From Armatimonadaceae bacterium (GTDB taxonomy: Bacteria; Armatimonadota; Armatimonadia; Armatimonadales; Armatimonadaceae), in assembly GCA_030446525.1 (NCBI GenBank), contig JAUJNC010000008.1, forward strand, positions 1 through 60,198: a stretch of DNA of 60,198 nt, written 5' to 3'. Shown piece by piece: positions 1 through 60,198 of the stretch (within the stretch, counting starts at the first letter, position 1; each line of letters starts with the position of its first letter). The notes below the pieces were generated by a model. It was not told the origin of the DNA. It did not search any database and saw only the letters and a list, made by a program, of their open reading frames with translations. Position numbers and translations under genes: made by a program.

Positions 1-268
1 CGAGGCCGTCCGAGACCGCCAGCGCCTGCCGGATCACGCGCACCAGCTCGTCGATCTCTTCGGCGGGCGGCTTGGCCGGGTCCTTGGTGAACCACTTGGG
101 CGGCAGGTGGTCCGCCGCGATGCCCGCGCCCGGCACGCCGTCCACGTCCGCCTCGACGCGGACGAACGCGTGGGGCAGGCTGGTCAGCGTCGCGATCCCG
201 TACCGGAACGGCATCCGCGTGTGCATCTCGGTCCGGTACATCCGGCCGCCGCGAATCTGTAGCTTCAT
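1..268 (-). CDS. Enolase/mandelate-racemase-superfamily-like protein, N-terminal part (runs off left edge)
   Basis: The reverse strand opens with an ATG at 268-266 and stays open to the window edge (about 89 residues). The protein begins MKLQIRGGRMYRTEMHTRMP, then FRYGIATLTSLPHAFVRVEA and AADHLPPKWF. The pattern resembles the N-terminal capping region of mandelate racemase/muconate-lactonizing-enzyme-like proteins (a beta strand, then a hydrophobic Y/FGIAT stretch, then V-R-V-E strands). The catalytic barrel lies outside the window, so substrate and reaction cannot be assigned. It is divergently transcribed from the prepilin gene, with a 195-base region between them. The identification is by resemblance only; another enolase-fold protein of unknown function is possible. 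Confidence 0.6.
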   Translation of the reverse strand, partial: MKLQIRGGRMYRTEMHTRMPFRYGIATLTSLPHAFVRVEADVDGVPGAGIAADHLPPKWFTKDPAKPPAEEIDELVRVIRQALAVSDGL

Positions 269-356
269 CTCGCTCCTCGTGGGAACCCTGCGTCCCCCGT
301 ACCCATACTTGTTCCTGGCGCCGCGATTTTCCTGCCCGGCGGAACACGGGGCTTCC

Positions 357-386
357 TTGCATCGTCCTTTAGATGAAGAGTATAAT
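357..386 (+). promoter_or_regulatory. Sigma-70-type promoter of the pilus cluster
   Basis: A TTGCAT -35 box (357-362), an 18-base spacer and a perfect TATAAT -10 box (381-386) lie about 78 bases before the first prepilin ATG. The region is locally AT-richer than its surroundings. It is the clearest housekeeping promoter in the window and would start transcription near 393, giving a leader of roughly 70 bases. The rest of the 269-463 gap shows no other feature. Confidence 0.7.
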
Positions 387-463
387 GGTTGCGTGCCGCG
401 CGCCGGGACGTTCGCGTTTTCACGCGGAGCGCATCGCCGCGCCAACGAGAGGAGTCCGCGTCC

Positions 464-1357
464 ATGAAACCAGGCTATCGACACCCTTCCCCCCGCGGGG
501 CCGGCTTCACGCTGATCGAGCTTTTGACGGTCATCGCCATCATCGCGCTGCTGGCGGGGATCATCTTCCCCGTCTTCGCCGCCGTGCGCGAGAACGCCCG
601 CCGCGCCTCCTGCATGAGCAACATGCGCCAGATCCAAACGGCGGTCAAGCAGTACCAGCTGGACAACCGCAGCTACCCCGATTTCCTGTTCGGCCCGGCG
701 GTGGATGCCGAAGGTGATCCCGTCACTTCCGGTCAGACCGCCCTGCGCGTGGAACAGGTCACCGGTTTCCTCAACTCGACGGACACGAGCAATGCCGCTG
801 CGTCGAAGATCAAACGGCTTTACTCCACGGGGCTGTTCCCGGAGTACGTACGATCGGTTGACGTGTTCCAGTGCCCCAACAACGATGTCAAGGCGACGAG
901 CAGTAACGCTACTGCGGAAGTGGATCGTCTTGAGTACAGTAGGGAAAACGCCCAGGCAGGCATCACGAGGCGTGTCTTCTATCGGTACGACAGCTACGAC
1001 GCCAACCCCCGTATAGAGAACGTAAACAACACCTTCCGGCTGGTCCCAAACACGTTCGAGGCGCGCTACTCGAAGGTCTGGACGCCGATCTACCAAACGC
1101 CCCGGCAAGTGCCGGAGCCGATACAGCCGGTGTATCGGTACCAGCTTCACTGGACGACGCCGCCGGACGACACGTACCTCACCATGTGCTCCCACCACGT
1201 CTCCAAGGACAAGATCGTAGTGATCTGGCTGAACGGGCAGGCCAAGGTGCTCGACGTGCGTAAGCTGAATGACGTTCGAAATGCAGGCGGCGCCTCGGAT
1301 TTCGATCTGTACAGGCTGGGCCCCGGCGGCCCGATCCGTGACCCCAATGACGCCTAG
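464..1357 (+). CDS. Prepilin-type N-terminal cleavage/methylation protein (major-pseudopilin or DUF1559-like)
   Basis: A secreted pilin-class subunit of 297 residues. A short basic leader ending in RGAG precedes the type III prepilin motif FTLIELLTVIAIIALLAG, with Glu at mature position +5, so PilD-type peptidase should cut after Gly and methylate Phe. The following FPVFAAVRENARRASC stretch is the typical continuation in Armatimonadota/Planctomycetes DUF1559-type proteins. The C-terminal part contains SHHVSKDKIVVIWLNGQAKV, a variant of the H-X9-DG region of that family. The ATG at 464 is preceded by a GAGAGGAG ribosome site (447-454); an upstream in-frame start at 389 would put 25 residues in front of the leader and is less likely. 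It is the first gene of the pilus cluster and has its own promoter. Confidence 0.85.
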   Translation: MKPGYRHPSPRGAGFTLIELLTVIAIIALLAGIIFPVFAAVRENARRASCMSNMRQIQTAVKQYQLDNRSYPDFLFGPAVDAEGDPVTSGQTALRVEQVTGFLNSTDTSNAAASKIKRLYSTGLFPEYVRSVDVFQCPNNDVKATSSNATAEVDRLEYSRENAQAGITRRVFYRYDSYDANPRIENVNNTFRLVPNTFEARYSKVWTPIYQTPRQVPEPIQPVYRYQLHWTTPPDDTYLTMCSHHVSKDKIVVIWLNGQAKVLDVRKLNDVRNAGGASDFDLYRLGPGGPIRDPNDA

Positions 1358-1439
1358 AAACGGCTGAAGCGGAACAATATCAGCGACGCGGCAGTCAAAA
1401 AAGACGGACCTTGGGCGATCAGGACCTGGGGAGGCTTCT

Positions 1440-1470
1440 GGGGCCTGCACGGAGATACGCGGCAGGCCCC
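1440..1470 (+). terminator. Hairpin after the first prepilin gene
   Basis: A perfect 9-bp inverted repeat (GGGGCCTGC at 1440-1448, GCAGGCCCC at 1462-1470) with a 13-base loop lies in the 187-base gap between the first and second prepilin genes. No U-run follows, so it is a weak intrinsic terminator or an attenuator/mRNA-stabilising stem that could set a higher level of the first pilin. I see no riboswitch consensus in the rest of this gap. Confidence 0.4.
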
Positions 1471-1544
1471 TGTTACGAGTACAGGGTTTTCGACGAAACC
1501 GGCGGCACAGGCCAGCGAGCAGCTTGAAACAGTTATATAAAGCG

Positions 1545-3515
1545 ATGACGATCAAGGTAAAACAGGCAGCAGGGGTGGCGACATGGCGGCGCGCGCAGCG
1601 CGGCGCCTCGCTGGTGGAAATTCTCGTGGTGCTGGTCATCCTGCTCATCGGGGTTTTCTCCGTTATCCGGGTCTTCCCGATCGGCTTGCTGGGTCTGCGG
1701 CAGGCGGAGAGCCGCACGCTGGCGTCGCGCCTCGCCGCGCAGTTGATGGAGCAGATCAAATCGGACGAGACCAACCTGCCCCAGGGGGTGCTGTTCACCT
1801 ACACCGATCCTAGCTCGCTCTCGCTGGTACCTATTCGCGGAGAAGACCCCGACAGCTTCGGCGGCTACCCGAGCGACGACCCCAATCCGTACTTCTCCGA
1901 CGTAAACAAGTTCCGGACCGTCGTCGGCGAGGCGGTAAAGGTCCCCCTGCCCACGGCTACCGCCGGGGCTTCCGGCTCCCTGTACACCGTGAAGTTCGGC
2001 CCCATCTACATGGACGCGAGCGTAGGCAATCCCGAGGCGACTCCGAACTACAACGACGACGCCAACCTAAGACGCTACAACAGCTATTTGAGAGTGTACG
2101 GGCCGCCCCTGCGCGGCTACAGCGCCCGCTATGAGGCGAACAATGAGAACAACGTGAGGTACCTGCTGCGCGGGCCGAACACCTATCTTATTGCCTACGG
2201 CGAGGAAAACGAGCCGACGTACATCCTATTCCCGGCGCGGCCGCCCCGGAATAACCGTGATATCCCTTTTCGGCTCTTTCGCGTCGCGTTCTCCTATGAA
2301 GTGAACAACCAGGTCAGATCGACGATCGTTCCTATAAAGGTGGATGACGACGACGAGCACAAGTGGGTGCCGATACCGGGGGACTACCCTGATGTTTTCC
2401 CGGGCAGCGAGACCGTGAGCCGCGAATTCACCCGGATCAGGGCCACTGGCAGGGACTGGGATGAGGACGACCCGTACGAGTATAAGCTCCTTTCCCCGAA
2501 CGCCTCCCCTTTCGCCAACATGGGGCTGGTGGCCTTCAACCCTGCGGGCGCGAACTACTCCGAACGTACCGCCTACGGACAGCAGGCGTTCACGGCGTAT
2601 ATCGACTACTCCGTGCTGGACTGGCATATCATCCGCGAGGACCGCGAGGTGCCGTCGGCGGTGTTTGCCCGCGACGGAGCCATACCGATCAAGCTGACCC
2701 TGAATGCGATCAAAAGGACAGGGGATGTGGAGCCGGATCAGACGACCTACCAGGGGCTTTACCGGAATGCCACCCCTACCAACGCACAGATCCAGGATAT
2801 CCAGGTATTTAATCTGCAAACCGGCGCAACACTGCAAGGGGCCACTTTCGACGATTCTGGCGCCGATCCGCGCGATCCCGAAGCGGACTACTGGGTGGAC
2901 ACGGACGGGCGCAGCGGCTCGTATCGCACGGGTACGATCTACATCAATGAAAGGCGTGTTGAGCGCGGGTCCCAGCTTCGTATCCTGTACCGAGCCGAGG
3001 GCGACTGGGCGCTTGCGGTGCAGAAGGCGTTCGCTCAGTACAGACCCGCGCTTGACGAAAGCAGCGGAGATATTGTCTACCTGCCACGCCCCAACGACTA
3101 TGACAGCTTCGGACAGGATTACACGCAGCCCACGCGGCCACGACTGTACTTTGACCTGAACGATCTGAATAAGTCTGTCGTGGCCACGTTCGAGTACACG
3201 CGAAACGATGCGAGGACCGACAATCTGCCTACCCTGGTGCGCACCCCACCGATACAGTTCGCGATCGATGAAAAGGGGATCGGGGAGGACGCAAGGTACG
3301 CGTTTGTGGATCTCGCGAGCCGGAGCCAGGACATCATAAACAAGCACATGCCGGGGATCGCCGCGGGCAGCGCCCCGAGAGTTGTCGGCACGATCAGCGG
3401 CGTCTCACTAAAGGTCCGCGTGATCTGGAAGGATAATGCTTCCACCTCCAACGCGTGGCGCGTGCAAGATCTGAACACCTACATCACCCGTTCGGCAAGT
3501 TCCCAGACTTTCTAA
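1545..3515 (+). CDS. Oversized PilV-like prepilin-class protein
   Basis: A 656-residue protein with a basic leader ending RRAQRGA and then SLVEILVVLVILLIGVFSV, a prepilin-type helix with Glu at +5 in the PilV/GspI style. The post-helix segment (RQAESRTLASRLAAQLMEQI) is the amphipathic continuation seen in PilV-like minor pilins. Family members are usually about 130-200 residues; here roughly 600 residues of soluble beta-rich sequence follow, rich in Asp, Asn, Tyr and Pro. The ATG at 1545 is taken as start; a TTG at 1524 is in frame but adds nothing to the leader. Neither has a strong ribosome site. It is followed by PilW- and PilX-like genes, matching the pilV-pilW-pilX order of classical minor-pilin operons. 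The role as a minor subunit at the pilus tip is inferred. Confidence 0.75.
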   Translation: MTIKVKQAAGVATWRRAQRGASLVEILVVLVILLIGVFSVIRVFPIGLLGLRQAESRTLASRLAAQLMEQIKSDETNLPQGVLFTYTDPSSLSLVPIRGEDPDSFGGYPSDDPNPYFSDVNKFRTVVGEAVKVPLPTATAGASGSLYTVKFGPIYMDASVGNPEATPNYNDDANLRRYNSYLRVYGPPLRGYSARYEANNENNVRYLLRGPNTYLIAYGEENEPTYILFPARPPRNNRDIPFRLFRVAFSYEVNNQVRSTIVPIKVDDDDEHKWVPIPGDYPDVFPGSETVSREFTRIRATGRDWDEDDPYEYKLLSPNASPFANMGLVAFNPAGANYSERTAYGQQAFTAYIDYSVLDWHIIREDREVPSAVFARDGAIPIKLTLNAIKRTGDVEPDQTTYQGLYRNATPTNAQIQDIQVFNLQTGATLQGATFDDSGADPRDPEADYWVDTDGRSGSYRTGTIYINERRVERGSQLRILYRAEGDWALAVQKAFAQYRPALDESSGDIVYLPRPNDYDSFGQDYTQPTRPRLYFDLNDLNKSVVATFEYTRNDARTDNLPTLVRTPPIQFAIDEKGIGEDARYAFVDLASRSQDIINKHMPGIAAGSAPRVVGTISGVSLKVRVIWKDNASTSNAWRVQDLNTYITRSASSQTF

Positions 3516-3538
3516 AGCATGTGTGTTGGTAACGTAAA

Positions 3539-5488
3539 GTGAAACTGATGGCGGAAAACTCAAAAGCAGGCAGGCAAACCACGGGCGGCTTTACGCTGCT
3601 GGAGCTCCTGGTGGTGATCGCCCTCACGACGATCATTCTCGGGCTGCTGTTCGGCCCGATCTTCCAGGCGTTTTCCATCAACCGGCGCACACAGGCGATC
3701 ACGGTGGCGCAGGATGTGACGCGCTTCGGCCTGGAGCAGATGGTTCGTGAACTGTCGCAGGCGGCCTTCGTGTACGACAACACGCGCACGCCCATTATCC
3801 TGCCCATCGGCGAGAAGCCGGGGGTCGATTTCCCGGCCCCCCCGGCCAATTACAATCGGTACAGGCCGCCGTTCCTGTTTGCCAAGATAGACTTCGTGCC
3901 AGCGGCTACCCAGCCGCTCAAGGAGGGTGAGGTCGAAGACCCGACCACGGGGGGCAGGTACGGGGGCACGGATCTGCGCTTCCCTCTGGCCCGCGCCCGC
4001 CGCGTGGTACGCTATTGGATCGGGCTGCGGGACAATACGAACGTTTATCAGAACGTTTATGAATTCCCGCGCAGCGACAATGGTCTGAACCCCTTCGTGC
4101 TGTGGCGCGCCGAATTCGAGCCGAATGATCCGAACTTGATCTTCCAGCAAGCGTTTGACAGCGTAGAGCCCAGAGAGGGCGGTTTCGATGATCCGGACTT
4201 TTTCTACAACGTCGACAGGCGCGGTCCCAATGGCAGGACCTTCGCGCAGAACTGGCGCGCCATCGCGTCGCCGTTGATCTCGGGCGACAGGCTGGATCTG
4301 CTGGCCTGGAACCGGACCAGTGACCGTGGCGTCTCGGCGAGCAACCCCTTCCGCACCACGGTGAGCTTCAGCCCGGCGACGGTGGTGGGCGACACGGCCA
4401 CCCCCGGATACCTGACCGATCTGGGGAACGAGGCGCCGAACGCCGTCCCGTCGGTTTACACCACCAAGAACGGTCAATGGGTGCTGCCGTACACGGTGAC
4501 TTTCTATCGCGGCACCACGCGCAACCCCAACAATGCCACCCCAAGCTTCTTGCGGATCCGGGTGGGTCCTGACCAGAACAATCTAATCCGGCCGGTTCTT
4601 GTTAATGCTCCTAGCGGTACGGACCTGGTTTATGGGCGCAGCCAGCGCGGTTGGTTTATCAGTGCAGGCGGTGCGGACGGCGTCACTTTTTCTCTGGATC
4701 CGCTGCGGGGCCGCGTCGTGACGGGCTTCCCGCCGCTCGCCACAAACGGGAACGGCGTGCCGCTGATTAATGACGATCGGAGTTCGCCCTCCTTTGGTGA
4801 GCCGATTCCCATCGTTTTCCGCGTCAACTCGCGCCACCCGGACGCAGGGAGGGAGCTGCCGGCGAATACGGGACGATCTGAGCTGGATTTGACGGAACCG
4901 AATTACGTCGGACCGGACCGCCGTGAGGACCATCCCTCGCCGTTCGCACAATTTGGTGGATTGATCGTCCCGGGGTCGGAGCGGGTGCTGGGGCCGGACA
5001 ACAACCCGAGCAGGGACAGCACCCCTGGCGATCCGGAACTAGTGCCCTACCACCGTGTTCCTGTACTGCCGTCTGGCCGGCAGGACGCCAAGATCGAAGT
5101 GGACCCGGCCACAGGCACGAGCCTTTTCAGCGGCTATTCTACCGGGCCACTCGTTTATGAGTTGGGGCTCAATCCCGCGCAGCCCGTGATATTCTTCGAC
5201 AAATCCATAATTCCGACCCCGCCGCCACAGGGTCTGCCCGCGGTGCCGGAGAGTGAACCCCAGGAGCGGCAGAAGTTCGTTGAGGTAACTTACCTCTGGC
5301 AGAACAACTACGCCCGCGGCACGGCGGGGGGGGATGACGCGCCGGAGGCCGATGTGGTGAAGGTGGACTATTCGACGCGCTCGCTGCTCAACATCAACCT
5401 CGGCGTGCGGGTTTACGACGCGAACCGTGGGCGACCACAGATGGTGCAGCTGACGGACCAGGTGAAGATCAACAATGTGGGCCGGTAG
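3539..5488 (+). CDS. Oversized PilW-like prepilin-class protein
   Basis: About 649 residues. The leader ends TTGG and is followed by FTLLELLVVIALTTIILGLL, a canonical prepilin helix with Glu at +5, then a helix (RRTQAITVAQDVTRFGLEQM) like that after the TM segment of PilW/GspJ-type proteins. The remainder (about residues 80-640) is a long extracytoplasmic domain without a family I recognise. The GTG at 3539 is the longest start and ATG 3548 is equally plausible; neither has a clear Shine-Dalgarno. It lies 23 bases after the PilV-like gene and just before the PilX-like gene, so the three are probably co-transcribed and co-assembled as a minor-pilin complex. Its length is several times that of known PilW proteins. 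Confidence 0.75.
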   Translation: MKLMAENSKAGRQTTGGFTLLELLVVIALTTIILGLLFGPIFQAFSINRRTQAITVAQDVTRFGLEQMVRELSQAAFVYDNTRTPIILPIGEKPGVDFPAPPANYNRYRPPFLFAKIDFVPAATQPLKEGEVEDPTTGGRYGGTDLRFPLARARRVVRYWIGLRDNTNVYQNVYEFPRSDNGLNPFVLWRAEFEPNDPNLIFQQAFDSVEPREGGFDDPDFFYNVDRRGPNGRTFAQNWRAIASPLISGDRLDLLAWNRTSDRGVSASNPFRTTVSFSPATVVGDTATPGYLTDLGNEAPNAVPSVYTTKNGQWVLPYTVTFYRGTTRNPNNATPSFLRIRVGPDQNNLIRPVLVNAPSGTDLVYGRSQRGWFISAGGADGVTFSLDPLRGRVVTGFPPLATNGNGVPLINDDRSSPSFGEPIPIVFRVNSRHPDAGRELPANTGRSELDLTEPNYVGPDRREDHPSPFAQFGGLIVPGSERVLGPDNNPSRDSTPGDPELVPYHRVPVLPSGRQDAKIEVDPATGTSLFSGYSTGPLVYELGLNPAQPVIFFDKSIIPTPPPQGLPAVPESEPQERQKFVEVTYLWQNNYARGTAGGDDAPEADVVKVDYSTRSLLNINLGVRVYDANRGRPQMVQLTDQVKINNVGR

Positions 5489-5540
5489 GGCAGTGCCAGG
5501 ACGACGTGAAGGAATGTACGACCAAGTGCGCAGGGATGCG

Positions 5541-8348
5541 ATGGTAAAAGATAAACGGTTCGGGGCGCGAAGGCGCGGCGGTCAGGCGGGCCAGTCACTC
5601 ATCGTGGCGGTTATCGTCCTGTTCCTGCTGCTGTTCCTGGGAGGCATTTTTGTCGCCCTGGTTGCGCGCAACCTGTTCAACGCCCAGCGGGCCGGCAACG
5701 TGTCCTCGGCCGGCGGGCTGGCCGAGGCCGGACTGCGCTACCTGGATGAGCAGCTCATGACCTCGCCGGAAGGCGCCGACTGGCGGCCTGTGCCCGACGG
5801 CTTGCCTGTCGGTATACAGCCGCCGGCCGGCTATGTGCCTCCCGACCCGGGCGACCCGGATTACTTCTGGATCAAGCCCTACGAGCCGGCAACCGGTCAG
5901 GGTGGCTTCACGCGTGTCATCTTCGGTGGCGCGACGCCCACACAAGGAAACTCAGGTGGGCGGGCGCTGGTCCGTGTAACCTACCAGCCGGACCCGCGAA
6001 ACCCCACCTCGAAGTACTTGCGATTGGACTCGGTCGGCCGGGTGGGTGTCATCAACCCGCAGGACCCGACCACGTTCGGCAACACCGAGGCGTTAGGGCT
6101 TCGACGGGAGCTGGTGGCGTACAAGGCCATCGGCATCCTGGACTATGTTCGCTCCATCTGGAACAAAGATAATAAGCCGGTCAATGCCGCGCTGGGCGCA
6201 CCGTTCAGGGTGTATGACCGGCCCGCTAATGGCAATGCCGGCCCTGCCGAACCGCGCGCCATCGTTTCCGAGTACGTCGGCCCGATCCGTGTCAACGGGA
6301 ACCTGTTGTGGTACGGCGTAAACAGGATCTCCCTGAACCCGGATCGCAACGATGCCATCGAGGTGGCGGGCAACATTCTGCTGAACAACGAAACGCCCGG
6401 CAACCCGACCCTGGTGACTGCCTATGACGCGCGCACCAACGCGCCTTTTAACGACCAGTCTCCGAACGTGTTCCCGAGCGACGCGCCGAACTTCTCCACG
6501 TTGGAAGGCGTGGTACGAGATGCCCCGGCGGGTGAAGATCTCAGTCGCCTGGGAGGTGATCCGGCGGATTACAATAACCGTAATCTGCGATCCGTGGCGC
6601 GGCTCGCGCCGCCGGTGATCGATGCGGAGACGGGACCGGGCGGTCTTACGCGGTATCGTGCCCTGACCCGGAGCTCCGCGCCGATGGCGCCGCGCTGGAC
6701 CCAGGCCAACCCCATACCGCCCAACCGTTATAACTACGCGGGGGCTTACGGCTGGGGAACGGGGCTGTACATCATCAACCGCGACGACGTGCAGCAAGAG
6801 TCGAGAAGTCTCGCTGGTACCTACTCGCTGCGCAGTGACTGGCTTCAGCCCAACCTCTCGGGCGGACGCAACTCGTACTGGCGCGGCGATTTCCAGTACG
6901 AGCCACCTGCCGTCACGATCGAGCTCCAGCCGCGGTACATGAGGCTTACGCAGTCAACCTACGGAGAGCAGCGCAGGCGTCCTTTATTCCGCGCCCCGGA
7001 CGGTGACCGCATTCCGGCCGAATCCATCATCCGTTACACCGACGGCGACAAGCCGACGACGGACATTGCCGCTGGCGTGAGCGAAAGCGCAAAGTATCAG
7101 GGGTATCCCGAAGGCGACTACGTCATCTTCGCGGAGGGGAACATCCGCATACGCGGAACGGTGGGCGGCTCCGACCCGTCCCGGCCGCAGCCTTACATAC
7201 GCCACCTGACCGTGGTCTCGAACGGCACCATCTACATCGACGGCAGCCTGTTGCGCGACAACCTGCAGCAGGGCCAGCAGGGGCGCGGGCTGTCTTCCAT
7301 CGCGCTGCTGGCACGGGACTACGTGGCGGTAAACACCACGCAGTTTTTGAACCCGCCGGACACATCCTTCGAAACGGTGGGTAATGATCTGGTTCGCAAA
7401 CTGGACGCGACGCAGCAGCAATTCGAGTTTTACCTGACCCCGACACCGGTGCTCCCGAACAATGTGCTGTCTACTGCCACTCCGCTCCTTTTCTTACGGC
7501 ATACGGCGGCGTTTGACCCCACGTCACAAGCTGGGGGAGCGTTCATCAACCTGTTCGTGAATGGCGACGACGCGGCGACAAACCTGTTTAACTTCGGCCC
7601 CCCAGCGAACCAGACGAGTCATCCGGTTCCCTCTCAGACGTTTGTTAACGAAGTGTTCCCGCTGAACAACGGGCCAATTAATTTGAACGACGTCGGTGTG
7701 AACAACCTGCTCACCTTCAACTATGATGTCAGTGCCGGTTCGACCACGGCTTACCGGGCAACGCGCATCGGCATAGCGCCGCTGGATGTCCGGATCGAAG
7801 CGTTCATCTACGCGCAGGAAGGGTCGTTCTTTATCATCCCGGGGCCGTGGTTCAACCCCGACCCGAACGACACCTATGCGAACTACTTCTCCGAGGAGAC
7901 CCTGCCCGACGGGACGACCCGCCAAAGACTCCGCCGCGCGGGTGAGAACCCTGCCAACCCCGATGCAGAGGTAGATCCGCACTTCCCCTTCTACCGCGAG
8001 CCGATGGATGTGCGCCTGACCATCTACGGCACCGTCGCGGAAAATCTGCCCGCGCAGATCGGCGATCAGGGGGCGTGGCTGGAGAAGTGGGGATGGACTC
8101 CGCGTTTCTACGGCTCCACCGGGCTGCCGAACATTGATGGCATCACACCGCCCCAACGCGACCTGGATCAAACGGAGCACGAGGGAGTCGGTTTGCTGTT
8201 CGAGTTTAACGAGCAGGCCATCCTCCCCTATGTACCGGGTACGATGACGCCTATTCGTCCGGATGAGTATGGGCGCACGCTTCCCATCGTGCCGCGGCTC
8301 CCGGTGGCGCAGGGGCTGCTGTACTCCGGCGAGAACCCGGTTCGGTGA
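5541..8348 (+). CDS. Giant PilX/GspK-like single-pass protein
   Basis: About 935 residues. A basic N-terminus (KDKRFGARRRGGQAGQ) precedes the hydrophobic helix SLIVAVIVLFLLLFLGGIFV and the alanine/glycine helix NVSSAGGLAEAGLRYLDEQL. This layout (no Glu+5, 'GQSL' entry, helix with residues that pack against pilin) is like the N-terminus of PilX/PilX-N and GspK-type proteins. The large C-terminal part carries beta-strand-rich stretches such as YVIFAEGNIRIRGTVGG and LTVVSNGTIYIDGSLL (about residues 525-570), which resemble a short parallel beta-helix. In-frame starts exist at 5475, 5514 and 5541; 5541 is chosen because CAGGG sits 6 bases upstream. It follows the PilW-like gene and precedes the two propeller genes. 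Confidence 0.7.
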   Translation: MVKDKRFGARRRGGQAGQSLIVAVIVLFLLLFLGGIFVALVARNLFNAQRAGNVSSAGGLAEAGLRYLDEQLMTSPEGADWRPVPDGLPVGIQPPAGYVPPDPGDPDYFWIKPYEPATGQGGFTRVIFGGATPTQGNSGGRALVRVTYQPDPRNPTSKYLRLDSVGRVGVINPQDPTTFGNTEALGLRRELVAYKAIGILDYVRSIWNKDNKPVNAALGAPFRVYDRPANGNAGPAEPRAIVSEYVGPIRVNGNLLWYGVNRISLNPDRNDAIEVAGNILLNNETPGNPTLVTAYDARTNAPFNDQSPNVFPSDAPNFSTLEGVVRDAPAGEDLSRLGGDPADYNNRNLRSVARLAPPVIDAETGPGGLTRYRALTRSSAPMAPRWTQANPIPPNRYNYAGAYGWGTGLYIINRDDVQQESRSLAGTYSLRSDWLQPNLSGGRNSYWRGDFQYEPPAVTIELQPRYMRLTQSTYGEQRRRPLFRAPDGDRIPAESIIRYTDGDKPTTDIAAGVSESAKYQGYPEGDYVIFAEGNIRIRGTVGGSDPSRPQPYIRHLTVVSNGTIYIDGSLLRDNLQQGQQGRGLSSIALLARDYVAVNTTQFLNPPDTSFETVGNDLVRKLDATQQQFEFYLTPTPVLPNNVLSTATPLLFLRHTAAFDPTSQAGGAFINLFVNGDDAATNLFNFGPPANQTSHPVPSQTFVNEVFPLNNGPINLNDVGVNNLLTFNYDVSAGSTTAYRATRIGIAPLDVRIEAFIYAQEGSFFIIPGPWFNPDPNDTYANYFSEETLPDGTTRQRLRRAGENPANPDAEVDPHFPFYREPMDVRLTIYGTVAENLPAQIGDQGAWLEKWGWTPRFYGSTGLPNIDGITPPQRDLDQTEHEGVGLLFEFNEQAILPYVPGTMTPIRPDEYGRTLPIVPRLPVAQGLLYSGENPVR

Positions 8349-8404
8349 AGGCCCGTGGTGTGATCGTGAATTGTTGTATCATTAGAGGCATATGGCTATG
8401 AGAA

Positions 8405-11400
8405 GTGCGGTTCCGGTGGGTCATCGCGGGGTTGCTGGTTGCGTTCGGCGCGGCGCTGCTGCCGGGGCGGGCGCACGCGAGCACGCCGCTATACCTATTC
8501 CACGACGCGGCGCGTGTTAAAGTGGGCATCCTGATCATTGACTCCACGGAGTTCGATTTCAGGACATCGGTGCCGAGCGGCTCCCGGGTGGTCCGGAAAA
8601 TACGGCCCCCTACCTTTTCTACCTTGCGGACGCGCGCACGGATGTAAAGCCGCTGAACTGGGAGTTCATCCCGCTGGCGCCCAAGACGGTGACGGAGGTT
8701 CGGGACGCTGGGTTAGGCGGGATCCGGGGCGCCCGTACACGCTGGGGCAGAATGTCAACAAGAACATGGCGGCGTACTGGGAGGTGTTCCTTTCCAGGGC
8801 GTCGCTGGACAGATGCTGCAGTTCGACCTGCTGTTCATCGCGAACCACCGCGACACCAAGTTCAGTGGCGTCGAGCGCGAGAAGCTGCGCAAGCTGGTGG
8901 ACGCGGGCGGGATCATCTGGATCGAGGACTCGGCGGGGATGCGCATCCGCCCCGATGGGCCTTTCTTCCTGGATGAAGAGCAGTTCCGCGGCGGGGGGCG
9001 GGTCGCCGGCGGACGCCGGGCCGGAGATCTATGCGCCGAACCACCCGCTGCTGAACACGCCGTACCGGCTGAGCATCGAGGAAGATCGCGAACCTGGGCG
9101 ACAAGAACTACGGCGACTACTACATCAGCGCATTCACGGACGCGGAGCTTCAGAACTCGACGCAGCCCATCAACCGGGCACGGAAGGCACCGAGCCGCCG
9201 AACCCCGAGGTGCTGATCAACATCATCGGGAACCGCGCCGCGCCGCAGTATGGTGGCCCGAACGGCCTCCATCTGCCCTATGTCGCCGCGGGCAATTACC
9301 GGATCGGGCGCCGTTATCGCCACGGCCGGCGACATCGGCGATGACATCAACATCCCGGTGGGGGGCACCGTTCGCGCCAATCGCGGCGCGTTCAGTGGCG
9401 AGAACCTGCAAGGCGGCGTCCACCGGCGATCTGAAGTTTGTGTACAATCTGGTCGCCTGGGGCGGCGCCAACGACGAGCGGCGCAACGCCCGCCGCAGCG
9501 CCTCGACGTTCGAGGCCGTGGGCGCGCCGCTCCTGGCACGCTTCGACTTCACCGCCCCGCGCTTCCCCGCCGACGTTGTGGCCTCTGCGTCCGCGCCGCT
9601 GATCGTCAAGAATATCCTGTTCGTGTCCGGCGTTCAGAGCGGTAACGGGACGCTGCGCGCGTACGACACGCAACCCTACCGGGACGTGGACAACGACGGC
9701 AACCCGGACGATGGCGGCGCCGATCTGATCTTCGGGACGACTTACGATGAGATCTGGCGCGCGGAGGCAGGAGACCGTGGGTGGCGGAGGGGGCGGTGCT
9801 GCTCAGGTCAGCCGTCCTCGCCGACCTACGCCACCGTTGTCAACGCCGCCGGCCAGGCGCAGGTGATCTTCGTCACGCTGCCGGACGGGCGGCTGCAGGC
9901 GTACCAGGCGTTCCCGAATACGGGCAGCCGCCACCTCCGCGGCAGGCAACCTGCTGTACGCGACCCAGGCTCCCCAGGCAAACGGCGACTACCGGCCGGG
10001 TCCGGCCCCGTCCCCCATCTTCTACGAGGGGCGGGTCTACGTGACGGAACCGGACGGCCTGATCCGGTGCGTCAATGCGGTAGACAGGGACGCGCTCTGG
10101 ACACTCGTTCGACCGGGCAACGCCGCCGCCCGCGACGGCTCGTCCCGACCGGTCCCGCCACGGTGGGGTTCACCCGCCTTCAGGCCGGGGCGACGGGTTC
10201 CCGTCGCTCGAAGTCCCGGAGGCAACACGCTCGACCTGATGCTGTACCAGCCCGTCCAGGAAGGCACGGATGTCGGCCGCATCCTGCCCTACTGGCTCGG
10301 CGCGCGCAACGAGGTCATGGACACGCCGTCAACCCGACGACCTGGGTCTACTTCACCCGCATCGCCTCCAGCAACGGCCGCTACTACGTCGCCAAAGCCC
10401 CGCACCCCCGGGCCCGCCCGCAGGAGGTGACGGACCGTTCATTACGCCCGTGGCTCGCGTATACCAGGAGGAGCCCAACGCAACGCCTCCAGGACCGCCC
10501 GCCAGAACTACGGGGCGGGTCGGGGTTCTGAGGTGTCCCCCGCCCGGTTTTTGACGGTGGCGGACGCGCCGCCGGCGAGCGGCGGCCAGCTGGGCGGCAG
10601 GGTGCAGATCGTGGATGCGGGCGGCAACCCGCCGCCGGCGCCGACGACGCAGGAAGACAGGGACAACTTCATCGTGGCGGCGGACTACGACCTCCTGTAC
10701 GTCCCGGCGCAGGGGGGGTACCCCAAGCCGCCTAACTTGAACGGTGACGGGTCGCGCGACATCGGCCGCGTGCTGCGGATCGCTGGGGGGTATGGCAGCG
10801 GATTGGAAACCGTGGCGCTGTCGCCCGACGACCTGCTGATCTACTCTGCCCTCGAAACCGCCGCGGGCGGCTCTGGTCCGGGCTTGAGCGCCATCTACGC
10901 GACCAACGAGCAGACGTTCGGGCAGGGGGCCACCAAGACGCGCTGGCGCTTCACGTTGCACGGAGGCTCCGGTCCTGCTAATGTCCAGGTGGACGGCGCC
11001 TCCTTTATCGAACGGGCGCCGCTGCAGAACGCCCTTCAATTCAACCCTGATGCACCAGACCAAGCGGTTACCTTACCGCCGCAAGAAGTCCTAAGAGATC
11101 TCACAGACGTAGTAGCCGTAGGCGCGCCCATCACCACCAATGACGGTATATCCTATGTCCTGGCAAGTGCAAGCTCAGCGGCGAATGGTGGGCCTAACTC
11201 CGTATCGGTGCTGATGGCGTTTCGGACGAACCAGACGGTAACTCTGAACGTGGGTCCGATGCAGCAATCGCCCCCGCCCGTCGTCAAGCAGCTGGATGCG
11301 GCCAGCGGCAACATCGTCCAGCTTCAGCCGAACCAGTACACCGCGGATTATGCGCGCGGCAGGATCACGATCACGAACTTCCAGTCGACCGGGAACGCTG

Positions 11401-13334
11401 CCTCGGCATCGCAGTCGTTCGTGGTGACAGCGACCCCGGCGGGTCAAGGCGCGCCGGTGACGCAGGTCCACGCGCCCCTGAACTCGACGTTCGGTGACGA
11501 CTTCACGCCGCTGCTGTGGTACTACGTGCTGCCGGGCGCGCCCAGGTCATCGCCGACATTGATCGGGGATTACATCTACTTCAATCAGGTAAGGGGAGGA
11601 ACGACCGCCATCACGGCAGTGGATGCGAACCCCGGGCTGAACGATCCGACGGTGAAGCGCGGACAGCAGATCATCAACGTCGCCGCGACACTCAATGACG
11701 TGCCGCAAAAGCTGAACCACGTCCGATGGAATCAGCCTCTTGTGGGATCGGCCAACGGCCAGCCGGCTCCGGTTAACGGGCTGGCGGCTCCCGTCGGCGC
11801 GCAGGGGACGCTGGTCGTGAACACGGACCAGGGGCCGTTCGCGTTCGAGGACGCCATCACCCTCGTCGCCGACGCCAAGCGCGTGATCGAGGCGAGGGCG
11901 GACGGCTCGGCGGTCTGGGCGCTGGACTCCACGGTCAAGCAGAAGGTCGCGGGCGGCGAAGCGCCGGTCTACATCCCGGACCCGGCGAATCCGGGCGGAG
12001 ATCCCATCCTGGCCAATCCGGGCGCCACCGGCCGTGTGGTCGAGGAGCGCAAGTCGATCTCCAAACCGTCCACGGCCCGGCGCCTGTCCCAGGCCGACCT
12101 GCTGATCGCCGACACGGGCAACAACCGCGTGGTGCGGGTCGATCGCGCGGGCAAGGTGCTCTGGGACCTGGAGAAGATCAACGACATCTACAAGATCCTG
12201 GCCAGCGGCGACCCCGTGACCCTGAACAACCCGACCGACGTCCAGTTCTGGACGGTCTACAATTACGGTCCGCAGGGGCAGGTCACCGGCTATGAGGCCC
12301 ACTACCTGGTGGCCGACGCCGGCAACTTCCGCCTGGTCGAGGTCGTGGACTTCTACGACGCGCAAGGGCGGGTACGAAACCTCCCCGTACCCGGCGGCCC
12401 GGACCAGCCCGGCGAGCGCGTGCTGATCTGGACCACGCGCACGGGCTCCCGGGAAGGGCGGCGCCTGCGCTACCAGAGCGTCGAGCGCTTCGTCATCGAG
12501 CAGACCCTTCCCGGCGGCGAACGACGCCGGCTGCCTGTTGTGGTGGCGGTGGTGGGGAACATACGCGCCACGGGCACGGACGCCACGGCGACCTCCGACT
12601 TCACCGGCGGCGCGCTCGTCCAGGTGACATACAACCCGTACAACACGGTCTTCTACAACGCGAACGGGGCGGCGCTACCGCCCGTATGGGGGCCGCCGAA
12701 CGGGGCGAACCCGGTGATCTCGACGGAACCGGCGGACAACGGCCTGATCGGGTCCTCGATCGACGACCTGGTGATGCCCGACGGCGTCACCGTCAAGCGG
12801 ATCACCCGGCCGCTGTACTTCCAGCAGCTGACGCTGCCCAATGCCGCCGGTGGCGAGCGGCGCGTGTACCTGGTCTGCGATGCCGAGGGCGTTTACGAGA
12901 TCGAGCCGCGGCAGGTGGGTAACCGGGTCGTCCGCCAGGTCATCTGGTACTTCAGGCAGGAAGAATATAACGCCATGAACGCCACTGCTCCGGTGGCTGG
13001 CGGCGCGCCGCGGCTCGCGGGGGCTAGCGCAGCCGACCAGCTCCCGCGCTTCCTGCCGTCCTCGGTGCGGCGGCTGCCGAGCGGCAACTACCTGATCACC
13101 AACTCGTTCACAGGGGCATCCCCGGCGTTCGAAAACGGCCAGTTCCTGGGCGAGGTGTTTGAAGTCGATCCTGCTGCTTACCGTAACGCCGAGCGGGGCT
13201 TCCGCGGGGGAGACTTCGCCGGCTTCAGCGTGCCGAGGATCGTCGCCGGCGCCAACGGGTACCGGCAGCAGATGGGCGACGCGGGAAATACCAGTATATT
13301 GGAACAACCGCTGTTCTCCGACCGTCTGTTTTAA
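8405..13334 (+). CDS. Giant secreted beta-propeller protein 1, PilY1-analogue candidate (frame broken)
   Basis: Reads as one gene of about 1,640 residues with frame changes at about 8.59, 8.73, 8.81, 9.0-9.4, 9.77-10.3 and 10.5 kb; the last 2.8 kb (10533-13334) is open. A signal peptide (MRFRWVIAGLLVAFGAALLP, cut near RAHA) starts it. An ATG at 8398 has a better-placed AGAGG but is one base out of frame. Near 8813-8990 there is a Rossmann-like segment (LLFIANHRDTKF, LRKLVDAGGIIWIEDSAG) resembling DUF4159/VWA-like folds. Propeller-like repeats follow: FVSGVQSGNGTLRAYDTQ, GRVYVTEPDGLIRCVNAV, LLIADTGNNRVVRVD and YLVADAGNFRLVEV, the last two NHL-like. A DVDNDGNPDD calcium-loop-like motif lies at 9683-9712. 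Its place after PilV/W/X-like genes is where PilY1 is found. The PilY1 equivalence is inferred from position and architecture, not sequence identity. Confidence 0.6.
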
Positions 13335-13343
13335 ATAGGTAGG

Positions 13344-13457
13344 CCCCCACCCCCTGCCCCCTCCCCCTAATGGGGGATTCTCCCAGGGCGTTCTTGGTGT
13401 GCCCTGAGCCGCCACAGGAACCTTTTCTCCCCCTCCCCCTTAATGGGGGTGGGGGAG
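13344..13457. repeat. C/G-run palindromic intergenic repeat, two copies
   Basis: The gap between the two propeller genes holds two related units, each a run of C blocks, TAAT or TTAAT, then a run of G. The second (13427-13457) is a near-perfect hairpin: CTCCCCCTCCCCC, loop TTAAT, GGGGGTGGGGGAG, one mismatch in 13 bp. The first copy is 13344-13376. Similar elements occur at 21952-22010, 41172-41220 and 58151-58216. The hairpin ends 26 bases before the next ATG and could act as a transcription boundary or G-quadruplex former. Confidence 0.7.
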
Positions 13458-13483
13458 CAACTTTCACGGAAGTTCACTATACA

Positions 13484-16400
13484 ATGAAGTCCCGGTTCAC
13501 ACATATGCTTTTACCCATGCGCAGCTTTCCGGCCGTTCTGGTTTCCGCAGCTCTGACGCTCGCCGTCGGCGCACGTGTCGCTCGGGCGCAGACCCCGCCG
13601 TTCCCGACGCCGAACCAGACAAACCCATTCCCCCAAGAACCACCACGATAACCAGAACACCGGCCACGCCGTCGAGGAACCGTACTGGGGCGTCACGAAC
13701 GGCGCGGCGGGAGTGGAGTGTGCCGGTAGACGCGCGCCGCTTCGGCCGCAATGGCTGGGTCTTCCCGCGCGAAGCCGCAGACGCCAATGCCCCGGGAACG
13801 TTCCCGCTGAGGCCGGCCATCGAGATCGACGACGCCCCCGGCGCCGGGCACGATCGCCAACGGCTTTGCCGTGGTGAACCCGACGGTGGCGGAGGATTTC
13901 GTCGGGGTTGGCTGCACCGCCGCGCCCGCCGTGGGGCGGGGGCGACCCCACCGCCACCTTCACCTGGCGGCCGAACATCCCGGGGCCTGCCGATCAGGGA
14001 CACGGTACGCTATCTATGTATGTGGATCCCGGCCAAAAGGGCTCCCGTCGCGGGGACGCCGGACGAACAGCGCATACCGGATGCCCGCTACACAGTCCGG
14101 TATACGCTGAGGATCAGGCCGGGACCTGCAGGACTCGTCACCGCACTCTGGGACCTTACTTCGTCGATCAGAATGCCGCCTCCGGGTACTACCGCTTCGG
14201 GAAGAAGATGATTCCATCCGTTCTTCCCGTTCTACTCGGGCCGGCCGGCCGGGGAGGAACCGGAGATCGTGCTGGACAACACGACCGAGGACGGGCGGCC
14301 CGGAACCCCGGTCATCGCGGACGCCATCCGGGCGCGGCGGCAGTTCGATGTCGTGGGGGCCACGCCGACGGTGACGGCGCGCCACGGCGGGCGCCTCCCT
14401 TGCCGGCGGGCGGCAGCCCGCTGCCGGGCCTGGGTATGACGCCACCGCTTCACCGCCGACCCGACCGGGGTCGATCCGTCGCTGGTTTCGACGCTGTTCC
14501 AGGGGCCGCGGGCGTTCGTGGACACCAGCATTCTGGTGTCCGCCGACGCGACTATCAACAACCTGTATCCGGCACCGCTGTTCTCGCAGATGCAGGTGCT
14601 TGTCCCACGCACCGAGTTCATCGCCGATCCCGAGGTGGGCGTCCCCAACGCCGAGAGGACCGGAACCAAGTCCATCCAGGTCGGTGCGGTGTACGCGCTC
14701 GACTGGCTGACCGGCACGCCCTTGTGGCGCTTCCCGGACCGATCGTTCCTCCCCGGCGGCGCGCGTAACCCGCTTGTTGCGGCGAACACGCCGCTGATCC
14801 CCGGCATCGCCGGCAGGGACAAGGACGGCGACGGCGCCATCGAGGATGACGAGGTCTTCATCGTCGGGCGGGGGAACAACGCCGGCGGCGGCCTGTCCGG
14901 CTCGATCACCTTCGCGCCGCGGGTGCCGGTGCGGGGCGCCTACACCCGGCGCAACCCGGACGATACCTTCACGCCGGTCGCGATCGGCAGCGAGGCCGGC
15001 GTGGGGTTCAAGGCCCTGGCCTTCGTCGGTTCGAACAACGGGGTGGTCTACGCCCTCGACGCGTACGGCAACAATGACAATGCTTACGCCAACCCCGCGG
15101 CCGGTCAGGTCTTCGGCACCTTTACCTCGGGCACGACCAACGTGATCTGGACCTTCTCCAGCGCGCCGTTCCGCGGGTTCCGCGAAGGGGCGGCTAACCG
15201 GGAGGAGACGCGGCAGCAATACAACCGGCTGCTCCAGGAGCTCGTCCCCGAGACCGGGCCGTTCGGCGCCTCTGCGCCCGTGGTGGCCTGGGCAAACCCG
15301 GCGCTCGACAACACCGATGCCGGCGAGCAGCGCCTTTTCATCGGCAACGGGAACGGCGTGCTGTACGCGATGGGCGCGGCCGTTGATGCGGGCGCCGGCG
15401 GGGCGCTGCCGGTCGCGAAGCAGCCGACCTGGTGGTTCGAGGCGGAAGGCTCGATCTCGGCGACGCCGGCCGTATCGGCTTTCGCGCTCGACACGAAGAT
15501 CGAGCGCGCCCCCGGCCAGCCGCCCATACTCCGGCGCGGCGTGTACTTCACCTCGGCGGAAGGCCGCGTTTACTGCGTGGACTGGGAAGGGCCGAAAGAC
15601 AAAAGGGCCGGCTCTGGCTCGGGCGATTTCCTGAACTACGGCGGCACGCCGGAGAGCGCCGTCGCGCTCAACGACAACTACCGATTCCACAACGATCTGT
15701 CGACCGCACCGAACGCGCTCCCGGACGGTACCGAGGGCAGGGTGCGCCCGCGCTGGGTGTTCCCGAACCGTTACGTGGACGTCAACGCCCAGGACAACAG
15801 AATCGACGGTCCCAGCGATCCCGCTCCGGGTACGGGGGTTTCGCTGGCCCGGCCGTCGAGGCTCGGGCCGATCTACTCCGCGCCTGCCTTGATGGATTTT
15901 CCGGCCCCGGCGAACGCGAACAACCCGGACGGATACAGGCACTTTGTGGTGGTGACCGCGAACGATCCGACGTCGAGCGGTTCCACTGTCAACGGTAAGG
16001 TGTATCTTCTGGATGCGGCCGGCGATAGTCGCAGCGTCCTGACCAACCCGACCAATGTGGGCGGCGTCGCCGTCTCCCACCCGGAGGACCGCTACGCGCC
16101 GAACGCCGTGCTCGGCAACGCCGCGCCGGTCTGGATGTACCGCTTCCAGTACGGCACGAACACCACCCCGCAGACCTACCCGGTCACCGCGGCGGCCGAA
16201 ACCGCGCCCTCGCGCCGGTCCCGGCCCACCGTGTTCGTGGGCGGCCTGGGCCGCCTCTACGCCATCGACATAGATCCCGCCACCAACGTCTTTGTGCGCT
16301 GGCCGGCCGCGGGCGGCGCGATCCCGGGCCCGGCGCCGACACCGGCGCCCACCCCTCCCGTAGACGATATCGATCCGCTCACGCCGAACCCGAACGTCCC

Positions 16401-19400
16401 GGCAGCTCTGCAGAATCGGCCCGTCCTGGCGCGTACCACGATCCCGGGCTCGCAAAGCGGAGATACCTCGCGCGTGGACGGTATGGTCGTCTCGGGCGGG
16501 CCCCTTCAGAATCGTGGCGATGTGCCCGACCCGACCTGGAACCCGACCGGGACGGCGGTCAACCAGGATATCGATGACCCGCTGACGGAGCCGGCCCAGC
16601 CGGGAGATCCGCCCACGTTCCAGTACCCGGCGCTGTTCGTCACGACGGCGGGAGGTTTCCTGCACGAACTCTCCACGAACACCGAAGGGGAGGACATGTC
16701 GAATGGCTCGGCTGAGAGCAGCACGCTTGGCTGGGCTTTGACCTCGGACCAGGACCGGCTCAACGAGGACCATGTGTATCTCGACGGCACCCGGGGGCCC
16801 GGCGGGCCGTCGGGCCCCTCGATCGTCACCAACGCGGTCTTCGTGGGGCGCGACCCGTTCAACCCCGCCGCCGCTCCCGTGACGCTTCCGTTGAGGCCGC
16901 GGCCGCTCCCAGACGCAGCTGCGCACACGGGCCAATCGGGCTTCCCGCTCAACGCCAACGGGCTCTTCTACAACCCGGACCCGGCCGCTCCGGCGCAGGA
17001 CAGACAGGAAGCCGTCCTTCTCCGTCTGCCCTACGGCCCCTCCGGTCCCACGCAGCTCGGCAGCAACGTGGCATGGGTCTTCTCCGGCGGGCCGGACGGG
17101 GTGACCTACGCGTACACGCCCGGCATCTTCAACGGCGGCGGCGGCACCAGCGGCCCCGGCGGACGGCCGGTTCTGACAGACAGGGAGCGGCGCTACCTCG
17201 CCGGCGACCCGAAGGTCGACATCTTCGATGCCGCCGATTTCCAGACCCTGCAGCAGGCGGCTCAGACCGGCAATGCCCTGCGCCCGAACCGCGACGGCAG
17301 TGTGCCCCCGGCGGGCGGGCAATCCATTCTGTCCCGCGCGGCCAAGGGTGAAAACAACTTCTTCGAGTGGGGCGAAACGATCTACATCGTCGCCTGGGAC
17401 CTGAACGCGCGCACGAGCCGGGCTCCTAACCTGGGTGAGGGATGGTATTCCGATCTCAATTCGGTGCGGATCACCATCACCAACCGCACGACCGGTGCGA
17501 CGGTGCTGACACGGGAAATCTCGCTTGCGACGAGGGAGGGTTCTAGTCCTCCGGATCCGGCGACCTATCCCTTCGACCCGTCCTACGTGGTCCCGCAGCC
17601 CCCGGCGGGCACGGATCTCAGCCAGGCGCCTCCACTGGGCGTGGCGTTCCTGAGGTTTACTCTGGATCAGGCGTCCACCACATCGCCGCAGACCCCCGGC
17701 GCGCACCTGGAGATACGGGTGACGCAGATCGTCAAGCAGAACGTGCCGAACCCAGGCGGGGGGGCGACCACGCGAACGCAGACGATCGGCAACAGCGGGG
17801 TCGGGGCGAACTCCCCGGCAATCCTGAACAACCTGGCGGTGGCCTTCGCCATTGCCAACCCGTTGTACGTGCAGGGGCTCCTGAGCGACACCAGGGGGGT
17901 TCTCGCCAACCCACGGTCCGCCAACCCGGACGGCGGGGCCAATAGCATCGGGCCGCGCTCCCACAACAAACAGCAGGTAGCGAATGCGCCGGGTGGCGAC
18001 GATCCCGACGAGGCGCCGGCCCAGTACAGCCAGGCGCTCGCCAACGGCAACCTTATCCAGCGCCGTAGCTTCCGGCCGTACCTGAACGCGCCCCTCACAG
18101 CAGGTGGCGTGCCGCAGCGCAACCCGCAGTACACGCAGCCGCTTCCCGGTGATCCGCAGTTCTATGTGCCGGTCGCGGCGAGCCTCGGGTATGTGGGGCA
18201 CGGTTCTCCCGGCTCGACGGGGGACAACCTGAACATCGGGAACCGGAGCCTGCTGCCCAACCTGAACAGGGTGCGCATCGCGCGGGCCGACCTGCTGTGG
18301 CGCTGGTGGCCGGGGCAGGTGCCGAATGCCGATGCCGACGTGCCCGGAAACCAGCGCACCACGCCGCCGGGTATGAGCGCGACGGGCGTCATCAACCCGC
18401 TGCCGTGGGAGGCGCCGCCGCCGGAGTCGCAGCCCTGGAAACGGTCCGGCGCGGGCGTCACCCCGAGCGGCGGCTCCACCACGGTGGCGACTAACCCGAG
18501 CGACGACTACACGGACATCCCGCGTATCAACATCGGGTCCAACAGCAGCGGCGGGGACCTGGTGAACACCAGCGGCACGCTGCCTACCCCGCTGCAAACG
18601 AACCGCGTGCGGATGGAAGTCAAGGTGCCGGCGTACCAGCCCGCGAACCTGGTCGCCATCGACAACCTGACTTCGACCTATGTCGCGCCCAACCTCCTGA
18701 GCAGCGGCGGGGCAGGGGGCACCCTGAACAACCTTCAGGGACCGGTGCAGCTGCCGCGCAACGTAACCGATCGCCAAATCCAGGCGGGCGGGCAGCCGGC
18801 CATCGTGCCCTTCGGGTACACGGCGCGCCTGATCGTCTACATCGACGCGAACAACAACGGGAAGCTGAACCTGGCGACGAACGTCGCGAACGCGAACTCG
18901 GGCATAGACCCCAACAACCCCGACATCGAGCGCCAGGGGACCGAGGAGGCGTACCGCGAGTTCGAGGTCTGGATGGGCGTGCCCGTCGACATGAAGCTGG
19001 TCGCCCAGGAGTCCCTCGTGGACCTGGGCACGCTGTCGCACGGCTTCGGCATGCAGAACGGCCTGCTGGGTTACAATAATACAGCCCTGCCGGTGGGGCT
19101 GCAGCAGGGCTTCTTCCCGCCGCTGCTCGGCCCGGTTCAGGGGGGATACAACCCGTTCTTCCAGAACTTCACGGTCCAGAACCGGGGCAACGTCAACCTG
19201 TACAACGTGCGCGCCGCGCAGCGCTATGTGGCCTATGACGCGCAGCGGCGGCCTTTCGTGCAGAGCCTGCTGATGCAGTCGGATGTCGTGAACCAGAGCT
19301 TCGGCATCGCGGCATTCGGCGCGGACCCGAACCCGGCCCTGAACGGCGTCACGCAGGTGGCGACGTCGCTGGATCCCAACCTCGACGAGTCCTGGAACAC

Positions 19401-21951
19401 CATCACCGGGGCGGCGGGTTACCCGGAGGTCTATGCGCAGTTCGCCGGCAAGCACACGCTGCACAAGGCGAAGCCGGACGCGGCGAACCCGACGCTGCTC
19501 AGCTTGCCGGACAGCCCGGAGAATGTTGTGCTACTGCCGGGGCAGATCGGCGTGCCGAAGGTGGGCGTTTCGGTGCCCATCGGGACGCCTGTCGGGACGT
19601 ACACGGCGCGGCTTCCCATCTTCGAGGACCACGACACGAACGTGGAGTACCAGCCTGCTCCCGTACTGGCGAACAACTCGATCGTGCCCGCCGGACCGTT
19701 GTACAACGGGCGCAATGACCAGCACCCCGGCGACGAGCCGATCCTGAGGGCGACGGGCCTCCCCGAGGCCACCTGGCGGCCGCGGCTGTATGACGAGACC
19801 ACCGGGCGGATCGAATACCTGCCGTCCACCGACCCGTCGCTCGAGCTCAAGGCGTCGGTACAGGAAAGCAGGCTCACCGGCCTGTTCGCGGACACACTCC
19901 TGCCGGGCGCGGCGGCGCCGAGGATCGTCTCCGGGCTGCTGCCGCCGGTAGACCTGTTCCCGCTGGGCAACAACAACCGGTACGCGTCGGCACTCACGCC
20001 CGCTGCCTACCGGTCGGCGGTGAACGGCTCGCTGCACACCTACTTCAGCCGCAACGCGACGGACGCCGGCGGTCCGAACGGGACTTCGGACGCCGATCCG
20101 GGCAGACCGTTCCGCCTGTTCCATTCGCACCTCGCCTGGAACACGGAGCTCGGCGTCTGGCAGGCCACGGCCCCCGGCCAGCCCATCAACGCCCCGGACG
20201 CCAACACGGGGCGGTGGTTCACCCAGCCCGCGGCCATCAACGCGGGCGGCGCCAATGCGTCGAACACGTCGCCGTTCGTCCTGCACGAGGTGCAAAGGGA
20301 CAGCAGCAGCGGCGCGGTCACGGGTGAGGCCGCCACGCTGTTCTGGCTGAACACGCAGGGCGCGTTCACGAGCGGGCAGGCGAGCGCCGTCTACTTCGCG
20401 ACGCTCGACGAGAACGGGATCCCGGGCACGCCGACGCCGTATCTGGCCCCGGCTAATCTCGACCCGTCGGTCCGCCGCTACGGGCCGAAGGCCGTGACGG
20501 TAAGCTCCAACGGGGGCGCGAAGGACACCCTGCTGCTGCTCTACTACGGCGGCATCAGCGGCCGCTGGTCGCTGTTCTACGGCGCGTCCGATCTTGACGG
20601 CGGGGCGCCGGGCGGGAATCCGAACCAGCGGCGCGAGCGCCAGCTGAGCATACCGGCCGCGCTCTCGTCCGCGTCCGAGCCGAGCGGCGTCTACCGGCTC
20701 GTACGGAACCCAAACAACCCGGGGGACACCATCCCCGTCGTGGACGTGTACTACACGGGCATCTCGCGGGCTAACCAGAATCCGGACGTCTACATGACGC
20801 GCTACCAGATCCAGCGGCGCGGCGAGGATGCGCGGCTCAGCCCCGTCCTGATGACGCGGGTCGACCGGGAGCGGCTGTCTGCGCCGGGGCGCGACCCGGA
20901 CTGGCACGGACGGCACATCTCGTGGTCGCGTTCCCTTGGCGGTGTGAATCGCGCTTTCTACCGGAGATCTACATTCAGCGGCGGGGTGGGCGTCTGAGCC
21001 GTTGCGCCCTGCCGGCGCTGTGGCAATGCGGAACGCCTGGCGCTACGACGACGCCACGGGGCTGCTGTACCAGAGGTTCCCCAACGACAACCCGGGTCCC
21101 GATCAGTCCATCGTCTATGGACCCGTCGGCGGGGACGGCAGCGCTTCCGCGGCCGGTTGACGCCGCGCGGGACCGACGTGTTGTACGCGAGCTACACGTC
21201 AGCAGACGTACTGCATCACGCAGGATACGGTCTGGACGCGGGCGTCCCGTGTTCTTCGACCAGACGCTGATGCCTTGCCACGACGCCGGAAAACGGCTAT
21301 GTGAACGTGGTGAATCGCCGGCCGTCCGGTGATGTGCCTGCGGACCGGCAGTGGATCGTCTGCAGAAGGGCGCGCTTGTGCCGCCGGGCGTCCACGCTGT
21401 ACTACACGACGCGTCGCGTGGGCGTGGATCTGAAGGGCGTCAACAGAGGCCGACGGCGGTATGAGAGAGACAATGAGTCGTTCTTGCTGACCGCGCCAGG
21501 GGGCAGGGTCAGCCAAAATCGCTGCCGTGAACATCGGCTCGACAACGGCGGGACCGTGCCGCACGATATAGACTTCGAAAAGGGCGGATCTATGTGCCGC
21601 CGAATTCGAGGGTCTGCCGTACCAGGTAACTTATACCGCGACGACGAGCGGCTCGCCCGCAGTCAACCGACGCTCTCAACCGGCAACAGGCACACTGGGC
21701 CGGGATCGACGAGGGGCGGCGCAGATGGTGTCGATGCAGCGCTCCGAGAGGCGGCGGTGGCCTTCCAGGACCTGTTCAACGGCAACAGCACCTCCTCGCA
21801 GCCCAGCGACCCTGGACCCGACGCTGCAGCCGGGGCGCGTGGCTGTTCTGACCAGCCCGCGCGACCGCACCTACGACATCTACCGGCAGACGATGGTCTC
21901 GTACTTCGAGTCGCCGTCGTACTCGGGTCTGCCGGATTCCGTAGGTCCTGA
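13484..21951 (+). CDS. Giant secreted beta-propeller protein 2 (about 2,800 residues; ends frame-broken)
   Basis: Starts at ATG 13484 with a signal peptide (SFPAVLVSAALTLAVGARVA then RAQT). The frame breaks several times between 13.65 and 14.5 kb, is uninterrupted from about 14.43 to 20.95 kb, and breaks again to about 21.95 kb; the exact stop is uncertain (TAG 21942 or TGA 21949). The open part shows PQQ/propeller-like repeats: VYALDWLTGTPLWRF, NNGVVYALDAYGNN, GVLYAMGAAVDAG, GRVYCVDWEG, KVYLLDAAGDS and GRLYAIDIDPATN. An EF-hand-like loop DKDGDGAIEDDE is coded at 14818-14853, and a looser one (DANNNGKLN) at 18844-18870. The C-terminal third looks like Ig/CARDB-type beta-sandwich sequence (FQNFTVQNRGNVNLYNV). 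A 5.4-kb reverse-strand frame over this gene is only a codon shadow. It is adjacent to pilM, so a surface or pilus-tip role is likely but inferred. Confidence 0.6.
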
Positions 21952-22010
21952 CCCCTGCCCTTCCCCACCTTCGTGGGTTCTGTTTCCCACACCGGGGAGA
22001 GGGGCAGGGG
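21952..22010. repeat. Palindromic C/G-run repeat before pilM
   Basis: Left arm CCCCTGCCCTTCCCC (21952-21966) and right arm GGGGAGAGGGGCAGGGG (21994-22010) form a long imperfect stem with a 27-base loop. It sits between the second propeller gene and pilM, and its layout matches the elements at 13344, 41172 and 58151. The remaining bases to 22112 hold no recognisable gene. Confidence 0.6.
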
Positions 22011-22112
22011 ACGTAAACTTGGACAGGCGTTGGGCGTCATGCCAGAATAGCGCCAGAAACCGGGCAGTTTTGCCGGGGCTCCGCCTCGCCCCGTTTGCGC
22101 GGAGAGCGCAGA

Positions 22113-23588
22113 GTGGCAAAACCGAGCGGTGGGGCTTCGTCGGCATCGACATCGGGTCACAGACCATCAAGGTAGTGGAGGCGCGGGGCGCGGGCCCGAA
22201 CCTGCAGATAACCGCGCTGCATGGAGAACACGCCGCCGGGCGCGCGGTCCAGGGCGGCATGGTGGTCGACCTGAAGCGCGCTCGGCACGACGCTGAAGGC
22301 GCTGCCGTCAAAGCGGGGTCGGCGCCAAGCGGAGCGTGTCGGCCGCCGCGGCTCGTCCGTCATCGTGCGCGTGATCGAGGTTCCCCGAATGACGCCGGCC
22401 GAACTGGCCGAAACCATGAAGTGGGAAGTCGAGCGCCACATCCCCTTCGCGGCCAATGATGTCGAAATGGCTTATCAAACCATTGACGACCCGGCCGCGG
22501 CGGCCGACCCGAACAACCCCAACATGGAGGTGCTGCTGGCCGTGGCCCAGCGCGACATGGTGGCGGCGCACGTCGAAACCCTGCAGGCGGCCGGGCTGAA
22601 CCCGGTGGTGATCGACGTCGAGCCCCTCGCCACCGGGCGCACGCTACTTAATCTAGGCCAGAACGAGCTCGCCGCCAAAAACGTCGTGGTCGTCAACATC
22701 GGCGCGACCAACACCGACGTCAGCGTTTTCAAGAACGGCACCCTGCGCTTCCCGCGTACCATCCCGCTGGCCGGCGACAATTTCACGCGCGCGATCGCGG
22801 ACCACCTCGGGATCTCGATGGAGGCCGCCGAGGACGAGAAGCGGGAACACGCCACCATCTTTATGGACATGATCGGCGGCGGGGCCGCGGACTTCGGCCT
22901 GGGCCCGGAGCGCGACGAGCCGGCCGCCCCGGGGCGCACGCCCTTCGACTTCCCCGAAGTGCCGCTGAACACGCCGTTCGCCGAGCCGGCGCCGGCCCCC
23001 GGCTCCTCGCCGTTCAACCTGGATGACACCCCCCAGGCGCCCGCCCCGGGCCCGCCCACGTTCGATCTGGACGACGAGCCGGTGGGGATCGGGGGCGCCC
23101 CGGCCGCGGCCCGGACCTACGACGACAACCCGTTCGCGACGCCGCCCGCCGACCCGGAACCGTCGCCGTTCGCGACGTCCGCCACGGACGCGGCGTCTCC
23201 TTTCGCGACGCCACCCGCCGGCCCGCCGGCCCCGGTTTCGGACGACCCGCGGGCGCGGCGGCAGCGCGAGATCTTCGACGCCATCCTGCCCGTGCTCGGG
23301 GAGTTCGTGACCGAGCTGCGCCGGTCCATCGACTACTTCCGCTCGCGTTACCCGAACGACAACCTGGATCAGATCATCCTGTGCGGCGGCTCCGCCCGTA
23401 TCCCCAACCTGGATCAGTTCGTCCATTCCGACCTGATGATACCGACCGCGGTCGCCAACCCGTTCGGCCAGGCAGCGGTGTCCTCCAAGCAGATGTCGGT
23501 CGAGCGACTGGCCGATCTGGCGCCCGCCTTCACGGTCGCGGTCGGGCTAGCCACCCGCGACGCGGTCCTCGGCTCCGAAAGAAAATAG
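22113..23588 (+). CDS. pilM: Type IV pilus inner-membrane platform ATPase-like protein PilM (frame broken near start)
   Basis: An actin-like cytoplasmic protein that binds the PilN N-terminus. The GTG at 22113 gives MAKPSG, then after a one-base slip WGFVGIDIGSQTIKVVE (phosphate-1 motif). A second break at 22.25-22.35 kb separates it from the long open part with VRVIEVPRMTPAELAETMKW, EVERHIPFAA (both strong PilM signatures), VVVNIGATNTDVSVF (phosphate 2) and ILCGGSARIPNLDQF (adenosine motif) near the C-terminus. An acidic, Pro/Ala/Phe-rich insert of roughly 110-120 residues (about 22.90-23.25 kb), with repeats such as PFATPPA and DLDDEPVG, interrupts the usual fold; normal PilM is about 350 residues. 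It heads pilM-N-O. The frame breaks are probably sequence errors because homology is continuous. Confidence 0.85.
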
Positions 23589-23675
23589 AGCCGGGGGAGG
23601 GGCGCCGGTGCGTGGAAGTGAAGCTTTTACCGCCTCGGGCGGTCCTATACTACGAGAGACCTGGGACATAAAAAG

Positions 23676-24611
23676 ATGCTGCGCATCAACCTACTGCCCG
23701 CTTATATAGCGGAACGGCGCAAGATCCGGGCCACCATCGCCGGCTTCGCGGCCGGGTTCGCTGCCACCCTTGTCCTGTTGGGCGCCTGGTATGCCACCCT
23801 GCAGACACAGGTCACGGCGCGCGAGCAGGCGGCCAACGAGCAGGAAAGGCTGGCCGGGGAGGTCACGCAGATCGAGCAGGAAGCGCAGAACATCCGCACC
23901 GAGGTGACTCCGATCCTGCAGAAGAAGGAGTTCGTGGACGGGGTGCTGTTTTACAACACGCTGCGCCCCAAGATCTTCCGCCAGGCCGCGGCCTACACCT
24001 ACCGCAACATCGAGTACAGCGCGATGGCCGTCGAGGGGCAGACGCTCTCTATCCAGGCGTTCGGCCGCAACGTTTCCGATGTCGGACGCTTCCTGATCAC
24101 GATGTTCGGCAACCCGGACCTGCGTGCGGTCAGCGTGGCCGGGGTGCCGGGGTGGCCGCCGCAGGCGAACACGTCCGGGGGCGCCGCAGGCGGCTATGGT
24201 GGCGAGGAAGGCCTCCCTGCCGCCAATCCCGGAGACTTCGCCGGAGGAGGGATCGGCGCCGGCCCCGAGGCGTTCGCCCCCCCCTCTCCCGAAGGGTTCG
24301 CGGGCAGCGGATTCCCGGGGAGCGGTTCGGAAGGGGCGTACCCCGGCGGCGGCGACCCGTTCGGGGGAGCGGGCATGAACGCGACGACCGTCCGGCGCCG
24401 GGGCTTCCCGTTCACCGTGACCGGGCTGCTGGTGCAGCCGGTGACGCCGCCGCAGCCCCCGACCCGGACCCCGCCGCCCGGACAAGGGGTTTACCCGGGA
24501 GGGGGCATCCCGGGCGAGGAAGGGGCTCCTCCCCCCGATGCGGGGGCTCCCCCCCCGAGTCCCACTGCAGGGGCTGATCCGGAGGCGCCGCCCCCCGATG
24601 CAGGTCCCTAG
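23676..24611 (+). CDS. pilN: Type IV pilus assembly protein PilN
   Basis: A bitopic inner-membrane protein of 311 residues. The cytoplasmic N-terminus MLRINLLPAYIAERRK carries the INLLP motif that docks into PilM. One TM helix follows (residues 20-40, AGFAAGFAATLVLLGAWYAT), then a coiled coil (about 45-90) and a ferredoxin-like periplasmic domain (about 95-155). The last 150 residues are a Gly/Pro/Glu-rich tail that is not part of ordinary PilN proteins (about 180-200 aa). The ATG at 23676 follows AAAAG; a TATACT at 23646-23651 could be a weak -10 box for the N-O-P-Q part, but no good -35 is seen. It lies between pilM and pilO. Confidence 0.9.
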   Translation: MLRINLLPAYIAERRKIRATIAGFAAGFAATLVLLGAWYATLQTQVTAREQAANEQERLAGEVTQIEQEAQNIRTEVTPILQKKEFVDGVLFYNTLRPKIFRQAAAYTYRNIEYSAMAVEGQTLSIQAFGRNVSDVGRFLITMFGNPDLRAVSVAGVPGWPPQANTSGGAAGGYGGEEGLPAANPGDFAGGGIGAGPEAFAPPSPEGFAGSGFPGSGSEGAYPGGGDPFGGAGMNATTVRRRGFPFTVTGLLVQPVTPPQPPTRTPPPGQGVYPGGGIPGEEGAPPPDAGAPPPSPTAGADPEAPPPDAGP

Positions 24612-24632
24612 GGATAAAGGAGCCAGCGTGTT

Positions 24633-25388
24633 ATGGAAGCGTTAAGCAGACTGACCCGGCCGCAGGTCGCCATCATCGGCTCGGTGCTGATCGTATTGAC
24701 GGCGGCGATCATGTTCTTCTTCCTGATCCGCCCGCTGACCCAGCGCCTCGCGGCAGCCAACCAGAAGTACGACGCCCAGAAGCAGATCGCGGACACGCGG
24801 CTCGAAAAAGAGCGGGCGCGTGAGGAGGCCAGAAGGGAAGTCCAGCAGGCTCTCGCGCAGTGGAACAAGTACCAGCGCCGCTACATGCCGGACATCAACG
24901 TTTCGAACCTGCTGCGTGGCATGGAGCAGCTTTGGCGCGAGCAGAACGTGGTGCTGGGGCCGAAGGTGGTCAACTTTCTGCGCCGCGATCGGAGCGTCCG
25001 GGTGGCCCGAGCAGGCATCAGCGTCCCCGCGCCGCCCACGGATCCGAACATGGTCAGCAGAGACTTGATCACGCTGCCCCTGGGCGAGGTGGGCGTGCTG
25101 GGGTCGTTCCGGAACGTCCTTAATCATGCCGAGCGGTGGAACCGCTTTGACCGGCTGGTGCTGGTGGACAACCTCCGGCTGACCGGGAACTCGCCGCGTT
25201 TGGCGGGACAGTACCGGCTGACGTGCTACATCTTCACGCGCGGCAAGCCGGGTCTCAGCGTTCCCACGGCCGGCGGCGCCGGGGGCGGGGCCGGCATGGG
25301 CGCGCCGGGCGGGTACGAAGGGTCCGGCGCACCTGGTCCGGAAGGGTATGCCCCGCCCCCCGAAGGGTCCGGCGCACCTACCCAGTGA
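24633..25388 (+). CDS. pilO: Type IV pilus assembly protein PilO
   Basis: An inner-membrane partner of PilN, 251 residues. Short cytoplasmic tail, TM helix at about residues 13-35 (IIGSVLIVLTAAIMFFFLIR), a long charged coiled coil (about 36-85), then a periplasmic alpha/beta domain with RFDRLVLVDNLRLTG and YRLTCYIFTRG as the final strands. The C-terminal 35 residues are Gly/Pro-rich, with a duplicated PEG/GSGAP pattern, matching the tail style of the preceding PilN. It starts 21 bases after pilN, so both are surely co-translated. Identification rests on topology and gene order more than on primary-sequence motifs. Confidence 0.85.
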   Translation: MEALSRLTRPQVAIIGSVLIVLTAAIMFFFLIRPLTQRLAAANQKYDAQKQIADTRLEKERAREEARREVQQALAQWNKYQRRYMPDINVSNLLRGMEQLWREQNVVLGPKVVNFLRRDRSVRVARAGISVPAPPTDPNMVSRDLITLPLGEVGVLGSFRNVLNHAERWNRFDRLVLVDNLRLTGNSPRLAGQYRLTCYIFTRGKPGLSVPTAGGAGGGAGMGAPGGYEGSGAPGPEGYAPPPEGSGAPTQ

Positions 25389-25441
25389 GGCCGACGCTCG
25401 CGCTGACATAGCTTCAGGAAGAACGGTATAGAGACAGCAAC

Positions 25442-26438
25442 ATGGCACGAGTCAATCCACAAATGGAGATAAACGCGGAGATCTTCCGGGACCGCCGCGT
25501 CCAGATCGGGCATGGCGTGATCGCGCTCCTGATCGTGGCGGCGGTGGTGTTTTTCGCGTTCGGTTCCCGCCAGAGCGCCGAGGTCGCGGAGTGCCCCGCG
25601 GAGCCGGGGCGCCCGGGGCACCCGGCTTCCCGGGTGAACCCGGCCAGCCGGGTTTCCCCTCGGCGGTCCGAGGCGCCGGGCGCCCCGGCTTATCCGGGGC
25701 GGCGGTTCCGGGCGCCCCGGCCGCCACGGGGCCTGCCTCGAACGTCCCGAACTCCTTCGAACGCCCCGCCCTCGTTGAGAGGGGGTGCCGCGGCAGGGCC
25801 GGAGCGCCTGGTTATGCCGGGGGTATCCTGGTGGCGGCGATCCCGGCGGCTTCCTGGGGCGGCGCCCGCCGCACCCGCGGGCGCGCCGGTCCCGCCGCCG
25901 GGCGTGCTCGAAGGGAAAAAGCGGTGGCCTCGCGGGTCGACCTGTTCGTGTACTACCGGCCCCCGGGCGCTCAGCGGCCACCCGCATATACCTACACGCT
26001 GCCCATACGGCTCGCCTCGCGACGGCCAACCACGGGAGGCGATCCAGCAGGATCCCGTGACGGTCCTGGGGCCGCTGCTCCGGGCCATCCAGCGGCGGGT
26101 CGCCGGGATGCTTTTCAACGGCTCCGTTTCGGCGATCCTGAAAGCGGCAACCCGGGCGCGGAGGCCTTTTACCAGGTGATACAGCCCGGCGTGACCGTGC
26201 GCCGAGCGGTGTCGCCGGCGTTCCGGGACCTGACGGCGGAGTCCATCGGCCGGGAGGCGGTCGTCCTGCGCGCCCCGGACAGGCGGAGCGTGACGGTCCG
26301 GTTGAGCAACGCGCCCCGGGCACGAACCTTCTGCAGCCGGGCGCTGCGGGCGGCGAAGAAGGCGTTCCCCCGGCGCCGGGCGGCATCCCCGGCCCGGGCG
26401 CTCCTCCCCCGGGATCGGGCGTCCCCACGGATATCTGA
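25442..26438 (+). CDS. PilP-like periplasmic linker protein with collagen-like segment (frame broken)
   Basis: Reads as one gene of about 330 residues with frame changes near 25.60, 25.79, 25.9-26.0, 26.15 and 26.2 kb. The N-terminus has one TM helix (VIALLIVAAVVFFAF, about residues 22-38). After the first break there is a run of six exact G-X-P triplets (GAPGAPGFPGEPGQPGFP, 25606-25659) in a longer Gly/Pro-rich segment. The C-terminal half contains RVAGMLFNGSVSAIL, FYQVIQPGVTV and REAVVLRAPD (joined across breaks). These resemble the beta-sandwich of PilP, which links PilNO to the PilQ secretin; the position between pilO and pilQ agrees. It ends VPTDI, with TGA at 26436. Classical PilP is a lipoprotein, while this one has a TM anchor. 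Confidence 0.6.
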
Positions 26439-26471
26439 CACTGACCTCCGGCAAGGGAAAGAGGAACAAGC

Positions 26472-27360
26472 ATGAACAGGAAAAAGATAGCTATTTCGAC
26501 CGTGCTGGTGGGCGTGGAGGTGGCCATGGGCGAGCCCTCTGGCGGCCCGCGCGCAAACGGCCCCGGCCCCTGCTGCTCCTGCCTGGCGGCGCCGTCGCAG
26601 GCGACACCCTGCCGGTCAGCCTGGACCTGTGGACGCGCCGATCCGGCAGGCGTTGGAGCAGCCTGTTCACCAATGCCGGAGCGCAGTTCTCGATCGACCT
26701 GAACACCCAGGGCTTCGTCACCCCGAGGGTCACCGACCAGCCCCTTCTTCGAAACCGCCCTGCGGTTGCTGCTGCGCTCGGCGAATCCGCCGCTGACCAC
26801 ACGCGCGAGAACAACGTGTACTTCGTCAGGCCCTGTACTGTCGCGACCACGACCGGGGTTCCCGGCGCGGAAGGATATCCGGGGGCTGAGGGCGTTCCCC
26901 CGCGCGCCGGGCACGAGACGGGCGGGCTGGCATGGCGGAAGGCAACACCAAGTTCGACAAGATCAGCGTCATTTCGCCGACGCCGCGGACATCGCCGTTA
27001 TCTTCGGCGGCACCGTGATCAGCATCGGCGCCGGGCGCGGTAACCAGGCGGCGGCGGCTTGGTGGCGGCGGCTTGGGCGGCGGCTTCGGTGGTGGCGGCG
27101 GCGGCTTCGGCGGCGGCGGCCGTGGCGGCTTCGGCGGCGGCAAGGGCCTCGGCGGTGGCGGCGGCCTCGGCGGCGGCGGCCTCGGCGGCGGCGGCTTCGG
27201 CGGCGGCGGCTCCGGTGGCGGCGGCTTCGGCGGCGGTGGCGGCAACTTCGGCGGCGGCGGCTTCGGCGGCGGCCGCACCTTCAACTGGTCGCGCACCTTG
27301 CGCACCACCTTCCTGGCGACTCCGTTGGGGGTGGCCCTGGTAACGGGCCACCCCACGTAA
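26472..27360 (+). CDS. STN/secretin-N0-like protein with polyglycine C-terminus (frame broken)
   Basis: Starts MNRKKIAISTVLVGV at 26472, a signal-peptide beginning that breaks frame near 26.52 kb before an Ala-rich h-region. Pieces in alternating frames give an STN/N0-type fold: ALEQLFTNAGAQFSIDLN, then ETALRLLLRSANPPLT and ENNVYFVRP. This matches the beta-alpha-beta 'secretin and TonB N-terminus' pattern also present in the downstream PilQ. From 27053 the frame is open and almost pure Gly with Phe/Leu/Ser spacers (GGGFGGGG units), ending at TAA 27358-27360. No secretin core is present, so it is not a secretin. It may be an accessory N0-domain partner of PilQ. The exact length of the middle is uncertain. 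Confidence 0.5.
27053..27285 (+). repeat. GGC-rich tandem coding repeat (polyglycine)
   Basis: About 230 bases made almost entirely of GGC/GGT codons, interrupted at fairly regular intervals by TTC, CTC or TCC, coding GGGF/GGGL units. It is the 3' end of the STN-domain gene. The run has strong strand asymmetry and is a likely site of replication or sequencing slippage. Confidence 0.8.
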
Positions 27361-27417
27361 CCCCTGTAAATGCGCGGCGCTCCGAACGACCGACGCAAGG
27401 ATTGTAGGAGGACATGC

Positions 27418-29172
27418 ATGCACACCCCTTTATGGCAAGGTAGCCGTACGGCTGCCGCGGTGACGTGGGCGCTTGCCGCCCCCGTTTTCATCGGCGTTGC
27501 CGGCCCCGCCGCGGCGGCTTCCGGCAGCTCTCTCGTTTCGCTCGACGTCCGGGAAGCGCGCCTGGCGGACGTGGTCACGATGCTGACGCAGAAAACGGGC
27601 ATCAACAATATCGTGCTCGCCCCCGCCTCCGCGGGCGGCTTCGGGTCGGTCACGCTGACGCTCTCCGAGCAGCCCGTGGACAAGGCGCTCCGCGCGGTCG
27701 CGGCGGCGGCGGGGGCGACGGTGATGGAGGAGGACGGGATCTATTACGTCCGCCCGCGCGGCGCCGAGACCGGAGCCGCTCCCCCGCCCGCCGCGACCGT
27801 GGACGTGGCGGACGCGGTGGTCGTTCCGCCGGCGCCCCCGGCGGCTGCGCCGACGCCGGACGCCGCGGCGCCCGCGCCGGCCATCACGGCCCCGATCCCC
27901 TCGCGGCCGATCGGCCCGAAGCAGTGGGTGAAGATCACGCTTCAGCACCTCAAGCCGAGCCACTTCGTGAACCTCCTGAGGAACCCGGATTTCCTGACGC
28001 AGGATGACGGCCCCGTCCCTGAAATGAGGCTGCGCGATGGCGTGAGGGTGAGACCCATGACGCCGCCGCCGGCACCCATCGTCGTGCCGTCAGGCAACGG
28101 CGGTGATGGCCCCGCCGCGCCGGGCGGGTTTGCGGCCGGGCGCAGCGATGCGCCGGATGCCGCTGCCGGCCAGCGCACCTTCCCGCGGCCCGGGGGGGGC
28201 ACCTTCCAGGGCCAGCCGGGCGGCGTGGGCGTGCCCGGGGGCGTTGGGGGCGCGCCGGGCGGCGTCGGCGGCGTGGGTGGCGCGGGTGGCCTCCAGGGAG
28301 GACAGGCGACCAATCTGCTGCCCGAAGGCGTCGATCCGCCCCTGGCCTACGACGTGGATAACTCCCTGCTCGTGCGCGGTGACCCGGAGGGCCTGGAGCA
28401 GCTGCGCGACATCATCCGCCTGCTGGACATCCCGCCGAGGCAGGTGCTGATCAAAGCCGAGTTCGTGGACGTCCGGATCGACGACCTGGAAGATTTCGGC
28501 ATCGTGTGGAACATCCGGGCCGCCGGGAACGTCGCCCTGGGCACCCAGGCGCTCGGGTCCGCCGGCTCGCTCAACCTGATTTACGCCTCCGGAAATGCGG
28601 TGGCAAACCTCCGAGCGACCGCGACCCGCAACACCACCAACGTGCTCCAATCGCCGATCATCTCCACGATCAACAACGTTCCGGCGTCCATCGAGGTCTC
28701 CGAAACGATCCCGGTCTTCACCACCAACACGATCTTCAACAACAACATCGCCCAGAACGTGACCACGGTCCAAACCGTCGACGTCATCAACGGTCTCCAG
28801 GTCCAGCCGCGCATCAACGGCGACAACTCGATCACCCTATTCGTGCAGCCGCAGCTGCAGAACGCCACGTTTATCACCGGACCAGGCGGACAGGTCGCGC
28901 CGCAAGTCTCGACGCGCGCTCTGACCACCTACCGGCGCATCCAGAACGGCGAAACCATGGTGCTGGGAGGGTTTATCTCCCGGCAAGACACACGGCAAAG
29001 CAACAGGGTCCCCTTTCTTGGGGATCTGCCGATCATCGGCAGCCTGTTTCGCTCACGCAGCCGAACGGCTACGGGGTCGGAGGTTCTGGTCTTCCTGACC
29101 CCAAACATCATCGAGGACCGCTCCACCGGCACCCTGGGGACCGGGGGGGGCGCGCCGCCGCCCACGCCGTAA
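27418..29172 (+). CDS. pilQ: Type IV pilus secretin PilQ
   Basis: Outer-membrane secretin pore of 584 residues. The ATG at 27418 has a perfect AGGAGG 6 bases upstream. Signal peptide (TAAAVTWALAAPVFIGVA, cleavage near AAAASG), then an STN/N0 domain (about residues 40-115: SLDVREARLADVVTMLT, EEDGIYYVRP), a Pro/Ala linker, an N1-like domain (KQWVKITLQHLKPSHFVNLL), a Gly-rich loop (about 230-300), a secretin N domain (YDVDNSLLVRGDPEGLEQLR) and the secretin core (about 350-570: LQSPIISTINNVPASIEVSE, VLGGFISRQDTRQS, and the signature VPFLGDLPIIGSLF). No S-domain or pilotin-binding tail is evident. A hairpin terminator follows. aroK and aroB are directly downstream, as in proteobacterial pilMNOPQ-aroKB loci. 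Confidence 0.92.
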   Translation: MHTPLWQGSRTAAAVTWALAAPVFIGVAGPAAAASGSSLVSLDVREARLADVVTMLTQKTGINNIVLAPASAGGFGSVTLTLSEQPVDKALRAVAAAAGATVMEEDGIYYVRPRGAETGAAPPPAATVDVADAVVVPPAPPAAAPTPDAAAPAPAITAPIPSRPIGPKQWVKITLQHLKPSHFVNLLRNPDFLTQDDGPVPEMRLRDGVRVRPMTPPPAPIVVPSGNGGDGPAAPGGFAAGRSDAPDAAAGQRTFPRPGGGTFQGQPGGVGVPGGVGGAPGGVGGVGGAGGLQGGQATNLLPEGVDPPLAYDVDNSLLVRGDPEGLEQLRDIIRLLDIPPRQVLIKAEFVDVRIDDLEDFGIVWNIRAAGNVALGTQALGSAGSLNLIYASGNAVANLRATATRNTTNVLQSPIISTINNVPASIEVSETIPVFTTNTIFNNNIAQNVTTVQTVDVINGLQVQPRINGDNSITLFVQPQLQNATFITGPGGQVAPQVSTRALTTYRRIQNGETMVLGGFISRQDTRQSNRVPFLGDLPIIGSLFRSRSRTATGSEVLVFLTPNIIEDRSTGTLGTGGGAPPPTP

Positions 29173-29208
29173 GGCGGGAAGATAGCATACCGGGCGTGTA
29201 CAGACCGC

Positions 29209-29245
29209 GGCCGGGGCGCACCGCGCGCCCCGGCCCTCTTGTTCT
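29209..29245 (+). terminator. Intrinsic terminator after pilQ
   Basis: Perfect 11-bp GC stem (GGCCGGGGCGC at 29209-29219, GCGCCCCGGCC at 29225-29235) with a 5-base loop, followed by CTCTTGTTCT. It lies in the 151-base gap between pilQ and aroK and would separate the pilus operon from the shikimate genes. Confidence 0.65.
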
Positions 29246-29323
29246 GCGGAGCGCCTCCCGGCCGTGAAGCAGGATTTTCGTGCCAAATGTCGAAATGGCG
29301 GGTATGAACGTTATCGGATCGTC

Positions 29324-29869
29324 ATGGGCCGCGTTCTCCGGAACCTAGCGCTGATCGGGTTCATGGGGAGCGGCAAAAGCACAGTGGGCCGCCTGCTGGC
29401 CCAGAAGCGCGGGTGGCGCTTCGTCGATACCGACGAAGAGATCGTGCGGGCCGCCGGCCGCGACATCCCGTCGCTGTTCGCCCAGGAAGGCGAGGCGGCG
29501 TTCCGGGAACGCGAAGCGGAGGCCGTGCGCCGCATCGCGGCGGGGGAGCGTCAGGTGATCGCGACGGGCGGCGGCGCCGTCCTCCGAGAAGAAAACGCGG
29601 CGGCGCTGCGCGGGGCGGGCCTTGTGGTGTGGCTGACGGCCCGGCCCGACGTGGTGGTGGCGCGGACCGCGCGCCGCGCTGCGGAGCGGCCCCTGCTGGC
29701 GTGGGGCGGGCAGGATCTGCTCGCGCACGTTCTGCGGATGCTGGGCGAGCGGGGACCGCTCTACCAGGCGGCGGCGCACCTGGTGGTGGACACTTCCGAC
29801 CGCACCCCCCAGGCCGTCGCCGGCGAGATCCAGCGTAAGGCCGCGCGCTGGCAAGATGCAGGTGAATGA
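29324..29869 (+). CDS. aroK: Shikimate kinase
   Basis: Phosphorylates shikimate with ATP in the cytoplasm (aromatic amino acid pathway). 181 residues, normal length. Shows the Walker A loop GFMGSGKSTVG near the N-terminus, the shikimate-binding DTDEEIV (D-T-D), the second substrate loop ATGGGAV, and the lid-domain arginines in RPLL. ATG 29324 is chosen because it starts just before the P-loop strand; the in-frame start at 29264 would add 20 unrelated residues. It overlaps aroB by 4 bases (ATGA), so the two are translationally coupled. Confidence 0.93.
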   Translation: MGRVLRNLALIGFMGSGKSTVGRLLAQKRGWRFVDTDEEIVRAAGRDIPSLFAQEGEAAFREREAEAVRRIAAGERQVIATGGGAVLREENAAALRGAGLVVWLTARPDVVVARTARRAAERPLLAWGGQDLLAHVLRMLGERGPLYQAAAHLVVDTSDRTPQAVAGEIQRKAARWQDAGE

Positions 29870-30993
29870 TGGATCCTGACGTGTGCAAACTGACGGTGCC
29901 GCTCCCCGCCGGGCGCGACTACCCGATCCATATCGGGCCGGGCCTCCTCGCCCGGTGCGGGGCGGAGGCGGCGAGGGTTTCGCGGGGCGGGCGGGTGGTC
30001 GTCCTCACGCAGCCGCCCGTCGCGGCGCGCTACGGCCCCGCCGTGACCCGGTCGCTCCGCGAGGCCGGGCTGGACGTGCATCTGGCCACCTTCGCAAGCG
30101 GAGAACGGTTCAAGACACTGGGCACGCTGTCGCGGCTGTACCAGGCGCTGTATCAGCTGCGCGCCGACCGCAAAACGCTCGTCGTCGCCCTGGGCGGCGG
30201 CGTCGTGGGCGACGTGGCGGGGTTCGTGGCCGCGACCTACGGCCGCGGCCTGGACTATGTGCAGGTGCCGACCACGCTGCTGGCGATGGTGGACTCCTCG
30301 GTGGGCGGAAAGACCGGCGTGGATTTCGCCGACGGCAAAAACCTCATCGGGGCGTTCCACCAGCCGCGGGCGGTCCTGGCCGACACCGACACGCTGAGGA
30401 CCCTGCCGCCCCGCGAGCGGCGGTCCGGCATGGCCGAGGTGGTCAAATACGGCGTCATCCGTGACCCGGCCTTGCTCGATTTCGTGACCGAACGGGCGGC
30501 CGACCTGCGCCGCCTCACCGGGGACGCGCTGTCCCACGTGATAAGCCGCTCCTGCGCCATCAAAGCCGAGGTGGTGGCGGGCGATGAGCGCGAGGAGACG
30601 GGGCTGCGGGCGATCCTGAACTACGGGCACACCGTCGGCCACGCCCTGGAGGCGGCCACGCGGTACCGGCGCTTCCGGCACGGCGAGGCGGTGGCGATCG
30701 GCATGGTCGCCGCGGCGTGCATCGGCGAGGCGGCGGGCGTCACCCCGGCCGCGGTCCGGCGGCAGGTGGCGGACGCCGTTCTGGCCCAGCGTTTGCCCCG
30801 CGCGGTCCCCGCGGACGTTCCCGCCGCGACCCTGACGGGGCTGCTCTCCCTGGACAAGAAGGCCGAAGGGGGGCGCGCCCGTTTTGTGCTCGCCCGCGCG
30901 ATCGGCGAGGTGGAGCTGAGCGCCGGCGTGAGCGAAAAAGCGGTCGGGGCGGGGCTGGCGCTCCAGGCGCGCGAGTACGGCGGACGCCAATGA
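29866..30993 (+). CDS. aroB: 3-dehydroquinate synthase
   Basis: NAD- and metal-dependent conversion of DAHP to 3-dehydroquinate, 375 residues. Motifs: GGGVVGDVAGFVAATY (NAD loop), VPTTLLAMVDSSVGGKTGVD, the NLIGAFHQP segment, KYGVI and the metal ligands in LNYGHTVGHALE. All catalytic regions are intact and in one frame. It is coupled to aroK upstream (ATGA) and overlaps the small membrane gene downstream in the same way. The pilQ-aroK-aroB order is an old synteny known from proteobacterial pilus loci. Confidence 0.95.
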   Translation: MMDPDVCKLTVPLPAGRDYPIHIGPGLLARCGAEAARVSRGGRVVVLTQPPVAARYGPAVTRSLREAGLDVHLATFASGERFKTLGTLSRLYQALYQLRADRKTLVVALGGGVVGDVAGFVAATYGRGLDYVQVPTTLLAMVDSSVGGKTGVDFADGKNLIGAFHQPRAVLADTDTLRTLPPRERRSGMAEVVKYGVIRDPALLDFVTERAADLRRLTGDALSHVISRSCAIKAEVVAGDEREETGLRAILNYGHTVGHALEAATRYRRFRHGEAVAIGMVAAACIGEAAGVTPAAVRRQVADAVLAQRLPRAVPADVPAATLTGLLSLDKKAEGGRARFVLARAIGEVELSAGVSEKAVGAGLALQAREYGGRQ

Positions 30994-31187
30994 CCCGTGA
31001 CGTCGTGTTGTGTGTCTGGTTCGCGCTGGCGGGCGCGGCGTTCTTCGGGCCGTATCTGGGGGCGCCGCTGCCGGACCTGACCGCGGCCTACGGCGTGTTT
31101 CTGCTGGCGTCGGTGGCGGCGCTCGCGCTGCGCGGACTGCGCGCGCGGGGGGCGGGAGGCCGCCACCAGGAGGGGGTTCGTGGATAA
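30990..31187 (+). CDS. Small two-helix membrane protein
   Basis: 65 residues, starting at an ATG that overlaps the aroB stop (ATGA). Two hydrophobic segments are visible: residues 5-20 (VVLCVWFALAGAAFFG) and 34-46 (GVFLLASVAALAL), separated by PYLGAPLPDLTAAY, and the tail is Arg-rich. No family is recognised. Its last codons overlap the GTG start of the PASTA protein (31180), so aroB, this gene and the PASTA gene form one translationally coupled chain. The coding assignment rests on the overlaps and membrane pattern; it is short. Confidence 0.6.
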   Translation: MTRDVVLCVWFALAGAAFFGPYLGAPLPDLTAAYGVFLLASVAALALRGLRARGAGGRHQEGVRG

Positions 31188-33048
31188 CGATCTGGGTGCA
31201 GGCACCATGGTCTGGTTGCAGGCAGGAAGTGATTAACCGGGGTGGTGGAAGCATCGTTGCTGATCCCGGAAGCTATCGGCGAGGGCCTGCCAGCCGATGG
31301 CGTTCATGCGCGCGCGATGCTGCCTGAACCATCAAGTCGTCGCTACGCTGCGCCCGGCAACACGTCGGCAGCCCACCGTCGTCGAGCGCCTGCGCGGCCT
31401 GGCCGGGGTCCCGCTACTCCACCATTTCGGTATCGCTGCGTTCACGATGCCCGCGTGGATGAGTACGCAGTGGCGGCGCCACTGGTCGAGCATGTGGTAT
31501 CGACGGATGGAGCGCCATCCGCGTCGGTGCTCCTTCCTTGTCCACCGCCGCACCGACGTCGCCACTTCGCCCTCGCCGAGGTGCTGAGTACGCGCAACGC
31601 GCGGCGTGTCCACGGCGCCCGCAGAACATCTCGACCGGGCCGGAAGGGCACATCAAGCTGCCGGCTGGGGCGCGTCCGGCGCCCAGTCGCTGCTCTCGGA
31701 GCCGGACACCCTGCTGCGCACCGTCCCCTACACCGCGCCCGACGTGTCGCAGGGGCGCAGCCCGACGGCCTCCGGCGACCTGTACGCGCTGGGCGTCACG
31801 CTGTACGAGATGCTCACCGGCGACCTGCCCTACGGCGGCGACGGCCTGATCCAGGTCGTCCTGCGACACGCGCAGGAGCCGATCCCCTCACCGCGCGCCC
31901 TCAACCCCGGGGTGCCCAGCGCGCTGGAAGGGGTGGTGCGCAAGGCGCTGGGCAAGCGGCCGGAGGAGCGCTACGGCTCGGCGTCGGAGATGCTGGCCGA
32001 TCTGCGCGCGATCCGGGACGCGCTGCGTTATGGCAAGTCGCTTTCCTGGTCGCCGCTGGATCGCTCCACCCAGGACGAGTCGAAGACCGTCGTCGGCCCG
32101 AAACCCGCCGGCGGCGGGGAGGCCACCATCGTTATGCCGACACCGTCCGGGCGCGAAGAGCCCGCGCCGCGCGGCGCCGCGCCCGCGGCGCGGGAGCCCC
32201 GCGAAAGCCGCTGGCTGTCCTCGCTCAACCTGTTCATGCTGGCCCTGGTGCTGGTCGGCGCCGCGGCACTGGCGTGGATGACTCTGAACTTCATGAAAGC
32301 GCCCGGCGACGTGATCGTGCCGAACCTGGTCGGCAGGACGGCGGGCGAGGCCGAGGCGCTCGCCCGCGGGCAGAAGTTCACGCTGGTGCAGGTGGACGCG
32401 CAGTACCGGGACAAGGAGCCGGAGGGCGTCATTTATCGCATGCAGCCGGAGCCGGGGTCCAGCATCCGCGAGGGAAAGCCGGTCCGCATCTGGGTGTCCA
32501 AGGGGCCGCAGCTGGTCGAGGTGCCGGACGTGACCGACACGTCCGTCGAGAAGGCGAAGCAGGTAATCGAGGGCCAGGGGCTGCGCCTGGGTAAGAAGGA
32601 GTGGGAGCACGACCCCCTGATCGCCAAGGGCAACGTGCTGCGCCAGGCGCCGCAATCGGCCGAACGGCGCCCGCGCGGCTCCCCCGTGGATGTCGTCCTG
32701 TCGGCCGGGGAGGAGCCCCCGCCGGAGCCCGTGGAGCCGGTGGACGGGGGCGGCGAGGGGTCGTTCTCCGGTGGCATGGCGGAGGGCACGCCGCCCGAGG
32801 ACGTGGGCGCCGGCGACACCGGCGATGGCGAGCGGATCCGTGTCTTTACGGTCCGCTACCGGGTCCCGGGTGACAACGCCACGCACCGCATCCGCATCGA
32901 CGTCACCGACAAGGACGGCCAGCGCACCGTCTACGACGAGGTGCGCGAGGCGGGTGAGCGCGTGGAAGAGGAGATCGAGGGCGTGGGGAAACGTATCACC
33001 ATCAAGCTCTACGATAACGACGAGCTGCGCTCGGAGCAGAGCAAGTGA
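31180..33048 (+). CDS. PASTA-domain membrane protein with degenerate Ser/Thr-kinase domain (frame broken N-terminally)
   Basis: About 620 residues. GTG 31180 (VDNDLGAGTM) has AGGAGGGGG upstream. The kinase N-lobe, 31.19-31.68 kb, is split over all three frames: EAIGEGLPAD (glycine loop), RDAALNHQVVATLRP, PTVVERLR. From 31.68 kb the frame is open: GWGASGAQSLLSEPDTLLRT, YTAPDV, SGDLYALGVTLYEMLTG, then a TM helix (LNLFMLALVLVGAAALAWMT), two PASTA repeats (VIVPNLVGRTAGEAEAL; VEVPDVTDTSVEKAKQVIE), an acidic Pro linker and a C-terminal beta domain (RVFTVRYRVPGD). The expected catalytic Lys is Ala in VVATLRP and DFG is replaced by GWG, suggesting a pseudokinase that senses peptidoglycan or muropeptides without phosphotransfer. 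The HRD region is too damaged to read. Confidence 0.7.
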
Positions 33049-33752
33049 CGGCCGGCTCGCTCGCCATGGAGCGGCGCCCGCCCACCGGGGTGCGCGTGTC
33101 CCCGTCCCTGCTGTCGGCGGACTGGTCCCGCTTCGCCGAGGGCGCGCACGCCTGCGCGCACGCCGGCGCGGACTGGCTCCATTTCGACGTCATGGACGGC
33201 CACTTCGTTCCCAACCTGACGTTCGGGGCCGACCTCCTGCGCGCCCTGCGGCCCGGGCTTTCCGTCCCCTTCGACGTGCACCTGATGGTGGAGCGCCCCT
33301 ACGACTGGATCGAGAATTTCGCGGCGGCGGGCGCGGATCTGATCACGGTCCACGCCGAGGCGACGCCGCACCTGCAGCGGACGCTGGCCGCGATCCGGGC
33401 GCTGGGGCGCAAAGCGGGCGTGGCTTTGAACCCGGCCACGCCGCTGGACTGCCTGGCCTATGTCCTGGATGACGTGGACCTGGTGCTGGTGATGACCGTG
33501 AACCCCGGCTTCGGCGGCCAGAAGTTCCTGCCGGCGGCGGGCGACAAGGTCGAGGATCTGGCCCGCCTGCGGGAGCAGGAAGGGGCGTCGTTTTTGATCT
33601 CGGTGGACGGCGGGGTGGATGACCACACCGCGCCCGGGCTGGTGCAGGGCGGCGCCGACGTGCTGGTGGCCGGGTCGTTCCTGTTCCACCACGCGGACGG
33701 CGTGGCGGGGGGGATCGCGGCGCTCCGGGCGGCCGCGGCAGCGGGGCCATGA
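33045..33752 (+). CDS. rpe: Ribulose-phosphate 3-epimerase
   Basis: Interconverts D-ribulose-5-P and D-xylulose-5-P (pentose phosphate pathway), a TIM barrel. About 235 residues. Motifs: SPSLLSADW, WLHFDVMDGHFVPN (metal His/Asp), VHLMVERP, ITVHAEA, MTVNPGFGGQKFL and SVDGGV. The GTG at 33045 overlaps the PASTA stop (GTGA); ATG 33066 is an alternative that still keeps the whole barrel. Downstream it overlaps the small membrane gene by ATGA. In many bacteria rpe also follows a PASTA kinase gene, so this neighbourhood is conventional. Confidence 0.93.
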   Translation: MTAGSLAMERRPPTGVRVSPSLLSADWSRFAEGAHACAHAGADWLHFDVMDGHFVPNLTFGADLLRALRPGLSVPFDVHLMVERPYDWIENFAAAGADLITVHAEATPHLQRTLAAIRALGRKAGVALNPATPLDCLAYVLDDVDLVLVMTVNPGFGGQKFLPAAGDKVEDLARLREQEGASFLISVDGGVDDHTAPGLVQGGADVLVAGSFLFHHADGVAGGIAALRAAAAAGP

Positions 33753-34108
33753 ACCTCTTCCGGACCGTCGTCGCCCTGGCCTTCGCGGCGGCCTGCGTCT
33801 ACACGGTGCTCGGCTATCCCGCCCGCTACGGCGCGCTGACCGGCCGCTCGCGCCTGTTCCGTGCGGCCGGCCTGTTCCTTTTCGACCTCCTGATCTCGTT
33901 GTGGATCTTCTCGACTTTCGCCAGATACAACATCACCCGGTTGATCGGCACGTCCGTGCCGTCTTTACGTTCCTGCTTTCTCCGCTTCGTTCCCGGCGTC
34001 ATGATCATGTGTATCGCCAATGTGACCACAACGTTGGTGGCTCACCGGCGCGCAGAAACCTCCGTGCAGCAGACGATGCGCGAGGCGTCGGAGCGAGCTC
34101 GCGGATGA
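33749..34108 (+). CDS. Small multi-pass membrane protein of unknown function
   Basis: 119 residues, ATG overlapping the rpe stop. Three hydrophobic segments: residues 5-22 (RTVVALAFAAACVYTVLG), about 40-57 (AAGLFLFDLLISLWIFST) and about 78-97 (FLRFVPGVMIMCIANVTTTL), with a basic loop RYGALTGRSRLF. No family is recognised. Its C-terminus sits at the edge of a frame-broken stretch; a one-base change near 34.1 kb would instead end it near 34.14 kb, next to the ribD start. It links rpe to ribD in the apparent operon. Confidence 0.6.
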   Translation: MNLFRTVVALAFAAACVYTVLGYPARYGALTGRSRLFRAAGLFLFDLLISLWIFSTFARYNITRLIGTSVPSLRSCFLRFVPGVMIMCIANVTTTLVAHRRAETSVQQTMREASERARG

Positions 34109-34141
34109 GGACATGCCGGCCCGGCGACGAGGAGGCGCGGC

Positions 34142-35248
34142 ATGACGGAGGGCGAGACGCGGTATGCGCCATGCCGCCGCGGCTGGTGGCGGCCGCGGGC
34201 GACGTACCGAACCTTCGGTGGCGCCCTTGTCGCCCGGGGACGGCGATCGGCGAGGATCACCCGAACTCGACCGGGGTGGCGATGCGCTTGATCTCCTCGA
34301 CGGCGGCCTCGACGGCGCGGCGCGACCCTGTATGTCACCCTGGAGCCCTGCGCCCACACCGAGCGGCGGTCGGACGGCGGGCGCGTTCCCTGCGCCGAGC
34401 GCTGCCTCGCGGCGGGCGTCACCCGCGTCGTGGCCGCCCACGCCGACCCCGACCCGCGCACGGCCGGGCGCGGATTCGACGCCCTGCGCGCGGGCGGGGT
34501 GGCGGTCACGGTGGGGGTCGAGGAGGCGGCGGCGCGGGCGCTGAACGCCCCGTACATCAAGCACCGCACAACGGGCCTTCCGTACGTCACGCACAAGGCC
34601 GCCATGACGCTGGACGGCAAGATCGCGACGGCGGCCGGGGACTCCCGGTGGGTGACCGGCGAGGCGGCGCGGGCCTATGTGCACCGGCTGCGCGACCGCG
34701 CCGACGCGATCGTGGTGGGGGTGAGCACCGTGTGTCAGGACGATCCCCTGCTGACCACCCGGCTCGAACGCGGGAACGGCCGGGACCCTTTGCGCGTCAT
34801 ATTAGATAGCCGGCTCACGCTTGGGCCGGAAGCGGCCGTCGTGCGCGCCGCGCACACGTCCGGGGCGGGGACGCTGGCGGCGGCCGTGGGAGGGGCGGAT
34901 CCCGTCCGGCGGGCGCGGCTGGAAGAGGCCGGGGTGGAGGTGGCGATCCTGCCCCCGGACCGCGCCGGCCGGGTGGACGTGACGGCCCTGGCGAGGCTCC
35001 TGGCCCAGCGGGGCGCGCTGTCCGTGCTTTTGGAAGGCGGCGGTGAGGCGGCGGCATCGTTCTGGGAGGCGGGGCTGGTGGACCGGGCGCTGTTTTTCGT
35101 CGCGCCCAAGGTCCTGGGCGGGCGCGAGGCGAAGACCCCGGTCGAGGGCGCGGGGCGGGCGCTGATGCGGGACGCGATTGGGCTTGACGGGCTGCGGGTA
35201 AGACGATTCGGGCAGGATATTGCGCTGGAGGGGGAGGTCAGAAGGTAG
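34142..35248 (+). CDS. ribD: Riboflavin biosynthesis deaminase/reductase RibD (deaminase half frame-broken)
   Basis: Bifunctional diaminohydroxyphosphoribosylaminopyrimidine deaminase and 5-amino-6-(5-phosphoribosylamino)uracil reductase. ATG 34142 with GAGGAGG at 34129-34135 is the likely start. The first 250 bases switch frames several times (RRTEPSVAPL-like PNPSVGALV, HPNSTGVA, then LYVTLEPCAHTE). From 34.43 kb the frame is open: PCAERCLAAGV zinc cysteine, THKAAMTLDGKIAT, DSRWVTGEAAR, GVSTVCQDDPLLTTR, ILDSRL, LLEGGGEAAASF and FVAPKVLGG (reductase domain complete). The HAE zinc/catalytic motif expected before LEPCAHT cannot be found in any frame, probably lost by a deletion of several bases. 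It is followed after one base by ribE. Confidence 0.85.
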
Positions 35249-35249
35249 C

Positions 35250-35957
35250 ATGTTCACGGGAATCATCGAATCGGAGGGGAAGGTTGCGGGCATCGAGCGG
35301 GCCGACGAGTCGGTGCGCCTGACTGTGTCCGTGGGGTCGGTCGCCGAGGACGTCGCCCCGGGCGACTCGGTGGCGGTGGACGGCGTGTGCCTCACCGTGA
35401 CCGACATCGCGCCGCCCGACGTCACGTTTGACGCCGTTTATGAGACGATGCGCAAGACCACGCTGGGCGCCCTCCAGGTCGGCGACCCCGTTAACCTCGA
35501 GCGGTCGCTGCCGGTCGGCGGGCGGCTGGGCGGGCACATCGTCCAGGGCCATGTGGACGGCACGGGCCGCATCGCGTCGATCCGGCCGATCGGGAACTCG
35601 TACTACGTGTATGTCGACGCCGCGCCGGAGCTGATGCGCTACGTCGTCACCAAGGGATCGGTGGCCGTGGACGGCATCTCGCTGACGGTGGCCGAGGCCG
35701 AAGACCGCACCTTCGCGGTCTCGATCATCCCGCACACCTGGGAGAACACCAACCTGAAGCACAAGCACGCGGGCGACCTGGTGAACATCGAGTGCGACAT
35801 TTTGGGCAAGTACGTCGAGAAGATGCTGGGCGGCTACGGCGTCGGCGTCGAGGGCGACCGGCAGCGGGCGCAGCGGGACAGCTACGGCGGCGTCTCGATG
35901 GACCTGCTGTCCCGCTCGGGCTACGTTTCGACGGAAACGGAAACGCAGCCATGGTAG
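35250..35957 (+). CDS. ribE: Riboflavin synthase, alpha chain
   Basis: Dismutates two 6,7-dimethyl-8-ribityllumazine into riboflavin plus a pyrimidine. About 235 residues from ATG 35250 (MFTGIIESEGKV, the invariant N-terminus). Two lumazine-binding barrels in tandem: the first has GDSVAVDGVCLTVT and GRLGGHIVQGHVDGTG, the second KGSVAVDGISLTVAEAE and ENTNLKHKHAGDLVNIE. GGGGGAGG-type purine-rich sequence inside the ribD end supplies the ribosome site. The final codons overlap ribBA by 7 bases. It belongs to ribD-ribE-ribBA, a standard cluster; no FMN riboswitch is seen upstream. Confidence 0.95.
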   Translation: MFTGIIESEGKVAGIERADESVRLTVSVGSVAEDVAPGDSVAVDGVCLTVTDIAPPDVTFDAVYETMRKTTLGALQVGDPVNLERSLPVGGRLGGHIVQGHVDGTGRIASIRPIGNSYYVYVDAAPELMRYVVTKGSVAVDGISLTVAEAEDRTFAVSIIPHTWENTNLKHKHAGDLVNIECDILGKYVEKMLGGYGVGVEGDRQRAQRDSYGGVSMDLLSRSGYVSTETETQPW

Positions 35958-37207
35958 ACGGCAAGGGCGCGGCCGGGCCCTTCGCGCGCATCGAAGACGT
36001 GCTCGACGACATACGCCGCGGCAAGATGGTGATCCTGGTCGACGACGAAGACCGCGAGAACGAGGGCGACTTCGTCATGGCCGCCGGACACATCACCCCC
36101 GAGGCCATCACCCTGATGACGCGCCACGCCAGCGGCATCATCACCGTGCCGATGCCCGAGGAGCGCCTCCATGCCCTGCAGCTCGACCTGATGGTGCGCG
36201 AGAACAGCGAAAGCATGCAGACGGCGTTCACCGTGACGGTGGACGCCCGCGAGGGCACGACCACCGGCAGCAGCGCCGCGGACCGGGCCCGGACGATCCG
36301 CACTCTCGCCGACCCCCGCGCCCGCGCGTCCGACTTCAACCGGCCCGGCCACGTCAACCCGCTCATGGCGCGCCGCGGCGGGGTGCTCAAGCGCGCCGGC
36401 CATACCGAGGCCGCGGTCGATCTGATGCGGCTGGCCGGGCTGCAGCCCGTGGGCGTGATCTGCGAGATCATGGGGGACGGCGGCGAGATGGCTCGCGTCC
36501 CCGAGCTGGCCGAGCTGGCGCGGCGCTTCGACATGAAGCTCATCACGATCGCCGACCTGATCAAGTACCGGCGGCGCACCGAGAAGCTGATCCAGAAGCG
36601 CGCGACGGCCAAGATCCCCACCCGGTACGGCGACTTCGTCGCCCACGCCTACCTTTCCGACGTCGACGACAACGAGTACGTGGCGTTCGTTTTGGGCGAC
36701 ATCGCCGACGGCGCGCCCACCTTATGCCGCATCCACTCTTCCTGCGTCACCGGCGACCTCTTCGAATCGCTGCGGTGCGACTGCGGCGACCAGCTGCACC
36801 TCGCCCTGGAGAAGGTCAGCGCGGAAGGACGCGGCGTGCTGCTGTACATCGAACAGGAGGGGCGGGGCATCGGCCTGGTGAACAAGATGCGCGCCTACGA
36901 GCTGCAGGACAAGGGCGCCGACACCGTCGAGGCGAACCAGCTGCTGGGCATGAAGGCCGACCTGCGCGATTACGGCATCGGGGCGCAGATCCTGGTCGAT
37001 CTGGGCATCAAGAAGATGCGCCTGATGACCAACAACCCCGCCAAGCGCACCGGCCTGGAGGGCTACGACATCGAGATCGTCGAAGAGGTCCCCCTGCGCG
37101 CCGTGCCCAACCCCCACAACGTCCGCTACCTGGCCACCAAGCGCGAAAAGATGGGCCACTTCCTGGTTCTGCCGTCCGAGAGAAACGCCGGCACGGACGC
37201 CGCGTAA
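35951..37207 (+). CDS. ribBA: Bifunctional 3,4-dihydroxy-2-butanone-4-phosphate synthase / GTP cyclohydrolase II
   Basis: Supplies both branches of riboflavin synthesis. 418 residues from ATG 35951. The N-terminal DHBP synthase (about 1-215) has LVDDEDRENEGDFV, TRHASGI, RPGHVNPL and GHTEAAVDLMRLAG. The C-terminal GTP cyclohydrolase II (about 220-410) has RIHSSCVTGDLFESLRCDCG (the three zinc cysteines), YIEQEGRGIGLVNKMRAYEL, DYGIGAQIL and MTNNPAKRTGLEGY. All catalytic residues look intact, so it is probably active in both halves. An in-frame opening from 35792 is only read-through of the ribE region. It is the last of the contiguous rib genes; ribH lies 2.6 kb further on. Confidence 0.96.
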   Translation: MVDGKGAAGPFARIEDVLDDIRRGKMVILVDDEDRENEGDFVMAAGHITPEAITLMTRHASGIITVPMPEERLHALQLDLMVRENSESMQTAFTVTVDAREGTTTGSSAADRARTIRTLADPRARASDFNRPGHVNPLMARRGGVLKRAGHTEAAVDLMRLAGLQPVGVICEIMGDGGEMARVPELAELARRFDMKLITIADLIKYRRRTEKLIQKRATAKIPTRYGDFVAHAYLSDVDDNEYVAFVLGDIADGAPTLCRIHSSCVTGDLFESLRCDCGDQLHLALEKVSAEGRGVLLYIEQEGRGIGLVNKMRAYELQDKGADTVEANQLLGMKADLRDYGIGAQILVDLGIKKMRLMTNNPAKRTGLEGYDIEIVEEVPLRAVPNPHNVRYLATKREKMGHFLVLPSERNAGTDAA

Positions 37208-37267
37208 CGACGCGCCACTTCGCTTGCCCGTATACGCCTTTGCCGCGCGGGCATGGAAAGGACATCT

Positions 37268-38107
37268 ATGAAATTGCTCCCGTCTTCCGGGCGGCGCCTG
37301 CCGTCTGTCCTGGCGGCAGGCGCTGCGCTCCTCCTTGTGGCGTGCGCGGCCCGCGCCGACGTTAAGATCGTCTCGGAGGTCAACGTCACGGGACTGCCGC
37401 CGCAGGCTCAGGCCCAGGTCAAGCAGACGTTCCCTCAGACCGTGATGACGTATTACAAAGGCGACATGACCCGCACCGAGCTGGCCGGTTCCGTCGTCCT
37501 CTACGACTGCCTTGGCGACAAGCTGTACACGCTCGACCCTGCCAAGAAGACGTACACCATCGCCTCGGTGCAGGAGATGATGGAGAAAGCCGGTCCCCTC
37601 ATGGCCATGATGAAGTTCGACACCACGGCCGACGTCAAGGAGGGGGGTGCGTCCAAGACCATCGCGGGCAAGCCGGCGAAGAATTTCCTCTTCACGGCGA
37701 ACATCGCTTTGAGCATGGAGGGGACGCCCGCCGGGATGCTCCCGACCACGAAGATCGTGGGCGAGCAGTGGGTGACGAACGCCGTCGCGCTCCCCGCGAA
37801 CTGCCAGCGCATGATGGCGGCGTCGCTCGCGCGCTCCGCGGGGCCGATGCTGGGTGGCATGAAGCCGCTGATCGAGAAGATGGCGACGATGAAGGGCGCC
37901 CCCCTCTCGAGCAAGGTCACGGTCACCATAACGGCGGCGCAGCCGCTGCCAGGCCTGCCGACGGATCCCATCGTCACCACGACGGAGGTGAAAGCGATCA
38001 GCGAGGAAGCTCTGGACGACGCGCTCTTCAAGATCCCGGCGGACTACAAAAAGGTGGAGCCCACCCCGGCGCCGCCCGGCCCCGGCACGAGTGTCGGGCA
38101 AAGGTAG
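37268..38107 (+). CDS. Exported DUF4412-like protein, possible lipoprotein
   Basis: 279 residues from ATG 37268, with GGAAAGGA just upstream. Signal peptide RLPSVLAAGAALLLVACAAR: LVAC fits a lipobox, while ARA-D would fit signal peptidase I, so anchoring is undecided. The mature part (KIVSEVNVTGLPPQAQAQVK, MTYYKGDMTRTELAGSVVLY, KLYTLDPAKKTYTI) follows the pattern of DUF4412 and related periplasmic proteins that describe a matrix or metal-like 'ktyt' strand repeat. The middle is Met/Ala-rich (PMLGGMKPLIEKMATMKG). No enzymatic residues are recognised. It sits between ribBA and the transglycosylase-like lipoprotein; function unknown. Confidence 0.7.
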   Translation: MKLLPSSGRRLPSVLAAGAALLLVACAARADVKIVSEVNVTGLPPQAQAQVKQTFPQTVMTYYKGDMTRTELAGSVVLYDCLGDKLYTLDPAKKTYTIASVQEMMEKAGPLMAMMKFDTTADVKEGGASKTIAGKPAKNFLFTANIALSMEGTPAGMLPTTKIVGEQWVTNAVALPANCQRMMAASLARSAGPMLGGMKPLIEKMATMKGAPLSSKVTVTITAAQPLPGLPTDPIVTTTEVKAISEEALDDALFKIPADYKKVEPTPAPPGPGTSVGQR

Positions 38108-38133
38108 CTTCTGTTCTTTAGCGCATCCCGCCC

Positions 38134-39808
38134 GTGGTGATTCTCCTCCTGTGCGCCGTTGTTACGCTCGCCGGGTGCGGGCGTCCGGAAGCTCCCGTCC
38201 GCGCGGCCGCCCCGGTGGCGCGTGCGGCGCCGGCCGCGCCGCCTTCCGGCGCGCTCCCGCTCGACCCGGGACGGGAGCGGCTGGCGGCGATGGTGGTGGA
38301 CAGCCTCCAAAAGCGTGTGATGGGGCGCCGGGCGTCGCTGCGGGACGTGGAGCGCATCGTGACCGAGGTCGCCCCGATCGTGGCGGCGGCATCCCGGCAG
38401 CCGTGGGCGCAGGGGCCGCTGCGGCGGATCGCGCGGGATAACGGCATCTCGCCGGAGGAGGCCCGGCGGCTGTGGACCCAGCTGCAAGAGGCGGACCTCC
38501 TGCTGGAGTCGGGCGGCGATCCGGACGCCGTGTCCGTGTCGGACGCGGTGGGCGTGGCGCAGTGGCTCGCCCCAACGGCCAGCGGGAACGGCCTGCCGGT
38601 GAACGTCGCCGCGTCGAAGCGGCTGACGAAGGACATCGACGCGCTCAAGTGGCGCATCGCGTGGCTGGAATACCTGCTGCGCCCGGACGCCGACCCCCGT
38701 GCGCCCGGGGCGCCCTGCACCACGCGCGCCGATGCCGCGGCAAGCTCCCCGCCCTGCGCCGCGCGCTGGAAACGCTGCGGGCCAGGCGCCGCGGGATCGA
38801 CGCGCGCTACGACCCCGGAAGGCGATTCGCGCGCAGACGCGTTATCTGCTGCGGCTCTACGACCGCTCCCCAGCCCCGACTGGCTGTTCCAGGCCTATCA
38901 CGGCGGCGAGGCCGGGGTCCAGCGCACGCCCGCCAGTACTTCGGCCCCGGGTGGCCGGGCTCCGCCGCCGCGGCCATCCGCCGGGGCGCGCCGGCCGGCC
39001 CCTGCGCTTCGAGGACCTGTACTTCACCACCACGCCCTGCTCCCGCCCGGCGGCGTTCGCCTACCTGTACGGGCGCAGCGACGACCACCGCTACTACTGG
39101 TGGAAGCTGCGCGCGGCGCGCGAGTCGATCGCGCTCTACCGGCGTGATGCCGCCCTGTTCCGGCGCCGGTGGGAGGCGTACCTGCCCGGCCGCGCGAAGG
39201 AGGCCCACTGGTACCCGGACGCCCCGGACCAGGCGCTGGCCGATCTGTCCGCCCTGCGGCGCGCGCCGGCCGGCGCCTCCTCCCGGTGGGCGAGCGGCCG
39301 GAGTTCTCCGTGCGGCCGGCGCCGCTGGACCCGCAACGGGCGCCTTTGTACGCCGCGCTCCGGCCCGAGGCCCGGGGCGCGCTGATCCTGGTGGCGGCGG
39401 CGCACCGGCGCGCGGGCGGCCTGGGGCGGCTGACACTCGGCGACCTGGCGCTCACGCCGGCATACGCGGACCGGGCGCGGGCGCTCCACCCGCCGGCGAG
39501 GCCGAAGGCCCTCGTGGCCGCCCGAACCGGGCGAGAGCGCCCTCCCGGGCGGCGGCCCCCCGCCGGACTTCGACTTCCACCGGACCGGCCTCGCGTTCGA
39601 CATCCTGCGGCCCTCGGGCTCCGGGAGCCGCAAAACCCTCCTGTATGCGCTCGGCTATCTCGCGGACCGGCAGATACTCTGGTGGGTGGAAGAGCGGTAT
39701 GAAGACGGCCGCGAGCCACGCTACCACGTCGTGCCCAGTCCCCGCTACGCGGCGACCCTCGCCGGCATCGGCGCATCCGGGCAGGCGCCGCGACTGCCCG
39801 CTCTTTAG
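38134..39808 (+). CDS. Lytic-transglycosylase-like lipoprotein (frame broken)
   Basis: About 555 residues. GTG 38134 starts [14 protein letters not shown], a clear lipobox (LAGC). An Ala/Pro linker precedes a helical region, then [20 protein letters not shown] and AQWLAPT, the E-S-G...A-V-S...G..Q layout of soluble lytic transglycosylases, with the Glu as likely catalytic acid. Frames then change at about 38.70, 38.83, 38.93, 39.0, 39.27 and 39.55 kb, but homology continues: [14 protein letters not shown] (the YHGGEAGV stretch typical of SLT domains), [28 protein letters not shown] and a C-terminal domain ([25 protein letters not shown]) that resembles DUF5715. The stop is TAG 39806-39808. 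It probably remodels or cuts peptidoglycan. Confidence 0.6.
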
Positions 39809-39855
39809 CTGGCCGGGCAGGAACTTGGCGGCCGCGGGGTGAACCTTTCCCTGCT

Positions 39856-40326
39856 ATGCCGAACTTCTACGAGGGGAATCTGGTCGCCACCGGGCTGCGC
39901 TTCGGGATCGTCGTGTCCCGGTGGAACGCCTTTATCACCGAGCGCCTGCTCGACGGCGCGCTGGACACGCTGAGGCGCCACGGCGCGGATCTGGATACCG
40001 TCGATGTGGTTCGCGTTCCGGGGACGTTCGAGGTCCCGCTCGCCGCGCGCCGCATGGCCCAGGGGGCCGCTACGACGCCGTCATCTGCCTGGGCTGCCTG
40101 ATCCGCGGCTCGACGCCGCACTTCGATTATATCGCCTCGGAGGCGACGGGCGGCATCGGGCAGGCCGCGCTCGGCACCGGCGTACCCGTGACGTTCGGCG
40201 TCATCACGACGGAGAACATCGAACAGGCCATCGAGCGCGCGGGCACCAAGGCGGGCAACAAAGGCGCCGAGGGCGCCGCCATCGAGATGGCGAACCTTCT
40301 CAAGTCGCTGCCGGGCAGGAGTAGAC
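39856..40326 (+). CDS. ribH: 6,7-dimethyl-8-ribityllumazine synthase (one frame break)
   Basis: Joins the RibBA and RibD products to form lumazine; assembles as pentamers or icosahedra. ATG 39856. The first frame gives [20 protein letters not shown] and [17 protein letters not shown], then it must shift by one base at about 40066 inside a GGGGG run, since [35 protein letters not shown] and [13 protein letters not shown] follow in another frame. The catalytic His lies in the STPHFDY stretch. The missing base in a G homopolymer points to a sequence error, not a pseudogene. The exact stop is uncertain (40324-40326). It is separated from ribDE-ribBA by two exported-protein genes. Confidence 0.9.
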
Positions 40327-40327
40327 C

Positions 40328-41220
40328 TTGCCGCACCTACGCTTCGGCGCGCACATGCCCACGGCGGGTGGCTTGCACAAAGCCCTCACCGGCGGCTACG
40401 ACGCCGGCTGCGACGCCGTGCGCTCTTCACCGCCTCGCCGCGCCAGTGGAAATCGGCGCCGCCGGCTCCCGGACGGCATCCGCGCCTTCCGCCGCGCCGC
40501 GGAGAAGACCGGCATTTATCCGCTGATCGCCCACGACTCGTACCTCATCAATCTGGCCGCTAGAGAGGACGCCCTCCTGGAGAAGTCGCGCCAGGCGTTC
40601 CTGGAGGAGATGCGGCGCGCCGAGGCGCTCGGCCAGACTACGTCGTGACCCACATGGGCGCGCACACCGGTGCGGGCGAGGAGGCGGGGATAGCCCGTCT
40701 TTGTGAATCCTGGATTGGCTGCACCGGCAGATCCCCGGCTACCGGGTTCAGGTCGCGCTGGAGACCACGGCGGGGCAGGGCACCTGCCTGGGCGGCTACT
40801 TCGATCATTTCCCGCAGATATTCGCCGCTGTGGACGAGCCCGATCGGTTGCGCGTCTGTCTGGACACCTGTCACATCTTCGTCTCCGGCTACGACCTTCG
40901 CACCCCGGAAGCGGTGGAAGCCACCCTGAGCGAGTTCGACGAGAAGGTCGGCCTGTCGCGCCTGTGCTGCCTTCACGCCAACGACGCCCGGAAGGGCTTG
41001 GGCTGCACGTCGACCGCCACACGCACATCGGACAGGGCTGCATCGGCGACGCCGGCTTCGCCGCCCTGCTCGCGGACCCGCGGCTCCCCAGGGATTTGCC
41101 GGTCATCGTGGAAACGCCGGAGTCGGAGACGATGCATCGGGTGAACCTGTGGCATCTGCGGCGGCTGGCGTCCTACCCCTCTTCCCCCGTCCCTCCGAGG
41201 GAAGGGGGGCGGGGAGGTAG
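40328..41220 (+). CDS. nfo: Endonuclease IV (AP endonuclease), frame broken
   Basis: Zinc TIM-barrel enzyme cutting DNA at abasic sites. TTG 40328 opens [19 protein letters not shown] (the first zinc His). Breaks at about 40.42, 40.64, 40.72 and 41.0 kb are needed to connect [97 protein letters not shown] and [10 protein letters not shown]. Together these supply essentially all known zinc ligands (His, Glu, Asp, His, Asp, His, Glu order), so the gene should be functional if the indels are artefacts. The natural stop is unclear because the C/G-run repeat at 41172-41220 follows immediately. Confidence 0.88.
41172..41220. repeat. Palindromic C/G-run repeat after nfo
   Basis: CCTACCCCTCTTCCCCCGTC then a short turn and GGGAAGGGGGGCGGGGAGGT, an imperfect stem of about 22 bp. 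It is located between nfo and the mannosidase gene and resembles the elements at 13344, 21952 and 58151 in composition and layout. It ends 8 bases before the next start codon and includes its ribosome site. Confidence 0.5.
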
Positions 41221-41228
41221 GAGAAAAC

Positions 41229-44200
41229 GTGTTATTTTTCGTGAAAGAGCGGGCCAGGCAACGTCTGCGCGATATCGAATCCGCGATCTACCGGGAGCGT
41301 GTCCCGCTCGCGCCTTGGAAGTTCCGTCAAGGGGATCTGGACGCGGGTGCGTCGCCCGATCTGGACGACGCGGGCTGGGTCGAGGTCGGCGTCGGGCACC
41401 GGTGGCAGGACGCGGAAGCGGCCGCCTGGCTGCGGGGGCGGTTCGCCGTGCCTGCCGAGTGGGCCGGAGCGCGTGGGGTTGTGGATCGACATCACCGGCG
41501 CGGAGCCGCTGCTGTATCTGGACGGGCAGCCCGCGCAGGCGCTCGATTACAACCATCCGGACGTGCTGCTTTATGACCCGGCCGGGGGCGGCGAGGCGCA
41601 CGCCTTAGCGATCGAGGCGTACGCGCCCTCGCGCGGCGGGTCGTTCGAGATCCGCGCCGCCGACCTGGTGCGCATCGACCGCGACGCCTACGCGCTGTTC
41701 CATGACATGCACGTCGCCGTGCAGGCGCTTGACGTGCTGCCGGAATCGAGCCGCGAGCACCAGGGGGCCCTCCTGGGGCTGGAGGGGGCGATGAACGCGC
41801 TCGACTACACGGGGGAAGGGCGGGTGGGGTGAGCGGGGAAGGGTTTCGCGGCGTGGCGCAGGGCGGGCCGACGTCCTCCCCGGCGCCGCGCGATGCGGCC
41901 TTTTACGCGGCGCTGCCGGCGGCGCGCGCGGCGCTCCGCGGCGCGTTCTTCGACAAATTCACCGCCGACCCCGAGCGCGAGCCGGCGATGCTCTGTGCGG
42001 GCCACGCCCACATCGATGTGGCCTACTTATGGACGCTGCAAAACACGCGAAAAAAATGCGGGCGCACGTTCGCGACCGCGCTGCGCCTGATGGACGAGTT
42101 CCCCGAGTACCACTTCACCCAGTCGCAGCCGCAGGCCTGTACCAGTACACGCGGGAGAACTATCCCGAGATCTATGAGGGCATCCAGCGGCGCGTCGCCG
42201 AGGGGCGGTGGGAGCCTGACGGGTGGCATGTGGGTCGAGGCCGACTGCAACGTCACGTCCGGCGAAAGCCTGATCCGGCAGGTCCTGTTCGGCCAGAGGT
42301 TCTACCGGCGCGAGTTCGGCAAGACGACGCGCGTGCTGTGGCTGCCGGACGTGTTCGGCTATGCGGCGCTGCCGCAGATCATCAAAGGGTGCGGCATGGA
42401 TTACTTCATGACCACCAAGATTTCCTGGAGCCAGTTCAACCGGCAGCCCTACGACACGTTCCGGTGGCGCGGCATCGACGGCACGGAGGTTCTGACGCAC
42501 TTCGTTACGACGACCGACCCGGGCCAGACGCGTTACACGTACAACGGCAAGCTGACCGCGGCCGAGCTCCGGGGCGCGTGGGACGAGTACCGGCAAAAGG
42601 ACGTGAACGGCGAGCCTGCTGAACCTGTTCGGACACGGCGACGGCGGCGGCGGCCCCACGCGCCGGATGATCGAGTCCGGGCGCCGGTTCGCCGGCCTGG
42701 GCCAGTTTCCGCGCTGCACGTTCGGGCGCGCCGAGGAGTTCTTCGAGCGCCTGCATGCCCGCGTGTGGGACAACCCGCCCTGCCCCGCTGGGTCGGCGAG
42801 CCTGTACCTGGAGTTCCACCGCGGCACCTACACGTCTCAGGCGCGCACCAAGAAAGCCAACCGCAAGAGCGAAGTACTGTATCATAATGCGGAGTTGTTC
42901 TCGGCCCTCGCGATGGTGGAGCCTGGAGGCGGACTATCCGCGGGAGAGCTTGAACGCGGGGTGGGAGCGGCTCCTGCTGAACCAGTTCCACGACATCCTG
43001 CCCGGCTCGTCCATCACGCCGGTTTATGAGGACGCGGCGCGGGACTACGCCGATCTGACCAGGCGCGGCGAGGAGGCGCTCGGCGCGGCCTGGACGCCAT
43101 CGCCGCGCAGGTGGACGTGCGGCAGGATGCGGTCGTCCTGTTCAACCCGACCGACACCCTGCGCCCCGCCGACGTGGCCCGCGTCCGGGTGCCCGCCGCA
43201 CTGGGCGACGTGGAGTTCGCCGACGAGAACGACGCGCCCCTGCCGGCACAAGCCTGCTTTCCGAAGCGGGCGGGGAGCGTGCCTACCTGGTCAGCGTCCC
43301 CGAGGTGGGACCGATGGGTTACCAGACGCTTACCGTCGGCAGGACGGGCGGCCCCCCGAAGGCTCCACCGTCCGTGCCGAGCCGGGCCTCCTGGAAAACG
43401 ACTTCGTGCGCGTGACCCTGGACGAGGCCGGTGAGATCGCGTCCCTTGTGCACAAGATCGCCCCGGAAGACGAGGACGGCGAGGCCGTGGAGCGCGAGGT
43501 GATCGCGCAAGGGCAGACCGGCAACGCGCTCGTCCTGTTCGAGGACAAGCCGCTGCGCTACGACGCCTGGGACATCGACATCTACTATCAGAGCAAGCCG
43601 TACCCGCTGCGCGAGATCGGCACGGTCGAGAGCATCCGCGTGGTCGAGAACGGGCCGGTGCGCGCGGGGATCGAGATCACGCGACGCTTCCTCCACTCCG
43701 CACTCACGCAGCGCGTGTCCCTGTACGCGCACTCGCCGCGCGTCGAGTTCGAGACCGAGGTGGATTGGCAGGAGCGGCAGATGCTCCTCAAGGCGGCGTT
43801 CCCCGTCGCGGTCAACGCCGCCCGTGCCACCTACGAGATCCAGTTCGGCTCGGTTGAGCGCCCCACGCACGGGAACACGTCATGGGACTGGGCGCGCTTC
43901 GAAGTCTGCGGCCACAAGTGGGCGGACCTGTCCGAGGGTGACTACGGGGTCAGCCTGCTCAACGACTGCAAGTACGGCCACGACATCCGCGATAACGTGC
44001 TGCGCCTGACGTTGCTCAAAGGGGCCGTCTCGCCGGACCCGACGGCCGACCTGGGCCGGCACACCTTCACCTACGCCCTGCTGCCGCACACCGGCGATTG
44101 GCGCGCCGAAACCGTCGACGAGGCGTACGCGCTGAACTACCCGCTCCTGTCGCGCTTCACCGGCGCGGGCCGCGGCGGCACGCTGCCCACCTCCTATGCC

Positions 44201-44461
44201 TTCGCCACCGTGAACGACCAGGGGCTGATCATCGAGACGGTGAAAAAGGCGGAGGACGGCGACGGCATCATCCTGCGGCTCTACGAGGCGATGAACACGC
44301 GCGGCACGGCGACACTCACCCTGGGGTTCGAGATCGCCGAGGCGTTCACGGTGAACCTGATCGAGGAGGACCCGGCGCCGGCGCGCCACACGCGCAACAC
44401 CGTCACCTTCGATTACCGTCCGTTCGAGATCAAGACGTTCCTCCTGCGACCGCGACGGTAG
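41229..44461 (+). CDS. Alpha-mannosidase, glycoside hydrolase family 38 (frame broken)
   Basis: About 1,075 residues, normal for GH38. GTG 41229 has AGGAGA 4 bases upstream. N-terminal domain: FVKERARQRLRDIESAIYRE, then a break at about 41.47 kb, FEIRAADLVRIDRDAYALFH, and a break near 41.83 kb. The catalytic domain has CAGHAHIDVAYLWT (zinc His/Asp), RENYPEIYEGIQRRVAEGRW, GGMWVEADCNVTSGESLIRQ (nucleophile Asp), LWLPDVFGYAALPQII and NQFHDILPGSSI. Further breaks lie at about 42.14, 42.21, 42.62, 42.92, 43.1 and 43.35 kb; from 43.37 kb to the stop the frame is open (C-terminal beta domains, YGVSLLNDCKYGHDIRDNVL). It is likely cytoplasmic, since no signal peptide is seen. It releases alpha-mannose from oligosaccharides; the exact linkage is unknown. 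Confidence 0.85.
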
Positions 44462-44484
44462 ATCAGACCATTCAAGGAGAGGTC

Positions 44485-45528
44485 ATGCCGGAACAGGCAC
44501 AATCAACCACGTATGCCGATGCGGGCGTCGACATCAACGCCGGCAACGAGGCGGTGCTCCGGATGCGGGAGCACGTCCGCTCGACATTCACGCCCAACGT
44601 CCTGGCGGACGTGGGCAGCTTCGGCGGCATGTTCTCGCTCGACAAGAACGCCGTGCGCGAGCCCGTTCTCGTGTCCTCCATCGACGGCGTGGGGACCAAG
44701 CTCAAGATCGCCTTTCTGATGAACAAGCACGACACCGTCGGGCGCGACCTGGTGTGGCACTGCGTCAACGACATCCTGGTGCAGGGCGCGCGGCCGCTGT
44801 TCTTCCTGGACTACTTCGGGACGGGCAAGCTGCAGCCCGGCGTGGTCGCGGATGTGGTGAAGGGGCTGGCCGAGGGCTGCCGCGCCGTCGGCTGCGCCCT
44901 GGTCGGCGGCGAAACAGCGGAGATGCCCGGCATGTACGCCGACGGCGAGTACGATCTGGCGGGGTGCATCGTCGGCCTGGTGGAGCGCGGGCGCATCCTC
45001 GACGGGCGCAAAGTGGCCGCGGGCGACGCCCTGATCGGCGTCGCCTCCGACGGGCTGCACACCAACGGTTACAGTCTGGCCCGGCACGTCCTTTTCGATA
45101 GGGCGGGGCTGACCCTGGACCGCTACATCCCCGAGCTGGGCAGGACCCTGGGCGAGGAGCTCCTGGCCCCGCACCGCTGCTACGCCCCGGCCGTGCTGCC
45201 GCTGTTGGACGAGTTCGACATCCACGCGATGGCGCACATCACCGGCGGCGGCTTCTACGACAACATCCCGCGCGCGCTCCCCGCCGACTGCCAGGCCGTG
45301 GTGGAGCGCCGCGCGTGGCAGCCCTCGCCCATCTTCCGGCTGATCCAGGAGGCGGGCAACATCGCGGACAACGAGATGTTCCGCACCTTCAACATGGGCA
45401 TCGGCCTGGTGCTGATCACCCCGCGCGAGATCGCCAGGGACGTCATCGAGCGGCTGCAAAGCCGCGGCGAGCGCGCCGCCGTGATCGGCGAAGTAATCCG
45501 GGGCAGCCGGGAAGTCCAGGTGGTCTAG
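44485..45528 (+). CDS. purM: Phosphoribosylformylglycinamidine cyclo-ligase
   Basis: Purine step 5, FGAM to AIR with ATP. 347 residues from ATG 44485, with an AAGGAGAGG ribosome site. Motifs: YADAGVDINAGNEAVLRM, DVGSFGGMFSL, VSSIDGVGTKLKIA, CVNDILVQGARPLFFLDYFG, ALVGGETAEMPGMY, SDGLHTNGYSLAR, HITGGGFYDNIPR and MFRTFNMGIGLVLI. All in one frame. It ends 3 bases before the end of a convergent PhyH gene, so no terminator space exists between them. Confidence 0.95.
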   Translation: MPEQAQSTTYADAGVDINAGNEAVLRMREHVRSTFTPNVLADVGSFGGMFSLDKNAVREPVLVSSIDGVGTKLKIAFLMNKHDTVGRDLVWHCVNDILVQGARPLFFLDYFGTGKLQPGVVADVVKGLAEGCRAVGCALVGGETAEMPGMYADGEYDLAGCIVGLVERGRILDGRKVAAGDALIGVASDGLHTNGYSLARHVLFDRAGLTLDRYIPELGRTLGEELLAPHRCYAPAVLPLLDEFDIHAMAHITGGGFYDNIPRALPADCQAVVERRAWQPSPIFRLIQEAGNIADNEMFRTFNMGIGLVLITPREIARDVIERLQSRGERAAVIGEVIRGSREVQVV

Positions 45529-45531
45529 CCC

Positions 45532-46281
45532 CTACGCGAGTGCGGGCGACGCCGGCTCTCCTCCGCGGGCGATCGGGATCCGGTCGGTGAAAAGCTGCCC
45601 GGTGCGCAGGTTCCGCAGTGGCGAGCGCGAGTACTGGATCACGTACGCCTTGCGCGGGCGGGGCGAGACGTTGGCGCCGCTCTTGTGCGGCGTCAGCGAC
45701 CAGAAGACCGCCATTGAGCCGGCCCTGACCGGCACGAGCACGCCCTGGTCCGGGTCGTCGTTGTCGTGGCAGACCAGGCCGATGGGGCTGGGGCGGTGCG
45801 GCAGCAGCCCGCGCTTGTAGGCGCCTGGCAGGACCGAGATACAGCCGTTCTCCGGGGTGGCGTCGTTCAGGGCGAGCCAGAGCGTCAGGTACGGGGACGG
45901 CTCGACAGGCGTGTAGCCGTCGTCCTGATGCCAGGGGAACTCCCGCCGGGTTTCGCGTTGCTTGAAGACCGATTGGTTCCAGTACAGGTCGATGTCGGGG
46001 CCCAGGATCTGCGTGGTGAGGGCGACGAACTCGGGCCGGGTGACGAAGGCCCGGATGGCGGCGTCGTGCTCGGCCAGGTGCGACGTGAAGGTGATCTCGT
46101 CGGCACGCGAGATGCCCTGCGTGCCGCCCTGCGCCCGCAGGCGCTCCTCATGGCGCCCCTGGTGCGCCTCGATCTGCTCGGCCAGCGCGTCCATCTGCGC
46201 GCGCGTGAACACGTCCTCCAGGACGAAGTAGCCGTCGTCCTGAAGCTGTTTGCGCTGCTGCTCCGTGATGGTCGGAATCAT
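45532..46281 (-). CDS. Phytanoyl-CoA dioxygenase (PhyH) family protein 1
   Basis: Fe(II)/2-oxoglutarate-dependent dioxygenase fold, 249 residues. ATG at 46281 with AAAGGGGG upstream; the open frame further upstream is non-coding. Motifs: the N-terminal DDGYFVLEDVFTRAQMDAL typical of PhyH, the HxD iron pair in FPWHQDDGYTP, CISVLPGAYKRG, the distal His in SLTPHKSGANVSPRPRKAYV with the 2-oxoglutarate Arg. The substrate is unknown; PhyH-like enzymes of this size hydroxylate many small molecules and are abundant in Armatimonadota and Planctomycetota. It is divergent from the sigma-receiver gene, sharing a 101-base regulatory gap with it. Confidence 0.82.
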   Translation of the reverse strand: MIPTITEQQRKQLQDDGYFVLEDVFTRAQMDALAEQIEAHQGRHEERLRAQGGTQGISRADEITFTSHLAEHDAAIRAFVTRPEFVALTTQILGPDIDLYWNQSVFKQRETRREFPWHQDDGYTPVEPSPYLTLWLALNDATPENGCISVLPGAYKRGLLPHRPSPIGLVCHDNDDPDQGVLVPVRAGSMAVFWSLTPHKSGANVSPRPRKAYVIQYSRSPLRNLRTGQLFTDRIPIARGGEPASPALA

Positions 46282-46306
46282 GGATCTACCCCCTTTCCTT
46301 TTGCTC

Positions 46307-46312
46307 AGTATA
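46307..46312 (-). promoter_or_regulatory. Possible -10 box for PhyH gene 1
   Basis: On the minus strand TATACT lies 26 bases before the PhyH start codon. No convincing -35 is seen at 16-18 bases, so it may need an activator or be chance. It lies in the divergent gap with the sigma-receiver gene. Confidence 0.3.
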
Positions 46313-46382
46313 CGACGCTTCCCTTGAAGAAATCCATGCGTGGGGTCAACCTTTTGATCTTCTTCCAGGGTCTTGCATAGTG

Positions 46383-47384
46383 ATGGAACCGGACGAATAC
46401 GCACTGGCGCTACGGGCGCGCGATGGCGACCGGGAGGCACTGGCCGAGCTGGTAGAGCGCGTGCGGCTCCGGCTCTTCGCGTTGGCGTATGCCGAACTCG
46501 GCCATTACGAAGATGCCCAGGACGCGGTGGCGTCCGCGCTGCTTCGGATTTGCCGACATGTGGGCAACCTGAAGGAACCCAAACAGCTGCGCCCGTGGAT
46601 GCATAGCATCGTGCGTAACGAGGCGCGCCGACTGGGTAAGGCCCGCAGCCTGGAATCCTTCGATAAATATAGGGACGAGGATCCATATCACGCGGCCCAA
46701 TGCGGACCTTCTCTGCTCAAGCTCGACGTCGAGCGCGCCCTGAGGCGGCTGCCCGCGGATCAGGCGCATGCCCTGGCGTTATTCTACCTGGCGGACTGGC
46801 CTATCCGCGAGATCGCGCGGCGTACCGGACGTCCGGAAGGCATCATCAAAAGCTGGCTTCATCAGGGACGCCGGCGTCTTGCCCTGGAGATGGAGGGATA
46901 TGAACCCATGACACAAGAACCTGCGACGCGACAATGGACCGCGGCCATCGTCAGCTCGGACTTCGAACCCGCTGTACGGGAGCAGCTGGTAGACGCGCTC
47001 AAGGCGGCGGGCTACGACACCGTCAACATCATCGGCGACTACCGGGACATTTTCCGCCCAGGAGAAACAATCAAAGATGGTACGTTGAAATACCGATATC
47101 ACCTGGCTGCGCCACTGGCGGGGAGCGACTTCGTCGTTTTGGATGAAAAGGTGGGGGGACGCTCAATACTCGAACTCTTTCCGGCGATAAGAGGAACCCC
47201 TGAGGGGAAGAAAGTGGTTTTCTGCCTTTTGATGGGCATGACACAGCATACGCCTACGGATGAGATGCTGGTTCTCTCCGCCTACATATCGGGTCTCGAC
47301 TTCTTTTTAACCAAGCCCTTCCATCCTGCCGAGGTTGGATCGTTCGCGAAGCGCGCGCGCGACAAGGCTCTGGAAAGCCCGTAG
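46383..47384 (+). CDS. ECF-sigma-like / receiver-domain fusion protein (PhyR-like architecture)
   Basis: 333 residues. Residues about 4-75 match sigma region 2 (YALALRARDGDREALAELVE, YEDAQDAVASALLRICRHV, LRPWMHSIVRNEARRLG). Residues about 105-165 match region 4 (ALRRLPADQAHALALFYLAD, IREIARRTGRPEGIIKSWLH, QGRRRLA). Residues about 180-330 form a receiver-like domain: TAAIVSSDFEPAVREQLVDA, DFVVLDEKVGGRSILEL (Asp at the phospho-acceptor place), KVVFCLLMGMT, then FFLTKPFHPAEV (conserved Lys-Pro-Phe). Sigma-like plus receiver is the order of PhyR, the anti-anti-sigma factor of the alphaproteobacterial general stress response. Here the helix-turn-helix of region 4 looks intact, so it may itself be a phosphorylation-controlled sigma factor. 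It is transcribed alone, divergent from PhyH gene 1. ATG 46383 is preferred over GTG 46380. Confidence 0.8.
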   Translation: MEPDEYALALRARDGDREALAELVERVRLRLFALAYAELGHYEDAQDAVASALLRICRHVGNLKEPKQLRPWMHSIVRNEARRLGKARSLESFDKYRDEDPYHAAQCGPSLLKLDVERALRRLPADQAHALALFYLADWPIREIARRTGRPEGIIKSWLHQGRRRLALEMEGYEPMTQEPATRQWTAAIVSSDFEPAVREQLVDALKAAGYDTVNIIGDYRDIFRPGETIKDGTLKYRYHLAAPLAGSDFVVLDEKVGGRSILELFPAIRGTPEGKKVVFCLLMGMTQHTPTDEMLVLSAYISGLDFFLTKPFHPAEVGSFAKRARDKALESP

Positions 47385-47403
47385 ACGCGGAGCCGTTTAA
47401 CGG

Positions 47404-48327
47404 CTAACAAATGCGTCCGCGCTTGGCGGCCGTGCCGTGACCGATGGGGTTCGGGCCGACCCAGCGCTCGTCCGCCGGCTCCGAGGCAAGCTGGTAGCGT
47501 GTGTCGGACGAGAGGCGGATCTGGTTGGACCGGTTGTCGATGCTGGCGTGGACGGTGTACATGCGGAAGGTGAGCAAATCACCCGCCCGGTATTCGGTCG
47601 TCAGCCAGCGCGCGCCCAGCCGCTCGCGCAGCCGGACCGGGTTCCTCGACAGCGAGCCGCCCCGCCCGATGTTGCCGCCCCCGCCCAGGCCGGCCGGCGG
47701 CGCGTCGCGTCGGTTCGTGCAGTACTCGTCGACATCCTTGCTGCCGTAATTGGCCCGCAGTTTTTCGTGGCGGTGCGAGTTTTCCAGGATCATCAGGCCG
47801 CCGACCGTGTAGGGGATATCACCAAGCGGCGTCCAGGCCGTGTAGAGATCGGTCGTGCCCCGCCCCATGAACACGATGTCGCTGTGCGGCGCCGTGCCGC
47901 GGCCGGGCGCGCTGGCGCGCGTCCTGGGGTGCTCGATGTGGCGCACCTCGCCCCCCAGGAAGCGCGCGTAGAACGCCATCATGCGGCCGGAATAGAGCAG
48001 CCCGAGGAGCGGCGCATTGTCTTTGGCCAGGTCGGGCTTGAACGCGACATCCACGCCCTCGCGCGCGATCGCCTCCGTCGGGGGATGACGCTCGTCCAGG
48101 TATCCCTCGTTCGCCAAGCGACGGAGGATCTCCTGTCGCGCCGCGAGCACTTCGTCCCGATCCAGGTAACCAGGCAGATACAGGTAGCCGTCCTCCCGCA
48201 TACGCTCGCGCAGCGCCTCCGGGTCATCCACGAGGTTTATCGAGCTACGGAGCTCGCCGAAGCACTCCGGCGAGGTGTCCAGATCAAGACCGAGCGTGGT
48301 CAGCCGGGGAAGGGTCGTGGTGCTCAC
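47404..48327 (-). CDS. Phytanoyl-CoA dioxygenase (PhyH) family protein 2
   Basis: 307 residues. GTG at 48327 overlaps the stop of the upstream PhyH gene 3 (GTGA), so they are co-translated. Motifs: ALRERMREDGYLYLPGYLDR (family N-terminus), TAPHSDIVFMGRGTTDLY (HxD iron ligands), GGLMILENSHRHEKL, and the distal His in FRMYTVHASIDNRSNQIR with the co-substrate Arg. The R-x-S-x-D-T-R-Y ending and the tail near PADERWVGPNP are typical for the larger PhyH branch in Planctomycetota/Armatimonadota. Substrate unknown. A short palindrome (AGCCGTT-T-AACGGCT, 47391-47405) lies at the convergent end with the sigma-receiver gene. Confidence 0.82.
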   Translation of the reverse strand: MSTTTLPRLTTLGLDLDTSPECFGELRSSINLVDDPEALRERMREDGYLYLPGYLDRDEVLAARQEILRRLANEGYLDERHPPTEAIAREGVDVAFKPDLAKDNAPLLGLLYSGRMMAFYARFLGGEVRHIEHPRTRASAPGRGTAPHSDIVFMGRGTTDLYTAWTPLGDIPYTVGGLMILENSHRHEKLRANYGSKDVDEYCTNRRDAPPAGLGGGGNIGRGGSLSRNPVRLRERLGARWLTTEYRAGDLLTFRMYTVHASIDNRSNQIRLSSDTRYQLASEPADERWVGPNPIGHGTAAKRGRIC

Positions 48328-49181
48328 GGCGCCGTGTCCTGCGTGCGGCTATACACGAGCGGGTTGATCTCGCTCGCCGCCGCGTCGCCCGGTTTGAGGC
48401 CGGGGAACCAGGCTTTCAGGTCGTTCCGGCGGTACGGGCTGTCCGGCTCGATGATGCGGGCGCCGTCGGCGAGGTAGATGATGGTCATCACCTCGCGCAG
48501 GGTGTCCGACGTGTTGCCGGGCGCGCCGTGCAGGGTCCAGCCCGCGTGGAACGTCGCGTCGCCCGCCGCCATCGCCCCGCAGTTGTCCACCCGGAAGCCG
48601 CGCCCGGCGATGAACTTGTCGAACTCCGCCTCAGACTCGTCCGAGATCGGCATCTCGCCCAGATAACCCAGGTTCTGCGACCCGGAGGCGAAGCGCATCG
48701 TGCCCATCTCCGCGCTGGCGTCCACGAGGGGCATCCACAGCGTGACGGTCTTGGTATCGAGCGGCCAATACTGCTGGTCCTGGTGCCACGGCGTGTGCCC
48801 GCCGCCTGCTTCCTTGAACAGCGCCTGGTCGTGATAGATCCGGACGCCGTCCACCCCCATCAGGTCGGCGGCGATCTTGGCGAAACGGCGCGCGAGCACG
48901 AAGCGGCGGACGGATTCGTCCTTGACCCACAGGTTGGTGATCTGCAGGAACGCCTTGCCGTAGGTGTCACGGTCCTCCAGCTTGCGCGTCTCCCGGGTGT
49001 AGCGCTTCACCGTGTCGAGCAGCGCCGGGCGGTACGCGGCGACCTCCTCGGGCGAGGCGACATTGCGGAGCAATGCGTATCCGTTTTGCTGGAAGCCGGC
49101 GATCTGCTCCGGGGACAGCGGGTAATCGCTCGAAAGGTCGGGCAGCGCGGTCATAGACACTTGGGTCAAAGACGGTGTCAT
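48324..49181 (-). CDS. Phytanoyl-CoA dioxygenase (PhyH) family protein 3
   Basis: 285 residues. ATG at 49181 follows GAGGAGG 9 bases upstream; an internal Met at 49154 is possible. Motifs: QQNGYALLRNVASPEEVAAY, the HxD pair in HTPWHQDQQYWPLDTKTV, GTMRFASGSQNLG, the second iron His in HAGWTLHGAPGNTS and Arg in LREVMTIIYL. It forms a coupled pair with PhyH gene 2. Two different dioxygenases made together suggests sequential oxidation or a heteromeric enzyme, but this is inference. Confidence 0.85.
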   Translation of the reverse strand: MTPSLTQVSMTALPDLSSDYPLSPEQIAGFQQNGYALLRNVASPEEVAAYRPALLDTVKRYTRETRKLEDRDTYGKAFLQITNLWVKDESVRRFVLARRFAKIAADLMGVDGVRIYHDQALFKEAGGGHTPWHQDQQYWPLDTKTVTLWMPLVDASAEMGTMRFASGSQNLGYLGEMPISDESEAEFDKFIAGRGFRVDNCGAMAAGDATFHAGWTLHGAPGNTSDTLREVMTIIYLADGARIIEPDSPYRRNDLKAWFPGLKPGDAAASEINPLVYSRTQDTAP

Positions 49182-49255
49182 CAGATATAGCCTCCTCAGG
49201 TTCGACTACAGAATACCCCAGAACGGGGGAAGCGGAGCAAGCCACCGGCTGGTAC

Positions 49256-49747
49256 CTATTCTTGTTGCTCCGAAGACAGTTCTCGAAGAAAAGCTGCCGG
49301 GTCAAGGATGGTGAGATCCGGGAACTTTCGCCCGAACTCCTTCCCGTCTGGGCGCTTCTCGTCCATCAGGTCCAAAAGGTCTCTATCACGGCTGACCAGA
49401 TACTGCGCTTCCGCCTGTATAGCGAGATTAAGGTACTTCTCGTCTTTCGGGTCACGCACATGGGGAAACTGCTTCGACACTTCGGCAACGAAGGTCGCTG
49501 CACTCAGCAACTCTTGCAACAGCATTTCTACGCTGTTCGGTGTCAGAGCCGGAAATGTTCGTTGCAGCTTCGGGCGGTTAAGAACCTCACGTATTTCTGC
49601 AACCACTTCAGGGCTGAGGCACAATTCGATAAACCCGTTCTCCACAAGCTTCAGGCAGGCGCCGGCAGGGCTTGTCTCTCGCGCCGCTCCTTGCAAGAAG
49701 ATCATGCAGTCGAGTACGACGCGCGGTAGCCTATCGCCTGTGCTCAC
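49256..49747 (-). CDS. PIN-domain toxin (COG1569-like)
   Basis: 163 residues. Ribonuclease-fold toxin with VVLDCMIFLQ (first catalytic Asp), ELCLSPEVVAEIREVLNRPK, VRDPKDEKYLNLAIQAEAQY and LVSRDRDLLDL (acidic cluster), matching the 'putative toxin-antitoxin system toxin component, PIN family'. The GTG start directly abuts the TAA of the antitoxin gene (TAAGTG), so translation is coupled. On the minus strand a small CCCC-GTTCT-GGGG hairpin followed by TATTCT lies downstream and might terminate the pair. Likely target is RNA; not shown here. Confidence 0.8.
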   Translation of the reverse strand: MSTGDRLPRVVLDCMIFLQGAARETSPAGACLKLVENGFIELCLSPEVVAEIREVLNRPKLQRTFPALTPNSVEMLLQELLSAATFVAEVSKQFPHVRDPKDEKYLNLAIQAEAQYLVSRDRDLLDLMDEKRPDGKEFGRKFPDLTILDPAAFLRELSSEQQE

Positions 49748-50014
49748 TTAAGCCTTGGCCTGCTTCTCGCGGTACACCTCCTCGCGAGCCTCCTCGAAAA
49801 GCGTGTCAAGCTCCTCGTCGGTGATGCCACCTTCTTCTACCTGGCGTCGGAACGGGGCAAGAACTTCGCTCAGTGTCGGAGTGGTCTTAAGGTCCTTTGC
49901 GATAAGCTTACGGACGTAGGCGGCTCGGTCGCCGCCTCGTTCACGGATTCGGTCGTCAAGCTGCTTCAGCAACTCGTCCGGGATTCCCGTAACTTCAATC
50001 GTGTGGGTCGGCAT
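49748..50014 (-). CDS. Ribbon-helix-helix-like antitoxin
   Basis: 88 residues, ATG at 50014. The N-terminus (HTIEVTGIPDELLKQLDDRI, GGDRAAYVRKLIAKDL) has the beta-strand plus two-helix arrangement of ribbon-helix-helix repressors, followed by an acidic C-terminal tail (GGITDEELDTLFEEAREEVY) of the kind that covers a PIN toxin. It is upstream of the toxin with no spacing, the usual type II order. It probably binds DNA in its own promoter region at about 50015-50080. Confidence 0.75.
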   Translation of the reverse strand: MPTHTIEVTGIPDELLKQLDDRIRERGGDRAAYVRKLIAKDLKTTPTLSEVLAPFRRQVEEGGITDEELDTLFEEAREEVYREKQAKA

Positions 50015-50067
50015 GGCTTCTCCATCCCTTTGAGGTGTTCGTCAAATACGGCTGTCACCTACTTCCC

Positions 50068-50076
50068 ATTGTAGCA
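50068..50076 (-). promoter_or_regulatory. Possible extended -10 promoter for the toxin-antitoxin pair
   Basis: On the minus strand TGCTACAAT, an extended -10 element (TG-N-TACAAT), lies 54 bases before the antitoxin ATG. No -35 match is seen at 17 bases, which extended -10 promoters can lack. The 67-base gap to the GH43 stop holds nothing else. Confidence 0.35.
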
Positions 50077-50081
50077 TACGA

Positions 50082-51092
50082 CTATGTCACTTTTTGCGCG
50101 GCCAGGGGCTGCGGATCGGTCGTGGGGCCGGCGCAACGGGGACGAACGTCGCCCGCGGGGCCGTCCGGGGTCCACCGGAGCGGGTCGAGGCACATGCGCC
50201 GCGCGGTGTGGTCCGGGTCCCAGGCGTGGTAGACGAGGAACTCCGTCTGCCCGTCCGGGCCCACGACGACGGAGTTGTGGCCGGGGCCGATCACCTTGCC
50301 TTCGATCCCGCGCAGGACGCTGGGCCCGCCGTGACTCCACTCGTCGCGGTACGGGCCCAGCACGTTGTCGGCCACGCCGTAGCTGACGCCGTAGTCAGGC
50401 GTTTTCCAGTTGCCGCCGCTGTAGAAGCAGTAGTAGAGGCCGTCGCGCTCCCACACGAACGGGCCTTCCACCGTGTGCCAGGCGTCCCACTGCCGGCCGT
50501 AGAGGGTGCGGTCGCGCTGGTAGACCTGCCAGTCGAGCGCGGCGCGCAGCACGGTCACGGGCGGCGCGGCGGGGGTCATCATGTCGTCCTCGAGCGGCAC
50601 GACGGCCGTGCCCGTCCCGACCCGCTCGCCCGTAAAGAAGTCCTTGGCGAAGAACAGGTACCACCGCCCGTCTTTGGGGTCGCGGAACGGGTGCGCGTCG
50701 ATGGTGAAATCCTCGTCCGGCAGCAGGACGCGGCCGGCGTCGGTGAACGGGCCTTCCGGACGGTCGGACGTGGCGACGCGCAGGCGGTGGTTTTCGTCCC
50801 CGCCTGCGCCCGCCGCCGAATAGTAAAGGTAGAACGTGCCGTCCCGCTCGGCGACCTCGGGCGCCCAGCAGGCGGCCATGTCGGCCTGCGGCCGCAGCGC
50901 GCCGGCGACCCACTCCCAGCGAGCGAAATCGGTCGAGCGCAGTACCGGGAAGAGGTTGCCGTCGGGCTGCTTGCCGGGGGCGGGCGGTCCGCCGGTCCCG
51001 TAGGCGTAGTACGCGCCCTTCCACCTCAGAACGAACGGATCGGCCAGGTAACCGGACCAGACCGGGTTTGTGTAGGTCAATTCGGTGCCCAT
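50082..51092 (-). CDS. Glycoside hydrolase family 43-like (five-bladed propeller)
   Basis: 336 residues from ATG 51092. Motifs of GH43: TNPVWSGYLADPFVLRWKGA with YYAYGTG (first catalytic Asp in ADPFV), AACWAPEVAERDGTFYLYYS, DFTIDAHPFRDPKDGRWYLF (pKa-modulating Asp), HTVEGPFVWERDGLYYCFYS (likely acid Glu in VEGPF) and IGPGHNSVVVGPDG. These are typical of arabinanase/xylosidase-like enzymes acting on L-arabinose or xylose side chains. No signal peptide is seen, so it is cytoplasmic or exported by another route. It follows a Gfo/Idh/MocA gene in the same direction; an in-frame opening through 51248 belongs to the tail of that gene. Confidence 0.85.
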   Translation of the reverse strand: MGTELTYTNPVWSGYLADPFVLRWKGAYYAYGTGGPPAPGKQPDGNLFPVLRSTDFARWEWVAGALRPQADMAACWAPEVAERDGTFYLYYSAAGAGGDENHRLRVATSDRPEGPFTDAGRVLLPDEDFTIDAHPFRDPKDGRWYLFFAKDFFTGERVGTGTAVVPLEDDMMTPAAPPVTVLRAALDWQVYQRDRTLYGRQWDAWHTVEGPFVWERDGLYYCFYSGGNWKTPDYGVSYGVADNVLGPYRDEWSHGGPSVLRGIEGKVIGPGHNSVVVGPDGQTEFLVYHAWDPDHTARRMCLDPLRWTPDGPAGDVRPRCAGPTTDPQPLAAQKVT

Positions 51093-51100
51093 CTGCCCGG

Positions 51101-52096
51101 TTAATTCATCTTCACCGGCGCGCCGTTCTGCGCCGCGGAACGCCACGCCGCCTCGGTCGAACTCGATAGTGCGCAGGCCGCAGATCGGCGGGGCCGCCAC
51201 CTCCGCTTCGCCCCGGATCGCCCGGATGAAGTTCTGGTCGATGTTCATGCCCTGCGGCAGGCTCTTCTTTTTCCAGCGGCTTGCGCTTGCCCTCGGCGTC
51301 GCAGAACTCCAGCTTGCCGTTGCGGTAGAAGAAGACGCCCCGTTCGCACCAGATCGTGATGTCCTCGTGCCACGTCGGCGCGTCGCCGACGACCGAGATG
51401 GTCCCCTGCGCGCCGCTCGTGAAGCGCATCGCCAGCGCGGAGTTGATGTCTACGGGCGTCCCCATGTTGTCCATGAAGGCCGACACCTCCGCGACCGTCA
51501 GACCCGTCACCCAGAGCAGGATGTCCAGCAGGTGCGACCCGGAGTCATTGATCTGCCCGCCGCCCGACAGCGCGAGGTCCTGCCGCCAGCTTCCCGCCGT
51601 CCCTTTTTTCCACCCCTGGCACTGCAGCGCGGAAATATAGGTAACGGCGCCCAGCGCGCCGGACGCGATCTCCTGCTTCATGTGCAGGAACGGGCCCTGG
51701 GCGTGCCGTTGATAGGCGAGCGCGAATACCCTGGGATATCCCTCCAGCCGCCCCAGGAGCGTGTGCGCCTCCTCCACCTTGCAGACCATGGGCTTTTCCA
51801 GCAGCACGTGCTTCTGGGCGCCGATCGCGTCCAAGGCCTGCTCGACGTGCAGCGTGTGCGGGGTCGCGATCTCGACGGCGTCCACGTCGGGCCGCCGCAG
51901 CAGGCTCGCGGTAGTCCTCGGTCACGTGGGCCCCGGCGAGGGCGGGGAACCGCTCCGTCGCCTTTTGTATCTGCTCGGGTTTGATGTCGCACAGGGCGAC
52001 GATCTCCACCCCTCGATGGGGAGCAGGCTGGTTGATATGATGGCGGGCGATCCCGCCGACGCCGATAAGGCCGATGCGCACCGGGTCGTTAGCCAT
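51101..52096 (-). CDS. Gfo/Idh/MocA family oxidoreductase (frame broken twice)
   Basis: About 330 residues. ATG at 52096 opens ANDPVRIGLIGVGGIARHHI (Rossmann GxGxxG) and GVEIVALCDI. A frame change near 51.9 kb leads to AVEIATPHTLHVEQALDAIG, VLLEKPMVCKVEEAHTLL (the EKP motif with catalytic Lys), SGGGQINDSGSHLLDILLWV (D-x-x-x-H substrate motif). A second break near 51.26 kb leads to MNIDQNFIRAIRGEAEVAAP and ICGLRTIEF, the usual C-terminal end; the tail needs a third slip to end APVKMN at 51101. Such NAD(P)-dependent enzymes oxidise sugars or cyclitols; next to GH43, a role in sugar catabolism is inferred. Confidence 0.82.
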
Positions 52097-52167
52097 GACG
52101 TGTGTTCCTTCGGGCCATGAATTTTTGGCGCAACCCGCCCGAGGCGGAAGCGGCGCGCCCGCTCCGT

Positions 52168-53553
52168 CTATTTGGGCACGGCGTGTCGAAAATCCTGCCT
52201 TCCGTTGCTGCGCTTCCTTACTTTCCGGCGCTTTCTTTTTGCGCCGGCGGGGCGGGTGACAACCTCCCGCCAAACGGCGCGGGTGGCCCAGAGAAACAAA
52301 ACGATATTGGCGAGGGCTGTCAGCGAGGCCAGTACGCTCCAATGAGTGAGTGTGTCAGGAGGCCCGCGGCGGCCGGGTTGGGGCTGTAGAGGACCAGAAT
52401 CTGGTTCAGGGCCGCCGTGACACTGATCCCGACAAACAGCGCAAAAAGGCGGGGCGATAGCGGGGCGATCAGCGCCAGGAGCGCCGCCGCGGGGGCGCTG
52501 TAGCGTTCGTGCATCTGGGTCGGCAGCAGGAAAAACGCGAACACGCTCATCGCCGCGGCCAGCACCAGAAGGCGGCGGCTTGGCCGACGCCACAGGCACG
52601 CCATCAGAAACAGCGTATACGCGGCGAAGGCGAGTATGCCGAGGTGCTTGTACGTGAGTGGGCCCAGCACGCAGGTCGCGTCGGGATAGGAACCCAGGCG
52701 CAGTGGCGGGACTTACGCACGCCGGCGTCGAAACGGTCCAGCAGGAACCACCCGTTGTAGGCGGTCGACGAGCGAAGCGGCACCGCATCGACGGCGCCCA
52801 GATACGCCGTCCTCATCGCTTTCGCGCCGCCACCCAGCACGTGCGGCAGCGCCACCAGGCCGAGCACGGCCAAACCCGCCATGCTTCCGGCGGCCACCCC
52901 TCTGGCGCCGTGCCGTCGCCCACGTACGCGAGCAGCACGGACGCGATGACGACGGCCTGCGGCTTGATCGAAAGTCCCCAGCCTAGCGCCGCCCCCGCCA
53001 GGCCCGGCCGATCATTGAGCAAGGCAACCACCGCCGCTACCATGGCCAGCGACAGGAGCGTGTCGAACTGCCCCACAGCGCCGCGTTGACGAACAGCGGC
53101 GGGCAGAGCGCGTACAGGACGGCGGCGGTGCGGGCGCATTTTCGCCCAACGGCCGCCGCAGCCGCAGGCAAAGGAATACGCCCGCCAGATGCGCCAGCAG
53201 GTTGGGTAACTTGATGAGCGCGACCATCAGCGTGCCGGCCAAACGGACGCCCAGGAGCCGGCGCAGGCCTTCGGCGAGGGTTAGAAGGTAAGCGACAAAG
53301 GGCGGATAGTAATAGGTGACAACATTGCCCTCCAGGTCGTAAAACGTTGTGCGGTAAATTTCCCAGGGTCTCGTTCCGGAGGAGGCGTACGCCCAGGGCC
53401 GGAAGTGCTCGACCATGTCATGGTAGTGGTAGGTATAGGGGGCCACCATCAAGCCAAGGCAGAACACGGTTATAGCCAGCCGATACGGGTTGACGGCGGA
53501 TAAGCGACCCCATGCTCCCGGAAGCCGCGAAGACCAGCCGGTGAAACGGACAT
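52168..53553 (-). CDS. Polytopic membrane glycosyltransferase (GT87/GT39-like), frame broken
   Basis: About 460 residues in several frames (breaks near 53.48, 53.14, 52.9, 52.67 and 52.33 kb). Pieces in order: YRLAITVFCLGLMVAPYTYH and YHDMVEHFRPWA (first TM helix and an acidic periplasmic loop), YYYPPFVAYLLTLAEGL, AVGQFDTLLSLAMVAAVVAL, LGWGLSIKPQAVVIASVLLA (helix with the KPQ motif common to GT87), AGLAVLGLVALPHVLGG, AYNGWFLLDR, FAAYTLFLMACLWRR, MSVFAFFLLPTQMHERY (characteristic MHERY motif) and FVGISVTAALNQILVLY. The MHERY and KPQ motifs fit GT-C enzymes using polyprenyl-phosphate sugars. The start at 53553 is provisional. It is upstream of the Gfo/Idh gene and downstream of kdsA in the minus-strand array. 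Confidence 0.65.
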
Positions 53554-53564
53554 TCTACATCCTT

Positions 53565-54401
53565 CTAAGGGACTCCCTCGCGCGCCTGCTCGATGGCCTT
53601 GAGAGTGCGCAGGAGCGCCGGCAGGTCGGCGAGGGGGAGCATGGTGGCGGCGTCGGAAAGGGCGCGGGGTGGGTCCGGGTGGACTCCAGGAACAGGGCGT
53701 CCACGCCCACGGCGACGGCGGCGCGGGCCAGGGGGGACGAACTCGCGCTGGCCGCCCGACGACGCGCCCTGCCCGCCCGGCTGCTGGACCGCGTGGGTGG
53801 CGTCGAAGACCACAGGGCAGCCGCAAGCCTGGGCCATCTGGGGCAGGGCGCGGAAGTCGACGACCAGGGTGTTGTAGCCGAACGAGACGCCGCGCTCGGT
53901 GACCAGGACGCGCCCGTTGCCGGTGTCGGTTATCTTGCGCACGGCGTGGGCCATGTCCCAGGGGGCGAGGAACTGCCCCTTCTTGATGTTCACCGCCCGG
54001 CCCGTCTCGCCGGCGGCGAGCAACAGGTCAGTCTGCCGGGACAGAAAGGCGGGGATCTGCAGAACGTCCACGGCGCGGGCGGCGGGCGCGCACTGGTCCG
54101 CGTCGTGGACGTCGGTCAAAACGGGCACGCCGAACTCTTCGCGGATGCCGGCCAGTATCTCCAGGCCGGCATGGAGGCCCTGCCCCCGGAACGAGCCGCC
54201 GGACGTGCGGTTGGCTTTGTCGAAGGAAGCCTTGAAGATGTAGGGGATGCCGAGTGCCGCGCACGCTTCCCTGGCCGCGCCGGCCACCTCGCGGCACAGG
54301 TCGCGGCTTTCGATGACGCACGGCCCGGCGATGAGGGCGAAGGGCTTCCCGCCCCCCACGGCGACTCCGGGACCTATCTCCACGGTTTTCGTCTGGGTCA
54401 T
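53565..54401 (-). CDS. kdsA: 3-deoxy-D-manno-octulosonate-8-phosphate synthase
   Basis: Condenses arabinose-5-P with phosphoenolpyruvate to Kdo-8-P, needed for LPS. 278 residues from ATG 54401. Motifs: FALIAGPCVIES, YIFKASFDKANRTSGGSFRG, PVLTDVHD, DVLQIPAFLSRQTDLL, NIKKGQFLAPWDM and VFDATHAVQQPGGQG. Cys in AGPC places it with the metal-dependent class II enzymes (Asn in the E. coli class). Between about 53682 and 53740 some 17 residues read as GPRRRRRGRGRPVPG where another frame gives LARAAVAVGVDALFLE, so two compensating single-base indels are present. It overlaps kdsB by 4 bases. Confidence 0.93.
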   Translation of the reverse strand: MTQTKTVEIGPGVAVGGGKPFALIAGPCVIESRDLCREVAGAAREACAALGIPYIFKASFDKANRTSGGSFRGQGLHAGLEILAGIREEFGVPVLTDVHDADQCAPAARAVDVLQIPAFLSRQTDLLLAAGETGRAVNIKKGQFLAPWDMAHAVRKITDTGNGRVLVTERGVSFGYNTLVVDFRALPQMAQACGCPVVFDATHAVQQPGGQGASSGGQREFVPPGPRRRRRGRGRPVPGVHPDPPRALSDAATMLPLADLPALLRTLKAIEQAREGVP

Positions 54402-55150
54402 GGTGTCTGTTCCTGATGGGTGGCGATGATCCGGCGGACGCGCTCCAGGTCTTCGGGCGTGTCCACGGACTCGGGCGCGCGGGAGGCGGCGGCCATCCGG
54501 ATCCGGTGGCCGTGTTCCAGCACGCGCAGCTGCTCCAGGGACTCGGCGCGCTCCAGCGGTGTGGGCGGCAGCGTCGCGAGCAGGGCGAGGAAATCGCGGC
54601 GGTAGGCGTACAGGCCGACGTGCTGCCGCGGGGTGTACGGCGCGTCCGGGTCCCGGCGGTATGGCAGGGGCGAGCGCGAGAAGTACAGGGCGTAGCCTTG
54701 CAGGTCGGTCACGACCTTCACCACGTTCGGGTCCGACTCGCGCCCTTCCGGGAGCGGGCACATCAAAGACGCCATCCCCAGGTGGGGGTCGGCGAGAAGA
54801 AGTTCCGCCGCCGCATCCACCGTCGTAGGGTCGAGCAGCGGCTCGTCGCCCTGCACGTTCACGACATGGGTGACGTCGGGCGGCAGCCCGGCGGCGGCCT
54901 CGGCCACGCGGTCGGTCCCCGTGCGGTGCGCCGGCGAGGTGAGCACGGCCTGACCCCCGAACGCCCGCACCGCCTCAAGGACTGCCACGTCCGGCGTCGC
55001 CACTACCACGTCCCCCAGACTTGCGGCCTGCCGGGCGCGCTCATAGACCCACTGGATCATCGGCTTGCCCGCGAGCGGGGCCAGCGGCTTGTCCGGCAGG
55101 CGCGTCGCCGCCAAGCGCGCGGGCAGGATGGCGACCGCTTTAGTTTTCAA
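54398..55150 (-). CDS. kdsB: 3-deoxy-manno-octulosonate cytidylyltransferase
   Basis: Activates Kdo as CMP-Kdo. 250 residues. Motifs: AVAILPARLAATRLPDKPLA (nucleotide-binding R-x-x-S/A-T-R-L), GKPMIQWVYERA, HRTGTDRVAEAA, VVNVQGDEPLLDP (metal Asp), YALYFSRSPLPYRR and HVGLYAYRRDFL. Complete in one frame. The ATG overlaps the end of the upstream GT9 gene by 11 bases and its stop overlaps the kdsA start, so GT9-kdsB-kdsA is one coupled unit. Confidence 0.95.
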   Translation of the reverse strand: MKTKAVAILPARLAATRLPDKPLAPLAGKPMIQWVYERARQAASLGDVVVATPDVAVLEAVRAFGGQAVLTSPAHRTGTDRVAEAAAGLPPDVTHVVNVQGDEPLLDPTTVDAAAELLLADPHLGMASLMCPLPEGRESDPNVVKVVTDLQGYALYFSRSPLPYRRDPDAPYTPRQHVGLYAYRRDFLALLATLPPTPLERAESLEQLRVLEHGHRIRMAAASRAPESVDTPEDLERVRRIIATHQEQTP

Positions 55151-56393
55151 CGGCGCTCCTTTGCGCGCCCCTGTCCCGGCAGGCGATCGGCTCGGCCTCC
55201 CCTTCGACGCCGCTGCCGCCGTTCAGGAGATGCCGCGCCGCTTCGAAGACGTGTTCGACCGTGAGCAGGCGCATGCACAGCATGTGGTCTTCGCCGGTCA
55301 GGGGGCAGCGTTTCTGCTCGCAGGGGCTGCAGGGCAGGGGGTGCACCAGGGGAAGGCCGCGCCCCCCTCGCGGGGCGCGCCCGGCAACGGGGGTCGGGCC
55401 GAACAAAGCGAGGAAGGGGGCGCCGACCGCGCCCGCGGCGTGCATCGGCCCGGTATCGCCCGTGATCAGCAGCGCGGCCCGGTCGAGAAGGACCCCCAGC
55501 TGCCGGAACGTGGTTTCCCCGGCCGCGATGATCGGCCGTGTCTGCATCCCGGCTGCTATCGCCTCCATCACCGGGCGGTCCAGGACGCCCCCGATCAGGA
55601 CGATACGGCATCCCTCCTGGCGGTCCAGGAGATCCCCGATCCGCGCGTACCGGTCCGCGGGCCAGCAGCGCGACGGCCAGGTCGTCGTGGGCGCCAGCAC
55701 GACGAAGCGGTCCGCGGGCGAAAGGCGGTGCTTCGCGAGAAAGGCGTCCATGGAGGCGCAATCCTCGCCCGTGTATCCCAGGGTCATGCGTTTGTCCGCC
55801 GGCTCCGGCAGATGGAGGGCGCGCAGCGGCAGGAGGTATTGATCGGTCCGGTGCACGGGCAGATCGGCATGCGTGTACGCCGTCGTGTACAGGCGGGCGC
55901 GGGCGCTGGTGCGCGGGGTCAGGTCATGTTCCCGGAACGTGTCGAACACGCCGATCGAAGCGGGCGCGCGGGCGCCCTTCACCAGGAGCGGCCAGTACTC
56001 CGCATCCAGCGAGATGAAAACGTCATAGCGGCGGTCCCGGAGCTGCCGCCACAAGGCAAGGACGCGGGTCAGCCAGAGCGGGTAAAGGCCGCGCCGCGCC
56101 ATTCGCTTCCAGTACATGCCGTCCCAGATCAGCAGGGCGTCGACGAACGGGTTGGCTTCGATCGTTTCGCGCACCGGGCGTTCCGCCACACAGGTGATAT
56201 AGGCGTCGGGATAGGCGGCGCGCAGCGCGGCGAGCAGCGGCGTGGCCATCAGTATGTCGCCGTGCGCCATGCGCGGCATGATCAGGATGCGCCGCGATGC
56301 CGATCCTTCCCCGACAGGACAGCGCCGCAGGGGCAGGTTGCAGGGCGGGAGCGGCGCGGCAAAGTGTGGATGCTTTCCTAAAGACCAGTGCAT
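55140..56393 (-). CDS. Family 9 glycosyltransferase (heptosyltransferase-like) 1
   Basis: 417 residues, ATG 56393 with AAGGGAGA upstream. A basic N-terminal tail precedes [20 protein letters not shown] (the R-x-G-x-G-D-x-L-x-x-T-P type N-domain motif, here A-H-G-D). The C-domain has DRFVVLAPTTTWPSRCWPAD, IVLIGGVLDRPVMEAI, LLITGDTGPMHAAGAVGAPF (nucleotide-sugar D-T-G-P-M-H) and LALFGPT. A four-Cys segment (PCSPCEQKRCPLTGEDHMLC) near residue 370 is common in GT9. It probably adds heptose or a related sugar to the LPS core. The neighbouring GT9 gene 2 is a clear paralogue (see findings). Confidence 0.88.
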   Translation of the reverse strand: MHWSLGKHPHFAAPLPPCNLPLRRCPVGEGSASRRILIMPRMAHGDILMATPLLAALRAAYPDAYITCVAERPVRETIEANPFVDALLIWDGMYWKRMARRGLYPLWLTRVLALWRQLRDRRYDVFISLDAEYWPLLVKGARAPASIGVFDTFREHDLTPRTSARARLYTTAYTHADLPVHRTDQYLLPLRALHLPEPADKRMTLGYTGEDCASMDAFLAKHRLSPADRFVVLAPTTTWPSRCWPADRYARIGDLLDRQEGCRIVLIGGVLDRPVMEAIAAGMQTRPIIAAGETTFRQLGVLLDRAALLITGDTGPMHAAGAVGAPFLALFGPTPVAGRAPRGGRGLPLVHPLPCSPCEQKRCPLTGEDHMLCMRLLTVEHVFEAARHLLNGGSGVEGEAEPIACRDRGAQRSAVEN

Positions 56394-56411
56394 CGTGCTG
56401 TCTCCCTTCTA

Positions 56412-57642
56412 CTATTGTACCGTGTTCCCCGCGTACGGGCGCGGCGCTTGGAGCAGACTCTGGGCCGCGGCGTAGACCTCGTCCACCTGGAGCAAGCGCA
56501 TGCACAGCAGGTGGTCTTCTCCCGTTCGGGCGCACCGGCGCCGGTCGCAGGGGCCGCAGGGCACCGCATGCGCCAGACAAAGGCCGCGCCCCCCCGCCGG
56601 CGCGCGGGCGGCGACGGGCGTCGGGCCGAACAGGGCGACATACGGCGTGCCGAGCGCCCCGGCCACGTGCATCGGCCCCGTGTCGCCGCTGACCAGCAGC
56701 GCCGCGCGGTCGAGCAGGGCGGCCATCTGCCGGAAGCCGAACGCCCCGGCGGCCAGCACGGGCCGCGACCGCATCTGCGCCGCGACCGTTTCCAGAATCT
56801 CGCGGTCGCCCGCGCCGCCGAGCAGCACCACCGGGCAGTCTTCCCGGCACGCCAGCCTGTCGCCGAGCTGCGCGAAGCGCTCCGGCGGCCAGCAGCGTGT
56901 CGCCCAGCCCGCGGCCGGCGCGAGGACGGCGAACCGATCCCCCGGCCCCAGCCCATAGCCCGCGAGGAACTCGTCGCGCCGCGCCCGGTCTTCCTCGGTA
57001 TAGCCGATGGTCATCTGTTTGCCGGCCGGCTCCGGCAGGCCGAGGGCGCGCAGGGGGAGCAGGTACTGATCCACTCGGTGCGCCGGCAGGTCCGCGTGCG
57101 TGTACACGTGGGTGTACAGGCGGGTGCGGCGGCTGGTGCCGCGGCTGCCGTGATAGGCCCGGAACGTGTCGAACACGCCGACGCGCGCGGGGGCGCCCAC
57201 CCCGCGCGCCAGGATCGGCCAATCCTCGGGCTGCAGCGAAAGGAACACATCGAAGCGCCGTTCCCGGAGCATCCGCCACAGCCGCAGCACGCGCGGCAGC
57301 CACAGCGGGTACAGCCCGCGCCGCGTCATGTTCTTCCAGTAGAACGTGTCCCACAAAAGCAGCGCGTCGACGTACGGGCTGGCGTCGAGCCCCACGCGCA
57401 CGGCGAGCTCCCCGAGCATGGTGATATGTGCGTGGGGCCACCCGGCGCGCGCGCAGGCCGGCCAGCAGGGGCGTCGCCATCAGGATGTCGCCGTGGGCCA
57501 CGGTGCGCGTGATCAGGATGCGCGGCCCCGCGTCTTCCCTGCCGGCGGCGCTGTCCCCGCCGCGCTGCCGCCGCACCGGCACGTTGGCGGGTGTAAGCGG
57601 GGGGGCGAACTCGGGGAAGCGGAGCGGTGCGGGGCTGTTCAT
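56412..57642 (-). CDS. Family 9 glycosyltransferase (heptosyltransferase-like) 2 (one frame break)
   Basis: About 410 residues. ATG 57642 overlaps the hldE-C stop (ATGA). The N-terminal piece ([26 protein letters not shown]) shifts frame near 57.44 kb into [109 protein letters not shown] and a C-x2-C...C...C segment ([20 protein letters not shown]). Catalytic regions are complete. The next gene (GT9 1) has the same layout and long identical stretches, so this is a tandem duplication. Confidence 0.85.
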
Positions 57643-58145
57643 GGCTCGGGCCGCCTTGACAGGGGGGCGGTTTGCGCCCCCGAAGCGAGCTGTTCCACCA
57701 GCCGCGTGGTCGAGCGGCCCGGCACGAGCGGCAGGATCACGACCTCGCCGCCCAGGGCGCGCACGAGCGGCGTTTCCGGCAAGGCGTCCGGGCGGGCGTA
57801 GTCGCCGCCCTTGGCGTGGACATGCGGGCGCACCGCCCGCAGCAGCTCCTCCGGCGTATCCTCGGCGAAGATGCAGACCGCGTCCACGCAACGGAGCGCC
57901 GCCAGCACCTCGGCGCGCTCGTCCTCCCCGTTGATCGGCCGCGCGGGACCCTTGAGCCTCCGCACCGACGCGTCGGCGTTCACCCCCACCAGCAGCACGT
58001 CGCCCAGCGCGCGCGCCGCCTGCAGGTACCGGACGTGCCCGACGTGGAGGATGTCGAAGACCCCGTTGGTGAAGACGACGCGCCGCCCCTCGTCGCGCAG
58101 CCGGGCCGCCCGCGCCGCCATCGCCTCGCGCGTCGGCAAAACCAT
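57639..58145 (-). CDS. D-glycero-beta-D-manno-heptose 1-phosphate adenylyltransferase (HldE C-terminal type)
   Basis: 168 residues, a stand-alone version of the C-terminal half of HldE/RfaE (also called RfaE2/HldC). Motifs: [20 protein letters not shown] (the HxGH nucleotidyltransferase signature), [49 protein letters not shown] and [15 protein letters not shown]. It makes ADP-heptose from ATP and heptose-1-P; the kinase partner is not in the window. ATG 58145 is chosen because the motif starts soon after; a longer in-frame opening runs into the C/G-run repeat. It overlaps the start of GT9 2 and shares one base (TGATG) with the end of GT9 3. Confidence 0.93.
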
Positions 58146-59293
58146 CAGGCCCCCCCCGCCCCCAATAATGGGGGTGCCGGAAAAGGCTCGGCCGCCCGCC
58201 CTCTGGCACCCCCATTCACCCCCCCTTCGGGCGGGTACCCGGGGGCGGGGGGGGCTTCTAATCGCCGCCGCACGGCGTCCACGGCCCGGTCCACGGGGAG
58301 CTGCGTCATGCAGGCGATGTCGCCGCGTGCGCAGTGGCGGCCCTGGCACGGGACGCAGGGCAGGGCGCGGTTGATGACCACCAGGTCGCGGGGATGCAGC
58401 GGGCCCGTCCGGTCGGGGTCCGCCGCGCCGGACAGCACCACGAGGGGCGCGCCGACAGCCGAGGCGATGTGCATCGGCCCCGTGTCGGCGGTCAGGACCA
58501 CGTCGGCCCGCGCGAGGAGGGCCCCCAGCTCCTTGACGGGAAGGCGCCCCGCGAAGTCGGCCACCCGCGCCCGCGTCCCCTCCGCGATGCCGCGCGCGAG
58601 CTCCACATCCCCCGGCCCGCCGGTAATCGCCAGCCGCACGTGGGGCATCTCCGAGGCCAGGGCGTCCAGGAACGCGCGGAACTTTTCCGGCGGCCAGCGG
58701 TTGATGTCGCGGGTCGCCGCCGGGTTCACCACCACCAGCCGGTCTTCGCGGCCGATGCCCTCGGCCTCCAGCAGAAGCCGGACCCGCTCCCGCGCCGTCT
58801 CGGGGACGAAGAAGTCCAGGCGCCGGTCGGGGACGCGCCCGATGCCCAGCGGCCGCAGCTCCTTGGAAAAATCGTCCACGGCGTGCCGGACGCGCCCGGT
58901 ATCGGGCTGCCGGCGCCGGTCCTTCCGGAAGGTGATCACCCGGGGGGCGCCCGATGCCGCGGCCATCAGGAACGTCTTGACACTGGGGTGGAAGTTCACA
59001 AACAGGTCATAGCGTTCCGCGCGCAGGTCGCGAAGAAAACGCAGGAAATGCCCCGGCCGCGCCTCGCGGCCGTTCTTGTCGAACTCCACGATGCGCCGCA
59101 GGTAGGGGATGCCTTCTAGCGCCTCGCCCATGCCCCGCCCGACGAGGAAATCGATGGCGGGGGCATCCGCCTGCGTCCGGGCGAGGTGCGCGCTCAGGGC
59201 GCGCAGGGCGGGGGTCGCCAGCAGAATGTCCCCCATGCCGCCCAGGCGCACCACACACACGCGCCGTACCGGCTGTCCCGGCTTCCGGCTCAT
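58145..59293 (-). CDS. Family 9 glycosyltransferase (heptosyltransferase-like) 3
   Basis: 382 residues, ATG 59293 overlapping the GT9 4 stop (ATGA). [20 protein letters not shown] carries the classical R-L-G-G-x-G-D motif. Then [80 protein letters not shown], and a Cys segment ([20 protein letters not shown]). Divergent from GT9 1/2, so it likely adds a different sugar. The last 25 residues (Gly/Pro/Ala-rich, GYPPEGG to LLGAGGA) are encoded by the C/G-run repeat and probably do not belong to the fold. Confidence 0.88.
58151..58216. repeat. C/G-run palindromic repeat at the 3' end of GT9 gene 3
   Basis: A perfect 12-bp inverted repeat, AATGGGGGTGCC (58167-58178) and GGCACCCCCATT (58205-58216), with a 26-base loop, preceded by a run of C (58150-58163). 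It shares the C-run/TAATGGGGG core with the elements at 13344-13457. It codes for the last residues of GT9 3 in an open frame. Confidence 0.65.
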
Positions 59294-60198
59294 CGGCCCG
59301 CGCCCACGGCGGGCCGAGCGCGGCCGAGCAGCCGGCGTGCCGCCGTTATCACCTCGCCCGCCTCGATGCGCGCGATCTCGCCGCCCGGGGCGGCCAGCAC
59401 GGCGGCCTTGGGCCCGGTGTTGCCCCATTTCCGCGCCGACGTGGGGCCGAACAGGGCGACCGTCGGCACCTGAAGCGCCGCCGCGATGTGGTTCACCCCC
59501 GTGTCGTTGCCCACGAAGAGCGCCAGGTGCGACAGCACGCCCATCGTTTCGCGCAGCGTGGTCGCGCCGGTCAGGTCCACGGCCGGGGCGCGCATGGCCC
59601 GCCGGCACGCCCGGGCGGCCTCCTCCTCGCCCGGGCCGCCCAGGAACACGATGCCCGCCCCGTCGCCGGCGAGCGCGTCGGCCACGGCGGCGAAACCCTC
59701 CAGGCGCCACTGCTTGGCCGCGTAGGACGCGCCGGGCTGCAGCCCCACCAGAACCGGCCCCAGCGCCTCCCGGCCGGCCAGCAGCTCCGCCCCGCGCGCC
59801 CGCTCCGCGTCGGTGACCCAGAGGCGCGGCGACGGGTCGTAGGGCTCCCCCTCCGGGGCGGGCGCGACCGCGCGCAGGATGTCCAGGTAGCACTCGACCT
59901 CGCGCCGGTCGCCCGCATACGGCACCCGGTGCGTGAGCAGCCAGCCGCGGCCCTCCGAGGCGAACCCCGCCCGCACGCGCCCGCCGCACAGGACGGCGGC
60001 GAGCGCGGACTGGAACGAGCGGTTGGCCACCAGGCACAGGTCGGGCCGGTCGCTTTGGCGCAGGGCGCGCATCAGGCGGACGAACGTCGCCATCCCGCGC
60101 AGCGCTTTTTACGGGTCGTATCGCAAGATCCGATCCACGTACCGGCACCCCTGCAGGATCGTCGCCGCCGCCGGGCCGAGAAAGGAAGAGCGTCGTGT
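59290..60198 (-). CDS. Family 9 glycosyltransferase 4 (runs off right edge; in-frame stop near N-terminus)
   Basis: The ATG at 60093 starts ATFVRLMRALRQSDRPDLCL, then FQSALAAVLCGGRVRAGF, PVLVGLQPGASYAAKQWRLE, LALFVGNDTGVNHIAAALQV, VALFGPTSARKWGNTGPKAA. This is a GT9 C-terminal two-thirds. In the same frame upstream, ILQGCRYVDRILRYDP looks like the missing N-domain stretch, but a TAA separates it from KALRGMATF. So the gene probably extends past the window edge and is interrupted here by a stop (mutation or sequencing error), or it starts at 60093 as a truncated protein. Its stop overlaps the start of GT9 3. No Cys segment is present, unlike the other three. Confidence 0.75.

What the first reader, a model, noticed from the sequence alone, without database searches (positions are those of the whole stretch)
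464..31187. PilY1-position giant propellers join prepilins and pilMNOPQ-aroKB in one supercluster
Seen: four prepilin-class genes in PilV/W/X-like order, then two giant secreted beta-propeller-type proteins, then pilM, pilN, pilO, a pilP-like gene, an STN-domain gene, pilQ, aroK and aroB, all plus strand. Established: minor-pilin operons of Pseudomonas (fimU-pilV-pilW-pilX-pilY1-pilE) place the calcium-binding propeller PilY1 next to pilV/W/X, and pilMNOPQ-aroKB is a conserved order, but these two loci are normally separate. Inference: this lineage fused both into one locus and uses two large paralogue-like propellers instead of PilY1.
Basis: partly seen in the sequence, partly recalled or inferred. 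Interest (0 to 1): 0.8.

Follow-up and report, generated by a model that had tools for sequence, protein, structure and literature searches.

The report
Giant propellers at PilY1's gene place
In the little-studied phylum Armatimonadota many pilus gene clusters carry, where other bacteria keep the pilus-tip protein PilY1, two giant propeller proteins of a different family, which may be an independently built pilus tip.

Summary
Both giants and three pil-region genes are broken by frameshifts in this contig, probably assembly errors, since most relatives are intact. In relatives G1 has DUF4159, an eight-bladed PQQ/BamB-type propeller (predicted) and NHL-type repeats; G2 has a predicted eight-bladed PQQ-type propeller. 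No scanned member matches PilY1 (PF05567), but 42 of 62 long G1 relatives carry PilY1's calcium motif. The prepilins-G1-G2 block runs through the phylum Armatimonadota; the junction to pilM does not: pilM follows G2 in 15 of 26 testable loci. One clade keeps prepilins joined to pilM without propellers, so joining and propellers are separable, and T4aP clusters that contain pilY1 and minor pilin genes are in print for Geobacter and Pelobacter. Best explanation: G1 and G2 serve as priming/tip proteins of an Armatimonadota type IVa pilus in place of PilY1. That function is inferred, not shown. New variant of a known kind.

The parts
464..1357 (+). pp1, prepilin with DUF1559 (GspG/FimU-like)
   Evidence: N_methyl 4e-6, SBP_bac_10 3.2e-8; GspG-like N-terminus below cut-off
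1524..3515 (+). pp2, PilV-like large prepilin
   Evidence: N_methyl 2.5e-4; TIGR02523 PilV 6.4e-9, 36.4 bits, below its cut-off of 52.2
3539..5488 (+). pp3, PilW/HpsC-like large prepilin
   Evidence: N_methyl 7.4e-5; HpsC NF038304 4.5e-8, below cut-off
5475..8348 (+). pp4, prepilin-like protein in the PilX/GspK place
   Evidence: no family hit; relatives upstream of G1 in 37 of 37 testable loci
8405..13334 (+). G1: signal peptide (by eye), DUF4159 region (weak in the window, 0.004), PQQ-type propeller, NHL-type repeats; broken by 12 frame changes between 8560 and 10482
9683..9709 (+). G1 calcium-type loop DVDNDGNPD (PilY1 motif 1)
   Evidence: sequence; conserved in most relatives
13484..21951 (+). 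G2: signal peptide (by eye), PQQ-type propeller, long C-terminal part; frames broken at both ends, exact end uncertain
14584..17157 (+). G2 propeller region (model residues 48-905)
14818..14853 (+). G2 EF-hand-type loop DKDGDGAIEDDE inside the propeller region
   Evidence: sequence
22110..23588 (+). pilM (start broken by a frame change, start approximate)
   Evidence: PilM_2 2.9e-45
23676..24611 (+). pilN
   Evidence: order; 68% identical to an L041 ORF
24633..25388 (+). pilO
   Evidence: weak T2SSM 0.013; 59% identical to an L041 ORF
25442..26480 (+). pilP-like gene, broken
   Evidence: 43% to an L041 ORF
26480..27360 (+). stand-alone STN-domain gene, broken
   Evidence: by eye; the gene in the same place in L041 has STN 2.8e-6
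27370..29172 (+). pilQ secretin
   Evidence: Secretin 2.8e-39
29264..29869 (+). aroK
   Evidence: SKI 5e-46
29866..30993 (+). aroB
   Evidence: DHQ_synthase 1.2e-46

Best explanation
This is a type IVa pilus locus of an Armatimonadaceae-like bacterium. The four prepilin-class proteins are the minor (priming) pilins in the FimU-PilV-PilW-PilX order. [quoted passage not shown] They prime pilus growth and stay at the tip when the fibre is extended through PilQ. Their non-propeller parts (the DUF4159 region of G1; the long flanks of G2) would contact surfaces, and the Dx(D/N)xDGxxD and EF-hand-type loops would make tip stability or pilus dynamics calcium-dependent. Shown: gene order, domain content, propeller folds by prediction, loop conservation, conservation through the phylum. 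Inferred: secretion, docking, tip location, calcium binding, adhesion.
Confidence: 0.6

Rival explanations
1. G1 and G2 are true PilY1 proteins diverged beyond sequence recognition.
For: Same place, PilY1 motif 1 in the first propeller, variable N-terminal domain in known PilY1.
Against: No PF05567 hit in 25 G1 members; the listed structural matches are PQQ/BamB-type and eight-bladed designs. A direct comparison with PilY1 (3HX6) was not run.
Confidence: 0.15
2. The prepilins form a short secretion pseudopilus, and G1 and G2 are its exported cargo or surface products rather than tip proteins.
For: pp3 resembles HpsC of cyanobacterial polysaccharide secretion and Verru_Chthon cassette proteins, all below cut-off; both giants are very large and secreted-looking.
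Against: PilM-N-O, PilQ, PilB and a second T2SSE ATPase that looks like PilT lie in such clusters in relatives, typical of T4aP.
Confidence: 0.14
3. G1 and G2 act inside the envelope as BamB-like scaffolds for secretin or envelope assembly.
Against: pilM does not follow G2 in 11 of 26 testable loci, while a pp4 relative precedes G1 in 37 of 37 (with L052); a clade encodes secretins without G1/G2.
Confidence: 0.08

Closest known systems
fimU-pilV-pilW-pilX-pilY1-pilE minor pilin operon (type IVa pili; order recalled)
   Same: Four prepilin-class genes followed by a large secreted-looking propeller protein with an EF-hand-like loop.
   Different: Two giants instead of one, different propeller family, DUF4159 region in place of vWFA or DUF4114, prepilins of about 300-960 residues.
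Geobacter sulfurreducens KN400 and Pelobacter carbinolicus T4aP clusters (PMC6060248, passages)
   Same: Minor pilin and pilY1 genes inside the same cluster as T4aP machine genes.
   Different: They carry genes named pilY1; the Armatimonadota clusters carry G1-G2 and, where joined, run on to aroK-aroB.
Thermus thermophilus pilA2-comZ competence pilins (PMC6561018, passages)
   Same: A large GspK-like pilin proposed for the pilus tip, beside another minor pilin.
   Different: ComZ itself carries the tip domain, a beta-solenoid; I did not look for separate propeller proteins there.
Cyanobacterial Hps pseudopilins and Verru_Chthon cassette
   Same: Weak N-terminal similarity of pp1, pp3 and a relative's pp2 to these models.
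   Different: All hits are below the curated cut-offs.

Membership tests
PilY1 (PF05567) | Match to the PilY1 propeller profile | tested here: not met
   none of 25 scanned G1 members, none of 7 scanned G2 relatives, no scanned window ORF
PilY1 (PF05567) | Seven-bladed propeller of the 3HX6 type | tested here: inconclusive
   best matches are eight-bladed designs and PQQ-type proteins; no direct comparison with 3HX6
PilY1 (PF05567) | Calcium motif Dx(D/N)xDGxxD | tested here: met
   G1: 42 of 62, and window 9683-9709 (window by sequence). Binding itself not testable
PilY1 (PF05567) | Gene next to pilV/W/X-type minor pilins | tested here: met
   pp2 and pp3 assignments rest on hits below cut-off
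PilY1 (PF05567) | Place in priming complex and pilus tip | not testable with these tools
   needs experiment
Type IVa pilus machine | PilM and the PilQ secretin encoded together | tested here: met
   window
Type IVa pilus machine | PilB, PilC and prepilin peptidase | tested here: inconclusive
   found upstream of the prepilins in relatives; no whole genome is held for the window
Type IVa pilus machine | Retraction ATPase PilT | tested here: inconclusive
   second T2SSE protein (396-438 aa) beside PilB in L049, L061, L062; not proven PilT, outside the window

The most novel reading that the evidence does not exclude
A bacterial phylum replaced PilY1 by a two-protein tip module of an unrelated propeller family that reached the same calcium-loop design independently, inserted at, or lost from, the junction between the PilX-like gene and pilM.
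Probability: 0.48. Interest if true: 0.72.

Novelty: new variant of a known kind. Interest (0 to 1): 0.6.

Why it matters
PilY1 is widely held to be the priming and tip protein of type IVa pili (PMC7541494, passages). A phylum that keeps minor pilins and the machine but carries another propeller pair in that place, with a related clade that has none there, gives a natural experiment on what a tip protein must provide. It also names candidate adhesins for a phylum whose member Fimbriimonas ginsengisoli is reported to have fimbriae but no motility (PMC4072686, passages).

Tried and rejected
PF05567 search of 201 genomes found none, but no control genome rang, so absence is not proven. A viral-contig scan with pilQ found nothing; one with G1 found two short matches in the NHL part only, not pursued. 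No whole genome is held for the window.

Golvesin_C as an N-terminal adhesive domain of G2: of seven G2 relatives scanned, five hit it (one, P0075, below cut-off), two close ones (P0074, P0078) do not; it lies before the propeller in L018, L025 and L040 but at residues 611-772 in P0073 and P0075. The window was not shown to have it. I dropped it from the explanation.

G1-negative genomes: the survey gave 164 of 201 with a match, but only two candidates per genome were scored, so the 37 negatives are uncertain; 19 of the 20 negatives tested have PilM. Stretches upstream of pilM were read in 11 of those 20: in G048, G057, G065 and G090 all prepilin types run into pilM with no propeller, in G034 the contig starts in a pp4-like gene that runs into pilM; in G016, G030, G044 and G054 no prepilin, G1 or G2 profile hits in 11.6-19.9 kb; in G060 prepilin-like frames lie on the opposite strand; in G080 a pp1-like frame precedes pilM at a contig start.

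No gene-by-gene comparison with Geobacter could be run; that rests on the paper. Papers: eight searches listed 80 rows, repeats included; beyond listings with starts of abstracts I saw only passages of PMC6060248, PMC4072686, PMC11071339, PMC8833165, PMC6561018, PMC13190605, PMC7541494 and PMC10583317. The one paper holding both 'Armatimonad' and 'PilY1' has PilY1 only in its reference list. In that open-licence library no description of this module turned up; subscription journals are mostly not covered. Recalled, from no call: the order of the Pseudomonas operon, the FimU-to-PilX/GspH-to-GspK equivalence, and the blade number of BamB and YxaL.

In one search two clean G1 pieces were cut in a wrong frame and show stops; those two rows were dropped.

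Full report
1. What is there. The window begins with three prepilin genes that match the N-terminal methylation motif and a fourth large one without a family match, then two giant genes, then pilM, pilN, pilO, pilP, an STN gene, pilQ, aroK and aroB. The giant genes are not open in this contig: a codon-model path changes frame 12 times in the first 2 kb of G1 and repeatedly at both ends of G2; the pilM start, pilP and the STN gene are broken too. Pieces inside the broken patches that could be placed are as similar to relatives as the clean parts, and most relatives of both giants are long and open, though L001 G2 and L027 G1 are split as well. I take the breaks for consensus errors of the assembly; that is inference. 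After aroB come a broken PASTA-domain kinase and ribulose-phosphate epimerase; a PASTA kinase follows aroB in L050 too.

3. Calcium loops. PilY1's calcium motif 1 is Dx(D/N)xDGxxD (PMC13190605, passages). It occurs in 42 of 62 G1 relatives of at least 1440 residues, with 0.34 expected after shuffling; in 40 of them at residues 365-507, in the first propeller; P0051 and P0053 have it elsewhere only, P0026 at both. The window has DVDNDGNPD at 9683-9709. In G2 the window has DKDGDGAIEDDE; an EF-hand-type pattern that I wrote after seeing it occurs in 8 of 16 G2 relatives, 0.08 expected; motif 1 in 3 of 16.

4. Distribution. A scan of the species-genome collection gave 40 loci, labelled as Armatimonadota classes, plain 'bacterium', or once Propionibacteriaceae (L007, label not checked). 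A pp4 relative precedes G1 in 37 of 37 testable loci, pp1-pp4 are all in order in 28 of 29, G2 follows G1 in 33 of 36 (not in L007, L015, L017), pilM follows G2 in 14 of 25 and, with L002 read further downstream (L052), in 15 of 26. Stretches read beyond G2 were only 1.6-3.5 kb in the 11 unlinked loci. The one failure for prepilin order, L014, starts at pp2; 27 loci show all of pp1-pp4, G1 and G2. In L005, L006 and L012 the PilM genes lie on other contigs than G1; in G011 the pilM-aroB cluster lies about 480 kb from G1 on one chromosome, if the coordinates of the record of L025 and of G011 agree. In the phylum survey 164 of 201 genomes match the G1 profile (weak matches included, two candidates scored per genome).

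5. The clade without propellers. In G034, G048, G057, G065 and G090 a pp4-like gene is followed by pilM with no G1 or G2 between. In the four of these whose contig reaches further up (not G034), pp1, a second pp1-like gene, pp2, pp3 and pp4 are all seen; in G057 and G090 PilB, a second T2SSE ATPase and PilC lie upstream; in G090 pilM, pilN, pilO and a secretin follow, with an STN-like and an aroB-like frame by eye. DUF4159 has no match at E<=0.001 in G034, G048 and G057 and lies on other contigs in G065 and G090. These four rows form one clade in a quick pp2+pp4 tree (SH-aLRT 99); propeller presence needs one change, joining to pilM five (L005 counted as untested there). The tree is unrooted and its deepest forks are weak, so gain and loss cannot be told apart.

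6. How it most likely works. In Myxococcus, PilY1 and minor pilins prime pilus extension and sit at the tip, with PilX placed next to PilY1 in the model (PMC7541494, passages). G1 and G2 occupy that genetic place and have propellers and calcium-type loops. I conclude that they are the tip and priming proteins of this pilus, with confidence 0.60 (0.62 before the Golvesin_C point was mended). They are not PilY1 by family: the defining profile is not met, and the best folds are of PQQ/BamB type.

7. Comparison and novelty. T4aP clusters that hold minor pilin and pilY1 genes together with machine genes are in print for Geobacter and Pelobacter, so the joining is not new. New, as far as searches show in an open-licence library, is the propeller pair at the PilY1 place through a whole phylum.

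Noticed in passing
window 26480-27360; L041:10494-11306: A stand-alone STN (secretin N0-like) gene between pilP and pilQ; shown by Pfam in L041 only, by position or eye in other relatives. pilQ has its own weak STN hit.
   Followed up: partly
window 31606-33749: PASTA-domain kinase (broken) and ribulose-phosphate epimerase follow aroB; a PASTA kinase follows aroB in L050 too.
   Followed up: partly
G001:C13:2332-7616 and G010:C1:28272-33888: A second PilM plus secretin pair elsewhere in the same genomes, suggesting a second type IV filament system.
   Followed up: no
P0071: A 1183-residue protein with MshEN domain and NHL repeats, weakly similar to part of G1.
   Followed up: no
L009, L010, L011, L035 between pp4 and G1: A frame of 216-223 residues lies between pp4 and G1 in these four loci.
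   Followed up: no
L058, L061, L062, L064: The clade without propellers has two pp1-like prepilins in a row instead of one.
   Followed up: partly
P0073 residues 611-732; L018, L025, L040 G2: Golvesin_C domain sits at different places in different G2 proteins and is missing in others.
   Followed up: partly
window 42755-44461: GH38 alpha-mannosidase C-terminal domains.
   Followed up: no
window 8560-10482, 13645-14443, 20994-22276, 25400-27350: Frame changes are bunched in four patches while long stretches between are clean.
   Followed up: partly
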